Source: Dokdonia pacifica
Lineage (GTDB): Bacteria; Bacteroidota; Bacteroidia; Flavobacteriales; Flavobacteriaceae
NCBI RefSeq assembly: GCF_900188275.1
Contig: NZ_FZNY01000001.1
Location: 1,550,001-1,614,000 of the forward strand
Direction: 5' to 3'
Length of the DNA stretch: 64,000 bases
Below the pieces are notes generated by a model that was not told the origin of the DNA, searched no databases, and was given only the letters and a program-made list of their open reading frames with translations. Of the stretch, positions 1 to 64,000 are shown in pieces. The first letter of the stretch is position 1, and each line of letters begins with the position of its first letter. The translations under genes and the position numbers were made by a program.

Positions 1-234
1 TAGTGTTTGTTTTTTTACTACTACAGGATCTGTAAGACTCTCTGCTATTTTACCCCATACGCCATCACCTATATACTCCTCTGGATTTGCTAGTACCAAA
101 GCTGCTTGTTGCAATACTTGTTCTTTTTTAAGCCGTTTGTGATATCTGTTAATCTGACCTAAAGTGATATTTATGCTATTATTTTTTGGAAAGCCTAATT
201 TGATTAGATCTTTTCCGCTTAGTTTTTTTCCCAT
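1..234 (-). CDS. rtcB: RtcB-family RNA ligase, N-terminal part (runs off the window)
   Basis: A minus-strand reading frame opens with ATG at 234 and stays open for 78 codons to the window edge. Its start, MGKKLSGKDLIKLGFP, and the later GDGVWGKIA segment match, from memory, the N-terminus of the Bacteroidota form of RtcB, the Mn/GTP-dependent ligase that joins RNA 3'-phosphate or 2',3'-cyclic phosphate ends to 5'-OH ends. The catalytic Cys/His residues lie outside the window and cannot be checked. It overlaps the upstream minus-strand gene by 16 bases, so the two are probably translationally coupled. The family call is fairly secure; the precise role is not shown here. Confidence 0.72.
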   Translation of the reverse strand, partial: MGKKLSGKDLIKLGFPKNNSINITLGQINRYHKRLKKEQVLQQAALVLANPEEYIGDGVWGKIAESLTDPVVVKKQTL

Positions 235-905
235 GATAATTCTTCATTAATAATGTCTTGGATTTCGCGTTGTGTCAACCCTTTTAGTTTTGAGTTGATA
301 TAGTTCCTGCCTCTTCTATTGTAGGTAGGCCATCTTGATTTCCAAGGATTCAATTTTTCGACAGCTTCATAGTATCCATTGCGCATGAGGAGTCCATCCA
401 AGAAGGCATCTTCTTGCTCTAGTAGTGGGTCTATGTTACGTCTATGTGTGATGTACGCCCGCGTATATTTGATACGGTATGTTCCTTTTGGGAGTCGCAC
501 ATAAAAGCGAGTTCTTAGTGTATGCTTTCGGATATAATATCTAAAAGGAACACAAAGGCACTTTGCTTGATCGCTTAGTTTTCTGAATTGTTTTTTACTA
601 ATGGAGGGAATCTCTTTGACAATACGATGATCTTCTACTCTTTTTGACCATGCTTTATTTGCCTCTTCTTTTGTTTTGCCCCAAACATGCTTGTCAAGTT
701 TTGCTATGATTTCTAGCATAGCGTCTTGATTTTTATAGCGTGCTATTCGTTTCGTAATAACAAGTTCTTTGTACCAGCCGTCACGTATAGGAATGTCTAA
801 TTTTGTGTATCCTAATGCGAGTTGTGCTTGCCAAATTTCCCATTGCCTGTGTTGTATACGACGTACTTCTTTTAATCGCTGGCATTTGATATGTGCCGGT
901 TTCAT
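219..905 (-). CDS. Conserved-looking basic protein encoded upstream of rtcB
   Basis: This 228-residue, Arg/Lys/Trp-rich soluble protein has no signal peptide or membrane segment. Its N-terminus is strongly basic and the segment around residues 134-150 (YVRLPKGTYRIKYTRAYITH) is the most family-like part. I recognise it only as a type of hypothetical protein that sits beside rtcB in flavobacteria. The 3' end overlaps the rtcB start by 16 bases, which argues for a shared transcript and a linked function, perhaps RNA binding given its charge, but this is inference. Paired palindromes about 40-70 bases upstream of the start look like an operator. Confidence 0.7.
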   Translation of the reverse strand: MKPAHIKCQRLKEVRRIQHRQWEIWQAQLALGYTKLDIPIRDGWYKELVITKRIARYKNQDAMLEIIAKLDKHVWGKTKEEANKAWSKRVEDHRIVKEIPSISKKQFRKLSDQAKCLCVPFRYYIRKHTLRTRFYVRLPKGTYRIKYTRAYITHRRNIDPLLEQEDAFLDGLLMRNGYYEAVEKLNPWKSRWPTYNRRGRNYINSKLKGLTQREIQDIINEELSWEKN

Positions 906-940
906 AAATCAGTGTATTTCGTTGATACTTTTTGATTTTC

Positions 941-972
941 GATTCCGGAATATGCCTGGCGATTCCAGAATC
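941..972. promoter_or_regulatory. Two near-palindromic sites 20 bp apart upstream of the rtcB operon
   Basis: GATTCCGGAAT begins at 941 and GATTCCAGAATC at 961. Each is close to the 12-bp palindrome GATTCCGGAATC and the two begin exactly 20 bp apart, about two helical turns. They lie upstream of the minus-strand start at 905. This arrangement suits binding of two regulator dimers on one face of the DNA. The regulator is unknown. Confidence 0.45.
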
Positions 973-1082
973 TTATGGAACTAGGTTTTTAGGTTTCATA
1001 AGAAATAGTTTTAAAAAATTAATGAATGGTTTCAGGAAATGATTACTCTGTAATGCGCTTTTCATTGCTAGTAAAAAGGCAT

Positions 1083-1116
1083 AAAAAAAGCCCGAAACGT
1101 TTTTTGTACTTCGGAC
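1083..1116 (-). terminator. Rho-independent terminator, minus strand
   Basis: Reading the minus strand, GTCCGAA and TTCGGGC can pair as a 7-bp stem (one G-T pair) around a 13-base loop, followed directly by seven Ts. The only signals it could serve are the putative mini-transcript starting near 1275. Confidence 0.6.
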
Positions 1117-1310
1117 CTCAGAGTATTGCTTGTGATAAAGCTATACGGTGTAGAAGTCTCGAAGGGGATATCCTGTAGCGTCTACGTTTTTTAGGATATC
1201 ATATGTGTTTTTGTTTTTAAACATATATACTTCGATTATTAAATAATTAAACAATTCTTTTTCGTTACAATTGCGATGCAAAGATGAAATGCTTTTTTGA
1301 ATTGTGCAAA
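1090..1310 (-). ncRNA. Putative structured small RNA or leader with a 27-codon ORF
   Basis: On the minus strand a TTTG at 1310-1307 lies 20 bases upstream of CATCTTTG (1286-1279), close to the Bacteroidota promoter (-33 TTG, -7 TAnnTTTG). Downstream is a strong hairpin: GATATCCT and AGGATATC (8-bp arms) enclose an inner GTAG-ACG-CTAC hairpin; a terminator follows at 1083-1116. Within it a 27-codon frame (ATG at 1224, TAG ending at 1141) starts MFKNKNTYDI and ends DFYTV. It may be a regulatory RNA, a leader-peptide cistron or a small protein gene; the sequence alone does not decide. Confidence 0.4.
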
Positions 1311-1521
1311 TAAAATTTTAATTTATTTTATTGATTATCAGGTATTTGTGTTAAATTTTTAGCAAAGAATCTCCTGTTCGCTTTCGCGAAAATACATACA
1401 GGACTACAACTTTTTGATTTCCTTTGTTTTAGCTTTTTGCATAAAAAACAGCGGAAGTAGCAACTTTTTTGAGATTTGCTATTATTTTTTTGAGATCCTC
1501 TCTAAAAAATAGCCTAAAACA

Positions 1522-1553
1522 AAAAAAGCGTCCAGTTAACTGGACGCTTTTTT
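1522..1553. terminator. Perfectly palindromic bidirectional terminator
   Basis: The 10-bp arms GCGTCCAGTT and AACTGGACGC are flanked by six As on the left and six Ts on the right, so the hairpin can terminate transcription on either strand. On the minus strand it lies about 20 bases past the stop of the second short ORF. No plus-strand gene ends here. Confidence 0.7.
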
Positions 1554-1573
1554 GTGATATCTCTTAAAGTTTT

Positions 1574-1677
1574 CTACCTAAAAATTGGTTTCCTAACCCC
1601 AAAAATGGCGTCCGTGATATGTACGTGAAATAAACTCATAGGTTACTTTATATTTTATAATTTCTGGTGCAAATATG
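1574..1677 (-). ncRNA. Second putative minus-strand mini-transcript with a 21-codon ORF
   Basis: CATATTTG (minus strand, 1677-1670) resembles the TAnnTTTG -7 element, although no matching -33 TTG is evident. About 30 bases downstream an ATG at 1639 opens a 21-codon frame (MSLFHVHITDAIFGVRKPIFR is 21 residues; key start MSLFHVH) that ends at 1574, followed by the palindromic terminator at 1522-1553. The promoter-ORF-terminator layout mirrors the neighbour at 1090-1310. Whether the peptide is made is unknown. Confidence 0.3.
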
Positions 1678-1850
1678 AGGAATAATTTTTAAATATAATT
1701 TTGTCACTTTTAAATAAGTGAATTTTTGGAGTTTATAAGTATATAAAATAGTTCCCTTATTCCTAGGTAATTTTATGATATAAAGCATGTTAGAAAGTTT
1801 TGTTCTTTTTTAAGTACATTTATATAGCTAACCATCAAAATATAAGAGGT

Positions 1851-2702
1851 ATGTTTTTACGTAGTTCATTGTTCATCGTTATTTTAATTTTTCAATTACA
1901 TACAAATGCACAAGAGCAAGTCTCATTAGAGGATTTTGGTGTTTCATTTACTCTTCCCGCTGGTTGGACAGGAGATTTTCAAGGAGATTATGTGGTATTA
2001 GGTCATACTACCATTCCGGGGATGATGATCTTGTCAGATAATCCTACGCGAACTATTGAAACTGTTGTCTCCACTGCACAACAAGGAATTCAAGAAGACG
2101 GATTTAACCTTACGGCTGATGGTACTTTTAAAAAAGTAAATGCTAAAAGAGCCGAAGGGTATTATAAAGGCACTTATGATTACAGTACAAAAGTGAAAGC
2201 CTATGCGATTGGTCTTATAGATGGTCAAGGAAAAGGGATGAGTATCTTGATTCTTACAGAAACCAATGTTTTTTCTCAAGATCATGTGAGTGCTGCCAAT
2301 CAATTGGCTACTTCTGTAAACTTCTTTAAACCGAAAGCATCTAAAATCACTAAAGAATGGGAGCAACGATTAGTGGGGCAAAAACTTACGTATCGAAATA
2401 CAGGAGATGGACCAGATGGGGGAAGCGTAACACGCATTATTAATCTTTGTACTAATGGTACGTTTACATTTTACTTTAATGCACATGCCTCTTTTGATGT
2501 TGCCGAAGGGTTTGGCTATGCTAATAGTAATGAAGACAGTCGTGGTCGTTATACCATTTACTCTTTACATAATGATTCTTACCTCACCTTAAATTTTGAT
2601 AACGGAAAAGAAATAGAATATAAACTCACTTTAGATCCAAAAGAATATCCTGTATTGAATAATACAAAGTTTATCCCTCTGGACGCTGAAGGCTGTGAGT
2701 AA
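1851..2702 (+). CDS. Secreted protein of unknown function
   Basis: The chosen ATG at 1851 follows an AAGAGG Shine-Dalgarno-like stretch and gives a clear signal peptide (MFLRSSLFIVILIFQ... ending near NAQ); an upstream TTG at 1800 would add an unlikely extension. The mature 283-codon product appears to have two parts. Residues about 20-165 resemble a PsbP/Mog1-like layout (DFGVSFTLPAGW... a typical amphipathic opening). Residues about 170-283 look like a small beta-rich lipid/ligand-binding fold with two cysteines (LCTNGTF and EGCE). I do not recognise a named family. It is likely periplasmic or surface exposed and stands alone. Confidence 0.7.
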   Translation: MFLRSSLFIVILIFQLHTNAQEQVSLEDFGVSFTLPAGWTGDFQGDYVVLGHTTIPGMMILSDNPTRTIETVVSTAQQGIQEDGFNLTADGTFKKVNAKRAEGYYKGTYDYSTKVKAYAIGLIDGQGKGMSILILTETNVFSQDHVSAANQLATSVNFFKPKASKITKEWEQRLVGQKLTYRNTGDGPDGGSVTRIINLCTNGTFTFYFNAHASFDVAEGFGYANSNEDSRGRYTIYSLHNDSYLTLNFDNGKEIEYKLTLDPKEYPVLNNTKFIPLDAEGCE

Positions 2703-2706
2703 TATT

Positions 2707-3699
2707 TTAACTTGTTTTATCATCCTCCAGAATGATAAGTTCTAGGTTAGACGAACTTGTTACAGGAACTTGAAGTAGCGTTTTGAGATTCAAATCCGAA
2801 AATGGATATCCATACGAATCAGATCCTTCATGAATAGCTTTTGCATAGGCGTTTCCATGACCACTTGCAAAAGGAGTCATCGTTGGAAATTGCGAACTAT
2901 CATTAGTCCCACTTGCCGAAAAGTATCCTTCATTAATACCTACCATAACATCTCTATATACAGCCGCACAGGTATCATTAGGACTCATAGCGTTTCTTCT
3001 TACACCATTATAAACACAAAATCCATTACTTAAATAAATAGTTTTATTCGTTAAATCGGCAGCGGGGATTTCAAAAGTAAGCTTAGGAGATGTTGAAGCT
3101 AATGAGATACTTCCATTAGTATTAAATTTCCCTGTAAAATTATATTTTAAAGGACTTGTTGGGAGGCTTTTTATAGTTAAAGATTTTCCTGATAATGCCT
3201 TTAAATATGTATCATACGATGGCTGATTCATATACAATACATTAGCGCCTACTACTTTTGTATTCCCTTTGCCATTTTTACGTTGTACAGCAGTACCGTT
3301 GGTTCCTCCTAGTGCAGTTGCAATATCTTTAACAATAGCATTATGGGATTTTGAATATCCTAACTTATGAGAACCTAATGTCATCGCGATAGGAACACCA
3401 AATACATCTACAGATGAGAGATCTGTCCAAAGGACATTATCTGTTCCTAAAGTAAGTTCTATATATCCATAATAATTGTTTGAGGTAGGCACTGGATTTA
3501 CAGGTAGTTTGGAATGATATGAAATATATAAACGTCCACTAATAATATGTGTAAGATCAAAAGAATTGTTTGTTAAAGATGATAGTGCTGTAGGTGTGTT
3601 TACAGAAATTCCAGAACCTTTAAAACTATTTCCTGTTAACATAAGAAAGATATCGCCAGCATTTGTAATTGCTGATTTGTTTGTAATTGTGATTTTCAT
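2707..3699 (-). CDS. GH64 / thaumatin-like superfamily protein (possible beta-1,3-glucanase)
   Basis: The 330-residue protein has the general features of the GH64-TLP superfamily: repeated beta-strand sandwiches, the central GxCVYNGVRRNAMSPN-type loop with candidate acid residues, and a final YGYPFSDLN segment that corresponds to the AYGFAYDD-like motif of bacterial beta-1,3-glucanases. There is no signal peptide, which is odd for an extracellular glucan hydrolase, so export by another route or an intracellular role is possible. The gene is convergent with 1851-2702 (4-bp gap). Family assignment rests on remembered motifs and the catalytic pair cannot be fixed with certainty. Confidence 0.55.
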   Translation of the reverse strand: MKITITNKSAITNAGDIFLMLTGNSFKGSGISVNTPTALSSLTNNSFDLTHIISGRLYISYHSKLPVNPVPTSNNYYGYIELTLGTDNVLWTDLSSVDVFGVPIAMTLGSHKLGYSKSHNAIVKDIATALGGTNGTAVQRKNGKGNTKVVGANVLYMNQPSYDTYLKALSGKSLTIKSLPTSPLKYNFTGKFNTNGSISLASTSPKLTFEIPAADLTNKTIYLSNGFCVYNGVRRNAMSPNDTCAAVYRDVMVGINEGYFSASGTNDSSQFPTMTPFASGHGNAYAKAIHEGSDSYGYPFSDLNLKTLLQVPVTSSSNLELIILEDDKTS

Positions 3700-3811
3700 A
3701 AAAGTAGATTTTTTAAGTTAGTTAAAAATATACTTCTGTTAGTGAAAAAAGTAACGTACTTCTACGGGGTTTTAAACACTATAGTTCTCTTTGTCAATTA
3801 TATATTGATAC

Positions 3812-4909
3812 TTAATACATCATTAATGATGCAATTTCATATACGATCTCTTGTCTAAAATCTTCATTATAATCACAATTTGCAAGAAGAAGAATTCCAA
3901 TATTTTGTTCTGGAATCATCATTAAAAAACTCCTAAACCCCGTATCGCCTCCATAGTGACCTATTGCTTTATTTGAATGGACATTATATAATTGAAAACC
4001 AAGACCTATGTATGGATACGATTCAAATGATGGTAAGATCATATTTTGATACCTTCTATTTGAAGGATCTTTTAAGTCACTTAAAAATGAAATCATCCAT
4101 AGACTTAAATCTCTTGCCGAAGCATTTAATGTACTACTAGGTGCATGTTCTCGCGTATACGGGTAGTTTTTTCTGATATATGTTTTGTTAAACCAACTTC
4201 TAGAATGAGGAGAAGTACGGAGGTGATCAGGAATATTATAATATCTAAAATCACTATGAGGCATTCCAATTGTATTCAGAATTTCTTTTTGGACATAATC
4301 TTCAAAAGATTGATTTGTTATTTTTTCAATGATATATCCAAGAATGTTATATCCTAGGTTGCTATATGAATACGTGGTAGATGGCTTTTGTTTGCATTTC
4401 AAGCTTAATTTTAATAAGGAATTTTTGAGGCTGTTTTTAGATTGGTTATGAGTATTCCAATTGTAATTAGAAATATCACCTAAACCAGATGTATGATTTA
4501 ATAACTGCCGTATTGTAATAAGACTCACATTTTTATCCTGAGATCTTAATTCGGGAGCAATTTCTACAAGAGTATCATCAAGACGTAAGCAGCCTTTATG
4601 TTCAAGATCTATAATAGCAATCGCAGTAAATAATTTACTAATTGAAGCGGTATGAAATACTGAGTTTTCTGTAACAGGATCGCTCGTATAGATACTTCTT
4701 ACCCCATATCCCTTTGTATACATTATAGTGTCTTGAGAAATAATCCCAATAGCAAGCCCAGGAATATCATATTGCGCCATTTTTTTAGATACTATAGCAT
4801 CTATAGTTGTTTGTAATTGTTGTGTTTGAGAGGACTGACCGTGAAGCTTTTCAATAGTCAACAGAATACAAGTAGCATATAATACGTATAAACAAGAGCG
4901 GATTTTCAT
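3812..4909 (-). CDS. Exported serine hydrolase, beta-lactamase/DD-peptidase fold
   Basis: This 365-residue protein starts with a signal peptide (CLYVLYATCILLTIEKLHGQ) and carries the class C beta-lactamase / penicillin-binding-protein motifs: SISK with nucleophile Ser89 and Lys92, YSN at 182-184, and HYGGDTG near residue 338 in place of KTG. Family members are esterases, D-aminopeptidases or D,D-peptidases, so the substrate cannot be read from sequence. It lies 14 bp downstream of a second hydrolase of the same fold and is probably cotranscribed with it. The active-site motifs look intact. Confidence 0.85.
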   Translation of the reverse strand: MKIRSCLYVLYATCILLTIEKLHGQSSQTQQLQTTIDAIVSKKMAQYDIPGLAIGIISQDTIMYTKGYGVRSIYTSDPVTENSVFHTASISKLFTAIAIIDLEHKGCLRLDDTLVEIAPELRSQDKNVSLITIRQLLNHTSGLGDISNYNWNTHNQSKNSLKNSLLKLSLKCKQKPSTTYSYSNLGYNILGYIIEKITNQSFEDYVQKEILNTIGMPHSDFRYYNIPDHLRTSPHSRSWFNKTYIRKNYPYTREHAPSSTLNASARDLSLWMISFLSDLKDPSNRRYQNMILPSFESYPYIGLGFQLYNVHSNKAIGHYGGDTGFRSFLMMIPEQNIGILLLANCDYNEDFRQEIVYEIASLMMY

Positions 4910-4923
4910 AGTAAGAAGAAGTT

Positions 4924-6216
4924 TTAGATATTTTCTTTAATTTCTTTATAAAGCAGCGTTTCTTCTTTATGAATGGTTTTCAAAAAAGCATTAGCAATTT
5001 TATACACTTCATTTGAGAAGGTCCAGAAGTTGTCTACATTGGTATTGATAGATGCATCAATAACTAGATCATAATTCGGAAATAACACCAAAAAATTTTG
5101 AGATCCTTTACTCACACCACCATGATGTACCATCCAGATAGGAGCTTCACCATCTAAAAGATCAGGGTTTTCATATGCTAAATAAGAGCGCCATCCTAAT
5201 GCATATAATTGCTCATTGATCTCCCCTGTATCTAACTTCATTGGTGTCCAAAATTTGCGCTTTGTTTCATGACTTAAAAAGACATCGTCAGTGAGGTATG
5301 CATTCCCCATTTTGACAAGATCGGTAGGCGTTGAGATAAAACCACCACCGGCCCACTTATAACTTAAATTAATATCATATACCTGCTCAAAACTCCTAAA
5401 CTCACGATAATACTTGCCTTCAGTTTCATAAAAAGTGGCAAAATGTTCGGTTTTTGGACGGTCGTGGTCACCATAAGTATCGCTCATTCCTAAAGGCTGA
5501 AATACATTCGTTTCCATATACGCTAAAAATGGAGTGCCTACCGCTTGTTCTAGAACTACACTCGAAAGATTAATGTCAAAAGTAGAATACGCAAAAGAGG
5601 TGCCTGGTTCAAAAATTAAGTCATATTGGTCAAATACAAGTAATCCCTCTGAAGCGGTTTTAAATTCATAACAATTACACAGGGTATATTTTCCAGAGGC
5701 TATACCAAAATCGGTATAGTTTCCAACCCCAGCAGTATGACTTAATAACTGTTGCATACTAAAATCCCATTTCTTTTTTGTCCAATTGGTAATGGTATCT
5801 CCAATAATAGCATCTAGTTGTATTTTATGAGCATCTACTGCACGTGCAACCCCTGTGGTGGTCACTGCTTTTGAAGTACTACCAATACGGTATTGTGTTT
5901 TTGGAGTGGCTGCAATACCAGCCTCCATATCTTGATAACCGACTGCAGCCGACCAAATGACCTGTCCTTTATGTCCTACGGCTACAGAAAAAGAAGGTAA
6001 TTCCTGACGTTTTCCTATCGTATCGAGATACTTTGTAGCTTCTTCGATTTGAGATGTATAGTTAGGATGACTAATGGTCGTAGTGATGGGTGCGCTTTCG
6101 CGAAAGCGTGTAAACGTAGAAAAATAATAGACATTCCAAAGTACGATGAATCCAAATAAAACGCATACTGTTCTCCAAAAACGACGCCCTATCTTATTGA
6201 GTTTAAATTTTTTCAT
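4924..6216 (-). CDS. Membrane-anchored serine hydrolase, beta-lactamase fold
   Basis: The 430-residue product has one N-terminal membrane segment (about residues 13-33) and then a periplasmic serine hydrolase domain with STSK (Ser113, Lys116) and a HHGG motif near residue 372. The expected YxN motif reads YST, so the second active-site element deviates and the activity is uncertain. A copy of the GCTTTCGCGAAAGC palindrome lies in frame just after the membrane segment and encodes RFRES, in a linker where an insertion would be tolerated. It precedes the neighbouring hydrolase by 14 bp and is probably the first gene of a two-gene unit. Confidence 0.83.
   Translation of the reverse strand: MKKFKLNKIGRRFWRTVCVLFGFIVLWNVYYFSTFTRFRESAPITTTISHPNYTSQIEEATKYLDTIGKRQELPSFSVAVGHKGQVIWSAAVGYQDMEAGIAATPKTQYRIGSTSKAVTTTGVARAVDAHKIQLDAIIGDTITNWTKKKWDFSMQQLLSHTAGVGNYTDFGIASGKYTLCNCYEFKTASEGLLVFDQYDLIFEPGTSFAYSTFDINLSSVVLEQAVGTPFLAYMETNVFQPLGMSDTYGDHDRPKTEHFATFYETEGKYYREFRSFEQVYDINLSYKWAGGGFISTPTDLVKMGNAYLTDDVFLSHETKRKFWTPMKLDTGEINEQLYALGWRSYLAYENPDLLDGEAPIWMVHHGGVSKGSQNFLVLFPNYDLVIDASINTNVDNFWTFSNEVYKIANAFLKTIHKEETLLYKEIKENI
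6093..6108. repeat. Palindrome copy (in serine hydrolase)
   Basis: Perfect CGCTTTCGCGAAAGCG; in the minus-strand gene it is read as ..RFRES.. in the linker after the membrane anchor. Confidence 0.9.
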
Positions 6217-6426
6217 TGCTGTTCGTTATTTAAATTGATAAAACAAAGATGTTATAAAGCAGTAGGCGTATTTTAAAAAATAGACCAATGAGCCGTTAGG
6301 AGAAATAGAAACCTTTTATGTGTAGATAAATAAATTCATCTTCGACAACCGCTTTTTAGTCGACGATGGATCTGATCTGGTCGAATAGCTGTAATTTTAT
6401 ACCCAATAAAAAATATTTTTGAAGTA

Positions 6427-6942
6427 ATGATTGTACAATTAGCCGAAGGAACGATAAAAACCAAGTACGGAACGTATAGAGAAATCCTGTTTTACGATGG
6501 TATTAAGGAATCTCATGCATTGGTAATGGGAGATGTAAAAGACGGAGAAGATGTGTTATGTAGAGTGCATTCTTCTTGCATTTTCGCGCATCATTTTAAT
6601 AGTGTAGAATGTGATTGTAGAGAGCAGATGGAAATCTCACAGCAATTGATAGAACGAGAAGGAAAAGGAATTGTGATTTGGCTAGAGCAAGAAGGAAAAG
6701 GCAACGGACATTATGCATTGCTCAATACCTTACCGCTTAAAAAAGAAGGAATGCCACAAGCCGAAGCTTATGAAGCAGTTGGTTTTCAAAAAGATAATCG
6801 TGATTTCTCAGCAGCGGCAAAAATTTTAAAACAGTTGGAAGTAAAATCAATTACCATGATTACAGGAAATCAAAAGAAAACAGAAACCCTCACACGTCAT
6901 GGAATTGTGGTATCTGGAATACAACCTACAGTGCTGTCGTGA
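6427..6942 (+). CDS. GTP cyclohydrolase II-like protein
   Basis: The protein is 171 residues, a little shorter than the usual stand-alone RibA (about 195). The zinc ligands of GTP cyclohydrolase II are conserved with the right spacing: Cys51, Cys62 and Cys64 in HSSC...ECDC. The later NRDFSAAAKIL and GNQKKTETL segments match the family's DxRDF and TNNPKK blocks. The normally conserved GRGIG block reads GKGNG, so an Arg and Ile are changed; this may mean an altered product or substrate. The known reaction opens GTP to a formamidopyrimidine in riboflavin synthesis. It is a single gene without other rib genes nearby, which also suggests a non-housekeeping paralogue. Confidence 0.75.
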   Translation: MIVQLAEGTIKTKYGTYREILFYDGIKESHALVMGDVKDGEDVLCRVHSSCIFAHHFNSVECDCREQMEISQQLIEREGKGIVIWLEQEGKGNGHYALLNTLPLKKEGMPQAEAYEAVGFQKDNRDFSAAAKILKQLEVKSITMITGNQKKTETLTRHGIVVSGIQPTVLS

Positions 6943-6995
6943 TGTATTCCCACGAAGGAGGGAATCTCTTCTTTTTAGGAATACCATACATTGCA

Positions 6996-7076
6996 CGTCA
7001 ACCTGAATTTATTTCAGGTTCGCATCATAAAATATACGTTATGTATTATGTGATGCTGAAACAAGTTCAGCATGAC
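6996..7076. repeat. REP-like paired hairpins
   Basis: Two hairpins, AACCTGAA...TTCAGGTT (7000-7020) and ATGCTGAA...TTCAGCAT (7053-7073), lie head to head, so the 81-bp unit is itself a degenerate inverted repeat flanked by GTCA / TGAC. Elements with the core CTGAA-n-TTCAG are common between genes in flavobacteria, from memory. It lies in the gap between the ribA-like gene and the sensor kinase gene. Confidence 0.65.
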
Positions 7077-7172
7077 ATAGTATGATATACAGAGATTGAT
7101 TATTCATTTTCTTTGCTCACTCAAAGGAAACAAACCAAAAGAAAGAATATTTAAAAATATAACAACCTAAAA

Positions 7173-8237
7173 TTGGTGTCTAAAAAAACAATAAAAGATC
7201 ATATTATATTCTGGGGAGTATTGCTCTTTAGCTTTGCATTGATACAGTTTTTTCAAGATGGTAACGCACAATCATTTTGGATTATTTTTGCCCAGAATTT
7301 AAAGCATTTACCAGGATATCTTTTAGCAGCGTATGTTTTTAATTATGTATTATTGCAATATTACTATAAAGAAAGAAGATATGTAATTTTTGCTATCTTT
7401 TCTATAGGTCTTTTTTACATTTCAAGTGCTTTAGATCGTGTGTTTACGGTATATGTATATGAGCCTATTTTTAGAAAACCTCCATTTGTACAAGAATCAC
7501 TTGCGCAAATATTTGGAGATTGGGAGTTTTTGATGGAAGGGTATTTATTACCTTTATTAATGGCCACATTTGCCATGACTATAGATCGCATTATTACTCA
7601 AAAAAATAAAAATGAAAAGGCGTTACTTCAATTAGAGCGAGATAAAAATAAAGCAGAGTTAGGTGCTTTAAAAGCACAAATTCATCCTCATTTTTTATTC
7701 AATACGCTTAATAATCTCTATGCACTTACGCTTCAAAAATCAGATAAGGCGCCAGAAACGGTTGCTACACTTTCATCTATGTTAGATTATATGTTGTATC
7801 AATGTAATGATAGGTTGGTGTCTTTAGAAAAGGAAGTGGCTTTATTGGAAAATTACATTGCTTTAGAACGATTACGATATGGTGATGATATTGAGATCGC
7901 TTTCGCGAAAGCGATAAATGAAGAAATGAAAATTGGTCCTTTAATTTTATTATCTATTGTAGAAAATGCTTTTAAACATGGAGCGAGTGGAAGTATTGAT
8001 ATTCCTAAAATCTATATAGAACTAAAACAAGAAGGAACACAGCTATATTTTACGGTAAAAAACACCAAAGATGATATTCAACAATCTGATGAAACTTCGT
8101 ACACGAAAGGAATTGGAGTGTCTAATGTTAAGAAACAATTGTCTTTATTGTACACAGATTATTCGTATGATGTAGTGGATGAAAATGGGTGGTATTGTGT
8201 AGCTTTACGTATAAATACAGATATAAAAAATGATTAG
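7173..8237 (+). CDS. LytS/AlgZ-type sensor histidine kinase
   Basis: Four hydrophobic segments in the first 140 residues are followed by a His_kinase domain of the LytS/YehU class: QIHPHFLFN places the phospho-acceptor at His171, and ENAFKHG near residue 265 is the N-box of the ATP-binding lid. It phosphorylates the partner LytTR regulator, whose gene overlaps its end by 8 bases. The start is either TTG at 7173 or GTG at 7176. A GCTTTCGCGAAAGC palindrome within the catalytic half is read as AFAKA. The signal sensed cannot be inferred. Confidence 0.9.
   Translation: MVSKKTIKDHIIFWGVLLFSFALIQFFQDGNAQSFWIIFAQNLKHLPGYLLAAYVFNYVLLQYYYKERRYVIFAIFSIGLFYISSALDRVFTVYVYEPIFRKPPFVQESLAQIFGDWEFLMEGYLLPLLMATFAMTIDRIITQKNKNEKALLQLERDKNKAELGALKAQIHPHFLFNTLNNLYALTLQKSDKAPETVATLSSMLDYMLYQCNDRLVSLEKEVALLENYIALERLRYGDDIEIAFAKAINEEMKIGPLILLSIVENAFKHGASGSIDIPKIYIELKQEGTQLYFTVKNTKDDIQQSDETSYTKGIGVSNVKKQLSLLYTDYSYDVVDENGWYCVALRINTDIKND
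7896..7915. repeat. Palindrome copy (in sensor kinase)
   Basis: A 20-bp perfect palindrome extending the GCTTTCGCGAAAGC core; read as IAFAKAI in the kinase. Confidence 0.9.
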
Positions 8238-8940
8238 TTGTATTGTTGTAGATGATGAACCTTTGGCACGCTCTTTATTAGAGCAGCATATTGCTGATGT
8301 CCCTTTTTTAGAACATAAGGGATCATTTAAAAATGCTTTGTTAGCATCTCATTTTTTGGCAACCAACACAGTAGATGTCCTATTTTTGGATATTCAAATG
8401 CCTAAATTGACAGGGATTGATTTTTTAAAATCACTATCACAAGCACCTACGGTCATTTTTACAACGGCGTATCGAGAGTATGCTGTTGAAAGTTATGAAT
8501 TGCAAGCACATGATTATTTATTAAAACCTATCACATTTGAACGTTTTTTTACGGCAGTAAGTAGATTAAAAGTTGCAACTCCTACACCTTCATTACCTAT
8601 AACTACGATACCTCCAGAGACTCCTACATCTCCTGCTCATATTTTTGTGCAGATAAATAAGAAACACATCAAAGTAATCCTATCTTCTATTCAATATATA
8701 GAGAGTATTAAAGATTACCTGAAAATCCATACCCTGACAGAAACTTTAGTGATTAAAGAGAGGATCAGTCACTTTATAGAGCAACTTCCTAATGATCAGT
8801 TTTTACGGGTACACCGATCGTATATTGTACATCGAGATCATATTACAGCGTTTACGCAACAAGATATTGAGATTGGGCGGTTAGAAATCCCCATAGGAGG
8901 GAAGTATAAGGAGCATGTAATTTCTGTTTTAAAAGGCTAG
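8230..8940 (+). CDS. LytTR-family response regulator
   Basis: A receiver domain (residues 1-115) has the acidic pair DD8-9, phospho-acceptor Asp54 in LFLDIQMP and Lys99 in LLKP. A proline/threonine-rich linker (about 115-133) leads into a LytTR DNA-binding domain (135-236) with the typical KHIKVILSSIQYIES...LRVHRSYIV pattern. It overlaps the histidine kinase gene by 8 bases, so the two form a standard pair. No target sites were identified. Confidence 0.92.
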   Translation: MISCIVVDDEPLARSLLEQHIADVPFLEHKGSFKNALLASHFLATNTVDVLFLDIQMPKLTGIDFLKSLSQAPTVIFTTAYREYAVESYELQAHDYLLKPITFERFFTAVSRLKVATPTPSLPITTIPPETPTSPAHIFVQINKKHIKVILSSIQYIESIKDYLKIHTLTETLVIKERISHFIEQLPNDQFLRVHRSYIVHRDHITAFTQQDIEIGRLEIPIGGKYKEHVISVLKG

Positions 8941-8944
8941 AGTA

Positions 8945-9199
8945 ATGAAAGATTCATTACTCCATATTATAGATACAATTCATGAAGGCTATAGTACGGT
9001 ACTATTTGAAAATAAGAAATACGGTCTCACCAAAATCACATTTACCAACGGTAAGTCATATAAAATCTATGCTGAAGAATTACAAGGCACCGATTTTATA
9101 AGTTTAAATTATTATATCACTAGCGCTTCTGAATTATTAAAACCTTGTGAAATGCCTGCGGAGAAAGTCATTCGGTTTTTGAGGGAGATGGTAATTTGA
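8945..9199 (+). CDS. Small conserved-looking protein of unknown function
   Basis: An 84-residue soluble protein follows the response regulator after 4 bases and is likely cotranscribed. The pattern is GYSTVLFENKKYGLTK, then YAEELQGTDFISLNYY, then LKPCEMPAEKV. I recall similar flavobacterial proteins sometimes labelled peptide methionine sulfoxide reductase, but it is far too short and lacks the MsrA/MsrB signatures; that label should not be trusted. The single Cys in KPCEMP is its only distinctive residue. Confidence 0.7.
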   Translation: MKDSLLHIIDTIHEGYSTVLFENKKYGLTKITFTNGKSYKIYAEELQGTDFISLNYYITSASELLKPCEMPAEKVIRFLREMVI

Positions 9200-9210
9200 A
9201 CTCGCTCATT

Positions 9211-9316
9211 TTAATACAATTTCTCATGCTTTGAAATCATTCAATCACCTTACTAAGATATTTCTACTCATAGATCATTGAGTGATTTGCTAGAAGCAAA
9301 TTGTATCGAAATGACC
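9211..9316. repeat. Imperfect inverted repeat of about 105 bp
   Basis: TAATACAATTT near the left end pairs with AAATTGTAT at the right, and AATCATTCAATCA pairs imperfectly with TCATTGAGTGATT, giving a long stem with interruptions. It resembles a REP or miniature element, but no transposase is nearby. Confidence 0.5.
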
Positions 9317-9330
9317 GGCTCTATCATTTT

Positions 9331-9376
9331 CAAATAGAGTAACATTCTAAAATAGAGCAATACTCTATTTTTGTAA
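9331..9376. repeat. Paired repeat, left of the TPR gene
   Basis: Two tandem versions of an AAATAGAG-n-CTCT unit (CAAATAGAGTAACATTCT, then AAAATAGAGCAATACTCT) end in ATTTTT; AAAATAGAG and CTCTATTTT form a hairpin. A closely similar pair lies immediately after the TPR gene at 11599-11640. Confidence 0.6.
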
Positions 9377-9634
9377 TTCTTGATTCAATATCTAGATTTT
9401 GTCATATCCTACTAACAAAAAGCTCCTCCTCTTGGAGAGGGGAGGTGGCTGTGTCGAGGTACGAGATACAGACGGAGGGGAGCGGCTCATTTGTAGCACA
9501 AATCCCTCATTCCCGTTTCTCTCATAGGGAGAAAAGCTGTTTAGTGGAAACCATACGACTTCCCGTGACAAAAATCCTTTTCTAATGACTAATATAGCTG
9601 TATATTAATGCTTTATAAATTTCACTGATCATCT

Positions 9635-11587
9635 ATGATTGAACCATTATCTTCTTTTGCCATTAGTATAGCTGCGGGTGTTGCGTTAGAAATCTATCCA
9701 GCTATGAAGAACTTTCGTAAACAAGGTATAGATAAACAAATCAAATTGGCCTTTAATGAAGCACTTAATGATTGGTCTGTAAATGAAGATATACGAACAG
9801 AAAAGGAACGTGAATTTAGATCATTACTACAATCGCATATTGAAACAAAAGAAATTAGTATTCTTAAGGTGGTGAATCCAGAAACCCTTGATTTTCTAGA
9901 TCATTTTGAAAAGCGATTGGCAGAGCATACGCAAGCATATGATTATTTAAAATCTATTATCGATCAACAACGCCATGATGAGGTTGTTTTAGAGTTTTCT
10001 ACTATAAAAGAGCAGCTTTCTGAAATTCAAGAAGAAATTAAAAAAGGAAATATAGATGCCAGAGATGTAGGAGATTGGTTAGATAAAATTGACTTTAAAG
10101 AAGGACAAGAAAAGGTGATAGAGATAATACGAAATTGGTATTTTCAAAAAGATATAGAACTCGAGTTACGGGAAGTATTATTACTAGCAACTAAAAAGAT
10201 TTATGAACGAACAAATGAGTTAAACCAAGAAATTAAAGAGTTAAAATCTCAAGGAGACACATATTTAGCTGGTGTTTTAGAACAAATCAAAAAGGCTGTT
10301 GAACAACGAAAACCAGATGTATTAACAGCGATTTATGAAGCATATCTTCAAAAAGAGAAAGAGCAGAAAATAGAATTATTACAAGAATTAATAGATTCTT
10401 CTAAAGCCATATTTGCATATGAAGAAGTAAAACAGTTTTATAAAGAATTGTTGAAAATAGAACCTTCTGCTCAAAATCATTATTTATATGGAAAGTTTTT
10501 ACACGATTTTAATTTTTTTGAGGATTCTATAAAACAATATAAAAAAGCTCTAGAAATTCTTCGAGGATTAGCGAAAAAGAACCCACGTGTATTCTTACCT
10601 TATGTAGCAAATCTATTAAATGATTTGGCTGTTTTATATCATTATAAAAAAGAATTTCAAAAAGCTTTAGTTAAATATGAAGAAGCCTTAGAGATACGTA
10701 GAGCGTTAGCTAAAGAAAATCCATATACGTATTTGCCAGATGTTGCTACGACGTTGAATAATTTAGCTATTTTACACAAGACTAAAAATGAATTTCAACA
10801 AGCCTTAGATAGGCATAAGGAAGCTTTAGAAATACGTAGAGGTTTGGTTAAAGAAAATCCAAATATATGCTTGCACGATGTTGCTGTTACATTAAACAAC
10901 TTGGCTAATTTATATTCGATTAAGAATGAATTTTCGTTGGGATTGGATTCATATATAGAAGCTTTAGAAATACGTAGAAATTTGGCTAAAGAAAATCCAC
11001 ATATATATCTGCCTTATGTTGCTACTACATTAAATAATTTAGGCAATTTATATTCTGCTAAAAATGATTTATCATTGTCCTTAGATTCATATACAGAAGC
11101 TTTAAAAATACGTAGGGATTTGGTTGAAGAAAACCCACGTATACATTTACCTGTAATAGCTCAAACACTACATAATTTAGGCAATTTGTATTCTGCTAAA
11201 GATGATTTATCATTGTCCTTGGATTCATATAAAGAAGCTTTAGAAATACGTAGAAATTTGGCTAAAGAAAATCCAAATTCATACTTGCCTGATGTAGCTA
11301 TGACATTAAATAATTTAGCTGTTTTACATAAAGCTAGAAATGAATTTCAATTAGCTTTGAAATCTTATGAAGAATCATTAAGACTCTATAAGAGCTTAGC
11401 TGAAAAACATGAAAAAGTTTATGACGTTATTTATGCACAATCATTTCTCATGGGGGTTTTTTTATTCAAAAAAGATACCAGTGGTATAGAAGAAATAAAA
11501 GAAATTTTACAGCGATATGCTGAAGTTCCCCAAGCAAAAAAACTTCTAAAAACAATTGATAATTTGGAAAAGAAGAAAGCCCCATAA
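9635..11587 (+). CDS. TPR-repeat protein with unusual helical N-terminus
   Basis: The 650-residue protein has a helical N-terminal region of about 270 residues with a coiled-coil character (KEQLSEIQEEIKKG; RTNELNQEIKELKSQG) and no signal peptide. Residues about 300-600 form six tetratricopeptide-like repeats with an unusually regular 46-residue period, each with an EALEIRR start, a KENP turn and a TLNNLA centre, like kinesin-light-chain or NB-ARC-linked TPRs. No nucleotide-binding domain is present. Internal DNA repeats of 138 bp could recombine to change repeat number. It stands alone between paired repeats in an accessory region. It may be a scaffold or part of a conflict system, but this is speculation. 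Confidence 0.75.
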   Translation: MIEPLSSFAISIAAGVALEIYPAMKNFRKQGIDKQIKLAFNEALNDWSVNEDIRTEKEREFRSLLQSHIETKEISILKVVNPETLDFLDHFEKRLAEHTQAYDYLKSIIDQQRHDEVVLEFSTIKEQLSEIQEEIKKGNIDARDVGDWLDKIDFKEGQEKVIEIIRNWYFQKDIELELREVLLLATKKIYERTNELNQEIKELKSQGDTYLAGVLEQIKKAVEQRKPDVLTAIYEAYLQKEKEQKIELLQELIDSSKAIFAYEEVKQFYKELLKIEPSAQNHYLYGKFLHDFNFFEDSIKQYKKALEILRGLAKKNPRVFLPYVANLLNDLAVLYHYKKEFQKALVKYEEALEIRRALAKENPYTYLPDVATTLNNLAILHKTKNEFQQALDRHKEALEIRRGLVKENPNICLHDVAVTLNNLANLYSIKNEFSLGLDSYIEALEIRRNLAKENPHIYLPYVATTLNNLGNLYSAKNDLSLSLDSYTEALKIRRDLVEENPRIHLPVIAQTLHNLGNLYSAKDDLSLSLDSYKEALEIRRNLAKENPNSYLPDVAMTLNNLAVLHKARNEFQLALKSYEESLRLYKSLAEKHEKVYDVIYAQSFLMGVFLFKKDTSGIEEIKEILQRYAEVPQAKKLLKTIDNLEKKKAP

Positions 11588-11598
11588 CTCCTTTTGAA

Positions 11599-11640
11599 CA
11601 ATAGAATACTACTCTAAAATAGAACACTGCTCTATTTTAA
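11599..11640. repeat. Paired repeat, right of the TPR gene
   Basis: CAATAGAATACTACTCT followed by AAAATAGAACACTGCTCT and ATTTTAA matches the element at 9331-9376 in order and spacing. The AAAATAGA / TCTATTTT arms can form a hairpin, so it may also act as a weak terminator. Confidence 0.6.
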
Positions 11641-11723
11641 ATTGAGGGTTATAAAACGTATACTATTTTTCAAAAACTGTAACACTTTTCATTAGAGAGA
11701 CTCTTTAGTGAAAACAAATCAAC

Positions 11724-12977
11724 ATGCGTCTATTTTTAATTTTCCTTTTTACAGTTACCACATTTCATATACAAGCACAGTCTAAACCCGCTTATTTAAA
11801 AACACATCGTTATGATGTACGAGATGCTGGGTTTTCATTTCCAGAAACTGATTTTAAAATCATAGGTTTTGGTGCCTACCATGGAAGTGTAAAAACTGAA
11901 GAAGTTTCTTTAAACTTACTGAAAGCTTTAACCAAAGAAGGAAAGATAAAATATTACTTCCCAGAAACAGATTATAGCACGGCACACTATTTCAATACCT
12001 ATCTTAAAACAGGTGATGAAACTTTGTTGAAAGATCTTGTCTATCATTCAGGTGTGACCGTTCCGCAAGAACGTACCATAGAAGTCTATAAAATGTGGAA
12101 GCAATTAAAAGTATTGAATGATGCACTACCTAAAGAAAATCAAATTACGGTTATAGGCATTGATATTATTATGACGTATGGTTATTCTGTAAAACATATC
12201 CTATCCTTATTGAAAGAAGAAGGGCATGCATTTCCTGCTGTTAAAGCATTAAAAAAAGCAATGGAAAACCCTGATACTGATTTTGTATCCTATTACGATA
12301 GTCCTGGTAAACTAGCAGTAAAAGCATTTGTTACTGATGTAGATGCACAACCAGAAGTCTATCATAAGGTTATTAAAGATCACAAAGTTTTTAATCATAT
12401 CCTTAGCAATATCCGAACTACATTAGGTGTATTTACAGGAAAACGAGAAGCAACTATTTTTAATAATTACATAGCATTAAATGAGGTATATGATTTTAAA
12501 GAAAACCCTCAATATATGCGTATCGGTTTTGCACATCTAGAAAAAGAAAGAGAAGGGAAAAATGCTTCATTTTTTACACAGTTGATAGAGAAAAATATAT
12601 ATAAAAGAGAAGAAGTTATTGCGGTGATAGGCTATTTAACCCAAAGTGAAGTGCTGTGGGATCAGCTATATGATGAAAAAGGAAACTATACAGGATACAC
12701 CAAAGAAGCTGGATTTGGGATAGGTGATTATGAAGATGAATATTTTAGAGGGATTCAACATTTAAAAGATGCAAAAATTTCTGATATGACCTTATTTCAA
12801 CTCAACGATATAGAGACACCATATAGTAATAATGAACCCGATTTGATTGAGGTCATTATGAAATCAGAACCATCTAATGGGAACCTAGTTGCTGGAAAAT
12901 CAACAACAGCTTTTTTAGATTATGCCATTTTGATTTCTAACTCAGATGCTAGTGTACCCATAGAAGAAATGGAATAA
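11724..12977 (+). CDS. Secreted erythromycin-esterase-like superfamily protein
   Basis: A signal peptide (MRLFLIFLFTVTTFHIQAQ) precedes about 398 residues. IIGFGAYHGSVKTEE, with a His in the position of the GE-THG motif, followed by YYFPETDYSTAHYFNTYL, resembles the first conserved blocks of the erythromycin esterase / EreA family, and the VIGIDI block also fits. The usual catalytic Glu of GExTHG is replaced here, so hydrolase activity is doubtful. Other possibilities are the TraB/ChaN-like families. It is a single gene, probably periplasmic or lipoprotein-independent exported. The family call is moderate. Confidence 0.5.
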   Translation: MRLFLIFLFTVTTFHIQAQSKPAYLKTHRYDVRDAGFSFPETDFKIIGFGAYHGSVKTEEVSLNLLKALTKEGKIKYYFPETDYSTAHYFNTYLKTGDETLLKDLVYHSGVTVPQERTIEVYKMWKQLKVLNDALPKENQITVIGIDIIMTYGYSVKHILSLLKEEGHAFPAVKALKKAMENPDTDFVSYYDSPGKLAVKAFVTDVDAQPEVYHKVIKDHKVFNHILSNIRTTLGVFTGKREATIFNNYIALNEVYDFKENPQYMRIGFAHLEKEREGKNASFFTQLIEKNIYKREEVIAVIGYLTQSEVLWDQLYDEKGNYTGYTKEAGFGIGDYEDEYFRGIQHLKDAKISDMTLFQLNDIETPYSNNEPDLIEVIMKSEPSNGNLVAGKSTTAFLDYAILISNSDASVPIEEME

Positions 12978-13035
12978 TAGGATAGATGCTTTTGCAAATC
13001 TGCTCGCTAGAAGACAGGAGTACAAAAAATTAAAT

Positions 13036-13058
13036 CGTTTCTACCACAAGGAGAAACG
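13036..13058. repeat. Short hairpin element related to 9516-9540
   Basis: CGTTTCT and AGAAACG arms separated by nine bases. The same CGTTTCT-(8-9 nt)-GAGAAA layout occurs in the repeat cluster at 9516-9540. Confidence 0.45.
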
Positions 13059-13088
13059 GAAGTGAGGGAAAACCAAGAATAGTAATAG

Positions 13089-13123
13089 TGTCAATTTTAA
13101 CATTTTTATGTTAAAAAATTGGC
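13089..13123. terminator. AT-rich hairpin downstream of the esterase-like gene
   Basis: CAATTTTAACAT and ATGTTAAAAAATTG pair around a TTTT loop, about 110 bp past the stop at 12977. It may end that transcript, but lacks a clean U-tract. Confidence 0.35.
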
Positions 13124-13175
13124 ATTTCTACGCAACCAAAACGACATCACTGTATCTACATAATAAACCCACCTT

Positions 13176-13351
13176 ATGAAATATATCATATACATACCTA
13201 TATATTTATTTCTCTGTTTGTGTTTTATTGTCCTTCAGATGATGACAACACCTTCTCGATAGATCGTCTCTATGAGAATATCCATTATAGTTGTGAAGAA
13301 CTATATATACAGAAAGTAAAGATAACTGCATATACAGCGTACATAGTTTGA
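13176..13351 (+). pseudogene. Frameshifted lipoprotein remnant
   Basis: ATG at 13176 opens a signal-peptide-like frame (MKYIIYIPIYLFLCLCFI) that would soon stop at 13258-13260. Shifting frame at about 13229 gives CPSDDDNTFSIDRLYENIHY and an open frame to TGA at 13349-13351. A hydrophobic signal running into a Cys and an Asp-rich tract is exactly the layout of flavobacterial lipoproteins, and the neighbouring intact gene at 13427 has the same design. I read this as a short, decayed lipoprotein gene. Confidence 0.45.
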
Positions 13352-13426
13352 TGTTGTACCTAGTATCATGGTTGCTTCTTACGCAACTAAAAGCTATGAT
13401 TACATCTCGTCATAAAATCAACTTTA

Positions 13427-13894
13427 ATGAAACGAATCTCTCTTTATATACTACTCTCTTTTTTCTTGTTTTCTTGTGCTAATGATGATAATGAACCAGA
13501 AATAGCTTGTGATCTTATAGATGCTATATCGAGCAATCTCTTTATAGAACTAGTCAATGCAGAAGGTGAAAATCTTATTGAAAACGGAACGTATAACCCC
13601 AATAATATTACAATAGATTTTAATGGAAATACATTTACGGGCGTGATTACTGGAGTAGAAGGAATACAAAATTTTGTGACCGTAGGTGTTTCTGGAAATA
13701 ATGGCGATAATACTTTTGAGATCAGCCTTTCCGATATGGAGACAGATACTCTTGTTCTTGATCTTACAAGAATGGAAACAGAAGGACCGTGTGCTCAATT
13801 TGTTTTTCAATTAAACTCGGCGATATATAATGGAGTATCTAGAGAACTTCAGGATTTTGGAGGAGATTTTCTGATTACTATAGTAAAGGAGTAA
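13427..13894 (+). CDS. Small lipoprotein of unknown function
   Basis: The 155-residue product has a lipoprotein signal peptide with a FLFSC-A lipobox (Cys17) followed by the Asp/Asn-rich NDDNEPE stretch typical of Bacteroidota surface lipoproteins. The mature part is beta-rich with two further cysteines. I do not recognise the family. A palindrome copy lies 30 bp after the stop codon. Confidence 0.75.
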   Translation: MKRISLYILLSFFLFSCANDDNEPEIACDLIDAISSNLFIELVNAEGENLIENGTYNPNNITIDFNGNTFTGVITGVEGIQNFVTVGVSGNNGDNTFEISLSDMETDTLVLDLTRMETEGPCAQFVFQLNSAIYNGVSRELQDFGGDFLITIVKE

Positions 13895-13925
13895 ATACGT
13901 TATTAAGTATATATAAAAGTTTCTT

Positions 13926-13949
13926 TATACGCTTTCGCGAAAGCGTATA
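13926..13949. repeat. Palindrome copy (intergenic, 24 bp perfect)
   Basis: The GCTTTCGCGAAAGC core is extended on both sides by TATAC / GTATA, giving a perfect 24-bp palindrome 31 bp after the lipoprotein stop. Confidence 0.9.
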
Positions 13950-14017
13950 CATTCATCCTTATGGGTTTAGTTAAAGCTACAATGACTATATTTATAGAGT
14001 AATCAATCATAGATCTA

Positions 14018-15772
14018 GTGAAAAATCGAATCTATATCTTTTGTCTTTTATTCATTTTTTCGTTTTCAATTACCAATGCGCAAGTGTTTTTTAATGAGCA
14101 AAGTCAGACATTGGGTCTTGCAGGCAGTTCTTGGGGAGAAGATGGAAATGAGAATTTTGGAGGCGGGATTTCTTTTTTTGATTTTGACGATGATGGTTGG
14201 GATGACTTGACGGTGTCATCTAATGAGGGTTTGCCTATACGTTTTTATAGAAATAATAACGGAGTCTTTGAGCTTTTGAATATGCCAGGCATCAATGACG
14301 ACCTTTTTGAAACCAAATCAGTGCAATGGGTAGATATTGATAATGACGGCGATTATGATTTTTTTGCGAGTAGTAATCAAACCGATGGTGATAGCAGACT
14401 TTATGAAAATTTGGGCGATCTTACTTTTGTAAATATCACAGAAACCGCAGGATTATCAAATCCAGGTCACCAATCTTTTGGAGCATCATGGGGAGATTAT
14501 AACAAAGATGGGTTTTTAGACTTGTTTCTTGTTTCTCGATTTTTTGATAGCGACACACAGTTCAATAAACTTTATAAAAATAATGGAGATCACACTTTTA
14601 CAGATGTTTCTGTAGAGGCTCACCTTATCCAAGAAAACAGCCTGTCGTTTTGTAGCGCATGGATTGATTATGATAAAGATGGGTGGCAGGATATTTATAT
14701 CTCAAATGATAAAACCCAGAATAAAAATATACTCTATCATAACAATCAGGATGGTACATTTACCAATGTTGCACAAGCTGCTGGCGCCGATGTAGCTATA
14801 GATGCGATGTCTACAACTATTGGAGATTATAACGACGATGGTTGGTTAGATATTTATATCGCCAATACGCAAGCTGGAAATGCCTTTTTAAAAAATAATG
14901 GAGATGGCACTTTTACGGATGTTGCTCCCAATAATGGCACCTTATTTCAATCTGTTGCTTGGAGTTCTGTCTTCCTAGATGCCGATCATGATAAAGATTT
15001 AGATTTATATGTAAGCGCCAGTGTGACCAATGTAGATTCGGGACAATTAAGCGCTGCATTTTATCAAAATAATGGAAATGGATTATACACCATACCCAAT
15101 AATGCGGGATTAGATGAAGATATTGCGATTAGTTATGGGAATGCTATTGGTGATATAGATAATGACGGAAAGTATGACATTGCTGTGTTGAATTGTTTGC
15201 CAGATGATGTCTTTTTATGGAAAAATGAATCTGAAAATGAAAACAATTGGATCAAGGTTAAATTGCAGGGAACAGAAAGTAATCGACAGGGGGTAGGGGC
15301 TCTTATTGAATTATCTTATAATGATGAAAAGCAATACAATTATGTGCTCTGTGGTGAAGGATATTTAAGTCAAAATTCATCATATGAGTTTTTTGGAATA
15401 GGAGAAGATACAGCAATAGATTTTATAACAATCTACTGGCCGAGCGGCATTGAAGATGTGGTTACTAATCCGGAAATTAATACGACACTTACTGTAATAG
15501 AAGGGGATCCTCAACTTGGACTTGAAGAGATAGATCAAGAAAAAATTACTGTATTCCCTAATCCAAGCACTTCAACGCTACACATTTCAGGGATGAACAA
15601 TTACGTAAATGGCGCTTTGCAAATCATAGATATGTCGGGTAGGGTTGTACAAACTCAAGCCATTACTGATGTAAGTATGGAGATAAATATTTCTTCTCTT
15701 ACCAAAGGAATGTACATCGTACAAATGCGTTCTGGAACATTATCTGAGTATAAGAAAATACTGAAGATGTAG
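14018..15772 (+). CDS. Secreted FG-GAP/VCBS-ASPIC protein with type IX sorting domain
   Basis: The GTG start at 14018 gives a signal peptide (FCLLFIFSFSITNAQ). The 584-residue product then carries a run of FG-GAP/VCBS repeats with calcium-binding DxDxDG loops (DFDDDGWDD, DIDNDGDYD, DYNKDGFLD and others), which fold as a beta-propeller, then an ASPIC/UnbV-type domain (about 400-495; GVGALIEL, GEGYLSQNS, IYWPSG) and a C-terminal type IX secretion signal (FPNPSTSTLHISG... KKILKM). It is expected to be exported across the outer membrane. A paralogue lies at 34510-36258. It converges on the transporter gene at 15810. Confidence 0.9.
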   Translation: MKNRIYIFCLLFIFSFSITNAQVFFNEQSQTLGLAGSSWGEDGNENFGGGISFFDFDDDGWDDLTVSSNEGLPIRFYRNNNGVFELLNMPGINDDLFETKSVQWVDIDNDGDYDFFASSNQTDGDSRLYENLGDLTFVNITETAGLSNPGHQSFGASWGDYNKDGFLDLFLVSRFFDSDTQFNKLYKNNGDHTFTDVSVEAHLIQENSLSFCSAWIDYDKDGWQDIYISNDKTQNKNILYHNNQDGTFTNVAQAAGADVAIDAMSTTIGDYNDDGWLDIYIANTQAGNAFLKNNGDGTFTDVAPNNGTLFQSVAWSSVFLDADHDKDLDLYVSASVTNVDSGQLSAAFYQNNGNGLYTIPNNAGLDEDIAISYGNAIGDIDNDGKYDIAVLNCLPDDVFLWKNESENENNWIKVKLQGTESNRQGVGALIELSYNDEKQYNYVLCGEGYLSQNSSYEFFGIGEDTAIDFITIYWPSGIEDVVTNPEINTTLTVIEGDPQLGLEEIDQEKITVFPNPSTSTLHISGMNNYVNGALQIIDMSGRVVQTQAITDVSMEINISSLTKGMYIVQMRSGTLSEYKKILKM

Positions 15773-15781
15773 TTTTGTTAC

Positions 15782-15805
15782 TATACGCTTTCGCGAAAGC
15801 GTATA
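15782..15805. repeat. Palindrome copy (intergenic, 24 bp perfect)
   Basis: Same 24-bp form as at 13926, placed between two convergent stop codons (15772 and 15810), where it could act as a shared hairpin. Confidence 0.9.
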
Positions 15806-15809
15806 CCCT

Positions 15810-17252
15810 TTAAAACAACAACGGTACAATCCAATAAGCAATCGCAAAGAGTAATCCTACAGAAATTAAATTTAGTACAATCCCGATACGTGCCATTTGA
15901 CTTACTCGTACATGACCACTAGCAAAAACAATGGCATTAGGAGGTGTTGCCATAGGAAGCATAAAGGCACAACTTGAAGCTAAGGTCACAGGAATAACCA
16001 TTTGTAAAATAGGAACATCCATACCAAGAGCAATTCCAACAACCAGAGGAATGAGTATGGTAACCAAGGCAACATTACTCATCAATTCTGTCATAAATAA
16101 CATTAAAAAGATCAGTACAGCAGTAACGACCCACATACTCCAGTCGGTTTGACCAGAAATATAATCACCTATCATTGCAATAAATCCAGCATCTTTTAGA
16201 CCAGATGCTAGGGCAAGACCACCACCAAATAAAATTAGAATTCCCCAAGGTAATCGAGAGGTGTCTTTCCAATCTAAAGGGAATTCCCCTTTTTTTAGAT
16301 CTAAAGGAATAATAAACATGGCAAGCGCTGCAATGACACTTATAGTGGTATCGGTAAGTGTGATATTGGGTAATAGCGTGTTGAGGTAACTACGCAACAT
16401 CCATGCAATGGCAGTACATAAGAAAATGATTAATACAATCTTTTCTCCACGACTCATTTTCCCAAGCTTATTGAGTTCTGTTTGAATAATAGCACCCGAA
16501 CCACCTATATTCCCAAGTCTGTTAGGAAAGAAAATACGCGTGATACAGAAATACGTAATGGTTAACATCAAAATAGCAAAAGGAACGCCCATTTTCATCC
16601 ACTGAAAAAAGCCTATATCAATATTGTAACTATCATTTAAAAAAGCAAGCATCACCGAGTTAGGAGGTGTCCCAATTAAGGTAGACATTCCTCCAATATT
16701 TGCAGCAAAAGCAATTCCTAACATAATAGAAAGTGCAAAATTCTTATCGTTTTTAGTAAAACCATCAGCATCATCCATGAGTAATTGAATCACAGAAACT
16801 GCAATAGGAAGCATGACCACCGTACTGGCAGTATTAGAAATCCACATGCTCATTAGGGCTGTGGCAATCATAAACCCTAAGACAATTCCGTTGGCCTTGG
16901 TGCCAGTAATCTTAAGAATAGAAAGCGCAATGCGTTTATGTAATTGTACTTTTTCTAAGGCGAGAGCAATCACAAAACCTCCAAAAAATAAATACACAAT
17001 AGGATTTGCATAGTTGCTTGCAACACTTTTAATATCACCTATTCCTAATAAGGGAAATAAAGCAAGAGGGATTAGCGCCGTTACAGAAATAGAAACAGCC
17101 TCGGTGATCCACCATACAATCATCCAAGCGGCAATAGCTATGACCCGATCTATCGCGGGGTCTATAATATCAAAGGGTATTACTAAAATTAGAATACACA
17201 ATAAAGGCCCCGATAAAAACCCTATTTTTTTAGAAATTGGAAATGTGTTCAT
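15810..17252 (-). CDS. DASS (SLC13) family sodium-dicarboxylate symporter
   Basis: The 480-residue protein has about 11-12 membrane segments and the two hallmark hairpin motifs of DASS carriers: SNTASTVVMLPI (first SNT) and IGTPPNSVM, with the second half reading MSNVALVTI and MATPPNAI. It imports di- or tricarboxylates such as succinate or malate, or sulfate in distant relatives, using Na+. It is the last gene of the minus-strand run, 56 bp after the Pycsar-effector-like gene, so it may supply the substrate for the Rieske operon or be a separate unit. Confidence 0.9.
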   Translation of the reverse strand: MNTFPISKKIGFLSGPLLCILILVIPFDIIDPAIDRVIAIAAWMIVWWITEAVSISVTALIPLALFPLLGIGDIKSVASNYANPIVYLFFGGFVIALALEKVQLHKRIALSILKITGTKANGIVLGFMIATALMSMWISNTASTVVMLPIAVSVIQLLMDDADGFTKNDKNFALSIMLGIAFAANIGGMSTLIGTPPNSVMLAFLNDSYNIDIGFFQWMKMGVPFAILMLTITYFCITRIFFPNRLGNIGGSGAIIQTELNKLGKMSRGEKIVLIIFLCTAIAWMLRSYLNTLLPNITLTDTTISVIAALAMFIIPLDLKKGEFPLDWKDTSRLPWGILILFGGGLALASGLKDAGFIAMIGDYISGQTDWSMWVVTAVLIFLMLFMTELMSNVALVTILIPLVVGIALGMDVPILQMVIPVTLASSCAFMLPMATPPNAIVFASGHVRVSQMARIGIVLNLISVGLLFAIAYWIVPLLF

Positions 17253-17308
17253 TGGGATTAAAGCTACGGAAAAAGATTCCGCTTGTCAACTATTCTATAC
17301 AACAGTTC

Positions 17309-17944
17309 TTATCCAAAATAGCCTCCAAAAAGTAAATGACATAATAGAAAGGCAATTACAGAAAGAATAATTCCTATTAGGAAGATCGTAAAAGAAGATC
17401 GTAAGAGTTTAAATTTTCTATTGATGGTTTTTCCTAAGTAATACGTGTCTTTGGCAATCGTCTTATAGAGCTCGTCACCTTGATTCATTAAATCCGAAAT
17501 CTGATTGACATATGCTTCTTCTTCCATATCATGGAAGTTACCATAAAACATAAGGTTATTCGTGCTTCTACTTCCGTGTTTTTTTTCTGGTCGTGTTGCA
17601 ATGACAGCATATCCTATCGATATAAGATTGGTCATCAAAATTAAGATAGCTGGATAAATCAAATGTGGATCTTTATCTAATTGGTCTAATACAGTTCCTA
17701 AAACAATAGATAAAATAAGCGCATTGATAGAGATCAAAATGTTTGATTTCCGATCAATCATAGCATTCAACGTATATTGATTTTTTGATAGTAATCTAAA
17801 TAATGTTTCGACCCCTTTTTCAGGTCGAGGTTCAATTTTAGAGAGCTTCTTCTTAAGAGATTTTAGTTCGTCTTTATTGATATTTAGATCTGACATTAAG
17901 ATTTTGTCTTTCTCTTTTTCAATTTCTTTTTTTGATGCTTCCAT
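17309..17944 (-). CDS. Pycsar-effector-type membrane domain protein (PycTM-like)
   Basis: The 211-residue protein has a charged N-terminus (about 40 residues) and then FRLLSKNQYTLNAMIDRKSNIL leading into a first membrane segment, a second near residues 97-117 and a third near 187-207. The motif N-x(3-5)-L-x-x-M-x-D-R-K-x-N-I-L-x-S-x-N is the signature I associate with the Pycsar effector transmembrane family (DUF5706). In Pycsar defence such proteins open the membrane when a cyclic pyrimidine nucleotide is made. No nucleotide cyclase lies nearby, and it sits 4 bp after an outer-membrane protein gene within a long operon, so a non-defence role is likely. Confidence 0.65.
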   Translation of the reverse strand: MEASKKEIEKEKDKILMSDLNINKDELKSLKKKLSKIEPRPEKGVETLFRLLSKNQYTLNAMIDRKSNILISINALILSIVLGTVLDQLDKDPHLIYPAILILMTNLISIGYAVIATRPEKKHGSRSTNNLMFYGNFHDMEEEAYVNQISDLMNQGDELYKTIAKDTYYLGKTINRKFKLLRSSFTIFLIGIILSVIAFLLCHLLFGGYFG

Positions 17945-17948
17945 AAGA

Positions 17949-18830
17949 CTATAGCTTAAATCGAATACCTGTTTTTATATATAGATTATTATCTTCAGAT
18001 ATTTCTGCAAGTGTATTTCTAGATCTATCTCTAAATTCTACCGAGTTACTCAGGATGTAACTACTATTGATATAATACTCAATATGATCGGTAAATTTAT
18101 ATTCATAGCGAAGTCCTCCTACAACGAGTTGTTGTCTAAATCTTCGCGCAATTTCTTGATTTTCTCCTACTTCAATACCGCGTTGTAAATTAGCTCTAAA
18201 CCCATCTAGACGTGCTACTAATTTAAATCTGTGCTTTGAAGAAGCATGGTATTGTAAGTTTATTTTAGGTACTCCTACATTATAAGACCACTTAGGATGG
18301 AACTTGCGATAATAACTTATAAAAGGGAGTATAGGAAACCCTCCTTTTCCAGAAACAGAAACACCTAAGATAAGTCGGTATGGGATATCATTGTCTTTTT
18401 TATCTTTTATAAACACGGCATCTCCAGAAAGAATAGCATCTTCAAAAGAAAGATTACGTGCTTTTAAATTAGAACTAAATCCAGGTTGAATTCTTGCACC
18501 AAAACGCCAATCTTCATTCAATTTGAATGTGTACCCAATATTGAGATCAAACAATTGAAATTCATCAATTTCTCGAGGGTCAAAACTCACTAGAGATTCA
18601 TCTACATTATAATCGATATAACTATAATCTAATCCAACAAACAAATAGGTGTCTTCTTTAAGCTCTATAGGAAAATTAACGAGTGCTCTAAATCTATTAA
18701 AAGAAGAACCATTGTCACTCCCTTCAGGAAGCCCTATATATTCTATTCGAGCAAGATCAGAGAGTTGCGCATATGTAAAACTACTGATGAGTAGAAAGAT
18801 AAAAGATGCATTTTTAAACTGTTTCGGCAT
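17949..18830 (-). CDS. Outer-membrane protein of unknown function
   Basis: A signal peptide (FIFLLISSFTYAQ) is followed by about 270 residues of alternating polar/hydrophobic strands ending in an aromatic-free KTGIRFKL terminus, consistent with a beta-barrel. DWRFGARIQPGF and KWSYNVGVPKI suggest the DUF6268-like barrel family, from memory only. It lies 6 bp after the antiporter gene and 4 bp before the PycTM-like gene. It may let small ions or organic acids through the outer membrane. Confidence 0.65.
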   Translation of the reverse strand: MPKQFKNASFIFLLISSFTYAQLSDLARIEYIGLPEGSDNGSSFNRFRALVNFPIELKEDTYLFVGLDYSYIDYNVDESLVSFDPREIDEFQLFDLNIGYTFKLNEDWRFGARIQPGFSSNLKARNLSFEDAILSGDAVFIKDKKDNDIPYRLILGVSVSGKGGFPILPFISYYRKFHPKWSYNVGVPKINLQYHASSKHRFKLVARLDGFRANLQRGIEVGENQEIARRFRQQLVVGGLRYEYKFTDHIEYYINSSYILSNSVEFRDRSRNTLAEISEDNNLYIKTGIRFKL

Positions 18831-18836
18831 AGGGTA

Positions 18837-20078
18837 TTATTTGTATAGTTTTTTTGCAAGAGTTCCAATACTCAATCCTTGACCAATAATAGAGAATAAA
18901 ACAACTACATAGGTGATGTATACAATTAATTCACTAGATAAAGACTCATGAAGGCTTAATGCAAGTGCAATTGAAATGCCACCTCGTAAACCACCCCATG
19001 TTAAAATAGCTATTGTCTTTATCGGTTTTTCTTCTTCGTGTTTTAATAAAGAATACGGGACAAATACAGAAATAAATCTCGATAATAATACGATAATAAT
19101 TGTAATAATACCAAGGATTAAATAATCTATATTAAATGCTAACAAATGAATAGCTAGTCCTATCAAAACAAACAAAATCCCATTAAAGACATCATCCAGA
19201 ATTTCCCAAAACTCATTAAGAGACATCTGTAATTTGTTTTTATTTTCATTGATGTGTACTTTATTTCCAATAAATAATCCTGCTACCACCATCGCTAATG
19301 GTCCTGAGACATGAATCATAGAAGCAATCGTATATCCTCCCATTACCACCGCAAGACTAATCATAACGGCGAGATTAGAATTATCTTTCAGACTCTTTAT
19401 AAGCTGTAAACCTAAAAAGCCAATGAGTAGTCCAAATAAAAGACCTCCTACAGCTTCTTCTAGAAATAAAGTGCCTATTTCTGCTCCAATTTCAGTTTGA
19501 CTATGCTCGCCTGTTGCTGTAGCAATTAATAAAATTCCAGAAAATACAACCACTCCAATACCATCATTAAATAATGATTCACCTTCTATTTTGATCCCTA
19601 AGCTTTCTGCAATATTTGCCTTTTTTAAGATAGCCATCACTGCAATAGGATCTGTAGGAGATATTAAAGCTCCAAATAATAATGCATGAATAAATGGAAG
19701 CTCTAATCCTATTAACATAGCAACCCCAAAAACAAGCCCTCCAACAATAAACGTAGAGATAAGGACACCAATAGTTGCAAATAAGAGTACTGATTTTTTT
19801 TGCTCAGCAAGTGCGCCAAAATCAACATGTAAAGCCCCAGCAAATAGCATAAAACTTAAAATCCCATCTAGCAGTAGTGTTTTGAAATCTGCATTGACAA
19901 TAATATCACAGAAAAACTTATAAAAAGCAGGAGCAATAGATTCACTTATAGTGATAATAATTACTAAACCTAAACTCAATAGTAATAACCCTATAGTAGA
20001 GGGAAGCTTTATCCATTTACTGTTGATGTAATTAAATAAAACGGCAATGGTAAAGATGATACTAAATGATTCGAACAT
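18837..20078 (-). CDS. CPA1-family Na+/H+ antiporter
   Basis: About 12 membrane segments and the CPA1 signatures [27 protein letters not shown] (the ND ion-binding pair) and [16 protein letters not shown] identify a Na+/H+ exchanger of the NhaP/SLC9 type. I place the start at ATG 20078, giving 413 residues, because the upstream in-frame extension (to 20126) merely translates the palindrome at 20102-20123. It is embedded between the Cys/His-motif protein gene and the outer-membrane protein gene, so sodium or pH balance appears tied to the redox operon. Confidence 0.9.
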
Positions 20079-20101
20079 GGCGTTGCTGTTTTTGTGCCGT
20101 A

Positions 20102-20123
20102 GTACGCTTTCGCGAAAGCGTAC
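20102..20123. repeat. Palindrome copy (5' of the antiporter gene, 22 bp perfect)
   Basis: GTAC-extended core between the stop at 20130 and the likely antiporter start at 20078, inside the operon. In the mRNA it would form a hairpin in the short intercistronic leader. Confidence 0.88.
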
Positions 20124-20129
20124 CAAGCA

Positions 20130-20927
20130 TTAATATATTTTTGAAGGTAAATCGAGATCTTGTATATCTTCTGTTTTAATACGCAATTGATACCAATCTT
20201 GTATCTTAACTACATTTCCTGTGAGTATAGATGGCTTGCCTATATAAGGTAATATTTGCTCATTTATAGGATTACCTTCCGTATCTGTGAGTAAGTAATA
20301 TTCAGCAATATTGTTTTTGTCTGTAGTTGCTAATACAGGTGGAATTCCTCCTGAAATACATAAGGTAGCACAACTTCTATGAATTTTACCTTTACCAGGT
20401 TTCATTACGCCAAAGTAGCATTTAGGATCAATAATCTCTCCCTTTAATTCCATTCCTGAAACTAGAGGTTCTGTTTTTGGAAGTCGACTTGGATTTGCTT
20501 TTTCAATCAGTGAGATTTTTTCATCACTTGTAATTTGAATAAGTGTCTTCCCATTGTAGTAGATGAGGTTTCCTTCTATACGTAATACACTCCCTGATAA
20601 TGGACCTGCTTCATTTCTTATTTTTTGTAAAAATGGATTGGCGCTTGATTTTCCAAAGCCTAATAATAGGATGTTTTTGTATACATTTTCGTCAGTTTGA
20701 ACACGTAACATAGGATACGGCATCTCATGATAAACCCCTGTTATTTTTGTATTTGTTGTTAGCTCAAATGTGCTGTTTTTGAACGTGTTTTGAGTAAGGG
20801 CAAATAGGAGAGCACCACCTACTAATAATAGTATTCCAAAGAGTACAAATGATTTGATTCCTTTTTTTGTTTTGGGAGATACCGTATCTAGATACCCAAT
20901 GTAAAAATCGTCTTCTTCTTCTTTCAT
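20130..20927 (-). CDS. Membrane-anchored protein with a conserved-looking Cys/His motif
   Basis: One membrane segment (about residues 26-46) anchors a 265-residue protein whose C-terminal part is probably periplasmic. The striking feature is DPKCYFGVMKPGKGKIHR followed by SCATLCISGGIPPV: Cys170, His183, Cys186 and Cys190 could bind a metal or heme-like cofactor, or form disulfides. I have seen comparable DxKCxxGVM-x-HRxCAxxCI-x-GGIPP patterns in hypothetical proteins but cannot name the family. It ends 3 bp before the antiporter leader and begins 10 bp after the heme-Rieske gene, so it is likely a partner in that electron-transfer chain. Confidence 0.72.
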   Translation of the reverse strand: MKEEEDDFYIGYLDTVSPKTKKGIKSFVLFGILLLVGGALLFALTQNTFKNSTFELTTNTKITGVYHEMPYPMLRVQTDENVYKNILLLGFGKSSANPFLQKIRNEAGPLSGSVLRIEGNLIYYNGKTLIQITSDEKISLIEKANPSRLPKTEPLVSGMELKGEIIDPKCYFGVMKPGKGKIHRSCATLCISGGIPPVLATTDKNNIAEYYLLTDTEGNPINEQILPYIGKPSILTGNVVKIQDWYQLRIKTEDIQDLDLPSKIY

Positions 20928-20937
20928 AACTTTTTGA

Positions 20938-21969
20938 TTAAAATGTAACGGGTTCTATTTCGGTTCCTTCTGCCATAGCTTCAGGAAGTATATAGATGCG
21001 ATTATTTTTATTTTTAATACGGTAGGTAGCTACTTTTTCTGTAAATGGTGGTGGCGATTGTCCATTATGAGGTAAGTATTGGTATCCATGCCAAGGGCAC
21101 GTAATACAACCATCTACAATTTTACCTTCACCTAAAGGGCCTCCTTGGTGTTTACAAACATTTGAAATAGCTGAGAGCTTGTTGTCATATTTGAAAATAG
21201 CAACACGCTCATTTCCTACTACAAAAATCTTTGCTCTGTCTTCAGAGATTTCATCAATTTCACATACATATTCCCAGCCTTCTTCTTTCTCTGTAGTTTG
21301 AATACTATCTGTTTTAGATTCTTTAAAAGCAGTGGTGATATGTAAAGAGGTAATCGTTAAAAATCCGATTCCTAAAAATGCAATTACCATAATAGATGGT
21401 TGTTGCTGAAAGGCTCCTAAGAATACGTGAAGTATCACTAATATATACGCTACGTATACAAGCATATGTAATCGTTTCCATGTTTTTGGAGAGAGGTTTT
21501 TTAACCAGAAATCATGACTGGTAGCGGCCATTAGAAATAAAATAACCAATGCAAAAAAGCCTAATACTTGAAAAGGAAAATTAGCTAAAGAGGTATATTC
21601 CATATTAGACGTAAACAATGCATAAATGGGGTTTACATTTCCTAAGGCATGAAATTGAAATAACGAGAACCCACCATGAATAAGTGCCGCAATAAACATG
21701 CTCACTCCTAAATGTCTTCTATTATATAAGATGGGTAATAATCTAGGGTTTAATCTAGCTAAAGGACCAATACTTAAGATAATATGTAATAAGACAATAG
21801 CTAGCGTTCCAAAAGCTCTAATAATGAGTGTTTCCGGACTAGTTTCTCCATTAGTGAGAATAGTAATTCCAATAAAACTTACGAGATATAACAGCATCCC
21901 TATGGCAATCCATTTGTCGTATGTTTTCTTATGCTTATTCCAAAGCACAGGTTGATAATTTACTCCCAT
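20938..21969 (-). CDS. Ferric-reductase-like heme b membrane protein fused to a Rieske domain
   Basis: Residues 1-210 contain six membrane segments with histidines on helices (His62, His98, His168, His181) as in the ferric reductase / MsrQ-like heme b domain. Residues about 235-330 form a Rieske [2Fe-2S] domain with ligands Cys272-x-His274 (VCKHQGGPLG) and Cys291-x-x-His294 (CPWHGYQY). The fusion implies electron passage between heme in the membrane and the iron-sulfur cluster. Its ATG overlaps the end of the preceding gene by 10 bases. It is the most likely membrane terminus of the redox pathway in this operon. Confidence 0.88.
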   Translation of the reverse strand: MGVNYQPVLWNKHKKTYDKWIAIGMLLYLVSFIGITILTNGETSPETLIIRAFGTLAIVLLHIILSIGPLARLNPRLLPILYNRRHLGVSMFIAALIHGGFSLFQFHALGNVNPIYALFTSNMEYTSLANFPFQVLGFFALVILFLMAATSHDFWLKNLSPKTWKRLHMLVYVAYILVILHVFLGAFQQQPSIMVIAFLGIGFLTITSLHITTAFKESKTDSIQTTEKEEGWEYVCEIDEISEDRAKIFVVGNERVAIFKYDNKLSAISNVCKHQGGPLGEGKIVDGCITCPWHGYQYLPHNGQSPPPFTEKVATYRIKNKNNRIYILPEAMAEGTEIEPVTF

Positions 21970-22379
21970 GATAGATCGATGTTATAGATGACACTCTTTT
22001 TTATTCCGTCGTATAGCTGGATCTTTTTCACTGTTTTTTCAATATCAAAAGTATACAAGCCTTTGTTATCTATGCTTCCTATAAATGTGCTTCGTTCTTG
22101 ATTTTCATCGACGGTATATACACTTGTAGCGGCACTTTTTAATGGTTTTTTTATAACAATTTGTAACTTATTGACAGTTGCTAGTTCTTCTATACTTGCA
22201 TATAACTGCGCGTTATTTTCAACAGGAACTGCTCCCTTCTGTGTTTTGGAGGTAATGATCTCATTATCAATTCCTAATGGTTCTTTTACACTGTTTATTG
22301 ATAATACAATAAGTACGGCGCCTAGGAGACCTAAAACCATCCACATTATCTTGTGGGTTTTTCGTAATCCAGAAGTCAT
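21960..22379 (-). CDS. Small membrane-anchored periplasmic protein
   Basis: The start is set at ATG 22379 because it forms an ATGA overlap with the stop of the upstream gene; a longer frame reaches 22469 but would overlap that gene heavily. The 139-residue product has one membrane segment near its N-terminus (KIMWMVLGLLGAVLIVLSI) and a probably periplasmic beta-rich domain of about 100 residues. No family is recognised. The 3' end overlaps the heme-Rieske gene by 10 bases, suggesting an accessory subunit. Confidence 0.75.
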   Translation of the reverse strand: MTSGLRKTHKIMWMVLGLLGAVLIVLSINSVKEPLGIDNEIITSKTQKGAVPVENNAQLYASIEELATVNKLQIVIKKPLKSAATSVYTVDENQERSTFIGSIDNKGLYTFDIEKTVKKIQLYDGIKKSVIYNIDLSWE

Positions 22380-22594
22380 AGATTTGTTTTTGAAGGTTTT
22401 AGTAATCTTGATAATAGGAGAGGCCATAAGCCTATAGCTCCAGGTACCAGTAAAAGCCGCACGGTCCATTTACTGTCTTTGATAAGCGCATCTAGCTGTG
22501 CAGCGCCTCGTATAAAAAAATAAATTCCAAATACGAGGCCTATGGCTAGATAGATCAGAATGATGGTTGGAATAATCTGAACTAGTATATCCAT
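22376..22594 (-). CDS. Two-helix small membrane protein
   Basis: A 72-residue protein with two hydrophobic helices (residues about 6-28 and 44-64) separated by a short charged loop (DALIKDSKW). It starts 4 bp after the Rieske-TPP enzyme gene and its stop overlaps the next start as ATGA. Its size and position suggest a small subunit of a membrane complex with the heme-Rieske protein. Confidence 0.78.
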   Translation of the reverse strand: MDILVQIIPTIILIYLAIGLVFGIYFFIRGAAQLDALIKDSKWTVRLLLVPGAIGLWPLLLSRLLKPSKTNL

Positions 22595-22598
22595 ATGT

Positions 22599-24548
22599 TT
22601 ATATTAAAGTTGCATCTGTTATGATTTCTAATAAAGCGGGGCCATTATGCGCTCTTAGTTTTTCTAAAGCAGGGATGAGCTCTTCTCTTTTTGTGACTCT
22701 AATACCTAGAGCGCCACAGTTTTCTGCAAATTTTGAAAAATTTGCATTATGCAAAGAAGTTTTCCAAACATCTAATTCTGCTGCTTTTTGTTCTTTAGAA
22801 ATTTTTCCAATTTCTGAATTATTAAGTAACACATGTTTGATGTTCATGTTATACTTAACAAGGGTCATCATTTCTCCTAGATATTGTCCAAATCCTCCAT
22901 CTCCAGATACAGACCAGATAGGTCTTTCTTTCCCTTGTGCTGCCCAAGCGCCCATAGCTGCGGGTAAAGAGAATCCAATAGATCCTAAATACCCAGACAT
23001 CAAGACCGATTGGTTTTTTGGCTCAAAGTAGCGTCCAAAAGAATAGGTGTTATTTCCTACATCTACTGCAATGACTGCATTGTCTGGAACTACTTGATTC
23101 ATGGCTTCAAATACAGCTATAGAGCTTAACCCGATTGCACTTTCGTCTTCCAGTCTACTTTGTTTTTCTTCTTTCCAAATGGCCCAACGCTCAGCAATTT
23201 CAGGGCGTCTGTCTATGGTATTTAATTTTCCTTTAGTTTCTTCTTCAATAATGGTAAGTGTTTCAGATATTTCTCCCCATAGTGCAGCATCTACTTTATG
23301 GAATTTACTCAAGGCTGTAGGATCGTAATCTACTTGAATAATTGGTTTTTTAGGAGTAATTCCTGTGTGATTTGAGAACGAAGCGCCAAATACTATTAAT
23401 AAATCACTTTCATTCATAAACCAAGAAGCGATAGGAGTACCACTTCTTCCTAGAACCCCACACCCTAATTCATGAGAATCGGCAATAAGACCTTTTCCTT
23501 TGAATGTAGTAATAACGGGGCAGTTTAACGTTTTCGCGAAAGCGGTAATAGCTTCCATATGAAAACGAGCTCCATGACCTACAATAATAGCAGGCTTTTC
23601 TGAAGCAGCTAGCATATCTACTGCCTTTGCTACCATTTGCCTTGGCGGCGAAATATTCATAGGTGTGATTCTATTCTCAGGAGTTTGAGCTTCTTCACCT
23701 TCTGTTTTTGGCATAAATGCCACTTCATCTGGGAAGGTGATATGTGATACATCTCTGTTGAGTAATGCACTTTTTATAGCAAGGCTCATTAACTCACTAT
23801 GTTTAGAATTTTGCTGTACGCTATGGTTAAAATGTGCTACCGTTTGAAATGCACCTACAAGATCTACTTCCTGAAATGCTCCAGTACCTAATACTTGTGT
23901 ATTTACTTGTCCAGACAGTGCTAATAGGGGAGCGCGGTCTACTTTTGCATCCCACATTCCTGTAAACATATTGGTAGATCCAGGTCCTGCAATTCCAAAA
24001 CAAACAGCAGGTTTGCCCATTAATTTCCCATAAGCAGAGGCCGCAAAAGCGGCAGCTCCTTCATGGCGTATACCATAAAATTGGAACCTCCCTTTTTCTT
24101 CTTGTCGTCTCATGGCATCGGCGACGGCAAGATTAGAATGGCCTACCATTCCAAAACCAGTATCTACACCCCAATTTACCATGGTCTCTATCATGACATC
24201 AGAGATAGTCTCTTCATGTGTATCTTCTTCTTCAACAGCAACAAGAATGGCATCCCCTTCTTCTTTAACTTCAAATGTTTTCACCCCATCATCATAGCCT
24301 CCAGGAGGTAATCCTGTACATGGGTGAAAATCCCAACCATGCCAAGGACAGCGTAGCATTCCATTTTCAATAGACCCTTCTCCAAGCGGACCCCCTTGAT
24401 GTGGGCATTTGTTATCCAATGCAGAAAACTTCCCGTCATAATGCGTCAAACAAATACCTTGATGACCAGCAGTTACTGTTTGAACACGCCCTTCTGGTAA
24501 TACTTTTTTGTTTTCGAGAACTTTATACCATTTTTTAGTTGTTGCCAT
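22599..24548 (-). CDS. Rieske-thiamine diphosphate enzyme fusion (pyruvate-oxidase-like)
   Basis: Residues 1-105 form a Rieske [2Fe-2S] domain with Cys48-x-His50 (KCPHQGGPLG) and Cys67-x-x-His70 (CPWHGWDF). Residues about 112-649 form a full three-domain TPP enzyme of the acetolactate synthase / pyruvate oxidase class: activating Glu163 in RHEGAAAFAASAYG, a middle domain, and the TPP-Mg motif starting GDGGFG at 549 with NN at 576-577. Such enzymes decarboxylate 2-oxo acids; the fused cluster could take electrons from the TPP intermediate, making acid or acyl phosphate. The substrate is not deducible. It is flanked by 4- and 5-bp gaps. Confidence 0.88.
   Translation of the reverse strand: MATTKKWYKVLENKKVLPEGRVQTVTAGHQGICLTHYDGKFSALDNKCPHQGGPLGEGSIENGMLRCPWHGWDFHPCTGLPPGGYDDGVKTFEVKEEGDAILVAVEEEDTHEETISDVMIETMVNWGVDTGFGMVGHSNLAVADAMRRQEEKGRFQFYGIRHEGAAAFAASAYGKLMGKPAVCFGIAGPGSTNMFTGMWDAKVDRAPLLALSGQVNTQVLGTGAFQEVDLVGAFQTVAHFNHSVQQNSKHSELMSLAIKSALLNRDVSHITFPDEVAFMPKTEGEEAQTPENRITPMNISPPRQMVAKAVDMLAASEKPAIIVGHGARFHMEAITAFAKTLNCPVITTFKGKGLIADSHELGCGVLGRSGTPIASWFMNESDLLIVFGASFSNHTGITPKKPIIQVDYDPTALSKFHKVDAALWGEISETLTIIEEETKGKLNTIDRRPEIAERWAIWKEEKQSRLEDESAIGLSSIAVFEAMNQVVPDNAVIAVDVGNNTYSFGRYFEPKNQSVLMSGYLGSIGFSLPAAMGAWAAQGKERPIWSVSGDGGFGQYLGEMMTLVKYNMNIKHVLLNNSEIGKISKEQKAAELDVWKTSLHNANFSKFAENCGALGIRVTKREELIPALEKLRAHNGPALLEIITDATLI
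23529..23544. repeat. Palindrome copy with one mismatch (in Rieske-TPP gene)
   Basis: CGTTTTCGCGAAAGCG; one base differs from the perfect core. Read as AFAKT in the minus-strand gene. Confidence 0.7.
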
Positions 24549-24553
24549 GCGTT

Positions 24554-24946
24554 TTATTTTTTGTTGAATTTTATTTTGAATTGATCTTGTCGGATACTTA
24601 CGGCTCTATATGAGTATTTAATGAGCCAAAAAAGCCCTAGGAGTAGCATTATAATTCCTAGAATAATTACATATAATGCAAGTGCTGTTTCTATATCTAA
24701 TTTTAAGCTAATACCTCCAATGAGTGCTGCGGTTACAAGACAGGAAATAGCAATGTAAAAGAGCACCATAGCTCTATTCAATAATTTTAATTGAATTAGT
24801 TTCTTATTGATAATCACATCATTTTCATCAGTATTATGGATAAGTGTATTGATCTCTGTAGATAATGTGACCATTAAATTTGAGGTAGATAGAATTAATA
24901 ATCCTATACCTGGAATAATTGTGATAGGGATATACCAGTTGTCCAT
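24554..24946 (-). CDS. DUF2721-family membrane protein
   Basis: The 130-residue product has an N-terminal membrane segment (PITIIPGIGLLILSTSNLMVTLSTEINTL-like start, typical of DUF2721), a charged central helix, and two further membrane segments. DUF2721 proteins have no assigned function. It sits 5 bp before the Rieske-TPP gene start in the operon. Confidence 0.75.
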   Translation of the reverse strand: MDNWYIPITIIPGIGLLILSTSNLMVTLSTEINTLIHNTDENDVIINKKLIQLKLLNRAMVLFYIAISCLVTAALIGGISLKLDIETALALYVIILGIIMLLLGLFWLIKYSYRAVSIRQDQFKIKFNKK

Positions 24947-24996
24947 ATGATTTTTGTTTTAATATGCTGTTAAGCAATCTATAAAGCGATACAGTA

Positions 24997-25755
24997 CTAC
25001 TTTTTAAACTGATGTATAGTTTCTTGAAAGAACTGGACAGTTTCAGATTCTACTAGGTTTGTAGCAGGGAGAATAGCTCCGGTAAAACCTTGATCTACCC
25101 ATTTTCCTAAACTCAAATCACTAGAAGAAGAAGGAAGTATTGCTTTGCCATCTTTATAGCCGCTGATATAAAAATAATGTTCGTCAGAAAGTGTATCAGG
25201 AATTGCCATTCCTATTCCAATAGAAATACCAGTGTCATTTAATGGTGCATAGGCTCCCGTATCAAAATGGTGAGGCCATATACGTATAGGCGAATCCAGA
25301 TGATGTGTTTCTACAATACTTTCTAGGGTATACTCTGCAAGAATCCTTAAGTTACATAGATGCTCTAATGCAGCAGCATCAGTTAATTTATACTGATAGG
25401 CATCATTAATTGTATATGGTAATTCATAATGAAACTCATATACATATTCCTTTCCAAGATGTTTTTGAGAACATTCTTGTAACCATTGTAATATCTCATT
25501 ATGTGTTTTCCCGTCAAGGGAAAGTGAAATCATGCCATTTTTAGAGATCCATTCTAAAGAAAACCGTCTATAGTTTAATGCTAACCTGTCTCCAGAAGGA
25601 GACAAATCATAGGTTTCCATTTTCATGGTATCTGTATCAAAGCCTACATTGGTATGACTATCGTCTGCTTTCTTTTCTAGAAAGCTCATGTTTGCAGCAG
25701 CTAAATATTGAGATGCTAGGTGTAATTGATCTTTCATTGATTTAAATTCCGGCAT
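24997..25755 (-). CDS. Soluble protein of unknown function with WPHHFD motif
   Basis: A 252-residue soluble protein with no signal peptide. The region RIWPHHFDTGAYAPL near residue 160 provides a His-His pair plus Asp that could bind a metal; a WPHHFD string also occurs in DUF5996-type proteins, although I cannot confirm homology. Its start overlaps the end of the Rieske-GltB gene by 14 bases, so it is translationally linked to that fusion and may act on its product or assist its cofactor loading. Confidence 0.7.
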   Translation of the reverse strand: MPEFKSMKDQLHLASQYLAAANMSFLEKKADDSHTNVGFDTDTMKMETYDLSPSGDRLALNYRRFSLEWISKNGMISLSLDGKTHNEILQWLQECSQKHLGKEYVYEFHYELPYTINDAYQYKLTDAAALEHLCNLRILAEYTLESIVETHHLDSPIRIWPHHFDTGAYAPLNDTGISIGIGMAIPDTLSDEHYFYISGYKDGKAILPSSSSDLSLGKWVDQGFTGAILPATNLVESETVQFFQETIHQFKK

Positions 25756-27349
25756 AGTTAATTCCTGTTAGTTTGTGCATATCTCTGTTAAATGTGGATA
25801 GATCATCATGATTAAACTTACTGATATCATCATATCCACATGCTCTCGCTACTACTTTAATCAAGTTGTTTGTAGCATCAAAATAGTTGTGTAATTGCTT
25901 AGCAGAGCTATCAATAATTAAACGACTACGTAATGATTCTTTTTGGGTAGCAATTCCTACAGGACAGTTGTTACTACCACAAGCACGCATTCCTAAGCAT
26001 CCTATGGCTTGCAATGCCGAGTTAGATACGGCAATAGCATCGGCTCCTAACATTAACGCTTTCGCGAAATCTTCTGCAACACGCAATCCTCCTGTAATGA
26101 TAAGCGTCACATCTGTCGCACCTACTTTATCTAAATATTTTCTAGCTCTTGCCAAAGCAGGAATTGTTGGAACATTGATATGATCTCTTAAGATAGTAGG
26201 AGCAGACCCTGTACCGCCACCGCGACCATCAAGTATAATATAGTCTACACCTACATCTAGTGCAAACTGAATGTCTTTTTCTATATGACTAGCAGCGAGT
26301 TTAAATCCAATGGGGATTCCGCCAGTGCGTTCTCTTACTTGGGTGGCAAAGGCTTTAAAATCTTCTACCCCATGAAAATCTGGAAAGGTTGCTGGAGAAA
26401 TAGCTGTTTCGCCTTCATTAAGACCACGTACTTCTGCAATTTCTTTACTTACTTTGGCGCCAGGAAGATGACCTCCTGTTCCTGTTTTGGCTCCTTGGCC
26501 ACCTTTAAAATGAAAGGCTTGAACGTTATCAAGCTTGTCCCATGAAAACCCAAATTTCGCGGAAGCGAGTTCATAAAAATATTTAGAATTATTGGCTTGC
26601 TCTTCAGGAAGCATTCCTCCTTCTCCAGAACAGATTCCTGTTCCTGCTAACTCGGCTCCTTTAGATAAAGCAATTTTTGCTTCACGAGATAGTGCTCCAA
26701 AACTCATATCACTTACAAACAATGGAATGTCTAAATGGAGTGGTTTTTTTGCTTTTTTACCGATCACTACTTTGGTCGCTACATCATCTTCATCGAGTAA
26801 AGGGCGTGATGCTAATTGTGCAGGTAAAAACTGAATATCATTCCATTTAGGAAGAGTATTTCTATCTACTCCCATAGATGCAGAAAATCCGTGATGCCCA
26901 ATATTTTTCAATCCGTTTTGAGCCAGTTCTTTAATATAGGTGGTATAAGGTTCTGTCTCTTCAGGATGCGTATCTGCATAGGCTCCTAGGTATTGATCGC
27001 GATTAAAAGGCTGTGGGTGATTTACTAAGTATGCATCTATTTCAAACTCGTCTACAAGTAAATCGTCTCCATCAATTTTTGTAGAAAATTTATGTAAAAC
27101 CTCTTTATTGTTATATTCCGAAACGCCAGAATCTACACGGTAATCCCAGCCATGAACTCCACATATAAGATTATGGCCATCTACATGACCGTCTGACATT
27201 AAGGCGCCTCTATGAAGACAGCGACCGTATAATACCGAAATATCATCATCAAATTTTACAATTACTAAATCAAGTCCGTTTACGAGTGCATGCTCAGGTT
27301 TTTTGTTTTCTAATTGAGAAATTTTTGCAATAGAAATTGGTTTTTTCAT
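25742..27349 (-). CDS. Rieske domain fused to FMN glutamate-synthase domain
   Basis: Residues 1-105 are a Rieske domain with ligands Cys44-x-His46 (RCLHRGAL) and Cys63-x-x-His66 (CGVHGWDY). Residues about 140-520 are the FMN-binding TIM barrel of glutamate synthase large subunit, with GGQGAKTGTGGHLP, GGGTGSAP and the 3Fe-4S cysteines at 451, 457 and 462 (spacing C-x5-C-x4-C, ending CPVGIATQ). The N-terminal glutaminase domain and its Cys1 are absent, as in stand-alone GltB-like enzymes, so ammonia or an amine rather than glutamine would be the nitrogen donor, if it is an amination at all. Very unusual architecture; a key gene of the operon. Confidence 0.9.
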   Translation of the reverse strand: MKKPISIAKISQLENKKPEHALVNGLDLVIVKFDDDISVLYGRCLHRGALMSDGHVDGHNLICGVHGWDYRVDSGVSEYNNKEVLHKFSTKIDGDDLLVDEFEIDAYLVNHPQPFNRDQYLGAYADTHPEETEPYTTYIKELAQNGLKNIGHHGFSASMGVDRNTLPKWNDIQFLPAQLASRPLLDEDDVATKVVIGKKAKKPLHLDIPLFVSDMSFGALSREAKIALSKGAELAGTGICSGEGGMLPEEQANNSKYFYELASAKFGFSWDKLDNVQAFHFKGGQGAKTGTGGHLPGAKVSKEIAEVRGLNEGETAISPATFPDFHGVEDFKAFATQVRERTGGIPIGFKLAASHIEKDIQFALDVGVDYIILDGRGGGTGSAPTILRDHINVPTIPALARARKYLDKVGATDVTLIITGGLRVAEDFAKALMLGADAIAVSNSALQAIGCLGMRACGSNNCPVGIATQKESLRSRLIIDSSAKQLHNYFDATNNLIKVVARACGYDDISKFNHDDLSTFNRDMHKLTGINYAGI

Positions 27350-27383
27350 AGGTTTTAGTACTGTTGTTAGTTAAAATATATGT

Positions 27384-30300
27384 TTAAAATGCAAACCCTA
27401 GTACGAATACAATTCGCCCTCCGTCATTACTTCCGTAATATCCTACGTTTGCTGTAAATGTGTCAAGACCACTAATCCAGAAAGATCCTCCAGCGCTCGT
27501 GTTTATGGTACTAGATTCATCAATGATAGCAGCAGCTTCATTGCCTTCCCATACTCTTCCGTAATCAAAACCACCCGTAATTCCATAATTTAAAGGGATA
27601 AAACTACTTTTGAATTTTCCTAGTTTTAAACGTAGGTCTGTGTTTTGATAAAAAGCGTATTTACCAATAAAACGCTCATTTCTAAAACCTCTTAAACTAT
27701 GATTACCTCCTAAAGTAGCTCCGTGGAAGAATTCAAAGTTATCGCCTAGTATGGCTTCTCCTCCTATTTTTGTAGCAAATACGAGATTGCCGCTTTTAGA
27801 AATTTTATAGTCAAAGGCAAAATGGGATTCTACATATCCGAATTTATTGTCGCTATTACCTCCGTCAATATTGGTTTTATATCCTGCTGTGATTTCTGTA
27901 TCTAATCCATAAGTAGGGAAGGCAGCGTTATCCTTGTTTTTAAAACCATAAGAGACTTCTGCTCCTGCATAAGTTTGGTTTTCAAAAGTGAGTGCATTTA
28001 TTCCTGCTAGATCATCTGTAGCAATAAAACGATCTGCGGTATTTGCTACTTCAAAAGATTCTATGTGAGGTTTGATTTCAAAATATCCGCCATTATCTCC
28101 TCTTCTTATGAGGGATATGGCTCCTCTTAATTGACGTATACGTACACGGTTAAAATCTAGTTCTACTTCATTTCTGTCATATTCTGTATCATTACCAAAT
28201 CCAAAGAAGTTCTGAGCAAAATTAGGGCTGTTGTATTTGAATTCAACACCGAAATTCCAATTATGAAATATGTTTGCAAATTCTCCACTATAGCTTACAT
28301 CATATCCTGAATTTCCAGAATAGTAAGATGCGGTTATAATGTGTTTTGAAGTGAATGGATTGCTTTGTAAACCGTGAGTGGTAAATGTATTTGTAAACCC
28401 TATTCTAAGTCCATCATCTGGGTTTGCTCCAATAATAGGTAGTAACTGATTTACATTTTCTTTTCTTTTTTTGTAATCATAGTTATTGATTTCATAGTCG
28501 TCTACTAGCCATTTTTTTGATCGTTTATTTACGATGGTATTCTCTTTATTTTTATAATCGTAAATCTTTATCTTTTTTGTGTTTTTAAAATCATAGGTGT
28601 CATTTTTCTTACCACCAATTACTTTAATTTTAATAAGATGATCTCCTTCTCCTGTAACATTAAAAGTATCTTTTCCTTCAAGGCCATAAATCCAGATCTC
28701 TTTTGTTTCGGATGCGTTAAATGTACGTTCAAAAAGACCATTGTCTTTACGCATAATGGCTACGTGTGTTTGTCCATTAGGAAGTCTTTTTATATTAAAA
28801 ACATCACTTTTTTGAGTTCCAATTAATACAGCATGCTTGTTTACATAATCAAAATAAGATTTTGCAATGGTTAAGAGATTGCCTCGTCTTCCTTTTAATT
28901 TTGATTTAATTTCTTCTATGGTTTCCCCCTTCATTTCTTCAGGAAGATTTTCAAAGGCTTTTGCTATGATTTCATCTGTAACGTTATCTTGAATATATTT
29001 GGCTTCTTTTTCCCAAGCAGCCCAATCTGATTTATTGATAAATGATTCGTCTAAAGGGTAGGGTTCAAAGCTAAACCATCTTGGACTTTTTAGTTCATCG
29101 TCAAAAGATTGCATCATTCGTAAAGCTGGTACTGCTACACGTAAAAATCCAAAAATACTTCCATCAAATACAGAGAAAGCCTGATCTCTATCTCTTGGAA
29201 TAGGTTTGTATGTTTTTTTACCATCTTCTTTAAATACAGCCCATCGCCATTGATCTTCGTGACGATCCCAATCGCCAATAAGCATATCAAAAAGACGTGC
29301 TCTGATATAAGAAGATTCATCTACAGCAGATTTACCATTTTTATGAATTTCTTGAAGTACGTCTGCGGTACTTACAATATCTTCAGGATATCCAAAGCTT
29401 TTAGCATCTTTATGTCCAGATTCTACACGTTCTTCTAGTAAATATAATTCGTCACCATATTCATCATTGTATTCTCCTAAGGCTTCTTGTTTAGGAATGT
29501 AATATAAATTGGGATTGGTATGATATACCTTTGCAGCATCTGCCAAATCTCCTATTGTAGTAGCAGTATAAGGATGTGCTGCGGTATAAAAATCTAACAC
29601 AAAACGATCTGCAAAACTGCCTTCAAGCTCTTCTTCTACGTAGGTTTCTTTAAAAGCAGTTGCTTGTAAGAACTTGGTGGCACTTTTACGTAACGCACGC
29701 ATCACATATTGCTTACCATCTTTGTCTTCTAGTCGTAGTGATTTAGATTGGTGTCCGCCGCCACGTCTTACAGGAGTAAGCCCCCCTAATAGAGTGTCTA
29801 TAAATGCAACGGGAGCTTCTACTTCTTTGCTGTAAAATTCGCGATAGCGTTTTCCCCAAAGCCCTTTGTAGAGTTTGCTTTTCTCAGTTTCTTCACTAGC
29901 ATATACAGCAGCCTTTTTAGTTTCTGGGTAGGTGTTTTTAGGTTCAAAAGAAATGGAAGATGTCTGTTGTGTATTTTCGAAAAGTGTTGTTGTAAATAAC
30001 ACGCTATTTTCATTTTTGAAATGTACAGAAAGGCTACCATCCGTATGGATATCAAGACGTGCGTATCCTTTTTCGCTTGAAGCGAAATCGCCACTATTTT
30101 TAATTACCTTTTTAACATTTTGAGTGTCTCCAGAAGCGCCGCTTATAATCTGTGGCACGCCAAAATCATTGATATATTGCAGGTTTTTATCACTTCCAGA
30201 AACAAATACAATCTTATCGTTTTCTTGAGCGATAGTGAGTAATCTATTGCGTAAACTCCTGTATTGCGTATGCTGAAAATCTTCTTGAGAAAAACCACCT

Positions 30301-30932
30301 GTTCTTGCAAAAAATCCAGTTTTAGATAATGAGAGCATTGGGTGATGAATGGCAATGATCTTTGTTTTTGCTTGCGCCTTTTTCAAAATGCTTTCAAACT
30401 CTAAAAAGAAATCATTTCTGTTTTTGATATCACAATCTTCATTGAGATACGTTTGTTTATCCCAATCTTCTAGATACCATTGAGAATCTATAGTGATAAG
30501 GATTGCATTATCAGTAAGGTTTGTCTTTTTGATAGGACATCCTTTATCTGGGTAAAACTTGGCATCGCTATTTTTTTGGATATACTTTTCAAAAGCTTTT
30601 ACACCTTTATAACCATTAAATTCCCATTCATTATGCCCAGATGTAAAGATGACATTCTTTTTTAATGAAGAGACAATATTGAGTTGATCATCTACTACAG
30701 ATATTGCAGTATCATCAAATCCATTTTCAGGAGTTGTATTCCCCAATAAGAGCAGCTTAGAGTTTTCAGAAGCGTCTTCTACAATGGTGCGTAGTGTATT
30801 TATTCCTTCTGTTGTATTTGTATTTCCGGTAATGTATACAGAGATTTCTTTTTCTTGTCCATATGTATACGATGTTATGCAAAGTATAAGAACAAAGAAG
30901 GCTTTGTAAATATGGTTTTTAGAATTAATCAT
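27384..30932 (-). CDS. Three-part outer-membrane protein: phosphoesterase-like, kinase-like, beta-barrel
   Basis: A signal peptide (to about Gln26) is followed by a calcineurin-phosphoesterase-like domain (30-300) in which metal-binding motifs have decayed (ITGNTN for GDxGN, GHNEWEF for GNHE, SGSDKN for GHDH; HHPML at 196 is kept). Residues about 390-780 hold an atypical kinase-like region: DxxGKQYVMRALRK, LIGDWDRHEDQ at 551-561 and PRDRDQAF at 579-586, like CotH/Fam20-type kinases. Residues about 830-1182 form a BamA/TamA-like 16-strand barrel (GGNHSLRGFRNERF, terminal GFAF). It is probably exported through or displayed at the outer membrane. It starts the redox operon, 34 bp upstream of the Rieske-GltB gene. 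Confidence 0.72.
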   Translation of the reverse strand: MINSKNHIYKAFFVLILCITSYTYGQEKEISVYITGNTNTTEGINTLRTIVEDASENSKLLLLGNTTPENGFDDTAISVVDDQLNIVSSLKKNVIFTSGHNEWEFNGYKGVKAFEKYIQKNSDAKFYPDKGCPIKKTNLTDNAILITIDSQWYLEDWDKQTYLNEDCDIKNRNDFFLEFESILKKAQAKTKIIAIHHPMLSLSKTGFFARTGGFSQEDFQHTQYRSLRNRLLTIAQENDKIVFVSGSDKNLQYINDFGVPQIISGASGDTQNVKKVIKNSGDFASSEKGYARLDIHTDGSLSVHFKNENSVLFTTTLFENTQQTSSISFEPKNTYPETKKAAVYASEETEKSKLYKGLWGKRYREFYSKEVEAPVAFIDTLLGGLTPVRRGGGHQSKSLRLEDKDGKQYVMRALRKSATKFLQATAFKETYVEEELEGSFADRFVLDFYTAAHPYTATTIGDLADAAKVYHTNPNLYYIPKQEALGEYNDEYGDELYLLEERVESGHKDAKSFGYPEDIVSTADVLQEIHKNGKSAVDESSYIRARLFDMLIGDWDRHEDQWRWAVFKEDGKKTYKPIPRDRDQAFSVFDGSIFGFLRVAVPALRMMQSFDDELKSPRWFSFEPYPLDESFINKSDWAAWEKEAKYIQDNVTDEIIAKAFENLPEEMKGETIEEIKSKLKGRRGNLLTIAKSYFDYVNKHAVLIGTQKSDVFNIKRLPNGQTHVAIMRKDNGLFERTFNASETKEIWIYGLEGKDTFNVTGEGDHLIKIKVIGGKKNDTYDFKNTKKIKIYDYKNKENTIVNKRSKKWLVDDYEINNYDYKKRKENVNQLLPIIGANPDDGLRIGFTNTFTTHGLQSNPFTSKHIITASYYSGNSGYDVSYSGEFANIFHNWNFGVEFKYNSPNFAQNFFGFGNDTEYDRNEVELDFNRVRIRQLRGAISLIRRGDNGGYFEIKPHIESFEVANTADRFIATDDLAGINALTFENQTYAGAEVSYGFKNKDNAAFPTYGLDTEITAGYKTNIDGGNSDNKFGYVESHFAFDYKISKSGNLVFATKIGGEAILGDNFEFFHGATLGGNHSLRGFRNERFIGKYAFYQNTDLRLKLGKFKSSFIPLNYGITGGFDYGRVWEGNEAAAIIDESSTINTSAGGSFWISGLDTFTANVGYYGSNDGGRIVFVLGFAF

Positions 30933-31178
30933 TTGCGAGTTTATGTTTGATAGTGGTTAATTTTTAAAATAGTTCTCCTTGCAGAAGCATAGTAGGAATA
31001 CCTCTGAAAATGAAATTTATAATAATATGTTATTAGTTATTGATGGTTAAGGGGAAACGAATCATCAATAAAATTTATCCTTAATATATGATTCTACATC
31101 TAGGGCATTTTCAGCCAATAATGGTACTTTATAATTTGATCCTATTAAGATACTATAATTTGTTTTGATGCTTCTTTT
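30933..31178. promoter_or_regulatory. Leader region of the large operon, with inverted repeat
   Basis: The 246-bp gap upstream of the operon contains the perfect inverted repeat TTATTGATG (31037-31045) and CATCAATAA (31063-31071), 9-bp arms with a 17-bp spacer. It could be an operator for the nearby Crp/Fnr protein or a hairpin. No exact TAnnTTTG element is evident for the minus strand, so the start of transcription may lie further upstream. Confidence 0.4.
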
Positions 31179-31436
31179 TTAGTTGTTGTATACTAATAAT
31201 AGCTTCTTCGGCGTATGTACTTTATAGAGGAGATTGTGTCTAATAAAATAAAATAGAAAACTACTGATAGTTAATAGAGTGACAATTTGTAAGTAATTTA
31301 AAGATACAAATTTGGTAAATTCAGAATTGTCAGAATTTCCTAAAATATATAATAAGTACTGTGTTGGGTATTTGCTTGAGAGCACAAGAATAAATCCAAT
31401 AAGGCATAAGTAGCCTAGTGTTTTATGTAGCTTCAT
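31179..31436 (-). CDS. Small membrane protein of unknown function
   Basis: An 85-residue protein with two hydrophobic helices (about residues 9-30 and 48-68) and a basic tail (HTPKKLLLVYNN). It lies between the Crp/Fnr regulator gene and the operon, all on the minus strand. I do not recognise it. Confidence 0.55.
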   Translation of the reverse strand: MKLHKTLGYLCLIGFILVLSSKYPTQYLLYILGNSDNSEFTKFVSLNYLQIVTLLTISSFLFYFIRHNLLYKVHTPKKLLLVYNN

Positions 31437-31555
31437 GATTTGATTAGTTGTTGTTGTTGCATCTGTCGAAGTGTTCTAAAATTCCTTTCACAAAAAATTT
31501 AAAATATTCAAAAAACATCATGATACATAGTGCTATTTAGATGTTTATGAATCAT

Positions 31556-32218
31556 TTATTTCTTAAGTTTTATAATAAATTTTGTGTCATATTGAATATC
31601 TCCATCCTTGCGCATTGAGCTTAATACATTACTTACCGTCTGTCGCGATGTATTTGTAAGTCCAGCAATATCTTTGTGTGTAAGTAGATTTTTTGCGACT
31701 AGATTACCTTCTTCATTCGGTGTTCCAAACTCACTTACATAATCTGCTATAAATTCTTTAATTCTCACATGACTATCCTTATATAAAAGATCGTGTAATT
31801 TCCGCTCTAAGCGCTTTATACGTGTGCCATATATTTTTAAAACACCATTTTTAAGTGATTTGTGTTTTTGCATTAAAGCCTCCATTTGCCCTGATTCAAT
31901 ATAACATATCACGCAATCTTCAAGTGCATATGCAACTTCTTCAGAAGCCATTTCTTCATCATATAGTGAGAGTTCTCCAAATATATTACCACGTTTTGCA
32001 ACATATTTTACTGTATGGGTATTCTTATCTACAATTTTTACGACTCCTTTTTTTAGAAAGAAAATACATTTTTTATCGACGCTTTGAAGATTAATAACAG
32101 AGCCTTTATCTATATTATCCATTTCCAGAATTTCACAAATGGACATCATCGTGACAATGCCTAATTTTCTAAAGAGATTAAATTCTTCTAAAAACCAATA
32201 CTTAGTAAGTGTTTTCAA
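31556..32218 (-). CDS. Crp/Fnr-family transcriptional regulator
   Basis: The 220-residue protein has a cyclic-nucleotide-binding-type beta-roll (about 20-135; KGSVINLQSVDKKCIFFLKKGVVKI, GELSLYDEE), a long dimer helix, and a C-terminal winged helix (LTHKDIAGLTNTSRQTVSNVLSSMRKDG at about 180-207). The CAP cAMP-binding Arg/Ser pair is not obvious, so the effector is unknown; there is no Cys cluster as in Fnr. The TTG start keeps the family-typical YWFLEEFNLFRKLG start. A TAnnTTTG element lies at 32242-32249. It is the first gene of the minus-strand cluster and a candidate regulator of it. Confidence 0.85.
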   Translation of the reverse strand: MKTLTKYWFLEEFNLFRKLGIVTMMSICEILEMDNIDKGSVINLQSVDKKCIFFLKKGVVKIVDKNTHTVKYVAKRGNIFGELSLYDEEMASEEVAYALEDCVICYIESGQMEALMQKHKSLKNGVLKIYGTRIKRLERKLHDLLYKDSHVRIKEFIADYVSEFGTPNEEGNLVAKNLLTHKDIAGLTNTSRQTVSNVLSSMRKDGDIQYDTKFIIKLKK

Positions 32219-32241
32219 TAATTTAAAATATTATGGTTGCT

Positions 32242-32249
32242 CAAAAATA
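32242..32249 (-). promoter_or_regulatory. Bacteroidota -7 element of the Crp/Fnr gene
   Basis: TATTTTTG on the minus strand matches TAnnTTTG, 24 bases upstream of the TTG start. No clear -33 TTG is found. Confidence 0.5.
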
Positions 32250-32351
32250 AATAAATGCGTCTTTAGGAAATAGTTTTAAAAAAATAGAAGTTACTACAGA
32301 CGACACTTATGGTATATTTTTTTTTGAGTTAATTGATTTTTAGTGTACGTA

Positions 32352-34445
32352 TCATCTTTTTTGCAGTAGATATAATCCCAATTTTATTTTCCAATAAGGA
32401 ACTTGCTCTTCGAAGTGCATAAAGTATGATTTTAGACTAGAAGCATCTTCAATCTCTTCTTGTGCTTTCTCAATTTGCGCTATTTCTTGTGTCGTTATAA
32501 ATTGATCAAAATCTATATGCATACCGCCTTCATATAATTTTAAAACATGATTAAATATAGATCCCGTGGTTAAATTTCGTGCTTCTGCAATTTCTTCTAT
32601 AGAGAGTCCTTCCTCAATGTAAACTCTCGTTTCTTCATGGGTTTTACCTATTTTGGTTTTTTTAGGTTTTTTAGTGTGTGCTTTAATGACATTGAGAAAA
32701 TCAGTAGCATATCGTTCTAATTTTGCTTGTCCTACACCACTTATTTGAAGAAACTCAGCTTCTGTAGTTGGTTCTTGATCTTCCATGTCCTTTAGACTAG
32801 CATCACTAAAAATGATATATGCAGGCACATTTTCATCTCGTGCTAATTCATTACGTAACTCACGAAGCTTTTCAAATAAAGTTCCTTTTGGTTTTTTAGG
32901 TTTTCGTTCTTTAGGAATTTCAACGATGGGTTGCACTAGGTTAGCCAATTGTACCTTTTTACCCTTAAATAACACTTCTTTAGCTAGAGATGTGAGGAGG
33001 AGTCTTCCGCTTTCGCGAAAGCGTATTTCTAATAACCCCTGATTAATCATTTGAATGATATACTGTTGTAAATCTTTCCAGGCAATATCTTTAGCTGCAC
33101 CAAATGTTTTAATATGTTGATATCCCTTATCGTATACCGAAGCATTATGAGCTCCTCTTAGTACATCTATAACCATACCCAAGGCTTCTTGCTCTTTTAA
33201 TCGAGTCACACCAGATAGTACTTTTTGGGCAATGGTCGTACCATCAAAATACTCAGGATTATTTTTACAGATATCACAATTACCACAGTCTTCTATTAAA
33301 AACTCACCAAAGTAATTGAGCAGTACTTTTCTGCGACAGCTTAAAGCTTCTGCATACTGTTGCATTCGTTCTAGCTTTGCAGTTTGATATTCAATATTAG
33401 CGCTGTTTTCTATAAACTTGCGTAATTGTATAGTATCTGCATAGCTATAAAAAAGCAACGTATGAGATGGAATCCCATCTCTACCTGCACGACCGATTTC
33501 TTGATAATAGCCTTCTATATTTTTAGGCATATTGTAATGTATTACCCAGCGTACATTACTTTTATCGATTCCCATTCCAAAGGCTATTGTAGCAACAATG
33601 ATAGGCGTTTTGTCATTGATAAAATCTTCTTGAATTTTTGCACGTTCTTTTGCATCAAGGCCTGCATGATATGCTTTTGCTGTATGGTCTGCATCTCTTA
33701 ATTTTTGCGCGAGTTGTTCTGTGCTTTTTCTACTTAAGCAATAAACAATACCACTCTCAAAAGGATGATTGTCTAGAAAGGCAAGGATTTGCTGTATTCT
33801 ATTTTGTCCAGGTCGTACATCTAGAAATAAATTGGGTCTGTCAAAAGATGCTACGTAGCGTTTTGCTTTTGGGATGGAAAGCTGTTCTGCAATATCATCT
33901 TGCGTTGAGACATCTGCGGTTGCTGTAAGAGCGACCAAAGGCGTTTCAGGGTATCTTTTTTTAAGATATCCTAATTGAGTATATGCAGGTCTAAAATCAT
34001 GCCCCCAAGAAGAGATGCAATGTGCTTCATCTACAGCAATGAGGTTTACTTGTATTTCTTGTAATAAGGTGTCTAGTAATGATAAACTTTCTGGAGCTAC
34101 ATAGATAAGGTCAAGGTGTCCTTCTCGCAAATCATGAGTAACTTTTTCAATTTCTTCTGGAGCTTGTGTGCTATTGTAGTATGCCGCTCTGATACCATTT
34201 GCTTTTAAGGCATCTACTTGGTCTTTCATTAATGCTATGAGCGGTGAAATTACAAGGGCAGTGCCAGATAATGCAAGAGAAGGAAGCTGAAAACACATAG
34301 ATTTTCCACCTCCAGTAGGCATAATTACTAACGTGTCTTTTCCTGAAATGATATCTTGAATGATATCGAGTTGGTTTTCACGAAAGTGATCATACCCAAA
34401 ATGGGTTTTAAGTAGCTTGTGTAGATTATCTTTCTCTGGAGTCAT
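32352..34445 (-). CDS. recQ: RecQ-family ATP-dependent DNA helicase
   Basis: The 697-residue enzyme unwinds DNA 3' to 5' in recombination repair. It has the Walker A motif MPTGGGKSMCFQLP, the DEAH box AVDEAHCISSWGHDFRP with the RecQ aromatic loop, motif VI GRAGRDG, the zinc-binding cysteines (CRR...CGNCDIC), a winged-helix region, an HRDC domain (about 520-600) and a C-terminal helix-turn-helix extension (ETRVYIEEGLSIEEIAEARNL). I use ATG 34445 rather than TTG 34451. A palindrome copy at 33008 is read as RFRES before GRLLL, in the winged-helix region. Confidence 0.95.
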   Translation of the reverse strand: MTPEKDNLHKLLKTHFGYDHFRENQLDIIQDIISGKDTLVIMPTGGGKSMCFQLPSLALSGTALVISPLIALMKDQVDALKANGIRAAYYNSTQAPEEIEKVTHDLREGHLDLIYVAPESLSLLDTLLQEIQVNLIAVDEAHCISSWGHDFRPAYTQLGYLKKRYPETPLVALTATADVSTQDDIAEQLSIPKAKRYVASFDRPNLFLDVRPGQNRIQQILAFLDNHPFESGIVYCLSRKSTEQLAQKLRDADHTAKAYHAGLDAKERAKIQEDFINDKTPIIVATIAFGMGIDKSNVRWVIHYNMPKNIEGYYQEIGRAGRDGIPSHTLLFYSYADTIQLRKFIENSANIEYQTAKLERMQQYAEALSCRRKVLLNYFGEFLIEDCGNCDICKNNPEYFDGTTIAQKVLSGVTRLKEQEALGMVIDVLRGAHNASVYDKGYQHIKTFGAAKDIAWKDLQQYIIQMINQGLLEIRFRESGRLLLTSLAKEVLFKGKKVQLANLVQPIVEIPKERKPKKPKGTLFEKLRELRNELARDENVPAYIIFSDASLKDMEDQEPTTEAEFLQISGVGQAKLERYATDFLNVIKAHTKKPKKTKIGKTHEETRVYIEEGLSIEEIAEARNLTTGSIFNHVLKLYEGGMHIDFDQFITTQEIAQIEKAQEEIEDASSLKSYFMHFEEQVPYWKIKLGLYLLQKR
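33008..33023. repeat. Palindrome copy (in recQ)
   Basis: Perfect CGCTTTCGCGAAAGCG; read as RFRES in RecQ. Confidence 0.9.
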
Positions 34446-34509
34446 AGGCAAAGTGCAAGCTACTAAATATGCAGTGTAATCAAAGTGATTCTATAGATAA
34501 AAAATGATT

Positions 34510-36258
34510 TTATATAACAACCATTTTTTTAATAAAAGTTGTTGTGTTATTATTTATTGATATAAAATAAACGCCTCCGGCCATATTTGAAATATCAATA
34601 GTGTGATCCCGACTAGGACTGTCAAAGCGTTGTGTTTTGACTACTTTTCCTTGCATGTCAATAATAGAAATAGTGATTTCTTGTTGGTTTTCAGGATAGG
34701 TAAAATGGATATTGTTTTTTGCTGGGTTTGGATAAAGTGTAATGTCATTTACTGTAAATTCATCAATGCGTAAAGGGTTAGATCCTTCAACGATATGAAT
34801 AGTTTGATTAACGTCGATATCTTCAATGCGATCTATCATGCCACTTAACCAAGTAACTTCAATGTAATCAATATTGGTAGCGTTACCCATGCCAAACAAC
34901 TCAGCGTCACTATTCTGATTCATATATCCCTCTCCACAGAGTGTATATCCATAATATACGTTATCTCCAGCACCTACTTTAATTTTTGAACCTACGCCCA
35001 TTTTATTGCTTGTAGTCCCTTCTAGTGTTACTTTAACCCAATTGTTATCTGTAGTCGTTGTGTTATTCCAAAGGGAGATAGGGGCATTATTTGCATTAAT
35101 GACAACAATGTCTTGTAAACCATCGTTCTGAATATCTCCTATAGCATTTGAATAACTTATAAAATTATCTTCTTCGATACCAGTGCCTGTGCTTACTGTA
35201 TAATTACCTGTCCCATCATTAAGATATAGCGTTGCAGAAGGTCTGCCATCTTCACCATCTACACTACCACTTACATATAGATCTTTATAGGTATTATTGC
35301 TTGTGTCTATGCATACGGTTCCCCATCCTATACTATCAAAGCGAGTACCATTTTCTAAAGCTACGTTACTAAATGTGCCATCCCCATTATTTAGTAAATA
35401 AGCATTCCCAACAGTAACATCTTCTTCAAAAGGAGGATAAAAATTAGTTACATAAATATCTAACCATCCATCATTATTAAAATCATCTATGGTGGTAGAC
35501 ATCGCACTCATATACAAATCTGTACCACTTTCGATGCTTACATCTGTAAATGTTCCATCACCGTTATTTCTATATAAGGTATTAGGTGTGATGCATTTAT
35601 CATTAGCAGTGTAAATATCTTGGTCTCCATCATTATCATAATCAAAAAAGGAAGAACAAAATGTAATATAACCTGCTGCATCTATTCCAGCACTTGTTGT
35701 TGTGTCTGTAAATGTGCCATCTCCGTTACCTTGAAACAATAAATTGCCTTGTATTTGATCGGCATCTCTTATACTTATAAAGACATCTAAAATGCCATCA
35801 TTGTTATAATCTCCCCAAGAAGAACCCCAATATGGAATATCTGTGTCTGGTAATCCTGAAGTGTCTGTTATATTAGTAAATGTATTATTTCCTTCATTTC
35901 TATAAAGCCATATATACCCAAGATCACTTGTGGCAAAAAAATCATGATCTCCGTCATTATCGATATCTACCCATATAGCATGTCTAGCTTGAATATTATT
36001 ACCAGTGATGCCTAGATCTACAGCTTGAAAATTGCCGTTTACATTTTTAAAGAATTGAAAATCATGAATTGCAGAGGCAGGAATCGTGATATCATCCCAT
36101 CCATCTTGATCAAAATCAAAGAAAGAAATACTGGGGCCTAATACACTTGAACCATATATCGTCTCTTCATCAAAAAGTATAGATTCATCATTCCTAAATT
36201 CAATCTGACCAAACGTTTGATGTGCTATAAGAATAAAAAAGAATAGTAATCTCCTCAT
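34510..36258 (-). CDS. Secreted FG-GAP/VCBS-ASPIC protein with type IX sorting domain
   Basis: This 582-residue protein is a paralogue of the one at 14018-15772 with the same order of parts: signal peptide, beta-propeller repeats with DxDxDG calcium loops (DFDQDGWDD, DIDNDGDHD, DYNNDGILD), an ASPIC/UnbV-type domain (GVGSKIKV, GEGYMNQNS, WLSG) and a C-terminal sorting domain (YPNPAKNNIHF ... FIKKMVVI). It should be exported by type IX secretion. The pair brackets the 15.8-32.2 kb cluster and the recQ gene in opposite orientation. Confidence 0.9.
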   Translation of the reverse strand: MRRLLFFFILIAHQTFGQIEFRNDESILFDEETIYGSSVLGPSISFFDFDQDGWDDITIPASAIHDFQFFKNVNGNFQAVDLGITGNNIQARHAIWVDIDNDGDHDFFATSDLGYIWLYRNEGNNTFTNITDTSGLPDTDIPYWGSSWGDYNNDGILDVFISIRDADQIQGNLLFQGNGDGTFTDTTTSAGIDAAGYITFCSSFFDYDNDGDQDIYTANDKCITPNTLYRNNGDGTFTDVSIESGTDLYMSAMSTTIDDFNNDGWLDIYVTNFYPPFEEDVTVGNAYLLNNGDGTFSNVALENGTRFDSIGWGTVCIDTSNNTYKDLYVSGSVDGEDGRPSATLYLNDGTGNYTVSTGTGIEEDNFISYSNAIGDIQNDGLQDIVVINANNAPISLWNNTTTTDNNWVKVTLEGTTSNKMGVGSKIKVGAGDNVYYGYTLCGEGYMNQNSDAELFGMGNATNIDYIEVTWLSGMIDRIEDIDVNQTIHIVEGSNPLRIDEFTVNDITLYPNPAKNNIHFTYPENQQEITISIIDMQGKVVKTQRFDSPSRDHTIDISNMAGGVYFISINNNTTTFIKKMVVI

Positions 36259-36341
36259 GTGAAAGCAATTTTAGTATCTCAAAGTACTAAAACTTTTTTA
36301 AAAAATTGAGAAGAGAAGTCTAAGAAAAAACAACACGTAAT

Positions 36342-37718
36342 TTACCCGCCTACATTATTAGGATTGTAACCTAAGTATGGGACTTGATATTCCTTAAACG
36401 TAATGCCATATTCTTCTAATTCTTTTAGAATAGGAGTATATACTTCTTTTTGTATAGGAAGCTGGACACCAGGTGTAATAATATCTCCATTTAGAATACG
36501 AAGTGTTGCCATTGCAACAGGAAGACCTACCGTTCTTGCCATAGCAGTTTCGATTTGATCATTTCCTATGTTTACCATCGTAGCATCTATTTGTTTACGT
36601 TTTCCGTCAAGTTCGTATCCAAATTTATGGTACATAACAATCATATCTTTGTCTTCTGGAGCTAGGGTCCATTTATCTTCTAAGATACGCTGTAGGCATT
36701 TTGCTGGAGTAGCATTTTTTAAGCCTAATTTTTTATCTGGATTAAAAATATCTAATTCTACCAATTTATCCCAAAGTAGGTCATCTTGATCTATTTTGAG
36801 ATAGTGACGTAATTTTAACTCTACAGAATCAGTAGGAGAGTAGGGAAGGAAGAGATTTAGAAAATCTCTATAACTCATGTTTTCTGTTTCTTGAAGTGTA
36901 TAACTATCGTCAGTCATACCCATCATCACAAAAATATGCCATGCTTTAGAAAATCCTACGCGACGTATAGTACCTCGGTATAAAGTAGGGATATCATCCA
37001 GACCATACACCGATCTATATTTTAACGAATTTCTATTTGCATATCCTTCAAAACGACCATATCCTTCTATTTCTAAAAACTCTGTACGTCTAAAAAGACG
37101 TTGGTATGGAATGTATTTATAAGCTCCTTCTTGTATGAATTCTGCAGCCCCTCCTTGTCCAGCAAGTACTACATTGCGAGGATTCCAAGTAAACTTATAG
37201 TTCCATAAGTTAGTGTCGCTTTCTGGAGCGACAAGACCTCCAGTAAAACTTTCAAAGAGAATCATTTTACCTCCATTATCACGTATGCGATCTATGACTT
37301 GCATTGCACTCATATGATCAATACCTGGATCAAGTCCTATTTCATTCATGAAGATAAGTCCCTTTTCTTTGGCAGCTTTGTCTAATGCCTGCATCTCTTT
37401 AGAGATATAAGAAGCTGTCACCATAGATTTATTATACGTGATACAATCACGGGCTACTTCTATATGGAAACGAGCAGGAAGCATAGATACAACAATAGTT
37501 GCTTCTTGAATTACTTTTGCACGTTGAGATTCATTAAATACATCTAGAGCTATAGCTTTTCCTCTAGGGTGATCGCCTACAAGTTTTTGTGCATTCTCTA
37601 TCGAAATATCGCCTACAATAATTTCTAGGTTTTCTGAAGTTGCTTTGTTAAGAAAGTAATTTACTAGTTGAGAAGTAGATTTTCCAGCTCCTATAACTAA
37701 GATTGTTCTTGTAGACAT
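36342..37718 (-). CDS. Saccharopine dehydrogenase-family protein
   Basis: The 458-residue product opens with a Rossmann motif (ILVIGAGKSTSQLVNYFL) and has the saccharopine reductase / LYS9-type arrangement: VVSMLPARFHIEVARDC near residue 78 and NEIGLDPGIDHMSA near 130. In lysine breakdown this family splits or forms saccharopine with NAD(P). It is a single gene, divergent from the DUF423 gene, so lysine 6-aminotransferase-type partners cannot be seen in the window. Substrate remains likely saccharopine but is not proven. Confidence 0.88.
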   Translation of the reverse strand: MSTRTILVIGAGKSTSQLVNYFLNKATSENLEIIVGDISIENAQKLVGDHPRGKAIALDVFNESQRAKVIQEATIVVSMLPARFHIEVARDCITYNKSMVTASYISKEMQALDKAAKEKGLIFMNEIGLDPGIDHMSAMQVIDRIRDNGGKMILFESFTGGLVAPESDTNLWNYKFTWNPRNVVLAGQGGAAEFIQEGAYKYIPYQRLFRRTEFLEIEGYGRFEGYANRNSLKYRSVYGLDDIPTLYRGTIRRVGFSKAWHIFVMMGMTDDSYTLQETENMSYRDFLNLFLPYSPTDSVELKLRHYLKIDQDDLLWDKLVELDIFNPDKKLGLKNATPAKCLQRILEDKWTLAPEDKDMIVMYHKFGYELDGKRKQIDATMVNIGNDQIETAMARTVGLPVAMATLRILNGDIITPGVQLPIQKEVYTPILKELEEYGITFKEYQVPYLGYNPNNVGG

Positions 37719-37734
37719 ATTGGTTGTAAATTTG
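37703..37734 (+). promoter_or_regulatory. Promoter of the DUF423 gene
   Basis: TTG at 37703-37705 and TAAATTTG at 37727-37734 are 21 bases apart, an excellent match to the Bacteroidota promoter (-33 TTG, -7 TAnnTTTG). It overlaps the 5' end of the divergent saccharopine dehydrogenase gene. Confidence 0.7.
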
Positions 37735-37781
37735 TGGAGTACGAATGTAGTTATTTGATTAATTATATAACAAGTTATTTT

Positions 37782-38171
37782 ATGAACAAACGACTTTTAG
37801 TAACTGGAAGTATTTTAGGATTTCTGGCAGTAGTGATTGGTGCTTTTGGAGCACATGGTTTAGAGAAGTCTTTAGATGCCGATGCTCTAGCAACTTTTGA
37901 AACAGGTGTTAAATATCAAATGTATCATGCATTATTAATGCTGTTAGTGGCTATTTTCGCTTTAAGCGAAAAAACAAAAAAAACGCTTCACATCCTTATT
38001 CTTACTGGCGTTATACTATTTTCAGGATCTATATATGGACTTGCAACAAATGCACTTACAGGTTTTGATTTTACAACGATTGGGATCATCACACCTATAG
38101 GTGGGACGCTTCTAATTATAGCATGGGGACTGCTTATTGTTAAATTCTTCCAAATGAAGAAAGAGAAATAA
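37782..38171 (+). CDS. DUF423-family membrane protein
   Basis: Using ATG 37782 (an upstream in-frame ATG at 37734 lies in the promoter) gives a 129-residue protein with four membrane segments. GAFGAHGLEK and YQMYHALLML near the start are signatures of DUF423 (YgdD/TMEM256-like). The function is unknown; homologues are widespread. It lies 74 bp upstream of pckA but the intervening promoter makes separate transcription likely. Confidence 0.88.
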   Translation: MNKRLLVTGSILGFLAVVIGAFGAHGLEKSLDADALATFETGVKYQMYHALLMLLVAIFALSEKTKKTLHILILTGVILFSGSIYGLATNALTGFDFTTIGIITPIGGTLLIIAWGLLIVKFFQMKKEK

Positions 38172-38204
38172 TATAAAAATACTGCTCCAACTCCAAGGTT
38201 TTTT

Positions 38205-38212
38205 TACCTTTG
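38205..38212 (+). promoter_or_regulatory. -7 element of pckA
   Basis: TACCTTTG, an exact TAnnTTTG match, 33 bases upstream of the pckA ATG. No distinct -33 TTG is evident. Confidence 0.6.
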
Positions 38213-38245
38213 CGCTTTAAAAACAACACAACAAATACCATTTTT

Positions 38246-39859
38246 ATGGCTTCTGACACTTCAGTTACGAAAACGATTTCGTTAAAACCTTATGGAATTG
38301 ATAACGCAACCGCCCATTATCAGCTAGAACCTCAAGACTTACATGCTATTTCTGTAAAGAATGATATGGGTAAGACAGCTTCTAGTGGAGCACTTGCGGT
38401 TAATACAGGAAAGTTTACTGGACGATCACCGCTAGATCGTTTTATTGTAAAAGATGCAAAAACCGAAGATTTAGTATGGTGGGGATCTATTAATATCCCT
38501 TTTGAAGCTGACGCTTTCGCGAAATTAAAAAACAAGATTACAGATTATCTTTCAGGTAAAGAATTATATGTGAGAGATAGTTATGCATGTGCAGATGATA
38601 AGTATCGATTAAATATTCGTGTAATAAACGAATATCCTTGGTCTAATATGTTTGCATACAATATGTTTTTAAGACCTACTTCTGAAGAGCTTGAGAATTT
38701 TGATCCAGAATGGACTATTTTAAATGCTCCAGGATTTCTTGCAGATCCTGAAGTAGATGGAACTCGTCAAAGTAACTTTGCTATTTTAAGTTTTACAGAA
38801 AAGACTATTATTATAGGAGGAACAGGATATACAGGTGAAATTAAAAAAGGAATTTTTTCTGCTTTGAACTTTATTCTTCCTGTAGATAAAAACACACTGC
38901 CTATGCACTGTTCTGCAAACGTAGGTGATAATGGAGAGACCGCTATATTCTTTGGGCTTTCTGGAACTGGAAAAACAACACTTTCTGCCGATCCTAACCG
39001 TAAATTAATAGGAGATGATGAGCATGGATGGACAGCAGAAAATACGATCTTTAATTTTGAAGGAGGGTGTTATGCAAAAGTAATTAATCTATCTGCAGAG
39101 AATGAGCCGGATATTTATAATGCTATAAAGCCAGGGGCTATTTTAGAAAATGTGATTATGGATGCCAATGGTGATGTAGATTTTGAAGATACTTCTATTA
39201 CTCAAAATACACGTGTAAGCTACCCAATTAATCATATCAATAATATTCAAGTGCCTTCTTTGGCAACCAATCCTAAGAATATATTTTTCTTAACTGCCGA
39301 TGCTTTTGGAGTACTGCCTCCTATTTCAAAATTAACACCAGGGCAAGCAGCGTATCACTTTATAAGTGGGTATACCGCAAAAGTAGCAGGTACTGAGGCG
39401 GGAGTGACAGAACCACAGCCTTCTTTTTCTGCTTGTTTCGGAGCGCCTTTTATGCCATTACATCCTACAAAATATGCAGAAATGCTAAGTAAGAAGATGC
39501 AAGAAGCTGGCGTAAATGTATGGTTAGTAAATACAGGTTGGACAGGCGGTCCTTACGGGGTTGGATCACGTATGAAATTAAAGTATACAAGAGCAATGAT
39601 TTCTGCTGCAATGAATGGAGAATTGCCATCTGAAGTTACACATGATGATTATCATGTACATTCTGTATTTGGAGTAGCGCAACCTAGAACATGTCCAGGG
39701 GTGCCTACAGAAGTATTATCTCCTCGTGCTACTTGGAATAATGATGAAGGATATTATGAAACAGCGCATAAACTAGCAAAGTCTTTTAAAGAGAACTTTA
39801 AAAAGTTTGAAGCGTATGCTAATGAAGAAATTATGAACGGTCAGCCACCATTAGGCTAG
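38246..39859 (+). CDS. pckA: ATP-dependent phosphoenolpyruvate carboxykinase
   Basis: The 537-residue enzyme converts oxaloacetate and ATP to phosphoenolpyruvate, the first step of gluconeogenesis. Hallmarks are GRSPLDRFIV near the start, MHCSANVG, the P-loop FGLSGTGKTTLSADP, the metal-binding LIGDDEHGW and the R-rich VNTGWTGGPYGVGSRM region. ATG 38246 is favoured over an upstream non-ATG frame because it follows the promoter and gives the family's usual N-terminus. A half palindrome (acgctttcgcgaaat) at 38511 is in frame. A strong terminator follows at 39949. Confidence 0.97.
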   Translation: MASDTSVTKTISLKPYGIDNATAHYQLEPQDLHAISVKNDMGKTASSGALAVNTGKFTGRSPLDRFIVKDAKTEDLVWWGSINIPFEADAFAKLKNKITDYLSGKELYVRDSYACADDKYRLNIRVINEYPWSNMFAYNMFLRPTSEELENFDPEWTILNAPGFLADPEVDGTRQSNFAILSFTEKTIIIGGTGYTGEIKKGIFSALNFILPVDKNTLPMHCSANVGDNGETAIFFGLSGTGKTTLSADPNRKLIGDDEHGWTAENTIFNFEGGCYAKVINLSAENEPDIYNAIKPGAILENVIMDANGDVDFEDTSITQNTRVSYPINHINNIQVPSLATNPKNIFFLTADAFGVLPPISKLTPGQAAYHFISGYTAKVAGTEAGVTEPQPSFSACFGAPFMPLHPTKYAEMLSKKMQEAGVNVWLVNTGWTGGPYGVGSRMKLKYTRAMISAAMNGELPSEVTHDDYHVHSVFGVAQPRTCPGVPTEVLSPRATWNNDEGYYETAHKLAKSFKENFKKFEAYANEEIMNGQPPLG

Positions 39860-39948
39860 TAATGTTATATATAATGTAAGGGGATTATATAAAGATCTCT
39901 TTTTCAAAAACTATTAAGATCTCTTGATAGTTTGTTTAGGGATGAAAG

Positions 39949-39973
39949 GCGATTGTGAAAACAATCGCTTTTT
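39949..39973 (+). terminator. Rho-independent terminator after pckA
   Basis: GCGATTGT and ACAATCGC form an 8-bp stem with a GAAA tetraloop followed by TTTTT. Confidence 0.85.
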
Positions 39974-40162
39974 ATCTTTAAAAGATAGTGGTCAGAGTTT
40001 TTTAAATATCCTCACAAACATTAATCACTTGTTGTTTTTATCTTTTCTCGCTTTAACGCTACGCTCTCCCTTTTTCGTCGTGAATCTCGCGAGCTCGATT
40101 TCGCGAAAGCATATTAAGATTTCCCTAGAAGATTATTTTTTTGTTGTAGAAAACGACACTTT

Positions 40163-40306
40163 TTATAACGCTCTCTTTGTAACCCATGCTCGATAACCAA
40201 TAATGGCAAGTTGCCATTTTTTTGCTTTCGCTAAATCAAGTTCTTTTTTAGAAAATGATGGAAGTAAAGCTTTGTTTAGTTTGGCTAAAATTTTGAAAAA
40301 AGTCAT
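40163..40306 (-). CDS. Conserved-looking 47-residue basic protein
   Basis: A minus-strand frame (ATG at 40306, TAA ending at 40163) encodes MTFFKILAKLNKALLPSF followed by SKKELDLAKAKKWQLAIIGY and RAWVTKRAL. The pattern K-L-N-K-x-L-L-P-S-x-S/T-K-x-x-L-D-L-x-K-A-x-K-x-Q-x-A-I-I-G-x-x-x-x-V-T-x-x-A-L is one I associate with a small protein found across flavobacteria and often mislabelled SsrA-binding protein; it is not SmpB. It is divergent from sanA. It overlaps and displaces a plus-strand ORF that I regard as spurious. Confidence 0.65.
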   Translation of the reverse strand: MTFFKILAKLNKALLPSFSKKELDLAKAKKWQLAIIGYRAWVTKRAL

Positions 40307-40393
40307 GTGGTAAAAATAAATAATACTAAATAAACTATAAAATGTTAAGTATAGCCTTTGAATTATTTATTTTTATTGAAAGTCATAAATACG

Positions 40394-41026
40394 ATGCGCA
40401 AAAAAATAAAAGCACTTGTCCTTTTAATAGCTATTACTTTATTGGTAATAGTTGTCTCTAATTATTCTATAGAGTCTTATGCAAGTGATAAAACGTTTAG
40501 CGCTGTTTCTGATATTAAAAAAAATAAGGTAGGACTGGTATTAGGAACCTCTAAACTTTTACAAAATGGACGTACTAACTTATATTTTACATATAGAATA
40601 GAAGCAACTGTAGCGTTGTATAAAGAAGATAAAATTGACTTTGTTTTAGTGAGTGGAGATAATAGTACCAAGCTCTATGATGAACCTACTGATTTTAAGG
40701 AAGAACTTGTGAAAAGAGGGATTCCTGAAGATCGAATATTTCTAGATTATGCAGGATTTAGAACATTAGATTCTGTAATACGAGCTAAAGAAATATTTGG
40801 GCAAGAAGAAATTACTATTATCTCTCAAGAATTCCACAATGAACGTGCTATTTACCTTGCAGGTAAGAATGATATAGAAGCAGTTGGTTTTAATGCACGA
40901 GATGTCTCTAGACGTTATGGTTTAAAAGTGCAACTTAGAGAATATCTAGCGAGAACAAAGGTGTTCTTAGATATACTATTTGGTGTAGAGCCTAAGTTTT
41001 TAGGGGAGAAAATAGAGATTAAGTAA
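40394..41026 (+). CDS. SanA/YdcF-like DUF218 membrane protein
   Basis: ATG 40394 gives an N-terminal membrane segment (ALVLLIAITLLVIVVSNYS) followed by a DUF218 domain: GLVLGTS, VSGDNS, RTLDSVIRAKEIFG and TIISQEFHNERAIYLA are the family blocks. SanA in enterobacteria affects envelope permeability (vancomycin resistance at high temperature); the biochemical activity is unknown. It is followed 3 bp later by the YiiX-like gene, so the two form an envelope-related pair. Confidence 0.85.
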   Translation: MRKKIKALVLLIAITLLVIVVSNYSIESYASDKTFSAVSDIKKNKVGLVLGTSKLLQNGRTNLYFTYRIEATVALYKEDKIDFVLVSGDNSTKLYDEPTDFKEELVKRGIPEDRIFLDYAGFRTLDSVIRAKEIFGQEEITIISQEFHNERAIYLAGKNDIEAVGFNARDVSRRYGLKVQLREYLARTKVFLDILFGVEPKFLGEKIEIK

Positions 41027-41029
41027 GGG

Positions 41030-41707
41030 ATGAAAAAAATAGTTTTTGCCATATTGCTCGTATTTATTTTAGGCTTTCTCACCTATTGGGGGATTGAAAT
41101 GAGTCAATTTGCTCATGGGGTCAAAAATGACTCAGTACAACTTGAAAAATTTGAGTCTTATAAGGAAATCCAGAATGGCGATATTATTTTTCAAACCTCA
41201 AAATCAAGCCAGAGTAAAGCTATTCAATTAGCAACAAACTCGAAGTATAGTCATATGGGTATTATCTATAATATAGATGAACAGTTTTTTGTATACGAAG
41301 CTATCCAACCAGTAATGATAACTCCTTTACAGGATTGGATAAATCGAGGAAAAAACAAGCATTATGTAATTAAGAGGCTTAAAAATGCTAATGAAATACT
41401 TACAAATTCAGTAATTGCTAAAATGAAACAAGTAGGAGAACAATATAGAGGAAAGCCTTATGATCTCTATTTTGAATGGTCTGATGATAAAATTTATTGC
41501 TCTGAACTTGTATGGAAAATTTACAAAGAAGCTACAGGGATAGAGATAGGAGAACTTGAACAGCTTTCTGATTTTAATTTAAATAATGATGTGGTTCGTG
41601 CTAAAATGAAAGAACGTTATGGTGATAGTATTCCAATACATGAAAAAGTGATTTCACCAGCTGCAATGTTCAATTCAAATGCATTAATAACTATTAAGCA
41701 ACATTAA
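41030..41707 (+). CDS. YiiX/YebB-like permuted NlpC/P60 hydrolase
   Basis: One N-terminal membrane segment or uncleaved signal (about residues 4-22) leads to a 200-residue domain of the YiiX family, papain-like enzymes with permuted NlpC/P60 fold. Likely catalytic residues are His in KYSHMGIIY (about residue 81) and Cys in KIYCSELVWKIY (about residue 158). Possible targets are peptidoglycan peptides or lipids. It is 3 bp from the SanA-like gene and probably cotranscribed. Confidence 0.83.
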   Translation: MKKIVFAILLVFILGFLTYWGIEMSQFAHGVKNDSVQLEKFESYKEIQNGDIIFQTSKSSQSKAIQLATNSKYSHMGIIYNIDEQFFVYEAIQPVMITPLQDWINRGKNKHYVIKRLKNANEILTNSVIAKMKQVGEQYRGKPYDLYFEWSDDKIYCSELVWKIYKEATGIEIGELEQLSDFNLNNDVVRAKMKERYGDSIPIHEKVISPAAMFNSNALITIKQH

Positions 41708-41765
41708 AAAATGCCTATTACTTTGCTAGAGATAATTAGTAATTGTTGTAGCTATGCTGTCTTCG

Positions 41766-42183
41766 TTTTCTTATTGACAAGATATACACCAACAATAATA
41801 ACTAGAGAAGCAAAAAATTGCCAAATAGTAAATTTTTCAGCATAGTTGTGTTACGGAAAGTTTGTTGGATTTTTGTGCTTCGCATTTTACAAAAATCAAC
41901 AAACAACCACCCCAATAGTAGTTATGTAGTTTTGGTTTTCTTATTGACAAGATATACACCAACAATAATAACTAGAGAAGCAAAAAATTGCCAAATAGTA
42001 AATTTTTCAGCATAGTTGTGTTACGGAAAGTTTGTTGGATTTTTGTGCTTCGCATTTTACAAAAATCAACAAACAACCACCCCAATAGTAGTTATGTAGT
42101 TTTCGTTTTCTTATTGACAAGATATACACCAACAATAATAACCAGAGAAGCAAAAAATTGCCAGATGGTAAACTTTTCATCAT
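41766..42183. repeat. 170-bp tandem duplication of the 3' end of the EamA transporter gene
   Basis: Two almost identical 170-bp units (41766-41935 and 41936-42105) are followed by a third, partial and slightly diverged copy (42106-42183) that is the real 3' end of the transporter gene. Each full unit holds about 90 bp corresponding to the C-terminal coding end and spacer sequence with a hairpin (GTTTGTTGGATTTTTGT against ACAAAAATCAACAAAC; 41859-41903 and 42029-42073). The two full units match each other better than the gene copy. Confidence 0.88.
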
Positions 42184-42976
42184 CTAATACTCCCCACATG
42201 ACGGAAATGATGGGCATAAGGTAAGTCACTGATGAGGCAAATACGGGGTTGCTTATTTGTACTAACTTATTAAACATCACTTTTGCCATGGCGGTTCCAA
42301 ATAAGGCTAGAATGACAATATACCCTAATGATAGTTGTACTTCCTGAGAACGTAATAATTCTTGATTAAAGAAATCAGAATACACCAATAAAACCAATGC
42401 TGGAGGAATTAAAAAAATAAAGTTCCCTGTCGCAATAGCGATAGCAGAAATATCCTGCATATATTTTTTGATAATATTTACATTAAATGCATACATAACC
42501 CCTGCAGATATAACAAGTAATGCATACCAGTAGTTTTGACTAGGATTGATACTTGCTCCAATAAGAATTAATGCTGTGGCACCGCTCAAACCTACTAAAA
42601 CACCTAGTAATTGACGTTTTAAGAATGTAGCGCCAAATAATGTCAAGCCTAATAGAAGTGTCAGTAAAGGAACACTAGAGTTTAATATGGCAGCGATCGC
42701 ACTATCTATTTCTGTTTCGGCATAGGCAAATAGAAATACGGGAAGACCAGTTCCTAAAACTCCAGAAATAATAATCCATTTCCATTCTGCTTTTTTGATA
42801 GTGCGTAAACTTTTCCAGCCGATGAGTAATAAGAAAAATGCAGTAAATAAAATACGTAAAGCTCCAAGTTGAATAGGCGTCAAGCCTACAAGTCCTTTTT
42901 TTATGAGTATGAAAGAACTTCCCCAAATAATGGATAATACCACGAGATATATCCATTTTAATGTGCTGTTTTGCAT
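42092..42976 (-). CDS. EamA/DMT-superfamily transporter
   Basis: The 294-residue protein has ten membrane segments in two EamA repeats, with WGSSFILIKKGL near the start and SSVTYLMPIISVMWG in the second half, as in drug/metabolite exporters such as RhaT/YdcZ relatives. The substrate is unknown. Its 3' end has been copied in tandem downstream, but the coding frame (ending VNKKTKTT) is intact. Confidence 0.88.
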   Translation of the reverse strand: MQNSTLKWIYLVVLSIIWGSSFILIKKGLVGLTPIQLGALRILFTAFFLLLIGWKSLRTIKKAEWKWIIISGVLGTGLPVFLFAYAETEIDSAIAAILNSSVPLLTLLLGLTLFGATFLKRQLLGVLVGLSGATALILIGASINPSQNYWYALLVISAGVMYAFNVNIIKKYMQDISAIAIATGNFIFLIPPALVLLVYSDFFNQELLRSQEVQLSLGYIVILALFGTAMAKVMFNKLVQISNPVFASSVTYLMPIISVMWGVLDDEKFTIWQFFASLVIIVGVYLVNKKTKTT

Positions 42977-43188
42977 TGCAAAATTTTAGATATGCAAAGT
43001 TCGGAAATTCCTTGGTGAGTTTATCGATTTATGAGTTTAAAATAAATTGCTTTCTATAAATAATGGTAATGACTTCTGTTTATAGAGCGTAGTGAGGAAA
43101 TGATATGATTCTTATAAGTTGTTTTGATGCTGGGTATGTTTTCACGAAAGTGAAATTTATATGGAGCTTGCCGAAATACGAATGCGTA

Positions 43189-43755
43189 CTAATCTTCTGT
43201 AGACCAAGTGATCGTTTCCATAAGATGACGAATATCATTCTTAAGATATGCAGCAGCGGGATAAAGGCTATCGTAGTTTGGTTTTGCATTAAAATAAATA
43301 GAACCCGTAATAAAATGTTTTGTGCTATCTGTTACATAAAACTGTGACTGAGAAGCTGCATTCCCTCGCACGTCATAAAACATACCGTATACATTTTGTA
43401 GCTCATTGATGTATTTTTCTTCAATAATATCATCTGCTTTGATGACATGCTCATAGGTGAGCTTTTGGGCATCTCTTAATAAGGAATTTATATTATTATC
43501 TACTTTTCGATACGTCAAAAATAAGGTGCCGTTGAGTCCAGGGTAATTAATAGTTGCAGAGCAGTTATCTTTAAAAACAGCAGTGCTTATATAATTGTTT
43601 TCAAATTTATAATCACAATTTGAAGGGGTAGTGACATAATTGGGGTTTGGGTATGTAAGACTTAGATAGGCTTCTGGTTTTGGTAATACATCATCTCCAC
43701 AAGAAACAAGTACTGCACAACAGATTAGAATTTGGATATAATAGCGTAAGGTCAA
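43189..43755 (-). CDS. gldD: Gliding motility lipoprotein GldD
   Basis: The 188-residue lipoprotein (lipobox LVSCGDD, Cys19) has the family features PKPEAYLSLTYP near the N-terminus, FENNYISTAVF, INYPGLNGTLFLTYR and a C-terminal HFITGSIYFNAKPNYDSL. GldD is required for gliding and type IX secretion in flavobacteria. It starts with TTG and overlaps the end of gldE as TTGA, so the two are cotranscribed with ssb. Confidence 0.95.
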   Translation of the reverse strand: MTLRYYIQILICCAVLVSCGDDVLPKPEAYLSLTYPNPNYVTTPSNCDYKFENNYISTAVFKDNCSATINYPGLNGTLFLTYRKVDNNINSLLRDAQKLTYEHVIKADDIIEEKYINELQNVYGMFYDVRGNAASQSQFYVTDSTKHFITGSIYFNAKPNYDSLYPAAAYLKNDIRHLMETITWSTED

Positions 43756-45074
43756 GATCGTATGGTGAATTTAATTTGTTTTATGCGTTTCTTATCTATG
43801 GTTTCAATAGTAAACGTATATTGGTCATAACTTATTACTTCATTTTTTCTAGGAAAACCGCCGGATATTTCTAGTATAAAACCTGCAATAGTTTCGGCCT
43901 CTCCTTTTTGATTTTCAAAAATACTATCATTTTCAAGATGTATAATACGATAAAAATCTTTTAACGATGTCTTTCCGTCGAAGACATAATTGTGTTCATC
44001 TATCTTAGAATAAATGATATCTTCATCATCAAATTCATCACTGATATCACCTACTATTTCTTCAATAATATCTTCTAGTGTAATAATCCCACTAGTACCT
44101 CCGTATTCATCTACCACAATTGCAAGGTGGTTTTTCTTTTCTTTAAACTCGGCAAGTAAATCGTCCAATTTTTTATTTTCAGGCACAAAATTAGGTTCTC
44201 GCAATAAAGATGTCCACTCAAATTTTTTATCAGAAAGATGAGGTAATAAGTCTTTTACATATAAAATCCCTACAATGGTATCAATACTATCTTCAAATAC
44301 GGGAATACGAGAATATCCTCTGTCTTTTATTTGTGCCAGTATATCAGTGTAGGAATCTTCTTTATTAAGGGCAAAAACGTCCATACGAGGTCGCATAACC
44401 TGCTTAGTATCGGTATTTCCAAAGGCTACGATTCCTTGTAGTATTTTTTGTTCTTCTTTGGTGGTGTCGCCTTCACTAGTAAGTTCTAATGCTTGTGATA
44501 GTTGGTCTACATTAAAATTTGATTTTTGATCTCCTAGCGTATTATGTATTTGCAAAGTAATGTAGCGCATGGGGCCACTTAATGGCGTAAAAATAATATC
44601 TAATACTCTAAGCGGTGTTGCCATAAAACTCGCAAACTTAATGTTGTTGCGGCTTGCGTAAATTTTAGGTAAAATCTCGCCAAAAAGTAAAATCAAGAAC
44701 GTAATGATGATGATCTCAACGATGAATCGTACTGAAATACCAAGAAATGTAGTAGTGATATCACTAAATAAAATATCTCCTACACTAGCAAAAAGAAGGA
44801 CAATAGCAATATTAATAGTGTTATTTGCTACTAATATGGTGGCTAAGAGTTTTTTAGGTTTTTGTAGAAGTTTGGCAACTGTTTTTAGCTTAGGATTTTG
44901 ATGATCTGTTGCATCGGGCTCTTCTATATCTGTAGGTGTTAATGAGAAAAAAGCAACTTCGGCACCGCTTATAAGGGCAGAGCATATAAATAATGCTATT
45001 AATAGAATACTACTAATAAGAATGGTACTATCAAAAGCTAATAGTATAAGCAAGGGTTCAGGGTCAGGATCCAA
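43752..45074 (-). CDS. gldE: GldE, DUF21-CBS membrane protein
   Basis: The N-terminal DUF21 (CNNM) domain has three to four membrane segments; it is followed by a CBS pair (about 205-325; VMRPRMDVFALNKED, VVDEYGGTSGIITLEDI) and a CorC_HlyC domain. GldE supports gliding and is partly redundant with GldD; homologues transport Mg2+ or Co2+. It lies 27 bp after ssb and overlaps gldD, the order known for Flavobacterium johnsoniae. The start is TTG at 45074. Confidence 0.93.
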   Translation of the reverse strand: MDPDPEPLLILLAFDSTILISSILLIALFICSALISGAEVAFFSLTPTDIEEPDATDHQNPKLKTVAKLLQKPKKLLATILVANNTINIAIVLLFASVGDILFSDITTTFLGISVRFIVEIIIITFLILLFGEILPKIYASRNNIKFASFMATPLRVLDIIFTPLSGPMRYITLQIHNTLGDQKSNFNVDQLSQALELTSEGDTTKEEQKILQGIVAFGNTDTKQVMRPRMDVFALNKEDSYTDILAQIKDRGYSRIPVFEDSIDTIVGILYVKDLLPHLSDKKFEWTSLLREPNFVPENKKLDDLLAEFKEKKNHLAIVVDEYGGTSGIITLEDIIEEIVGDISDEFDDEDIIYSKIDEHNYVFDGKTSLKDFYRIIHLENDSIFENQKGEAETIAGFILEISGGFPRKNEVISYDQYTFTIETIDKKRIKQIKFTIRS

Positions 45075-45101
45075 TCGTATTTAAATTCGTTAAACGTGAT
45101 T

Positions 45102-45572
45102 CTAAAATGGAAGGTCATCTACATCCTCTGCAGGATTTGTTTGAGCTGGAGTCGATGGTGGCTGTTGAGCTGGTTGTGATGATTGAACGGGTTGTGATGC
45201 TTGTGCAGGTGTATTGCTTTGTTGCTGCCCTTCTCCTTTAGGAGTAAGAAACGTAAAATCTACACACTGTATCTCGGTACTATAACGCTCAAGACCTTTG
45301 TCATCTGTCCACTTTCGAGTTTTTAAACGACCTTCTATATATACTTTATCTCCTTTTTTGAGATATTTTTCACAAATTTCGGCAGCTTTATTTCGTACAA
45401 CTATATTGTGCCATTCGGTATTACTTACGCGCTCTCCTGTTGTTCTATTGGTGTATTCTTCATTGGTAGCTAATGGAAAACGCCCTATGCTATTACCTCC
45501 TTCAAAGTAGTGCATTTTTACCTCGTCTCCCGTGTGACCAATTAGAATTACTTTATTAATAGTTCCTGCCAT
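45102..45572 (-). CDS. ssb: Single-stranded DNA-binding protein
   Basis: Residues 1-112 form the OB fold (KVILIGHTGDEVKMHY, NTEWHNIVVRNKAAEICEKYLKKG, YIEGRLKTRKW). A Gln/Pro/Ser-rich linker follows and the protein ends in the acidic DVDDLPF tip that recruits repair enzymes. An exact TATATTTG element lies only 6 bases upstream of the ATG (45578-45585), suggesting a nearly leaderless mRNA. It heads the ssb-gldE-gldD unit. Confidence 0.96.
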   Translation of the reverse strand: MAGTINKVILIGHTGDEVKMHYFEGGNSIGRFPLATNEEYTNRTTGERVSNTEWHNIVVRNKAAEICEKYLKKGDKVYIEGRLKTRKWTDDKGLERYSTEIQCVDFTFLTPKGEGQQQSNTPAQASQPVQSSQPAQQPPSTPAQTNPAEDVDDLPF

Positions 45573-45577
45573 AGTAT

Positions 45578-45585
45578 CAAATATA
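45578..45585 (-). promoter_or_regulatory. -7 element close to the ssb start
   Basis: TATATTTG on the minus strand ends five bases upstream of the ssb ATG, so transcription probably starts at or next to the start codon. Confidence 0.55.
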
Positions 45586-45692
45586 AGAAAATATTAAGCT
45601 GTAATCTATAAACTTATAGATAAACAACTATTACAAGATGTTGATTTTTATAGAGGGAACCTGATCTGTAACTTTAATAGAAAATATAAGAA

Positions 45693-45725
45693 AGGCCTCT
45701 CGTTAGAATTATCTAAAAGAGGCCT
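45693..45725 (-). terminator. Hairpin terminator downstream of the small secreted gene
   Basis: AGGCCTCT and AGAGGCCT arms with a 17-base loop, followed on the minus strand by TTTCTTATATTTT. It separates the 45765-46124 gene from ssb. Confidence 0.6.
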
Positions 45726-45764
45726 CACTAAGCAAACTTAATTTTAAATGAAAGAAATAAGTAT

Positions 45765-46124
45765 TTAGATGATTTTTATTTCTTTATTGTAAGTAGTTAA
45801 ACCATTTCTTACTTTAATACTGTAACTTCCTTTATATGCCTTTTTAAAGTTAAATGACTTATGAATAGTCTTATTGTCTTTGATTGTTTCAGAAAATACA
45901 ATACGCCCAAAACCATCTCTGATGGTAATCTTTATTGGATTTAAATCCAAGTTTAAAAGAATTACAGATACTTTTTCATCTTTTTCTCTAATGACTAAAT
46001 CATCTGTAATGGTTTTGGGATTTGATTCTTTTGTCTCTACAAATGTTTCCAATGTTGTAGCATTTACATGTACACTAGTGATTAAAAGTGCAAAAAGCAG
46101 TGATAATTTTAATGTGTTTTTCAT
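45765..46124 (-). CDS. Small secreted protein of unknown function
   Basis: The 119-residue product has a signal peptide (LSLLFALLITSVHVNA) and an approximately 95-residue mature beta-sandwich-like domain (VSVILLNLDLNPIKITIRDGFGRIVF... GSYSIKVRNGLTTYNKEI), in layout close to the C-terminal region of type IX secretion substrates. It may be a minimal secreted beta-domain. A TATGTTTG promoter element lies upstream at 46166-46173 (minus strand). It sits between ssb and mutY. Confidence 0.72.
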   Translation of the reverse strand: MKNTLKLSLLFALLITSVHVNATTLETFVETKESNPKTITDDLVIREKDEKVSVILLNLDLNPIKITIRDGFGRIVFSETIKDNKTIHKSFNFKKAYKGSYSIKVRNGLTTYNKEIKII

Positions 46125-46165
46125 AATATTCGATTTAAATGATTGATGACTAAATTATTATGACA

Positions 46166-46173
46166 CAAACATA
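46166..46173 (-). promoter_or_regulatory. -7 element of the small secreted gene
   Basis: TATGTTTG on the minus strand, exact TAnnTTTG, about 42 bases upstream of the ATG at 46124. Confidence 0.5.
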
Positions 46174-46339
46174 CACCAGAATGCTACCCGTTGCTATTAC
46201 ATTATTTTCATATTAATGTTCTAAATTACCCTCTGTTAAATTTATGATTTATTATTATGTTAATTTAGCACATATTTAAGGTAATTTTCTAACGATTTAA
46301 CTTCAAAAGCGTTTTTAACTTTAGCCATAAAAGCTTGAT

Positions 46340-47212
46340 ATGATTTTACAGAAACCTACTTTAGAAGCGATCACCCCTAATTTTGGAAATTCCTTTCTAT
46401 ATCAAAAATTTGATAAGGAAAATAGGAATGATAATACGGTATGGCATTACCATCCTGAGTTAGAACTTGTATATGTAAATGGAGGCACAGGGAGAAGACT
46501 TGTAGGAAGTAACCTTTCTTATTATACATGGGGTACTTTAATTTTAGTTGGTAGTAACTTACCTCATTGTGGATTTACAGATCATCAAACAGGCAATAAA
46601 TTTGAAACCGTCATACAAATGAAAGCTAATTTTCTTGGAGATGATTTTTTTAATATTCCTGAAATGTCTCATATTAAAAAGCTTTTACAAGTATCAAAAC
46701 GCGGGGTTGTATTTTCTGGAGTCACAAAAACAGAAGTAGGTGCTCTTATGGAGAGCATGGATCAGCAAAGTGATTTTGAGCGATTACTATCTTTTTTAAA
46801 GGTCCTTAATAGACTTGCTACTACAAAAGAATTTAGAATACTTAATGCAGATGGATTTACCTTATTATCTAATGTACACGATAATGATAGAATTAATTTA
46901 GTGTTCAATCATGTAAAAAACCACTTTAAAGAAGAAATCCCTCTAGAGCAGATGTCAGAACTAACGCATATGACAGTTCCTTCTTTTTGTCGTTATTTCA
47001 AGAAAATAACAAATAAGACATTTACGCAGTTTGTCAATGAATATCGCTTAGTGCATGCTTCAAAGTTGCTCTCTGAACACGCTATGACAATTACTGATGT
47101 GTGTTTTGAAAGCGGATTTAATAACTTCTCACACTTTAATAAAAGATTTAAAGCATTTACAGGACAGAGTCCTTCTGCATATAGAAAACAAATTAAAACT
47201 ATTTTAGATTAA
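46340..47212 (+). CDS. AraC-family transcriptional regulator with cupin sensor
   Basis: Residues about 20-100 form a cupin-like sensing domain (WHYHPELELVYVNGGTGRRLVG, HCGFTDHQTG), and residues 190-290 hold two helix-turn-helix motifs typical of AraC/XylS proteins (MTVPSFCRYFKKITNKTFTQFVNEYRL and SGFNNFSHFNKRFKAFTGQSPSAYRK). It probably senses a sugar or other small ligand. The gene runs against mutY with a 14-bp overlap of the 3' ends. No adjacent target operon is evident. Confidence 0.92.
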   Translation: MILQKPTLEAITPNFGNSFLYQKFDKENRNDNTVWHYHPELELVYVNGGTGRRLVGSNLSYYTWGTLILVGSNLPHCGFTDHQTGNKFETVIQMKANFLGDDFFNIPEMSHIKKLLQVSKRGVVFSGVTKTEVGALMESMDQQSDFERLLSFLKVLNRLATTKEFRILNADGFTLLSNVHDNDRINLVFNHVKNHFKEEIPLEQMSELTHMTVPSFCRYFKKITNKTFTQFVNEYRLVHASKLLSEHAMTITDVCFESGFNNFSHFNKRFKAFTGQSPSAYRKQIKTILD

Positions 47213-48242
47213 AATATGCTACTATAAATTTTTCAATAAGCACAGGAACAGGATGCGATGTTAATGTTTTGATTTCTAAAGCAGTATCATCTAGTTTTTC
47301 TACATCAATAATCCAAAATATAGTGTGTAAGTGCTGATGGGATAATTTATGCACAATAGGTTTTATGTTATGTTGCTCTATGCTTTTTATTGTGTAAGCT
47401 GCTGTTTTTTTTAGGAAGAGTTCGCTTTCGCGAAAGCGGGAAACGTCAAACTCCCCTTCAATCATAGGGAATTGATAAAGACCTTGCCAAATTCCTTTTC
47501 CTGTACGCCGTTCAATTATAGTTTTATGATCTGATGATTTAAACACAAGATAATTTAAATAGCGATTTTTAACTTTTATTTTCTTGAGCTTTACGGGTAA
47601 TGTGTTAATACTATTTTTTTGAAGTGCAACACAAGAATCATTAAAAATGCAATGCAAGCAATAAGGGTTTTGAGGTTTGCATTGTATAGCACCAAACTCC
47701 ATAATCGCTTGATTGAAATTTGCAGGTTGCTCTATATCGATAAGCTCTTGAGCTAAAGCTTTAAATTCTTTAATACCTTGTGTGCTATTAATAGGAGTAT
47801 CAATCCCAAAATATCGAGATAATACACGATATACATTTCCATCTACTACGGCTGTGGGTTCATTAAAACTAATACTTGCTATAGCACTGGCGGTATAATC
47901 TCCAACACCTTTTAATTTTAAGAGTTCTTTATATGTATTAGGAAAAATGCCCTCACAATCTTCCACAATATATTTTGCAGCTGCGTGTAAATTTCTTCCA
48001 CGAGAATAATATCCTAGTCCTTGCCATAATTTTAACACTTCTTCTTCAGAAGCGTTGGCTAGATCATGTACAGTTGGAAAAGTTTCTGTAAACTTCAAAT
48101 AATAGGGTAATCCTTGGGCAACTCTAGTTTGTTGAAGAATGATTTCAGAGAGCCAAATACGATAGGGGTCAGTAGTTTGTCTCCAAGGCATTTCGCGCTT
48201 GTTTTCTATGTACCACGATATAAGTTTATTAGAGAATTTCAA
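47199..48242 (-). CDS. mutY: A/G-specific adenine glycosylase MutY
   Basis: The 347-residue repair enzyme removes adenine opposite 8-oxoguanine. Visible are catalytic Glu33 (LSEIILQQTRV), the helix-hairpin-helix LLKLKGVGDYTASAIASI, catalytic Asp in VVDGNVYRVLSR (about 134), the 4Fe-4S cysteines C-x6-C-x2-C-x5-C (CKPQNPYCLHCIFNDSC) and a C-terminal NUDIX-like 8-oxoG recognition domain. The start is TTG. A palindrome copy at 47423 encodes RFRES within the C-terminal domain. Confidence 0.95.
   Translation of the reverse strand: MKFSNKLISWYIENKREMPWRQTTDPYRIWLSEIILQQTRVAQGLPYYLKFTETFPTVHDLANASEEEVLKLWQGLGYYSRGRNLHAAAKYIVEDCEGIFPNTYKELLKLKGVGDYTASAIASISFNEPTAVVDGNVYRVLSRYFGIDTPINSTQGIKEFKALAQELIDIEQPANFNQAIMEFGAIQCKPQNPYCLHCIFNDSCVALQKNSINTLPVKLKKIKVKNRYLNYLVFKSSDHKTIIERRTGKGIWQGLYQFPMIEGEFDVSRFRESELFLKKTAAYTIKSIEQHNIKPIVHKLSHQHLHTIFWIIDVEKLDDTALEIKTLTSHPVPVLIEKFIVAYFNLK
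47423..47438. repeat. Palindrome copy (in mutY)
   Basis: Perfect CGCTTTCGCGAAAGCG; read as RFRES before ELF in MutY. Confidence 0.9.
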
Positions 48243-48304
48243 AGGGAAATATAGGTTTTTTGCTAAAATATATACTTATCTTCTTATATTTTAAAAGATT
48301 ATGC

Positions 48305-48336
48305 TTGAAAGTTTGAGTTTTTAATGCTTATATTTG
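48305..48336 (+). promoter_or_regulatory. Promoter of the HU gene
   Basis: TTG (48305-48307) and exact TATATTTG (48329-48336) are 21 bases apart, with the ATG 37 bases further on. Confidence 0.7.
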
Positions 48337-48372
48337 CGAACTTGAAATTTTAACCCCTAAACAATTTTTAAA

Positions 48373-48660
48373 ATGACAAAAGCTGATATTGTAGCAAAGG
48401 TATCTGAAAAATTAGGTATCGAAAAGAATGACGTACAAGCAACTATCGAATCATTCATGAGTGAAGTAAAAACTTCTTTAGAAGGTGGTGATAACGTTTA
48501 CTTAAGAGGATTTGGTAGCTTTATTATTAAAACAAGAGCGGAAAAAACAGGTAGAAATATTTCTAAGAATACGACTATCAAAATTCCAGCGCACAACATA
48601 CCTGCGTTCAAACCTGCAAAAGTATTTGTAGAAGGAGTAAAGACGAACGTTGCAGTATAA
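48373..48660 (+). CDS. HU-family DNA-binding protein
   Basis: The 95-residue histone-like protein has the typical ADIVAKVSEKLGIEKNDVQATIESF helices, the beta-arm signature GFGSFIIKTRAEKTGRNISKN and PAHNIPAFKPAK. HU bends and compacts DNA. It is followed 32 bases later by a 30-codon basic ORF, with the HU promoter the only obvious one, so the two are probably cotranscribed. Confidence 0.95.
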   Translation: MTKADIVAKVSEKLGIEKNDVQATIESFMSEVKTSLEGGDNVYLRGFGSFIIKTRAEKTGRNISKNTTIKIPAHNIPAFKPAKVFVEGVKTNVAV

Positions 48661-48692
48661 TTTATTAAGTAACCTAATAAAAGAATCATTTT

Positions 48693-48785
48693 ATGCCAAG
48701 TGGTAAAAAAAGAAAAAGACACAAGGTAGCAACGCACAAACGTAAAAAGAGACGTAGAGCAAACCGTCACAAGAAGAAAAAGTAG
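48693..48785 (+). CDS. 30-residue highly basic protein
   Basis: ATG 48693 to TAG 48785 encodes MPSGKKRKRHKVATHKRKKR followed by RRANRHKKKK; 20 of 30 residues are Lys, Arg or His. I recall the same short protein downstream of HU and upstream of rng in many flavobacteria. It is too basic to be random and probably binds RNA, DNA or the ribosome. The last codons and stop fall inside the terminator hairpin at 48777-48801. Confidence 0.75.
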   Translation: MPSGKKRKRHKVATHKRKKRRRANRHKKKK

Positions 48786-48801
48786 TCTAAGACTACTTTT
48801 T
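48777..48801 (+). terminator. Terminator overlapping the stop of the 30-codon gene
   Basis: AAAAAGTAGTC and GACTACTTTTT arms with a TAA loop form an 11-bp stem ending in a T-run; the TAG stop lies in the left arm. Confidence 0.75.
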
Positions 48802-48802
48802 C

Positions 48803-49140
48803 TTTTGAATTATACATATATCATTAAACATCTGATATCTAGAGCTATAAAAATTTGCGTATAAAATGATTACACTTAAATTTTACAGAGGGTATTCTCT
48901 ATTGTAAAATAGGTAGTAAAGTGATTCTTTTTTTAGGCTCGTTTTGTCTAGATAGCATTTGTATAATTCATTTAGTTCTTTGACATCGTAACAAAAAAAC
49001 CCTAATACCTTGAGGTTTGTATGTTACAACGTATTTATTACATTTTGTATACATAGTTATACGTTATGATACCTGTGATAAATTATTGTATAATCCATTT
49101 GTCACGCACTATGTGCATGATGGATAAAAATTACTAAAGA
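48803..49140 (+). promoter_or_regulatory. Long rng leader region with a boxA-like motif
   Basis: 338 bp without a gene precede rng. The segment AGTTCTTTGACAT (48974-48986) resembles the boxA / rRNA-leader motif GTTCTTTGACAT that occurs in front of Bacteroidota rRNA genes, followed by a small AAACC...GGTTT hairpin (48999-49018). No exact TAnnTTTG element was found. In this leader a region of RNase G control is plausible but unproven. Confidence 0.45.
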
Positions 49141-50685
49141 GTGAATAAAGAATTGATTATAAGATCTAGTTCCTCGGTAGTTGATTTTGCCTTACTAAAA
49201 GATGGAAGACTTATAGAACTTCACAAAGAAGAAGATGGAAATAAATTTAATGTTGGTGATATTTATATCGCAAATATTAGAAAAACAGTTTCTGGACTAA
49301 ATGCTGCATTTGTAAATGTAGGATATGAAAAAGATGCTTTTTTGCATTATCATGATTTAGGTCCAAAACTTCCAACACTTCTAAGTTACATAAAACGTGT
49401 AAGCACAGGTAAATTAAAAGACTATTCTTTAAACAACTTTCCTTTTGAAAAAGACATAGATAAAAACGGTAAGATTACCGATGTCTTGAAACAAAAACAA
49501 AGTGTACTGGTACAAATTGCCAAAGAACCTATTTCTACAAAAGGCCCTAGAATAAGCAGTGAGCTTTCTATAGCTGGTAGATATATTGTTCTCGTGCCTT
49601 TTTCTGATAGAATTTCTATTTCACAAAAAATAGAAAGCAAAGAAGAAAAAGCGCGTCTTAAGCGATTAGTACAAAGCATCCGTCCTAAAGGATTTGGTGT
49701 GATAGTACGCACAGTTGCAAAAGGAGTAAAGGTCGCCGAACTAGATAAAGACCTTCAAAATTTGGTAGACAAATGGGCTACCATGAGTAAAAAAATTCAA
49801 GGCGCACATCATCCAAGTAAAGTGCTTGGTGAAATGAACCGAGCATCCTCAATTTTAAGAGATATCTTTAACGATTCTTTTACGGGGATAACAGTAGATG
49901 ATGAGGCGCTCTATTATCAAATCAAAGAATACTTAAGCGAGATCGCTCCTAAAAAAGAGAGCATTGTAAAATTATACAAGAATAATACGCCAATTTTCGA
50001 AAAATTCGGGATAGAACGACAGATTAAAACATCTTTCGGAAAAACCGTATCTATGAGTAAAGGAGCGTATCTTGTAATCGAGCACACAGAAGCCCTACAT
50101 GTAGTTGACGTAAATAGTGGTAACAGATCAAATAAAGCAAAGAGTCAAGAAGACACTGCGCTAGAAGTGAATATGATTGCCGCTTCAGAAATTGCACGCC
50201 AGCTTAGCCTCCGAGATATGGGAGGTATCATTGTGATTGATTTTATAGACATGAACAATGCAGAAAATCGCAGAAAACTCTTTAATCATCTTAAAGATGA
50301 AATGAAAGATGATCGCGCAAAGCATAAAATATTACCGCCTAGTAAATTTGGATTAATCCAAATTACTAGACAGCGAGTACGACCAGAAATGAATATCAAA
50401 ACCCGCGAAGAAAATCCTAATGGATCAAACGGAGAGATAGAAGCGCCTATTGTAATGGTGCAAAAGATGGAAGGTAAACTCGATAAAATTCTTAAAAACG
50501 GTAACAATAAGGTGACGCTTCATGCACACCCATTTGTTGCAGCTTTTCTAACCAAAGGATTTCCATCTATTCGTTCTAAATGGTTTTTAGAACATAAAAA
50601 ATGGGTAAAAGTAATGCCCAGAGACGCTTACACGTATCTTGAATATCGCTTTACAGATAAAAGCGGTAAGGAAATTAAAATATAG
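49141..50685 (+). CDS. rng: RNase E/G family endoribonuclease (RNase G)
   Basis: The GTG start gives a 514-residue enzyme that matures rRNA and degrades mRNA. It has the S1 domain near residues 35-100 (YIANIRKTVSGLNAAFVNVG), the RNase H-like domain with catalytic Asp residues in VVDVNSGNRSN and IVIDFIDMNN, and a zinc-link region lacking the E. coli RNase E degradosome tail. The leader is long (see 48803-49140). It follows the HU / basic-protein unit, as in other flavobacteria. Confidence 0.95.
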   Translation: MNKELIIRSSSSVVDFALLKDGRLIELHKEEDGNKFNVGDIYIANIRKTVSGLNAAFVNVGYEKDAFLHYHDLGPKLPTLLSYIKRVSTGKLKDYSLNNFPFEKDIDKNGKITDVLKQKQSVLVQIAKEPISTKGPRISSELSIAGRYIVLVPFSDRISISQKIESKEEKARLKRLVQSIRPKGFGVIVRTVAKGVKVAELDKDLQNLVDKWATMSKKIQGAHHPSKVLGEMNRASSILRDIFNDSFTGITVDDEALYYQIKEYLSEIAPKKESIVKLYKNNTPIFEKFGIERQIKTSFGKTVSMSKGAYLVIEHTEALHVVDVNSGNRSNKAKSQEDTALEVNMIAASEIARQLSLRDMGGIIVIDFIDMNNAENRRKLFNHLKDEMKDDRAKHKILPPSKFGLIQITRQRVRPEMNIKTREENPNGSNGEIEAPIVMVQKMEGKLDKILKNGNNKVTLHAHPFVAAFLTKGFPSIRSKWFLEHKKWVKVMPRDAYTYLEYRFTDKSGKEIKI

Positions 50686-50691
50686 AATTAT

Positions 50692-50726
50692 AAAACCCTG
50701 TTCCCTAAAAGGAATGGGGTTTTTTT
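50692..50726 (+). terminator. Rho-independent terminator after rng
   Basis: AAAACCCTGTTCC pairs with GGAATGGGGTTTT (13 bp with two G-T pairs) around a CTAAAA loop, followed by Ts. Confidence 0.85.
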
Positions 50727-50762
50727 ATGCCCAAAAATAAATGGAAATAGTATTTTTAACCC

Positions 50763-51242
50763 GTGATACAACCCATAAAAACGTATACAGTAGAAGAAGC
50801 AAAACGCAAGTTAGAACGATATTGTGCATATCAAGATCGTTGCCATCAGGAAGTGCGTAAAAAGCTGGTAGAGATGCGTATGATTCCTGATGCCATAGAT
50901 GTAATTATTGGGCATCTTATCGAACATGATTTTTTAAATGAAGAACGTTTTGCAAAAGCCTTTGTACGAGGAAAATTCAATCATAAATCTTGGGGAAAAC
51001 AACGTCTTGTAAGAGAATTAAAATTAAGAAAACTCTCAGCATATACAATCAAAACGGGGTTGTTAGAAATTACTGATGAAGACTATGAAAAGGTTTTTGA
51101 TGCGCTTTCGCGAAAGCGTATACAGCAATTATCATCAGAAAAAGACAAATACAAAAAAAGAAAAAAACTAGCTGATTATCTTATTTATAGAGGTTGGGAG
51201 GGAGACTTGGTGTATCAAAAAGTGAAAGAATTAGTCCCGTAA
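50763..51242 (+). CDS. recX: RecX regulatory protein
   Basis: The 159-residue RecX protein binds and inhibits RecA filaments. It consists of repeated three-helix units (CAYQDRCHQEVRKKLVEMRM, LIEHDFLNEERFAKAFVRGKFNHKSWGKQRL). The start is GTG 50763. A palindrome copy at 51103 is read as LSRKR. recA is not in the window. Confidence 0.9.
   Translation: MIQPIKTYTVEEAKRKLERYCAYQDRCHQEVRKKLVEMRMIPDAIDVIIGHLIEHDFLNEERFAKAFVRGKFNHKSWGKQRLVRELKLRKLSAYTIKTGLLEITDEDYEKVFDALSRKRIQQLSSEKDKYKKRKKLADYLIYRGWEGDLVYQKVKELVP
51103..51118. repeat. Palindrome copy (in recX)
   Basis: Perfect CGCTTTCGCGAAAGCG; read as ALSRKRI, the third possible reading frame. Confidence 0.9.
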
Positions 51243-51253
51243 TAGTACTATTT

Positions 51254-51272
51254 TTAGCTTAGTCTAAAATAA
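51254..51272 (+). promoter_or_regulatory. DtxR/IdeR-type metal-box
   Basis: TTAGCTTAGTCTAAAATAA matches the DtxR/IdeR consensus TTAGGTTAGCCTAACCTAA at 15 of 19 positions. It lies 40-58 bases upstream of the DtxR-like gene start and 28-46 bases upstream of its -7 element, in position to block or modulate that promoter. Confidence 0.72.
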
Positions 51273-51299
51273 GTTTTTTACTAACCAACATAATTAATT

Positions 51300-51307
51300 T
51301 ACTTTTG
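51300..51307 (+). promoter_or_regulatory. -7 element of the DtxR-like gene
   Basis: TACTTTTG, an exact TAnnTTTG match, ends 4 bases before the ATG at 51312. Transcripts should therefore have little or no leader. Confidence 0.6.
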
Positions 51308-51311
51308 CCGT

Positions 51312-51965
51312 ATGTATACAAGAGCAGAAGAAAATTATTTGAAATGTATCTTCCATTTAGAACAAGAGCATAAAGGCGCTGTTGCGACAAACGCAATTGC
51401 TCAAATGATGAGCACTAAAGCGTCGTCTGCTACAGATATGATACAGCGTCTTGCTGATAAAGAACTCGTTTCCTATCGTAGATATAAAGGAACTACACTT
51501 ACAAAATCAGGTATTGCTGTGGCAGTTGCAGTCATACGTAAACACAGACTTTGGGAAGTGTTTTTAGTTGAAAAACTAAACTTTCAATGGGATGAAGTTC
51601 ATGAAATAGCAGAACAATTAGAGCATATCCAATCTGAAGAGTTAATTACACGACTTGATAAATTTTTAGACCACCCCGATTACGATCCTCACGGAGATCC
51701 TATACCAGATAAAGATGGGAATATTAAAAAAACTGAGAAGAAGGTGTTGTCAGAAATGAGTAAAAGTCAACATGGTATTTTAGTAGGAGTACGAGAAACT
51801 AGTGGTGAGTTTTTGCAATATTTAGATAAGCGTAATATCGCTATTGGAACTAAAATCAAAGTGCTTGGAAAAGAGTTTTTTGATGGTTCTATGATTATTC
51901 AAGTAAAGCGAGAACAATTTTTTATCTCCAAAAAAATAGCCGAAAACTTATATATCCAAGTATAA
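51312..51965 (+). CDS. DtxR/MntR-family metal-dependent repressor
   Basis: The 217-residue protein has an N-terminal winged helix (MYTRAEENYLKCIFHL... ATNAIAQMMSTKASSATDMIQRL), a metal-binding/dimer domain (HRLWEVFLVEKLNFQWDEVHEIAEQLEH... LDHPDYDPHGDPIP) and a C-terminal SH3-like FeoA domain. It likely binds Mn2+ or Fe2+ and represses uptake genes. A DtxR-type box sits just upstream. The following genes encode an outer-membrane protein and a metal ABC transporter, which are the likely targets. Confidence 0.93.
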   Translation: MYTRAEENYLKCIFHLEQEHKGAVATNAIAQMMSTKASSATDMIQRLADKELVSYRRYKGTTLTKSGIAVAVAVIRKHRLWEVFLVEKLNFQWDEVHEIAEQLEHIQSEELITRLDKFLDHPDYDPHGDPIPDKDGNIKKTEKKVLSEMSKSQHGILVGVRETSGEFLQYLDKRNIAIGTKIKVLGKEFFDGSMIIQVKREQFFISKKIAENLYIQV

Positions 51966-51991
51966 TATACAAATCTTAAAAAATCCAATTT

Positions 51992-52780
51992 TTGAAAAAA
52001 TCAATAATTATAATGTGCCTTTTGGGCTTTAGTATACAGCTAGTAGCTCAAGAAACTGAAACAACACCAGATTTGGTTACAGATCGGCCTGATGCTACAG
52101 AAGCGCCTACAGTGGTGCCAGTAGGAAGTTTACAAGTAGAGACGGGAGCATTGACGACATCATTTGAAGATAACGGTATAAAAGAAGAAGTCTTCACCTA
52201 TAATACAACTCTATTACGCTATGGGATTTTAGATAATCTAGAATTGAGAATAGGTTGGAATTTTGAAGAGGTACAAACTACCATTAACGGCATGGAATCT
52301 AATGATGTTGCGAGTGGTTTGTCTCCTTTGTTATTTGGTGCTAAAGTTGCTATAACGGAAGAAAAAGGATGGTTTCCAGAAATAGGATTAATTGGTCATA
52401 TATTCTTGCCTTTTACAGCGAGTTCTGATTTTAAACCAGAATTTACAGCAGCCGATTTTAGATTTTCCTTTAATCATACGTTAAGTGAGCGCTCAGGTAT
52501 TGCTTATAATCTAGGAGGACAATTAGGAGGAGAATCTGCTGAGTTTGCTTATATATATACACTAGCCTATGGATATTCAATTACTGATAAATTAGGAGCT
52601 TATGTAGAGGTATATGGAGATCTGCCAGAAGATAGTAGTGCAAATCATTTTTGGGATGCAGGACTTACGTATGCTATTGCACCACTTATTCAGCTAGATG
52701 CTACCGTGGGGCAGAGTATTACAGAAGGTCAAGATATATTGCTTAGTGCTGGTGTTAGTTTTAGAATTGATAAAAAATGA
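51992..52780 (+). CDS. Outer-membrane protein, MetA-pathway-of-phenol-type
   Basis: The 262-residue protein has a signal peptide (KSIIIMCLLGFSIQLVAQ; TTG start at 51992) and begins its mature region with TPDLVTDRPDATEAPTVVP, the opening seen in PF13557-type barrels. The rest alternates strand residues, ending DILLSAGVSFRIDKK. Such proteins are often linked to metal operons. It overlaps the substrate-binding protein gene by 4 bases (ATGA), pointing to a role in metal entry through the outer membrane. Confidence 0.8.
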   Translation: MKKSIIIMCLLGFSIQLVAQETETTPDLVTDRPDATEAPTVVPVGSLQVETGALTTSFEDNGIKEEVFTYNTTLLRYGILDNLELRIGWNFEEVQTTINGMESNDVASGLSPLLFGAKVAITEEKGWFPEIGLIGHIFLPFTASSDFKPEFTAADFRFSFNHTLSERSGIAYNLGGQLGGESAEFAYIYTLAYGYSITDKLGAYVEVYGDLPEDSSANHFWDAGLTYAIAPLIQLDATVGQSITEGQDILLSAGVSFRIDKK

Positions 52781-53694
52781 ACATAAAAAAAATACTCGTA
52801 TTCCTTTTTGTTTTAAGTGTACTTGGTTGTAAAAATGAAAAGTCAACAACCAATGATCGCTTAAATGTAGTCACCACTACAACCATGATTACAGATCTAG
52901 TAAAAAATGTAGGAGGTGATATGATAGAGGTACAAGGGCTAATGGGAGCAGGGGTAGACCCACATCTCTATAAAGCAAGTGCTGGTGATGTTACAAAACT
53001 TTCTAGAGCAGATATTATATTTTATAATGGATTACATCTAGAAGGAAAATTGGTAGAAGTTTTTGAAAAAATGGGATCTGCTACAAAAACACAAGTAGCA
53101 TTAGGAGAACGACTAGATAAATCAACACTAATAGGATCTGATTACTTTGCTTCAAATTATGATCCACATGTGTGGTTTAATATTCAATATTTTAAGCAAT
53201 TTGTAGATGCAGTCGTTGAAGTACTCTCTACAAATGACCCTAAAAATAGGGAACGTTATGCTGCAAATGCCAACGCTTATTTAAAACAATTAGATGCGCT
53301 TGAAAGCGAAATAAAAGGAGTCATAGAAACGCTTCCTAAGGAAAAACGAATTTTAGTGACGGCGCATGATGCTTTTAATTACTTTGGAAAGAGCTATGAC
53401 TTTAATGTAGTAGGCTTGCAGGGATTATCTACTGCAACAGAAGCTGGTGTAAAGGATGTACAACGTTTATCTCAATTTATTATAGATAATAATGTGAAAG
53501 CCATTTTTATTGAAAGCTCGGTGCCAAGACGTACGATAGAGGCGTTGGAGGCTGCTGTAAAGGCAAAAGACCACGAAGTGGTTATTGGAGGTTCACTATA
53601 TAGTGATGCTCTGGGAGATGCGGGTACAGAAGAGGGAACGTATATAGGGATGTTTAGATATAACGTGCATACGATTGTAAACTCGCTTAAGTAG
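52777..53694 (+). CDS. Metal ABC transporter substrate-binding lipoprotein (ZnuA/TroA family)
   Basis: A lipoprotein signal (VLGCKNEK, Cys18) leads to a TroA-like two-lobe domain of 305 residues in total. Metal ligands appear as His in GVDPHLYKASAGDV and YDPHVWFN, His in VTAHDAFNYFGKSYD, and an acidic residue near IFIESSV. The family binds Zn2+, Mn2+ or Fe2+. It overlaps the upstream gene by 4 bases. A palindrome copy follows its stop by 9 bases. Confidence 0.93.
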   Translation: MNIKKILVFLFVLSVLGCKNEKSTTNDRLNVVTTTTMITDLVKNVGGDMIEVQGLMGAGVDPHLYKASAGDVTKLSRADIIFYNGLHLEGKLVEVFEKMGSATKTQVALGERLDKSTLIGSDYFASNYDPHVWFNIQYFKQFVDAVVEVLSTNDPKNRERYAANANAYLKQLDALESEIKGVIETLPKEKRILVTAHDAFNYFGKSYDFNVVGLQGLSTATEAGVKDVQRLSQFIIDNNVKAIFIESSVPRRTIEALEAAVKAKDHEVVIGGSLYSDALGDAGTEEGTYIGMFRYNVHTIVNSLK

Positions 53695-53703
53695 CGTGTA
53701 TAC

Positions 53704-53717
53704 GCTTTCGCGAAAGC
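53704..53717. repeat. Palindrome copy (intercistronic)
   Basis: GCTTTCGCGAAAGC 9 bp after the substrate-binding protein stop, inside the metal transporter operon. Confidence 0.9.
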
Positions 53718-53738
53718 AAACAATGAAATAATAGATAA

Positions 53739-54473
53739 ATGAAAAAAATAGCCATTCGTGTAGATGATTTAACGGTAGCTTATAATTATAAGCCTGTGTT
53801 GTGGGATATTGATTTAACAGTCCCAGAAGGCGTGTTGATGGCTATTGTAGGTCCAAATGGGGCAGGAAAATCTACCTTGATTAAATCAATCTTAGGTATT
53901 ATAGACCCTATTGCAGGGAGTGTTTCCATTTATGATAAACCCTATAGTAAGCAACGCAAGTTAGTAGCATATGTGCCTCAAAAAGGAAGTGTTGATTGGG
54001 ATTTTCCAACCACAGCATTAGATGTCGTAATGATGGGAACTTACGGAAAACTTGGATGGATAAAACGACCAGGTCAAAAAGAAAAAAAAGCCTCTCTTGA
54101 AGCATTAGAAAAAGTAGGAATGCTTCCTTTTAAGCATCGACAAATTAGTCAGTTAAGTGGTGGGCAACAACAACGTGTTTTTCTTGCAAGAGCTTTGGTG
54201 CAAAATGCATCTATCTATTTTATGGATGAACCCTTCCAAGGAGTAGATGCGACAACAGAAATAGCAATTATTAATATTCTAAAAGAACTCCGCAAAGCAG
54301 GAAAGACAGTCATTGTAGTACATCACGATTTACAAACGGTACCAGAGTATTTTGATTGGGTGACTTTTTTAAATGTAAAAAAGATCGCTACCGGCCCCGT
54401 GAAAGATATTTTTAATGATGATAATTTGACAAAAACCTACGGAATTAATTATAAAGTAGCGGTTAATCAATAG
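53739..54473 (+). CDS. Metal ABC transporter ATP-binding protein
   Basis: The 244-residue ATPase has Walker [10 protein letters not shown], the LSGGQQQR signature, Walker B YFMDEP and the H-switch VHHD. With the two permeases downstream it forms a ZnuACB/TroABCD-type importer. The gene is 45 bp after the binding protein gene and is followed by an intervening S23 gene before the permeases. Confidence 0.95.
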
Positions 54474-54499
54474 TCGTTTGTCTTTAGTCGATTAGACAG
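54471..54499. repeat. Left inverted repeat flanking the S23 gene
   Basis: TAGTCGTTTGTCTTTAGTCG followed by ATTAGACAG; it shares TAGTC...GT...TAGTC...TTAGAC with the reverse complement of the sequence at 54891-54924. It starts on the ATPase stop codon. Confidence 0.6.
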
Positions 54500-54512
54500 T
54501 ATAAAATAAAAT

Positions 54513-54881
54513 ATGGAAAAACCTAAATTTAAGTTTGAAGATTTAAAAGTATATCAGAAAGCATTAGATTTTGTGGATTATGTATATGTAACTACAAATA
54601 AGTTTCCTAAAGAAGAAGTCTACGGATTGTCTTCTCAATATAAAAGAACTTCAATGTCTATTCCATTGAATATTGCAGAAGGAGCTGGTGATACGGATGC
54701 TCAGTTTAATCGTTATTTGCAAATGGCTTGGGATTCTGTCAAAGAATGTGTTGTATGCTCAAGCATTGCTAAAAGACAAGGTTTTATAAGACCAGAAGAA
54801 GATAACGAGGCAAGAGTAAAACTTTCTGAAATGGCAAAGATGATAACATCCTTAAAGAAGTACTTAAGAAAGAATAATTAA
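54513..54881 (+). CDS. Four-helix-bundle protein (23S rRNA intervening-sequence protein family)
   Basis: The 122-residue protein has the S23/IVP pattern KFEDLKVYQKALDFVDYVYVTTNKFPKEEVYGLSSQYKRTSMSIPLNIAEGAG, then FNRYLQMAWDSVKECVVCSSIAKRQGFI, and forms four helices. It is named for ORFs in 23S rRNA intervening sequences, but most copies lie elsewhere and their role is unknown; related Avd proteins work with reverse transcriptases. Here it splits the metal ABC transporter operon and is flanked by imperfect inverted repeats, so it looks inserted. Confidence 0.9.
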   Translation: MEKPKFKFEDLKVYQKALDFVDYVYVTTNKFPKEEVYGLSSQYKRTSMSIPLNIAEGAGDTDAQFNRYLQMAWDSVKECVVCSSIAKRQGFIRPEEDNEARVKLSEMAKMITSLKKYLRKNN

Positions 54882-54890
54882 TTTATAAAA

Positions 54891-54924
54891 ACTACCGTCT
54901 AAAGACTATAAACTACAGACTACT
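54891..54924. repeat. Right inverted repeat flanking the S23 gene
   Basis: CTACCGTCTAAAGACTATAA then ACTACAGACTAC; GACTA-rich and imperfectly complementary to 54471-54499 over about 29 bp. It ends just before the permease ATG (54931). Confidence 0.6.
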
Positions 54925-54930
54925 AAAACC

Positions 54931-56043
54931 ATGGACATCAAAGAATATTTTAGTCTCGTATTTTCGGATTATACCTTGCGTACTATTACACTTGGTACAG
55001 CTATTCTTGGTGCTATATGTGGTATGTTGGGAAGCTTTGCAGTACTTCGGAAACAAAGTCTTTTAGGAGATGCCATCTCTCATGCGGCATTACCAGGTAT
55101 TGCATTGGCATTTATTATTACGGGTACAAAAGATACAAACCTACTGCTTATAGGAGCGCTTGTAAGTGGTTTGATAGGTACTTTTTGGATACGAGGAATG
55201 ATTACAAAAACACATCTCAAAAGCGATACAGCTTTAGGGCTCATTTTATCTTTATTTTTTGGATTTGGGATGTTGTTACTAACGTATATTCAGAAACAAC
55301 CTAATGCAAATCAAGCAGGTTTGGATAAGTACTTATTTGGACAAGCTGCAACCTTAATAGAGAAGGATGTGACACTTATGGCAATAGTAACAGGGATATG
55401 CCTTGTCGTACTTTTATTGTTTTGGAAAGAATTTAAAATATTACTCTTTGATGCAGATTATACAAAGACATTAGGGTTTAATACGAGATTTATAGACATA
55501 CTGATCACTTTTTTTATTGTGCTAGCTATTGTATTGGGACTTCAAACAGTAGGTGTGGTCTTGATGAGTGCTATGCTATTAGCACCTGCCGCTGCAGCAA
55601 GACAATGGACCAATAAGTTAAGTGTCATGATCGTACTTGCGGCTATTTTTGGTGCCTTTTCAGGAGTATTCGGAACCGCTATTAGCGCAAGTCAAAATAA
55701 TTTATCTACAGGTCCTGTAATTGTTTTAGTAGCAGCAGTATTTGTATTGTTTTCATTTATTTTTTCTCCAGGAAGAGGAATTCTTTTTAAGCAAATTAGA
55801 TTCTGGCAAAATAGAAGAGATTTAAAGCTTCAAAAAACATTACAGTTTATGTTTGATATTGCCAAAACACATGAGGATATATCACACCCTCATGCCATTA
55901 AGATTTTGAATAACTTTCAAGGATTTACAAAAGGGTCGCTCAAGAAAATGGAAGAAAAAAATTGGGTAGCGTTACAAGGACAAAAATGGTCATTAACCCA
56001 AGATGGTTATAATGCAGCCAAAAATTTATATACTCAAGAATAA
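54931..56043 (+). CDS. Metal ABC transporter permease with C-terminal winged-helix-like tail
   Basis: Residues 1-290 form the ABC-3 permease fold with about nine membrane segments (GDAISHAALPGIALAF, STGPVIVLVAAVFVLF). Beyond the last segment about 70 residues (LQFMFDIAKTHEDISHPHAIKILNNF... LTQDGYNAAKNLY) form a cytoplasmic tail resembling a winged helix of DtxR type. Most TroC/ZnuB proteins end near 280 residues, so the tail is an addition. It overlaps the next permease by one base. Confidence 0.9.
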   Translation: MDIKEYFSLVFSDYTLRTITLGTAILGAICGMLGSFAVLRKQSLLGDAISHAALPGIALAFIITGTKDTNLLLIGALVSGLIGTFWIRGMITKTHLKSDTALGLILSLFFGFGMLLLTYIQKQPNANQAGLDKYLFGQAATLIEKDVTLMAIVTGICLVVLLLFWKEFKILLFDADYTKTLGFNTRFIDILITFFIVLAIVLGLQTVGVVLMSAMLLAPAAAARQWTNKLSVMIVLAAIFGAFSGVFGTAISASQNNLSTGPVIVLVAAVFVLFSFIFSPGRGILFKQIRFWQNRRDLKLQKTLQFMFDIAKTHEDISHPHAIKILNNFQGFTKGSLKKMEEKNWVALQGQKWSLTQDGYNAAKNLYTQE

Positions 56044-57203
56044 TGACAGGTACTCAATTAGAAATACAATTAATTGCAGCTATCGTAGCCATTGCATGCG
56101 CAATTCCAGGTGTGTTTTTAGTATTGCGTAAAATGGCACTTATTAGTGATGCGATAAGCCATTCTATCTTACCAGGTATTGTGATAGGATTCTTTTTGAC
56201 AGAAGATTTAAATTCTCCATGGCTTATTCTATTAGCAGCAGTTACAGGAGTCATTACTGTTGTCTTAGTAGAAGCGATTCAGAAAACAGGCTTGGTTAAG
56301 GAGGATACCGCTATAGGACTTGTATTTCCCGCACTTTTTAGTATTGGCGTTATCTTAATTGCTCAAAGAGCAAATGATGTTCACCTTGATACAGATGCAG
56401 TATTATTAGGAGATCTCACATTTGCTTCTTTTGATCGTATCGCTTTAGGAGAAGTCGATATGGGTCCCAAATCATTATGGGTTATGGGCATTATTTTGAG
56501 CGTTACTATAGGATTGCTTGTTGCGTTTTTTAAAGAACTGAAAGTAAGTACATTTGATGCGGGCCTATCTTCGGCATTAGGATTTTCGCCTGTTGTTTTA
56601 CATTATGGGCTAATGTCTGTATCATCAGTTACAGTCGTAGGTGCTTTTGACGCTGTAGGAGCAGTGCTAGTAGTAGCACTCATGATTGCGCCAGCAGCAA
56701 CAGCATATTTGCTTACCTCAGATTTAAAAAAGATGATAGGTTTATCCATTCTTTTTGGAGTGAGTTCGGCTATTATAGGATATTGGATGGCACATATATT
56801 AGACGCTTCTATTTCTGGATCTATGACTACCGTATTGGGAATAGTATTTTTAATGGTATACTTATTTGCCCCTAGTAAAGGGTTGATTGCTGTGATGTAC
56901 AGACAAAAACAACAGCGTACAGAAGTTTCCTTGCTTACATTTTTACTACACCTTAATAATCATACCGAAGAGAGTGAGCGTCATATAAACCACTTAAATG
57001 AGCATATAAATTGGCAAAGAGTGCGATCGCAAACAGTATTAGATCTTGCTCAAAAAAATAATATGATTACAATTAGTGATAGTATTGTTTCTTTAACTCC
57101 TAAAGGAAAAGAATTTACAGATCTTGCATTGGAGTATATCATCACTAATAAAGATGAGAAAATAGAACACATGAAGGATGACTTCTTTCTTTTTAGAGGA
57201 TAA
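56043..57203 (+). CDS. Second metal ABC transporter permease with winged-helix-like tail
   Basis: A second ABC-3 permease (386 residues; SDAISHSILPGIVIGF, SSVTVVGAFDAVGAVLVVALMIAPAATAYL) also carries a C-terminal extension of about 90 residues (HINHLNEHINWQRVRSQTVL... ISDSIVSLTPKGKEFTDLALEYI), again winged-helix-like. The first base overlaps the stop of the previous gene (TAATGA). Two permeases of this type make a TroCD-like heterodimer. Confidence 0.9.
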   Translation: MTGTQLEIQLIAAIVAIACAIPGVFLVLRKMALISDAISHSILPGIVIGFFLTEDLNSPWLILLAAVTGVITVVLVEAIQKTGLVKEDTAIGLVFPALFSIGVILIAQRANDVHLDTDAVLLGDLTFASFDRIALGEVDMGPKSLWVMGIILSVTIGLLVAFFKELKVSTFDAGLSSALGFSPVVLHYGLMSVSSVTVVGAFDAVGAVLVVALMIAPAATAYLLTSDLKKMIGLSILFGVSSAIIGYWMAHILDASISGSMTTVLGIVFLMVYLFAPSKGLIAVMYRQKQQRTEVSLLTFLLHLNNHTEESERHINHLNEHINWQRVRSQTVLDLAQKNNMITISDSIVSLTPKGKEFTDLALEYIITNKDEKIEHMKDDFFLFRG

Positions 57204-57254
57204 ACCTGTAACATGGCATCGTTCTTGTCGTATTTATGTAATAAATTAGATAGT

Positions 57255-57659
57255 ATGAAAATCTTACGTATTGTATTTGTTCTTATTTCTTTTTGCGCTT
57301 TCGCGAAAGCACAAAATGCATCACCCACAAAAGCAGCAGATCAGATTACCTTTGAACTTGGCTTAGGAGAGCATCAGCAAATTAATGCTGTAGAAGTTAC
57401 TTTTTTAGAAGTAATGGAAGACTCTAGATGTCCAAAAGATGTAGATTGTATTTGGGCAGGACAAGCAAAGATAAAGGTTCGAATTGTAGAAAAAGGATTA
57501 AAACCTATTGAAAAAGAAGTGATTTTTGACGCTTCTGGGAAAAATAATATCCTACATACTTCTGATGATGTAGTTATAAAAGCAGTGCATCTATCTCCTT
57601 ATCCTAAAACAACGACTGCTGTACATAATCGTGTGTATTACCTGAAGTTGCAAGTATAA
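57255..57659 (+). CDS. Small secreted protein of unknown function
   Basis: ATG 57255 gives a 134-residue protein with a signal peptide ending FCAFAKA-Q. The palindrome GCTTTCGCGAAAGC falls exactly on the AFAKA end of that peptide. The mature domain is beta-rich with SRCPKDVDCIWAGQAKIKV, two Cys around an Asp, a pattern seen in several flavobacterial exported proteins. It follows the metal permease by about 50 bp and may belong to the same operon. Confidence 0.72.
   Translation: MKILRIVFVLISFCAFAKAQNASPTKAADQITFELGLGEHQQINAVEVTFLEVMEDSRCPKDVDCIWAGQAKIKVRIVEKGLKPIEKEVIFDASGKNNILHTSDDVVIKAVHLSPYPKTTTAVHNRVYYLKLQV
57297..57310. repeat. Palindrome copy (in a signal peptide)
   Basis: GCTTTCGCGAAAGC read as AFAKA at the cleavage region. 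Confidence 0.9.
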
Positions 57660-57668
57660 TGTAAATGC

Positions 57669-57902
57669 CTAAGAGGCTTCTTTACTTTGTATATATGCTT
57701 TAATAGAAAAAAGTAGTACAATCTCTATGGCAAAAGCAAAAATGCATAGGAGATAATGAATACCAAATATATAGTGAAGAATAAGAGCAAGAATAAAATT
57801 ACCAACAAAATAAGCTACACCTACAGCTAGCTCCTTTATAAAGTTCTCTTTGTCATTTTTGAAGTCAAGAATATATCCGATAAGAACAAAGAGTAAACCC
57901 AT
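57669..57902 (-). CDS. Small membrane protein downstream of feoB
   Basis: A 77-residue protein with three hydrophobic segments. Its ATG follows directly on the stop codon of the FeoB-associated peptide (TAA then ATG), so it belongs to the feo operon. The middle VAYFVGNFILALILHYIFGIHYLLCIF segment holds two His and one Cys. No family is recognised. Confidence 0.65.
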   Translation of the reverse strand: MGLLFVLIGYILDFKNDKENFIKELAVGVAYFVGNFILALILHYIFGIHYLLCIFAFAIEIVLLFSIKAYIQSKEAS

Positions 57903-58046
57903 TTAGTGACAACCACAATTACCATCGCCACATCCATCTTTAGATTTTCTTTTTAAAAAAGAAGGTGTCCAAACAAATTTTGATACCAAATAGCAAACAG
58001 CTATTAGAAAAATAGAAAAGACAACGATGTTTTGAAATTGATCCAT
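57903..58046 (-). CDS. FeoB-associated Cys-rich membrane protein
   Basis: A 47-residue frame (ATG 58046 to TAA 57903) starts MDQFQNIVVFSIFLIAVCYL with one membrane helix and ends GCGDGNCGCH. A helix plus a Cys/His C-terminus is the layout of FeoB-associated proteins, found next to feoB in Bacteroidota, and it follows feoB by about 56 bp. The terminal CGDGNCGCH probably binds ferrous iron on one side of the membrane. Confidence 0.82.
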   Translation of the reverse strand: MDQFQNIVVFSIFLIAVCYLVSKFVWTPSFLKRKSKDGCGDGNCGCH

Positions 58047-58102
58047 AAATACTATTCTTTTTTAATAAGTGCCTTAGTCTAGTCGTAATAGATACGTTTT
58101 CT

Positions 58103-60202
58103 TTACTTAAAAACTTGGTACGCTACCAAAGCTACAAGATACGCAAAACCACTCATTACTCCTAGTTGAAGCATAGGCCATTTCCAAGAGTTTGTTTCAC
58201 GTTTTACAATAGCAAGCGTACTCATACACTGCATGGCAAAAGCATAAAATAACAGCAAAGAAAGACCACTTGCAAAATTAAACCTAGGTTTACCAGAGTC
58301 TGCATGTACCTCTTGTGCCATGCGTTTTTTTATAGTCTCCTCCTCATCATCTCCTACGCTATATATAGTAGCGAGTGTTCCTACAAAAACTTCTCTGGCA
58401 GCAAACGAAGTGATAAGGGCAATCCCTATTTTCCAATCATACCCTAAAGGTTCTACAGCGGGTTCTATAAACTTTCCAAGATGTCCGATATAACTTTTTT
58501 CCAACCTATACGAAGCAATTTGTTTCTCTAAATCTGCTTTCGCGAAAGCGCCCTCCTCCATTTGAGCAGTCACAATAGCTTCTGCATTTGAAAATTCTTT
58601 GGTAGGGCCATACGATGCGAGCACCCATAAAACAATAGAAATGGCAAGAATGATTTTACCAGCATCTACGACAAACGATTTTGTCTTCTCTAAAACATTG
58701 ATCGCAACATTTTTGAATAACGGAAGTTTGTAGTTAGGCATTTCTATTACAAAAAATGACTTGCTCTTAATCTTTAAAATCTTATTGAGTAACCATGCAG
58801 ATCCTATAGCTGTTCCAAACCCTAGAAGATATAACAGCATAAGCGTGAGTCCTTGTAAATTAAAGAATAAAAACTTCTCATCTGGAATAACCAATGATAT
58901 AATAATAAGATACACAGGTAATCGAGCAGAACAGGTCGTAAATGGAGTAACCAGTATGGTAATAAGACGTTCTTTCCAACTCTCTATATTACGTGTTGCC
59001 ATTACAGCTGGAATGGCACAAGCAGTCCCAGAAACTAGAGGGACAACACTTTTTCCGCTCAATCCAAAACGTCGCATGACTCTATCCATAAGAAATACAA
59101 CACGGCTCATATAACCGCTTTCTTCTAGAATAGAAATAAATAAAAATAAAAAGGCTATTTGAGGTATGAAAATAACAATACCTCCTAATCCAGCTATGAT
59201 CCCTTCGGCTATAAGACTTGTAAGCGCTCCCGATGGAAGTGTATCTTTCACCCATTCGCTTAAAGAGGCAAAACTAGCGTCAATAAAATCCATAGGATAT
59301 TGAGACCAATTGTAGATCACTTGAAAAATAAGCATGAGTATGGCAAAGAAAATGACATACCCCCAAACTTTATGGGTTAATATTCTATCTAAACGAGTTC
59401 GTAAGTCTTTTGCATTAGCAGTATCTATCGTTAATGTTTCTTTTAAAACATCATTGATAAATTTGTACCGTATAATTGTTTCTTTTTGCTGTAAGCGTTT
59501 AAGATTGCTAACAGATTCTGTTTTAAAAGAAGCAATGGTTTTCATCTCATTACGTTCTACTTTTCCAAAGTTTACATCTTGTGTAATGACAAGCCATAAT
59601 TTATATAAGTCTTGATTTGGAAATGCTTTGCGTAATCTATCAAAATATTCTGGTGCAATCACAGAGGCATTTACACAAGGTTTTGTAGAGATAGTTTTAT
59701 AGTCAGATATAAGTTGTTTGAGGTAATCAATGCCTTGGTTTTTTCGACTACTTATTAAAGCAATCTTTGTATTTAGATGTTCTTCCATTTTTGGAATATC
59801 TAAACTGATAGCTTTTCGTTTCATACGATCAGCCATATTAATAGCTAGAATTGTAGGAATACCAAGGTCTTTTATTTGGGTAAAGAGAAGTAAATTTCTT
59901 TTTAAATTTTCTACATCAGATATGACGACAGCAACATCTGGAAAATCTTTATCTTTTTTATTGAGTAATAATTCAATGACTACATTTTCATCTAGTGAAG
60001 AAGCATTAAGACTATAGGTGCCTGGAAGATCTAAGATATGGGCTTTTACACCTCTTGCTAGCTTACAAATTCCTTCCTTTTTTTCTACAGTTATACCAGG
60101 ATAATTCCCTACTTGCTGATTAAGTCCTGTAAGATGATTAAACACAGAGGTCTTTCCTGTATTTGGATTTCCTATAAGTGCTACATTGAGTTGTTTTGCC
60201 AT
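58103..60202 (-). CDS. feoB: Ferrous iron transporter FeoB
   Basis: The 699-residue protein imports Fe2+. The N-terminal G domain has G1 GNPNTGKTS at 11-19, DLPGTYSL (G3) and NMAD (G4), followed by the membrane domain with Gate signatures (GSGTACAIPAVMATRNIE-like VSGTACAIPAVMATR, CSARLPVYL). A palindrome copy at 58536 is read as AFAKA in the soluble loop (EEGAFAKADLEKQ). It follows feoA by 4 bp. Confidence 0.96.
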   Translation of the reverse strand: MAKQLNVALIGNPNTGKTSVFNHLTGLNQQVGNYPGITVEKKEGICKLARGVKAHILDLPGTYSLNASSLDENVVIELLLNKKDKDFPDVAVVISDVENLKRNLLLFTQIKDLGIPTILAINMADRMKRKAISLDIPKMEEHLNTKIALISSRKNQGIDYLKQLISDYKTISTKPCVNASVIAPEYFDRLRKAFPNQDLYKLWLVITQDVNFGKVERNEMKTIASFKTESVSNLKRLQQKETIIRYKFINDVLKETLTIDTANAKDLRTRLDRILTHKVWGYVIFFAILMLIFQVIYNWSQYPMDFIDASFASLSEWVKDTLPSGALTSLIAEGIIAGLGGIVIFIPQIAFLFLFISILEESGYMSRVVFLMDRVMRRFGLSGKSVVPLVSGTACAIPAVMATRNIESWKERLITILVTPFTTCSARLPVYLIIISLVIPDEKFLFFNLQGLTLMLLYLLGFGTAIGSAWLLNKILKIKSKSFFVIEMPNYKLPLFKNVAINVLEKTKSFVVDAGKIILAISIVLWVLASYGPTKEFSNAEAIVTAQMEEGAFAKADLEKQIASYRLEKSYIGHLGKFIEPAVEPLGYDWKIGIALITSFAAREVFVGTLATIYSVGDDEEETIKKRMAQEVHADSGKPRFNFASGLSLLLFYAFAMQCMSTLAIVKRETNSWKWPMLQLGVMSGFAYLVALVAYQVFK
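58536..58549. repeat. Palindrome copy (in feoB)
   Basis: GCTTTCGCGAAAGC read as AFAKA in a loop between membrane segments. Confidence 0.9.
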
Positions 60203-60206
60203 AATG

Positions 60207-60437
60207 TTACGATGGCGTTTCTATTAAGATGTGTAAAGCGGTCTCTTTACGTATAGCAAGATGACTGCCATTTACATTAATATACATCGGGTCAGAAAAG
60301 GGAGCTAATTGTAAAAGTTGCACTTCATTACCAGGAAGACAGCCCATTTCTAATAACTTTAGAGGAACATTATCTGTAGCTATATCTTTAATAATAGCTT
60401 TTTCTCCTTTCTGTAAGTGAGCGACTGTTTTCTTCAA
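60207..60437 (-). CDS. feoA: FeoA-domain protein
   Basis: The 76-residue SH3-like protein (LLEMGCLPGNEVQLLQLAPFSDPMYINVNGSHLAIRKE) assists FeoB. The start is TTG at 60437. The exact -7 element TACTTTTG (minus strand, 60473-60466) lies upstream, and a degenerate TTTAG-n-TTAAA palindrome at 60445-60461 between it and the start is a weak candidate for a DtxR-type site. feoA-feoB overlap closely (4-bp gap) as one operon. Confidence 0.9.
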   Translation of the reverse strand: MKKTVAHLQKGEKAIIKDIATDNVPLKLLEMGCLPGNEVQLLQLAPFSDPMYINVNGSHLAIRKETALHILIETPS

Positions 60438-60465
60438 TGCTTATTTAGATTAAATTTAAACAAGG

Positions 60466-60473
60466 CAAAAGTA
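60466..60473 (-). promoter_or_regulatory. -7 element of the feo operon
   Basis: TACTTTTG on the minus strand, exact TAnnTTTG, 29 bases upstream of the feoA start. Confidence 0.6.
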
Positions 60474-60525
60474 CGCCATTTCTATTAAAGTGAAAAGATA
60501 ATTTTTGTTAAGAAAATAGATGGGA

Positions 60526-61227
60526 TTAATTGAATAGTTTTTTGAGCCATCCTTGTTTGGGTTCATATTCTGTTTTCAGAATTTCAATATCTTCTAGAAG
60601 GACTTCTATGGCATCGGAATCTGTTCCGTCATAATATCCTCTTATTTGTCCTTTTTTGTCTACGAGCATAAAGTTTTCTGTATGAACCATAGCATCTTCT
60701 TCCCCTGGAATATCTTTAACAGCCAGATAGCTTTTTCGCGCAAGCGTATAGATTTCTTTTCTAGATCCTGTAACAAGATTCCATCGTGTATCATCTACCC
60801 CTTTCTTAAGGGCATATGCTTTTAATATTTCTGGAGTATCGTATTCTGGAATAACAGAGTGAGATAGTAAAAGTACCTCATTATCTTCCTTGAGTTCTTT
60901 CTGTATTTCTACCATATGTTCTGTCATTATAGGACAAATGTCTTGACAAGTGGTGAAAAAGAAATCTGCTACATAAATTTTATCCTTATAATCGTCTTGG
61001 GTAATAGTATCTCCATTTTGATTAAGGAGTTTGAAAGGGGCAATTTTGTGATATTTTTTCACATATTGAATGGTGCTATCTACAAGTTCTTTATCTACCA
61101 TTTCTGGTTGATAAATGGGTAATTTTTTAGGAACTTTTAATAACGTATAAATCATCGTAATAATAATGACAGATAAAACAGCCATTACAATGGCAAATAT
61201 TTTATATCGCTTAAAAAAGTGCAGCAT
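60526..61227 (-). CDS. Sco1/SenC-family copper/redox protein
   Basis: One membrane anchor (YKIFAIVMAVLSVIIITMIYTLL) precedes a thioredoxin-fold Sco1 domain with the copper ligands CxxxC (TTCQDICPI) and His in MVHTENFMLVD. Sco proteins deliver copper to the CuA site of cytochrome oxidase or act in thiol redox control. ATG 61227 is preferred because an exact -7 element covers the upstream alternatives at 61245-61236. No oxidase gene lies in the window. Confidence 0.9.
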   Translation of the reverse strand: MLHFFKRYKIFAIVMAVLSVIIITMIYTLLKVPKKLPIYQPEMVDKELVDSTIQYVKKYHKIAPFKLLNQNGDTITQDDYKDKIYVADFFFTTCQDICPIMTEHMVEIQKELKEDNEVLLLSHSVIPEYDTPEILKAYALKKGVDDTRWNLVTGSRKEIYTLARKSYLAVKDIPGEEDAMVHTENFMLVDKKGQIRGYYDGTDSDAIEVLLEDIEILKTEYEPKQGWLKKLFN

Positions 61228-61242
61228 ACAACTCATTTTTTG

Positions 61243-61250
61243 CAAAATTA
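61243..61250 (-). promoter_or_regulatory. -7 element of the Sco1-like gene
   Basis: TAATTTTG on the minus strand, exact TAnnTTTG; it overlaps the longest possible reading frame, which shows that translation must start further in. Confidence 0.55.
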
Positions 61251-61346
61251 CGACTGGAATTTGAGTTGATATGCTTTTTTACCTTAAAAAAAAGTGAAAA
61301 GGCACGTACAAAGTAGTAATTGCTTTCTTATGCCATGTGAAAAGGT

Positions 61347-61354
61347 TACTTTTG
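61347..61354 (+). promoter_or_regulatory. -7 element of rseP
   Basis: TACTTTTG, exact TAnnTTTG, 29 bases upstream of the rseP ATG. Confidence 0.6.
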
Positions 61355-61383
61355 TGCGTTTTAAATTTTGACTTACAACAGCC

Positions 61384-62694
61384 ATGGAGCTATTTATACA
61401 GATATCACAATTTGTTCTTGCCATTTCTATTTTAGTAATCTTACACGAGTTTGGTCATTTCTTGCCAGCACGTTGGTTTGGAATTAAAGTAGAGAAGTTT
61501 TTCTTGTTTTTTGATGTGAAGTTTGCCCTTTTTAAAAAGAAAATAGGTGAAACGGTGTACGGTGTAGGGTGGTTGCCATTAGGAGGCTATGTGAAAATTG
61601 CTGGGATGATAGATGAGAGCATGGACAAAGAGCAAATGAAAAAAGATCCAGAACCATGGGAGTTTAGATCAAAACCAGCTTGGCAACGTCTTATTGTAAT
61701 GGTAGGAGGAGTGACAGTAAATGTGCTATTAGCTTGGCTTATTTATAGTACAATGCTTGTTGTAAATGGCGATACATATATCCCAGCTAATAATTTAAAG
61801 TATGGAATTGATGTAAGTGAAGCTGGTGAAGGCCTAGGTTTTAAAAATGGCGATCAGATTCTTGCTATAGATGGAAAACCCGTAAAGCGATTTGATAAGT
61901 TTTTACCAATGGATGTGCTTTTGGGTGATGAGGTAACGGTGTTAAGAGGAGATCAAGAAATGACGTTTCCGATTAAAGACTCTGGAAAGAAACTAGTACT
62001 TAATGCTGAAAGAGGACGATTTATCGCTCCAGCATTCGCACCTAAAGTAGGAGATATAGATGAAGAAAGTATTGCTGAAAAACTGGGACTACAAGTTGGC
62101 TCAGAGATTATTAGTATGAATAATAAGAAAGTTAATTTCTGGAGTGACGTGCACAATGCTATACAAGATAGTAAGGGAGGTGTTCTAGAAATTAAATATA
62201 CACTTAATGGAAATTTCTCTCATAAGTTTGTTCATCTACCAACAAATGGAACTTTTGGAATCTTTGCAGATACGAAGGGGTATTCTAAAACTGACGAATA
62301 TGGCGTTTTTTCATCTATTCCTGAAGGGTGGAACCAGACTATAGGTGTTCTTAAAAACCAGATAAAACAGTTTAAACTTATTTTCAATAGCGAAGTGCAA
62401 GGGTACAAAAATGTAAAAGGCCCAATTGGTATTGTAGAAATGATGGAACCTACTTGGGACTGGACTGCTTTTTGGTCTTTCACTGCAATGTTTTCGGTTT
62501 GGTTAGCATTTGTAAATATTTTACCTATACCAGCATTAGATGGAGGACATGTGATGTTCTTGCTATATGAGATGATTTCTGGAAAAGCACCTTCAGAAAA
62601 AACATTAGAACGTGGACAAATAATTGGATTTATCATTGTGATGGGACTAATGCTCGTTATTTTTGGGAACGATATCTGGAATTTGTTTAAATAA
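61384..62694 (+). CDS. rseP: RseP-type site-2 membrane protease
   Basis: The 436-residue zinc metalloprotease has HEFGH at residues 21-25 in the first membrane segment, a PDZ-like domain in the middle (KYGIDVSEAGEGLGFKNGDQILAIDGKPV, GSEIISMNNKKV) and the third motif NILPIPALDGGH near 380-391. It cuts membrane-embedded anti-sigma factors and signal peptide remnants. A palindrome copy follows 10 bp after the stop. Confidence 0.95.
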   Translation: MELFIQISQFVLAISILVILHEFGHFLPARWFGIKVEKFFLFFDVKFALFKKKIGETVYGVGWLPLGGYVKIAGMIDESMDKEQMKKDPEPWEFRSKPAWQRLIVMVGGVTVNVLLAWLIYSTMLVVNGDTYIPANNLKYGIDVSEAGEGLGFKNGDQILAIDGKPVKRFDKFLPMDVLLGDEVTVLRGDQEMTFPIKDSGKKLVLNAERGRFIAPAFAPKVGDIDEESIAEKLGLQVGSEIISMNNKKVNFWSDVHNAIQDSKGGVLEIKYTLNGNFSHKFVHLPTNGTFGIFADTKGYSKTDEYGVFSSIPEGWNQTIGVLKNQIKQFKLIFNSEVQGYKNVKGPIGIVEMMEPTWDWTAFWSFTAMFSVWLAFVNILPIPALDGGHVMFLLYEMISGKAPSEKTLERGQIIGFIIVMGLMLVIFGNDIWNLFK

Positions 62695-63234
62695 ACTTCT
62701 TTTGCTTTCGCGAAAGCGTATAATAGTAAAATCTTATCTAAAAACTTATAATTATAATTTTTTATTATGATTGTAAATTTACAGCTCTTTTTAATGTGAG
62801 TTTAAGACCTTTTTTTGAATAGGGGTTGCCTCTACTATATTTTTACTAAAATAAACCTCTTAAAACGTCTTTAATTTTGGATTTATCTTTTTTCTTAAAA
62901 ATCGGATAAACTTTTTTGAGTATTTCTAATTGAATACTTTTTACTTGTACTTTTTTATTTAAATATATTTTTTTACGGTTAAATCTGTGATTTTTACGGT
63001 TTTTCCATAAAAAAATATGCATTGTTAATAACTATGTGAATAAGATTATGTATTTTGCCGATGTTTTTAAGCTTTTCATCGATCATGTTCGATTTTTCAA
63101 AATCTTAAAAATTAGTTAAAATGTTAATTTTTATTTTAGCTAGATGATTAGAATGTTCATTCTTTTATATAGTTCCCTACTGTATAAGAGATCCCTAAAA
63201 TTTGAATAAGTAATAATCAAACCAAAAAAAAGCT
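62695..63234. other. AT-rich intergenic region
   Basis: Apart from the palindrome at 62704, this 540-bp stretch shows no gene, RNA or terminator I can support. A TATTTTG near 63049 and AAAATTTG near 63195 are partial -7 elements. The length suggests regulation of the following genes. Confidence 0.45.
62704..62717. repeat. Palindrome copy (after rseP)
   Basis: GCTTTCGCGAAAGC, extended on the right by GTATA, directly after the rseP stop. Confidence 0.9.
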
Positions 63235-63525
63235 ATGAATAATAAGGTTGCCCTCGCCTTGTTGTCAGAAACGTCCGCAATCCTAAAAAGCATATCAGTA
63301 TTGATACTGCTATTCAATTGTGTGTTTCTAATTTTTCTTCAACAAAACAGCAATTTCCTTGCTGTAAGTGTACTTGGTGCTTTATTAATTTTTATTGAAA
63401 TGAATGCTAATACGTTCAAAAGGCTATTGAGTTCTTTTTTACGTACATACAATATATATACACTAATCCAACATCAAAATAATATACACTTGATTAATTC
63501 AAGTGTTAAAAGAAGAAGCGTATGA
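63235..63525 (+). CDS. Small membrane protein of unknown function
   Basis: A 96-residue protein with two membrane segments (about 18-35 and 42-56) and a basic C-terminal half (FKRLLSSFLRTYNIYTLIQHQ...SSVKRRSV). Its stop overlaps the start of the following secreted protein as ATGA, so it is probably cotranscribed with that gene. No family is recognised. Confidence 0.6.
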   Translation: MNNKVALALLSETSAILKSISVLILLFNCVFLIFLQQNSNFLAVSVLGALLIFIEMNANTFKRLLSSFLRTYNIYTLIQHQNNIHLINSSVKRRSV

Positions 63526-64000
63526 AAATCAATACTCGATTCTCAACCATTTTAAACAAAATTCATACTATATATACGTATAGTGTGCTTTGTGTTTTAA
63601 CATTGTTTGCGACTATACCTGCGTACAGTCAAGAAACACCTATTTTTCCTAATAATCAAGTGCTGGTATCTGGTACTATAAACCAGCCAGGATCTGTTTA
63701 TAGGTTCTCTGATGTTTCTTTAACAGTAAACGGCGGGACAATAGATGTAGATGCTCTTGTAACACTTGTAGGCTTTACAGGAACACCTACCGTAAATACG
63801 GTAGATGGAACGACAGCTATTCTAAATAGATTTGAACCTTCTATAACATATGATACAGCTAATGAAGCAGTAAGTTGGAGTATCCAATTTATTGTGGCAG
63901 ATTCTTCAGAGCCTAATCTGGCAGATGCAGTTCCAATACCTCTAGATTCTTTTACCATGGAGGTGATAGATAATGATGCTGGTGAATTTGTTATTGCAAC
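63522..64000 (+). CDS. Large secreted protein, N-terminal part (runs off the window)
   Basis: An open frame from ATG 63522 runs to the window edge (159 codons). It has a signal peptide (about residues 20-37; YSVLCVLTLFATIPAYSQ) and then a beta-rich domain (VLVSGTINQPGSVYRFSDVSLTVNGGTIDVDALVTLVGFTGTP). Such starts belong to big adhesin-like or type IX secreted proteins in flavobacteria, but the end is not visible. It is coupled to the small membrane protein before it. Confidence 0.72.
   Translation, partial: MKINTRFSTILNKIHTIYTYSVLCVLTLFATIPAYSQETPIFPNNQVLVSGTINQPGSVYRFSDVSLTVNGGTIDVDALVTLVGFTGTPTVNTVDGTTAILNRFEPSITYDTANEAVSWSIQFIVADSSEPNLADAVPIPLDSFTMEVIDNDAGEFVIA

Follow-up and report, generated by a model that had tools for sequence, protein, structure and literature searches.

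Rieske domains are familiar from bc1 complexes, oxygenases and oxygenase ferredoxins, and pyruvate oxidases are enzymes that act as electron donors. The joining of a Rieske domain to a membrane domain of the ferric reductase (FRD) type appears as architecture M4 in a figure legend of PMC3591440 and, according to that paper, such extensions of FRD proteins are generally not persistent. Here we describe a gene cluster in a 64,000-nucleotide stretch of Dokdonia pacifica DNA (the window), in which Rieske domains are attached, apparently as connectors, to three enzymes that are unrelated to each other. The three occur together in more than one phylum, and one is found also in haloarchaea. In line with the initial annotation, in which the gene set could not be assigned to a named system, searches of the open-licence literature, judged from listings and the openings of abstracts and from passages of PMC3591440, PMC5676040 and PMC6037941, gave no description of the three-fusion set. 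In current annotation its parts are dispersed, being called, for example, thiamine pyrophosphate-binding protein, glutamate synthase-related protein or hypothetical protein.

Organization of the gene cluster

Between positions 15810 and 30932, the minus strand of the window contains 13 closely packed genes, preceded by a gene for a Crp-type regulator:

31556-32218, minus strand: Crp/Fnr-type regulator (PF00027, PF13545)
31179-31436, minus strand: possible 85-aa membrane-protein gene
27384-30932, minus strand: 1182-aa protein with metallophosphoesterase-type and outer-membrane-barrel (ShlB) signals, both weak and under the cut-off
25742-27349, minus strand: RieskeGlt, 535 aa (PF00355, PF01645)
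24997-25755, minus strand: u252, DUF5996-related protein
24554-24946, minus strand: DUF2721-like small membrane protein (27.6 bits, just below the cut-off of 28.3)
22599-24548, minus strand: RieskeTPP, 649 aa, N-terminal Rieske domain and pyruvate-oxidase-like TPP enzyme
22376-22594, minus strand: c11, conserved small membrane protein of 72 aa
21960-22379, minus strand: sm169, single-TM protein upstream of RieskeFRD (likely start 22379)
20938-21969, minus strand: RieskeFRD, 343 aa, putative heme membrane domain of the MsrQ/ferric-reductase type and C-terminal Rieske domain
20130-20927, minus strand: CHmem, 265 aa, one TM helix and two OB-fold-like domains as modeled
18837-20126, minus strand: CPA1-type cation/proton antiporter (PF00999, 206.7 bits; TTG start uncertain)
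17949-18830, minus strand: DUF6268 protein (PF19783), guessed in the initial annotation to be of the outer-membrane type
17309-17944, minus strand: PycTM-family two-TM protein (PF18967, 89.1 bits)
15810-17252, minus strand: DASS-type dicarboxylate/sulfate transporter (PF00939, 254 bits), last gene of the run

The listing of open reading frames gives 12 consecutive ORFs from 30932 to 15810 plus the Crp gene, and c11 is the thirteenth gene of the run. The successive gaps are 34, -14, 50, 5, 4, -4, -10, 10, 3, 6, 4 and 56 bp, with three overlaps when c11 and the likely start of sm169 are counted. The tight packing and the number of about 14 minus-strand genes given in the initial annotation (13 plus the regulator) therefore hold, but its inventory had overlooked c11 and the possible 85-aa gene. 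The latter is the sole further ORF in the 623 bp separating the Crp gene from the 1182-aa gene, and may be a gene because similar sequences are present in two of the fetched relatives only (L041 and L050; 37-41% over 74-76 aa). It should be noted that a single transcript across these 623 bp is not implied. At the thresholds used, neither RNA families nor tRNAs were detected. No exact flavobacterial-type site (TTTG-N-TAnnTTTG) lies upstream; the window contains a single one, inside a gene, against 3.75 expected, and a scan for sigma-70-type promoters gave 58 sites against 72.7 expected, i.e., below chance.

The three Rieske fusion proteins

Pfam matches and alignments bear out the claim that three proteins carry Rieske domains with intact ligands, each joined to a different partner. 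Matches to PF00355 (cut-off 20.3 bits) score 59.9 bits in RieskeFRD, 59.3 in RieskeTPP and 45.6 in RieskeGlt, and the partners are, respectively, the ferric-reductase-like membrane domain Ferric_reduct (PF01794), the TPP enzyme domains TPP_enzyme_N/M/C, and the FMN-binding domain Glu_synthase (PF01645). Outside the cluster, the genome has just one further PF00355 match, which makes four in all. The CxH...CxxH ligands are present in every aligned sequence (84 for RieskeTPP, 47 for RieskeGlt and 28 for RieskeFRD, the window copies included), although for RieskeTPP this conservation is partly by construction, since the locus scan used Rieske peptides as patterns. Mean identity between Rieske domains is 34% for the RieskeFRD-RieskeTPP pair and 20-23% for either against RieskeGlt, and the only other proteins matched by RieskeFRD in 198 genomes (E<=1e-15) were the N-termini of six RieskeTPP proteins.

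The best PDB matches of RieskeTPP are E. coli PoxB (3eya/3ey9) and the L. plantarum pyruvate oxidase (1pox). Both can be aligned to its TPP-enzyme part, and RieskeTPP combines a TPP-enzyme fold with the catalytic Glu, the GDG...NN motif and the FQ pair of pyruvate oxidases; Glu163, D550 and Lys582 are present in all 84 aligned sequences (window included) and N577 in 81. Unlike PoxB, RieskeTPP has a Rieske domain at its N-terminus, and the alignment stops about 40 residues short of the PoxB C-terminus, for which it has no matching segment. It also scores far under the curated pyruvate oxidase cut-offs (392 of 742 for PRK08611, 294 of 792 for PoxB PRK09124, and 301 of 638 for SpxB). Lys582 occupies, in 84 of 84 sequences, the position of the pocket Phe of pyruvate oxidases (F479 of 1pox, F465 of PoxB), so the substrate of RieskeTPP need not be pyruvate. 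Glycines, a Phe and an Asp are kept at the positions that bind FAD in PoxB; RieskeTPP is a candidate FAD protein.

RieskeGlt consists of an N-terminal Rieske domain (45.6 bits) and an FMN-binding glutamate-synthase-type domain (296 bits) with the cluster cysteines C451, C457 and C462, which line up with those of solved glutamate synthases; all ligands are retained in 47 of 47 aligned sequences, the window copy included and five short members left out. By sequence, it thus resembles the large chain of glutamate synthase in its FMN domain and in three cysteines that would hold a 3Fe-4S cluster. However, a Rieske domain stands in place of the glutaminase half, Pfam detecting no N-terminal glutamine amidotransferase domain in the 535 aa, and the GltB model gives only 132 of the 1047 bits of its cut-off.

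With 49.8 bits for PF01794 (cut-off 28), RieskeFRD belongs to the ferric reductase superfamily. His86, 98, 152, 168 and 181 are found in all 28 sequences of the alignment, which include the window copy, and the spacing of 13 between His168 and His181 equals that of the TM5 pair described in PMC3591440, a correspondence with heme ligands that is judged from spacing only. In contrast to the general lack of persistence reported in that paper, the Rieske extension is retained in Bacteroidota, Acidobacteriota, cyanobacteria and Rhizobium. The best NCBIfam model for the membrane domain is MsrQ, yet at 50.5 of 130 bits, and the partner is CHmem rather than MsrP, no molybdopterin or molybdoenzyme domain having been detected among the 17 window proteins scanned. 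CHmem, which probably lies outside the cytoplasm, has the invariant residues C170, H183, C186 and C190; in a Foldseek search with its model, an OB-fold SSB was the sole match at E<=0.001, followed by weaker ones that also have OB folds. Members of the c11 family were called in 15 loci, all of them with RieskeFRD as well, and in one metagenome-assembled genome RieskeFRD and CHmem are joined in a single 623-aa ORF.

Co-occurrence and modularity

Co-occurrence was analyzed in 198 Bacteroidota genomes, including that of the window, and in 80 RieskeTPP loci; the Fisher p values for genomes are uncorrected for kinship. RieskeFRD is present in eight genomes, long matches to CHmem occur in the same eight (p 2e-14), and a full-length RieskeGlt accompanies RieskeFRD in all eight (p 3e-7). 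RieskeTPP is present in six genomes, together with RieskeFRD in four (p 2e-5) and with RieskeGlt in five (p 5e-4). Among the 80 loci, 45 contain RieskeGlt, 20 RieskeFRD and 20 CHmem, and all three fusions come together in 17 loci from two phyla, including a contig of Pyrinomonadaceae (Acidobacteriota). The genome table and the loci rule out a chance neighborhood of the fusions.

The accompanying genes recur as well, i.e., u252 (39 of 80 loci), the antiporter (32), the DUF2721-like gene (27), sm169 (15), the Crp/Fnr-type regulator (15, in relatives often immediately upstream of RieskeGlt or the 1182-aa gene) and the 1182-aa gene (12). The set listed in the initial annotation is therefore a recurrent one as far as the three fusions, the Cys/His membrane protein, the small membrane proteins, the antiporter and the Crp-type regulator are concerned. 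u252 is found with RieskeGlt and RieskeTPP; eight of 44 family members match PF19459 (best E 1.2e-45), the window copy giving no match, and no PDB structure resembles the model of u252 (pLDDT 95) in fold at E<=0.001. The DUF6268 gene, present in 2 of 80 loci, seems to be a local neighbor, and the DUF6268, DASS and FG-GAP genes were set aside as members because they are not conserved neighbors.

Nevertheless, 24 of the 33 genomes with a full-length RieskeGlt lack both RieskeFRD and RieskeTPP, and the parts are thus better seen as modules than as one fixed operon; the single-system reading holds as regards the recurrent set, but not as regards RieskeGlt, which is often separate. RieskeTPP in turn has neither of the other fusions near it on one Mycobacteroides plasmid and in two of three haloarchaeal stretches, so that no single part needs all the others. 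RieskeGlt moreover seems to be exchangeable, beside RieskeTPP, for c19, an unrelated flavodoxin-like FMN protein (FMN_red 31.1 bits, cut-off 24). c19 is found in nine of the 80 loci, none of which has RieskeGlt, versus 45 of the 71 others (p 3e-4), and at the genome level RieskeGlt is present in 0 of 9 with c19 versus 39 of 46 without (p 1.8e-6, with a caveat as to sample selection). On a tree, this exclusion amounts to few independent events (five changes and, among four independent pairs, not one that goes in the same direction; p 0.125 by sign test). Both the exclusion and the strict pairing of RieskeFRD with CHmem lead to predictions that can be tested directly.

A possible electron-transfer system and its alternatives

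The three fusions are adjacent here and recur together elsewhere, and they therefore probably form one electron-passing system. The reading that we favor, tentatively, is a modular system built on Rieske domains that conducts electrons from the cytoplasm to the membrane. Like a pyruvate oxidase, RieskeTPP would carry out the oxidative decarboxylation of a 2-oxo acid, but its FAD would give up the electrons to the Rieske domain of the same protein and not to O2 or quinone. A gene for malic enzyme, a pyruvate producer, is near RieskeTPP in five of 80 loci, which speaks for this reading. The electrons may then reach an FMN partner, often RieskeGlt with its FMN, 3Fe-4S and Rieske centers, which the flavodoxin-like protein would replace in some lineages. 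Where the membrane module, made up of c11, sm169, RieskeFRD and CHmem, is present, the Rieske domain of RieskeFRD could deliver electrons to heme b and, across the membrane, to the Cys/His center of CHmem outside, while the antiporter may handle the accompanying cation or proton load. If this wiring is right, the cluster would connect central 2-oxo acids with the cell envelope by an aerobic route. A more specific version, which we hold with less confidence, is that of a counterpart of pyruvate:ferredoxin oxidoreductase chains that is compatible with oxygen and has spread horizontally. In it, a soluble Rieske-TPP 2-oxo-acid oxidase would feed both an FMN partner that can be exchanged and a transmembrane wire of Rieske domain and heme, and this wire would end outside the cytoplasm in CHmem, at a Cys3His center of a new kind that serves redox chemistry or binds a metal.

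The electrons might also flow in the reverse direction, which we consider rather unlikely. An NAD(P)H/FMN protein, c19 or RieskeGlt, would then be the source, and the Rieske domains would supply a TPP carboligase or reductase and an outward membrane reductase for stress repair similar to that by MsrPQ. Flavodoxin/FMN-reductase proteins can donate electrons, so the swap for c19, with its FMN_red domain, fits this direction too, and the below-cut-off MsrQ match of RieskeFRD is consistent with it, as are haloarchaeal neighbors annotated as peroxiredoxin, MerA or DsrE, suggestive of redox stress, and bacterial neighbors of the EgtD-type methyltransferase, FMN_red and DUF427 kinds or with a weak YHS match. 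However, the closest solved and curated relatives of RieskeTPP are electron-donating pyruvate oxidases, and the scanned proteins offer no molybdoenzyme as the MsrP counterpart.

Equally unlikely in our view is that there is no joint pathway, the genes encoding separate stress-induced oxidoreductases that have a regulator in common and are carried jointly by genomic islands. The stress-type neighbors and the occurrence of single modules agree with this, and RieskeFRD and RieskeGlt each change 17 times in their presence beside RieskeTPP on a quick tree, a number inflated by cut contigs. Against it stand the 198 genomes, in which RieskeFRD is never without RieskeGlt, the mutual exclusion of RieskeGlt and c19, and the Rieske type shared by RieskeTPP and RieskeFRD.

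The complete pathway of the initial annotation, in which an organic acid imported by the DASS transporter undergoes decarboxylation or amination, is very improbable: the DASS gene follows after 56 bp with the same orientation and the malic enzyme gene near RieskeTPP in five of 80 loci would fit here too, but a similarity search with the window copy (not a profile) labeled just one distant DASS relative (L101, 42 bits) in the 80 loci, so that the transporter looks like a local neighbor, and amination would have to come from a RieskeGlt that has no glutaminase half and whose place a flavodoxin-like protein seems able to take.

A defense function was rejected, since PADLOC, run on 10 proteins, matched only the PycTM protein (68.7 bits) and the cNMP part of the Crp-type regulator. 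The PycTM family is one of the two-TM effectors of Pycsar/CBASS systems and no cyclase domain was detected among the 17 window proteins scanned; unlike in Pycsar, the member described here lies close to the antiporter gene within a redox operon, and its family recurs in 10 of the 80 RieskeTPP loci.

Gene content of the cluster

The ORF listing places most of the cluster in one tight run, with the gene for the Crp/Fnr-type regulator (Crp) 623 bp upstream of it. The features needed below are:

15810-30932, minus strand: tight run of 13 genes
17309-17944: two-TM protein of the PycTM family
22376-22594: c11, a 72-aa membrane protein
31179-31436: possible gene for an 85-aa protein
31556-32218: Crp

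The initial annotation had overlooked c11; with c11 in place, the gene that follows, for the small membrane protein sm169, probably starts at 22379 instead. It had also overlooked what may be the gene for the 85-aa protein, similar sequence being found in two fetched relatives. The three Rieske fusions that it had proposed are real according to Pfam, and they account for three of the four PF00355 matches in the genome. The 1182-aa protein (27384-30932) combines weak metallophosphoesterase-type and outer-membrane-barrel signals. The region has on each side one FG-GAP/ASPIC protein with a C-terminal sorting domain (14018-15772 and 34510-36258), and two adjoining PF00144 (beta-lactamase family) proteins at 3812-6216 are perhaps hydrolases.

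The three Rieske fusions

RieskeTPP (649 aa), a Rieske domain fused to a pyruvate-oxidase-like TPP enzyme, aligns to E. coli PoxB over residues 113-644 and to the pyruvate oxidase of L. plantarum over residues 119-643. We aligned 84 sequences, namely that of the window, those of 77 of the 80 loci described below (L106, L107 and L112 were left out) and a further six. A length filter removed one relative of 542 aa from Rhizobium that has no Rieske domain. Glu163, D550, the FQ pair, E586 and Q587, which we take to be functional residues, are conserved in all 84, and so is Lys582. Because this lysine replaces the Phe found at that place in PoxB and the L. plantarum enzyme, the substrate need not be pyruvate. 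In five of the 80 loci, three of them from Roseivirga, a malic enzyme gene is found close to RieskeTPP (one was checked with Pfam).

RieskeGlt (535 aa) consists of a Rieske domain followed by a glutamate synthase FMN domain with three cluster cysteines, features present in 47/47 aligned sequences (five shorter members were left out); a Pfam scan of the 535 aa found no glutaminase domain. Among 18 RieskeGlt genes read, out of 41 places in a sample of 198 Bacteroidota genomes that includes the window's own, 16 have intact Rieske ligands and one has no Rieske part at all. A second copy in genome G182 (L122:5114-6712) has kept the FMN part and lost the Rieske ligands.

RieskeFRD (343 aa) has a ferric-reductase-type membrane domain, with five histidines invariant in 28/28 sequences (the 623-aa L101 form was left out), and a C-terminal Rieske domain. 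An excerpt of PMC3591440 already lists the FRD plus Rieske architecture, which by itself is therefore not new, and gives a spacing of 13 for the TM5 heme histidines of the FRD superfamily, equal to that of His168/His181 in RieskeFRD.

Spread and neighbourhood of RieskeTPP

Scanning genomes with the RieskeTPP alignment yielded at least 80 loci, of which the best 80 (61-92% identity) were used; the closest of these is an uncultured Dokdonia MAG (92%). Haloarchaeal plasmids carry RieskeTPP at 56-58% identity and a Mycobacteroides plasmid at 51%, versus 35% for the next TPP enzymes, and RieskeGlt lies nearby in one of the three haloarchaeal stretches examined (L018).

Neighbour counts in the 80 loci, which are lower bounds as many contigs are short (in L077, RieskeGlt is cut off at the contig edge), were as follows: RieskeGlt 45, the DUF5996-related protein u252 39, the antiporter 32, the DUF2721-like protein 27, RieskeFRD 20, the Cys/His membrane protein CHmem 20, Crp 15, sm169 15, the 1182-aa protein 12, PycTM 10 and the DUF6268 protein 2. 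All three fusions occur together in 17 loci by non-overlapping assignment, or 18 if an overlapping match in L059 is counted. In whole genomes behind 40 of the 80 loci, full-length RieskeFRD was found in 16/39 (three of these loci had already shown it) and RieskeGlt (E<=1e-100) in 27/40, spanning the Rieske part in 23; a further 15 whole genomes had RieskeGlt in 12. Neighbouring genes at L036:8196-9602 and L082:18330-19739 encode a thioredoxin-reductase-like protein that carries a pair of glutaredoxin-like domains, as recognized by eye.

RieskeFRD is paired with CHmem

In the 198 genomes, RieskeFRD gave long matches in eight. CHmem was found in 13 (E<=0.001), with long matches in eight (E<=4e-18) and, in the other five, weaker matches that cover just the N-terminal part or just the domain with the motif. 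The eight RieskeFRD genomes are the eight long-CHmem genomes, and all eight have RieskeGlt. RieskeTPP (E<=1e-90) is present in six genomes, with RieskeFRD in four and RieskeGlt in five of them. RieskeGlt itself is found in 40 genomes (E<=1e-60), 33 with the Rieske part spanned, and 24 of these 33 carry neither of the other fusions. Co-occurrence was assessed by Fisher tests uncorrected for kinship. RieskeFRD and CHmem also occur together on a Rhizobium plasmid, and in the MAG locus L101 they are joined in a 623-aa ORF, which may reflect an assembly error since RieskeGlt is split there.

At E<=1e-15, RieskeFRD matches in the 198 genomes, besides itself, only the six RieskeTPP N-termini. The Rieske domains of these two fusions share 34% mean identity, versus 20-23% with that of RieskeGlt (samples of 26, 21 and 16 sequences).

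RieskeGlt and c19 exclude each other

The flavodoxin-like FMN protein c19 is encoded in nine of the 80 loci, and RieskeGlt in none of these nine versus 45 of the 71 others (p 3e-4). Orthologues of c19 (>500 bits) occur in 6/40 and 3/15 whole genomes; distant paralogues (49-58% identity), found with and without RieskeGlt alike, were left uncounted. At the genome level, RieskeGlt was found in 0/9 with c19 versus 39/46 without (Fisher 1.8e-6), and its Rieske-spanning form in 0/9 versus 35/46 (Fisher 2.6e-5), but these 55 of the 80 loci were picked with their content known beforehand. This applies above all to the last 15: three have c19, and among the 12 without it almost every locus contains RieskeGlt. 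The 80-locus table therefore gives the fairer comparison. There are five changes in c19 along the RieskeTPP tree, and in random pairings the four independent pairs mostly all oppose RieskeGlt and none accord (p 0.125, too few for significance). The Mycobacteroides plasmid also carries a c19 homologue (E 5.5e-101); its gene is some 2 kb away from that for RieskeTPP, on the opposite strand and separated from it by two annotated genes.

The RieskeFRD-CHmem pairing, the likeness of the RieskeTPP and RieskeFRD Rieske domains and the RieskeGlt/c19 exclusion are together consistent with an electron relay that has a single FMN slot. RieskeTPP would be the electron donor, judging from its kinship with pyruvate oxidases, and the membrane part may send electrons outward, as is the habit of the FRD superfamily. 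The initial annotation had envisaged one complete pathway that included organic-acid import followed by decarboxylation or amination; neither the DASS-type transporter, encoded by the last gene, nor amination finds support as part of it, and the DUF6268 protein drops out given its scarcity.

CHmem, u252 and PycTM

The CHmem model (pLDDT 86, with lower values in the Cys/His loop) shows a single TM helix together with a pair of OB-fold-like domains, and C170, H183, C186 and C190 are invariant across 25 sequences. The motif recurs (HMM E 4e-21 to 4e-13) in small proteins, c40, of four other loci:

L030:9119-9604: c40
L031:9793-10200: c40
L032:9125-9661: c40
L033:10196-10627: c40

By eye these proteins appear secreted; no Rieske fusion lies within the fetched 20 kb around their genes, and the members scanned have no Pfam name. 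The charges flanking the TM helix and the secreted-looking c40 proteins suggest that CHmem is extracytoplasmic, and we consider these Cys-His-Cys-Cys proteins a candidate extracytoplasmic metal-site family.

Pfam DUF5996 is reached by eight of 44 u252 family members (best E 1.2e-45), the window copy not among them; the predicted structure is confident (pLDDT 95), and no PDB entry matches it at E<=0.001.

PycTM proteins are known as Pycsar effectors in defence. No cyclase was found among the scanned neighbours of PycTM, and a relative directly adjoins the antiporter gene in six of the 80 loci (L039, L040, L041, L045, L057 and L071); the family may have non-defence roles.
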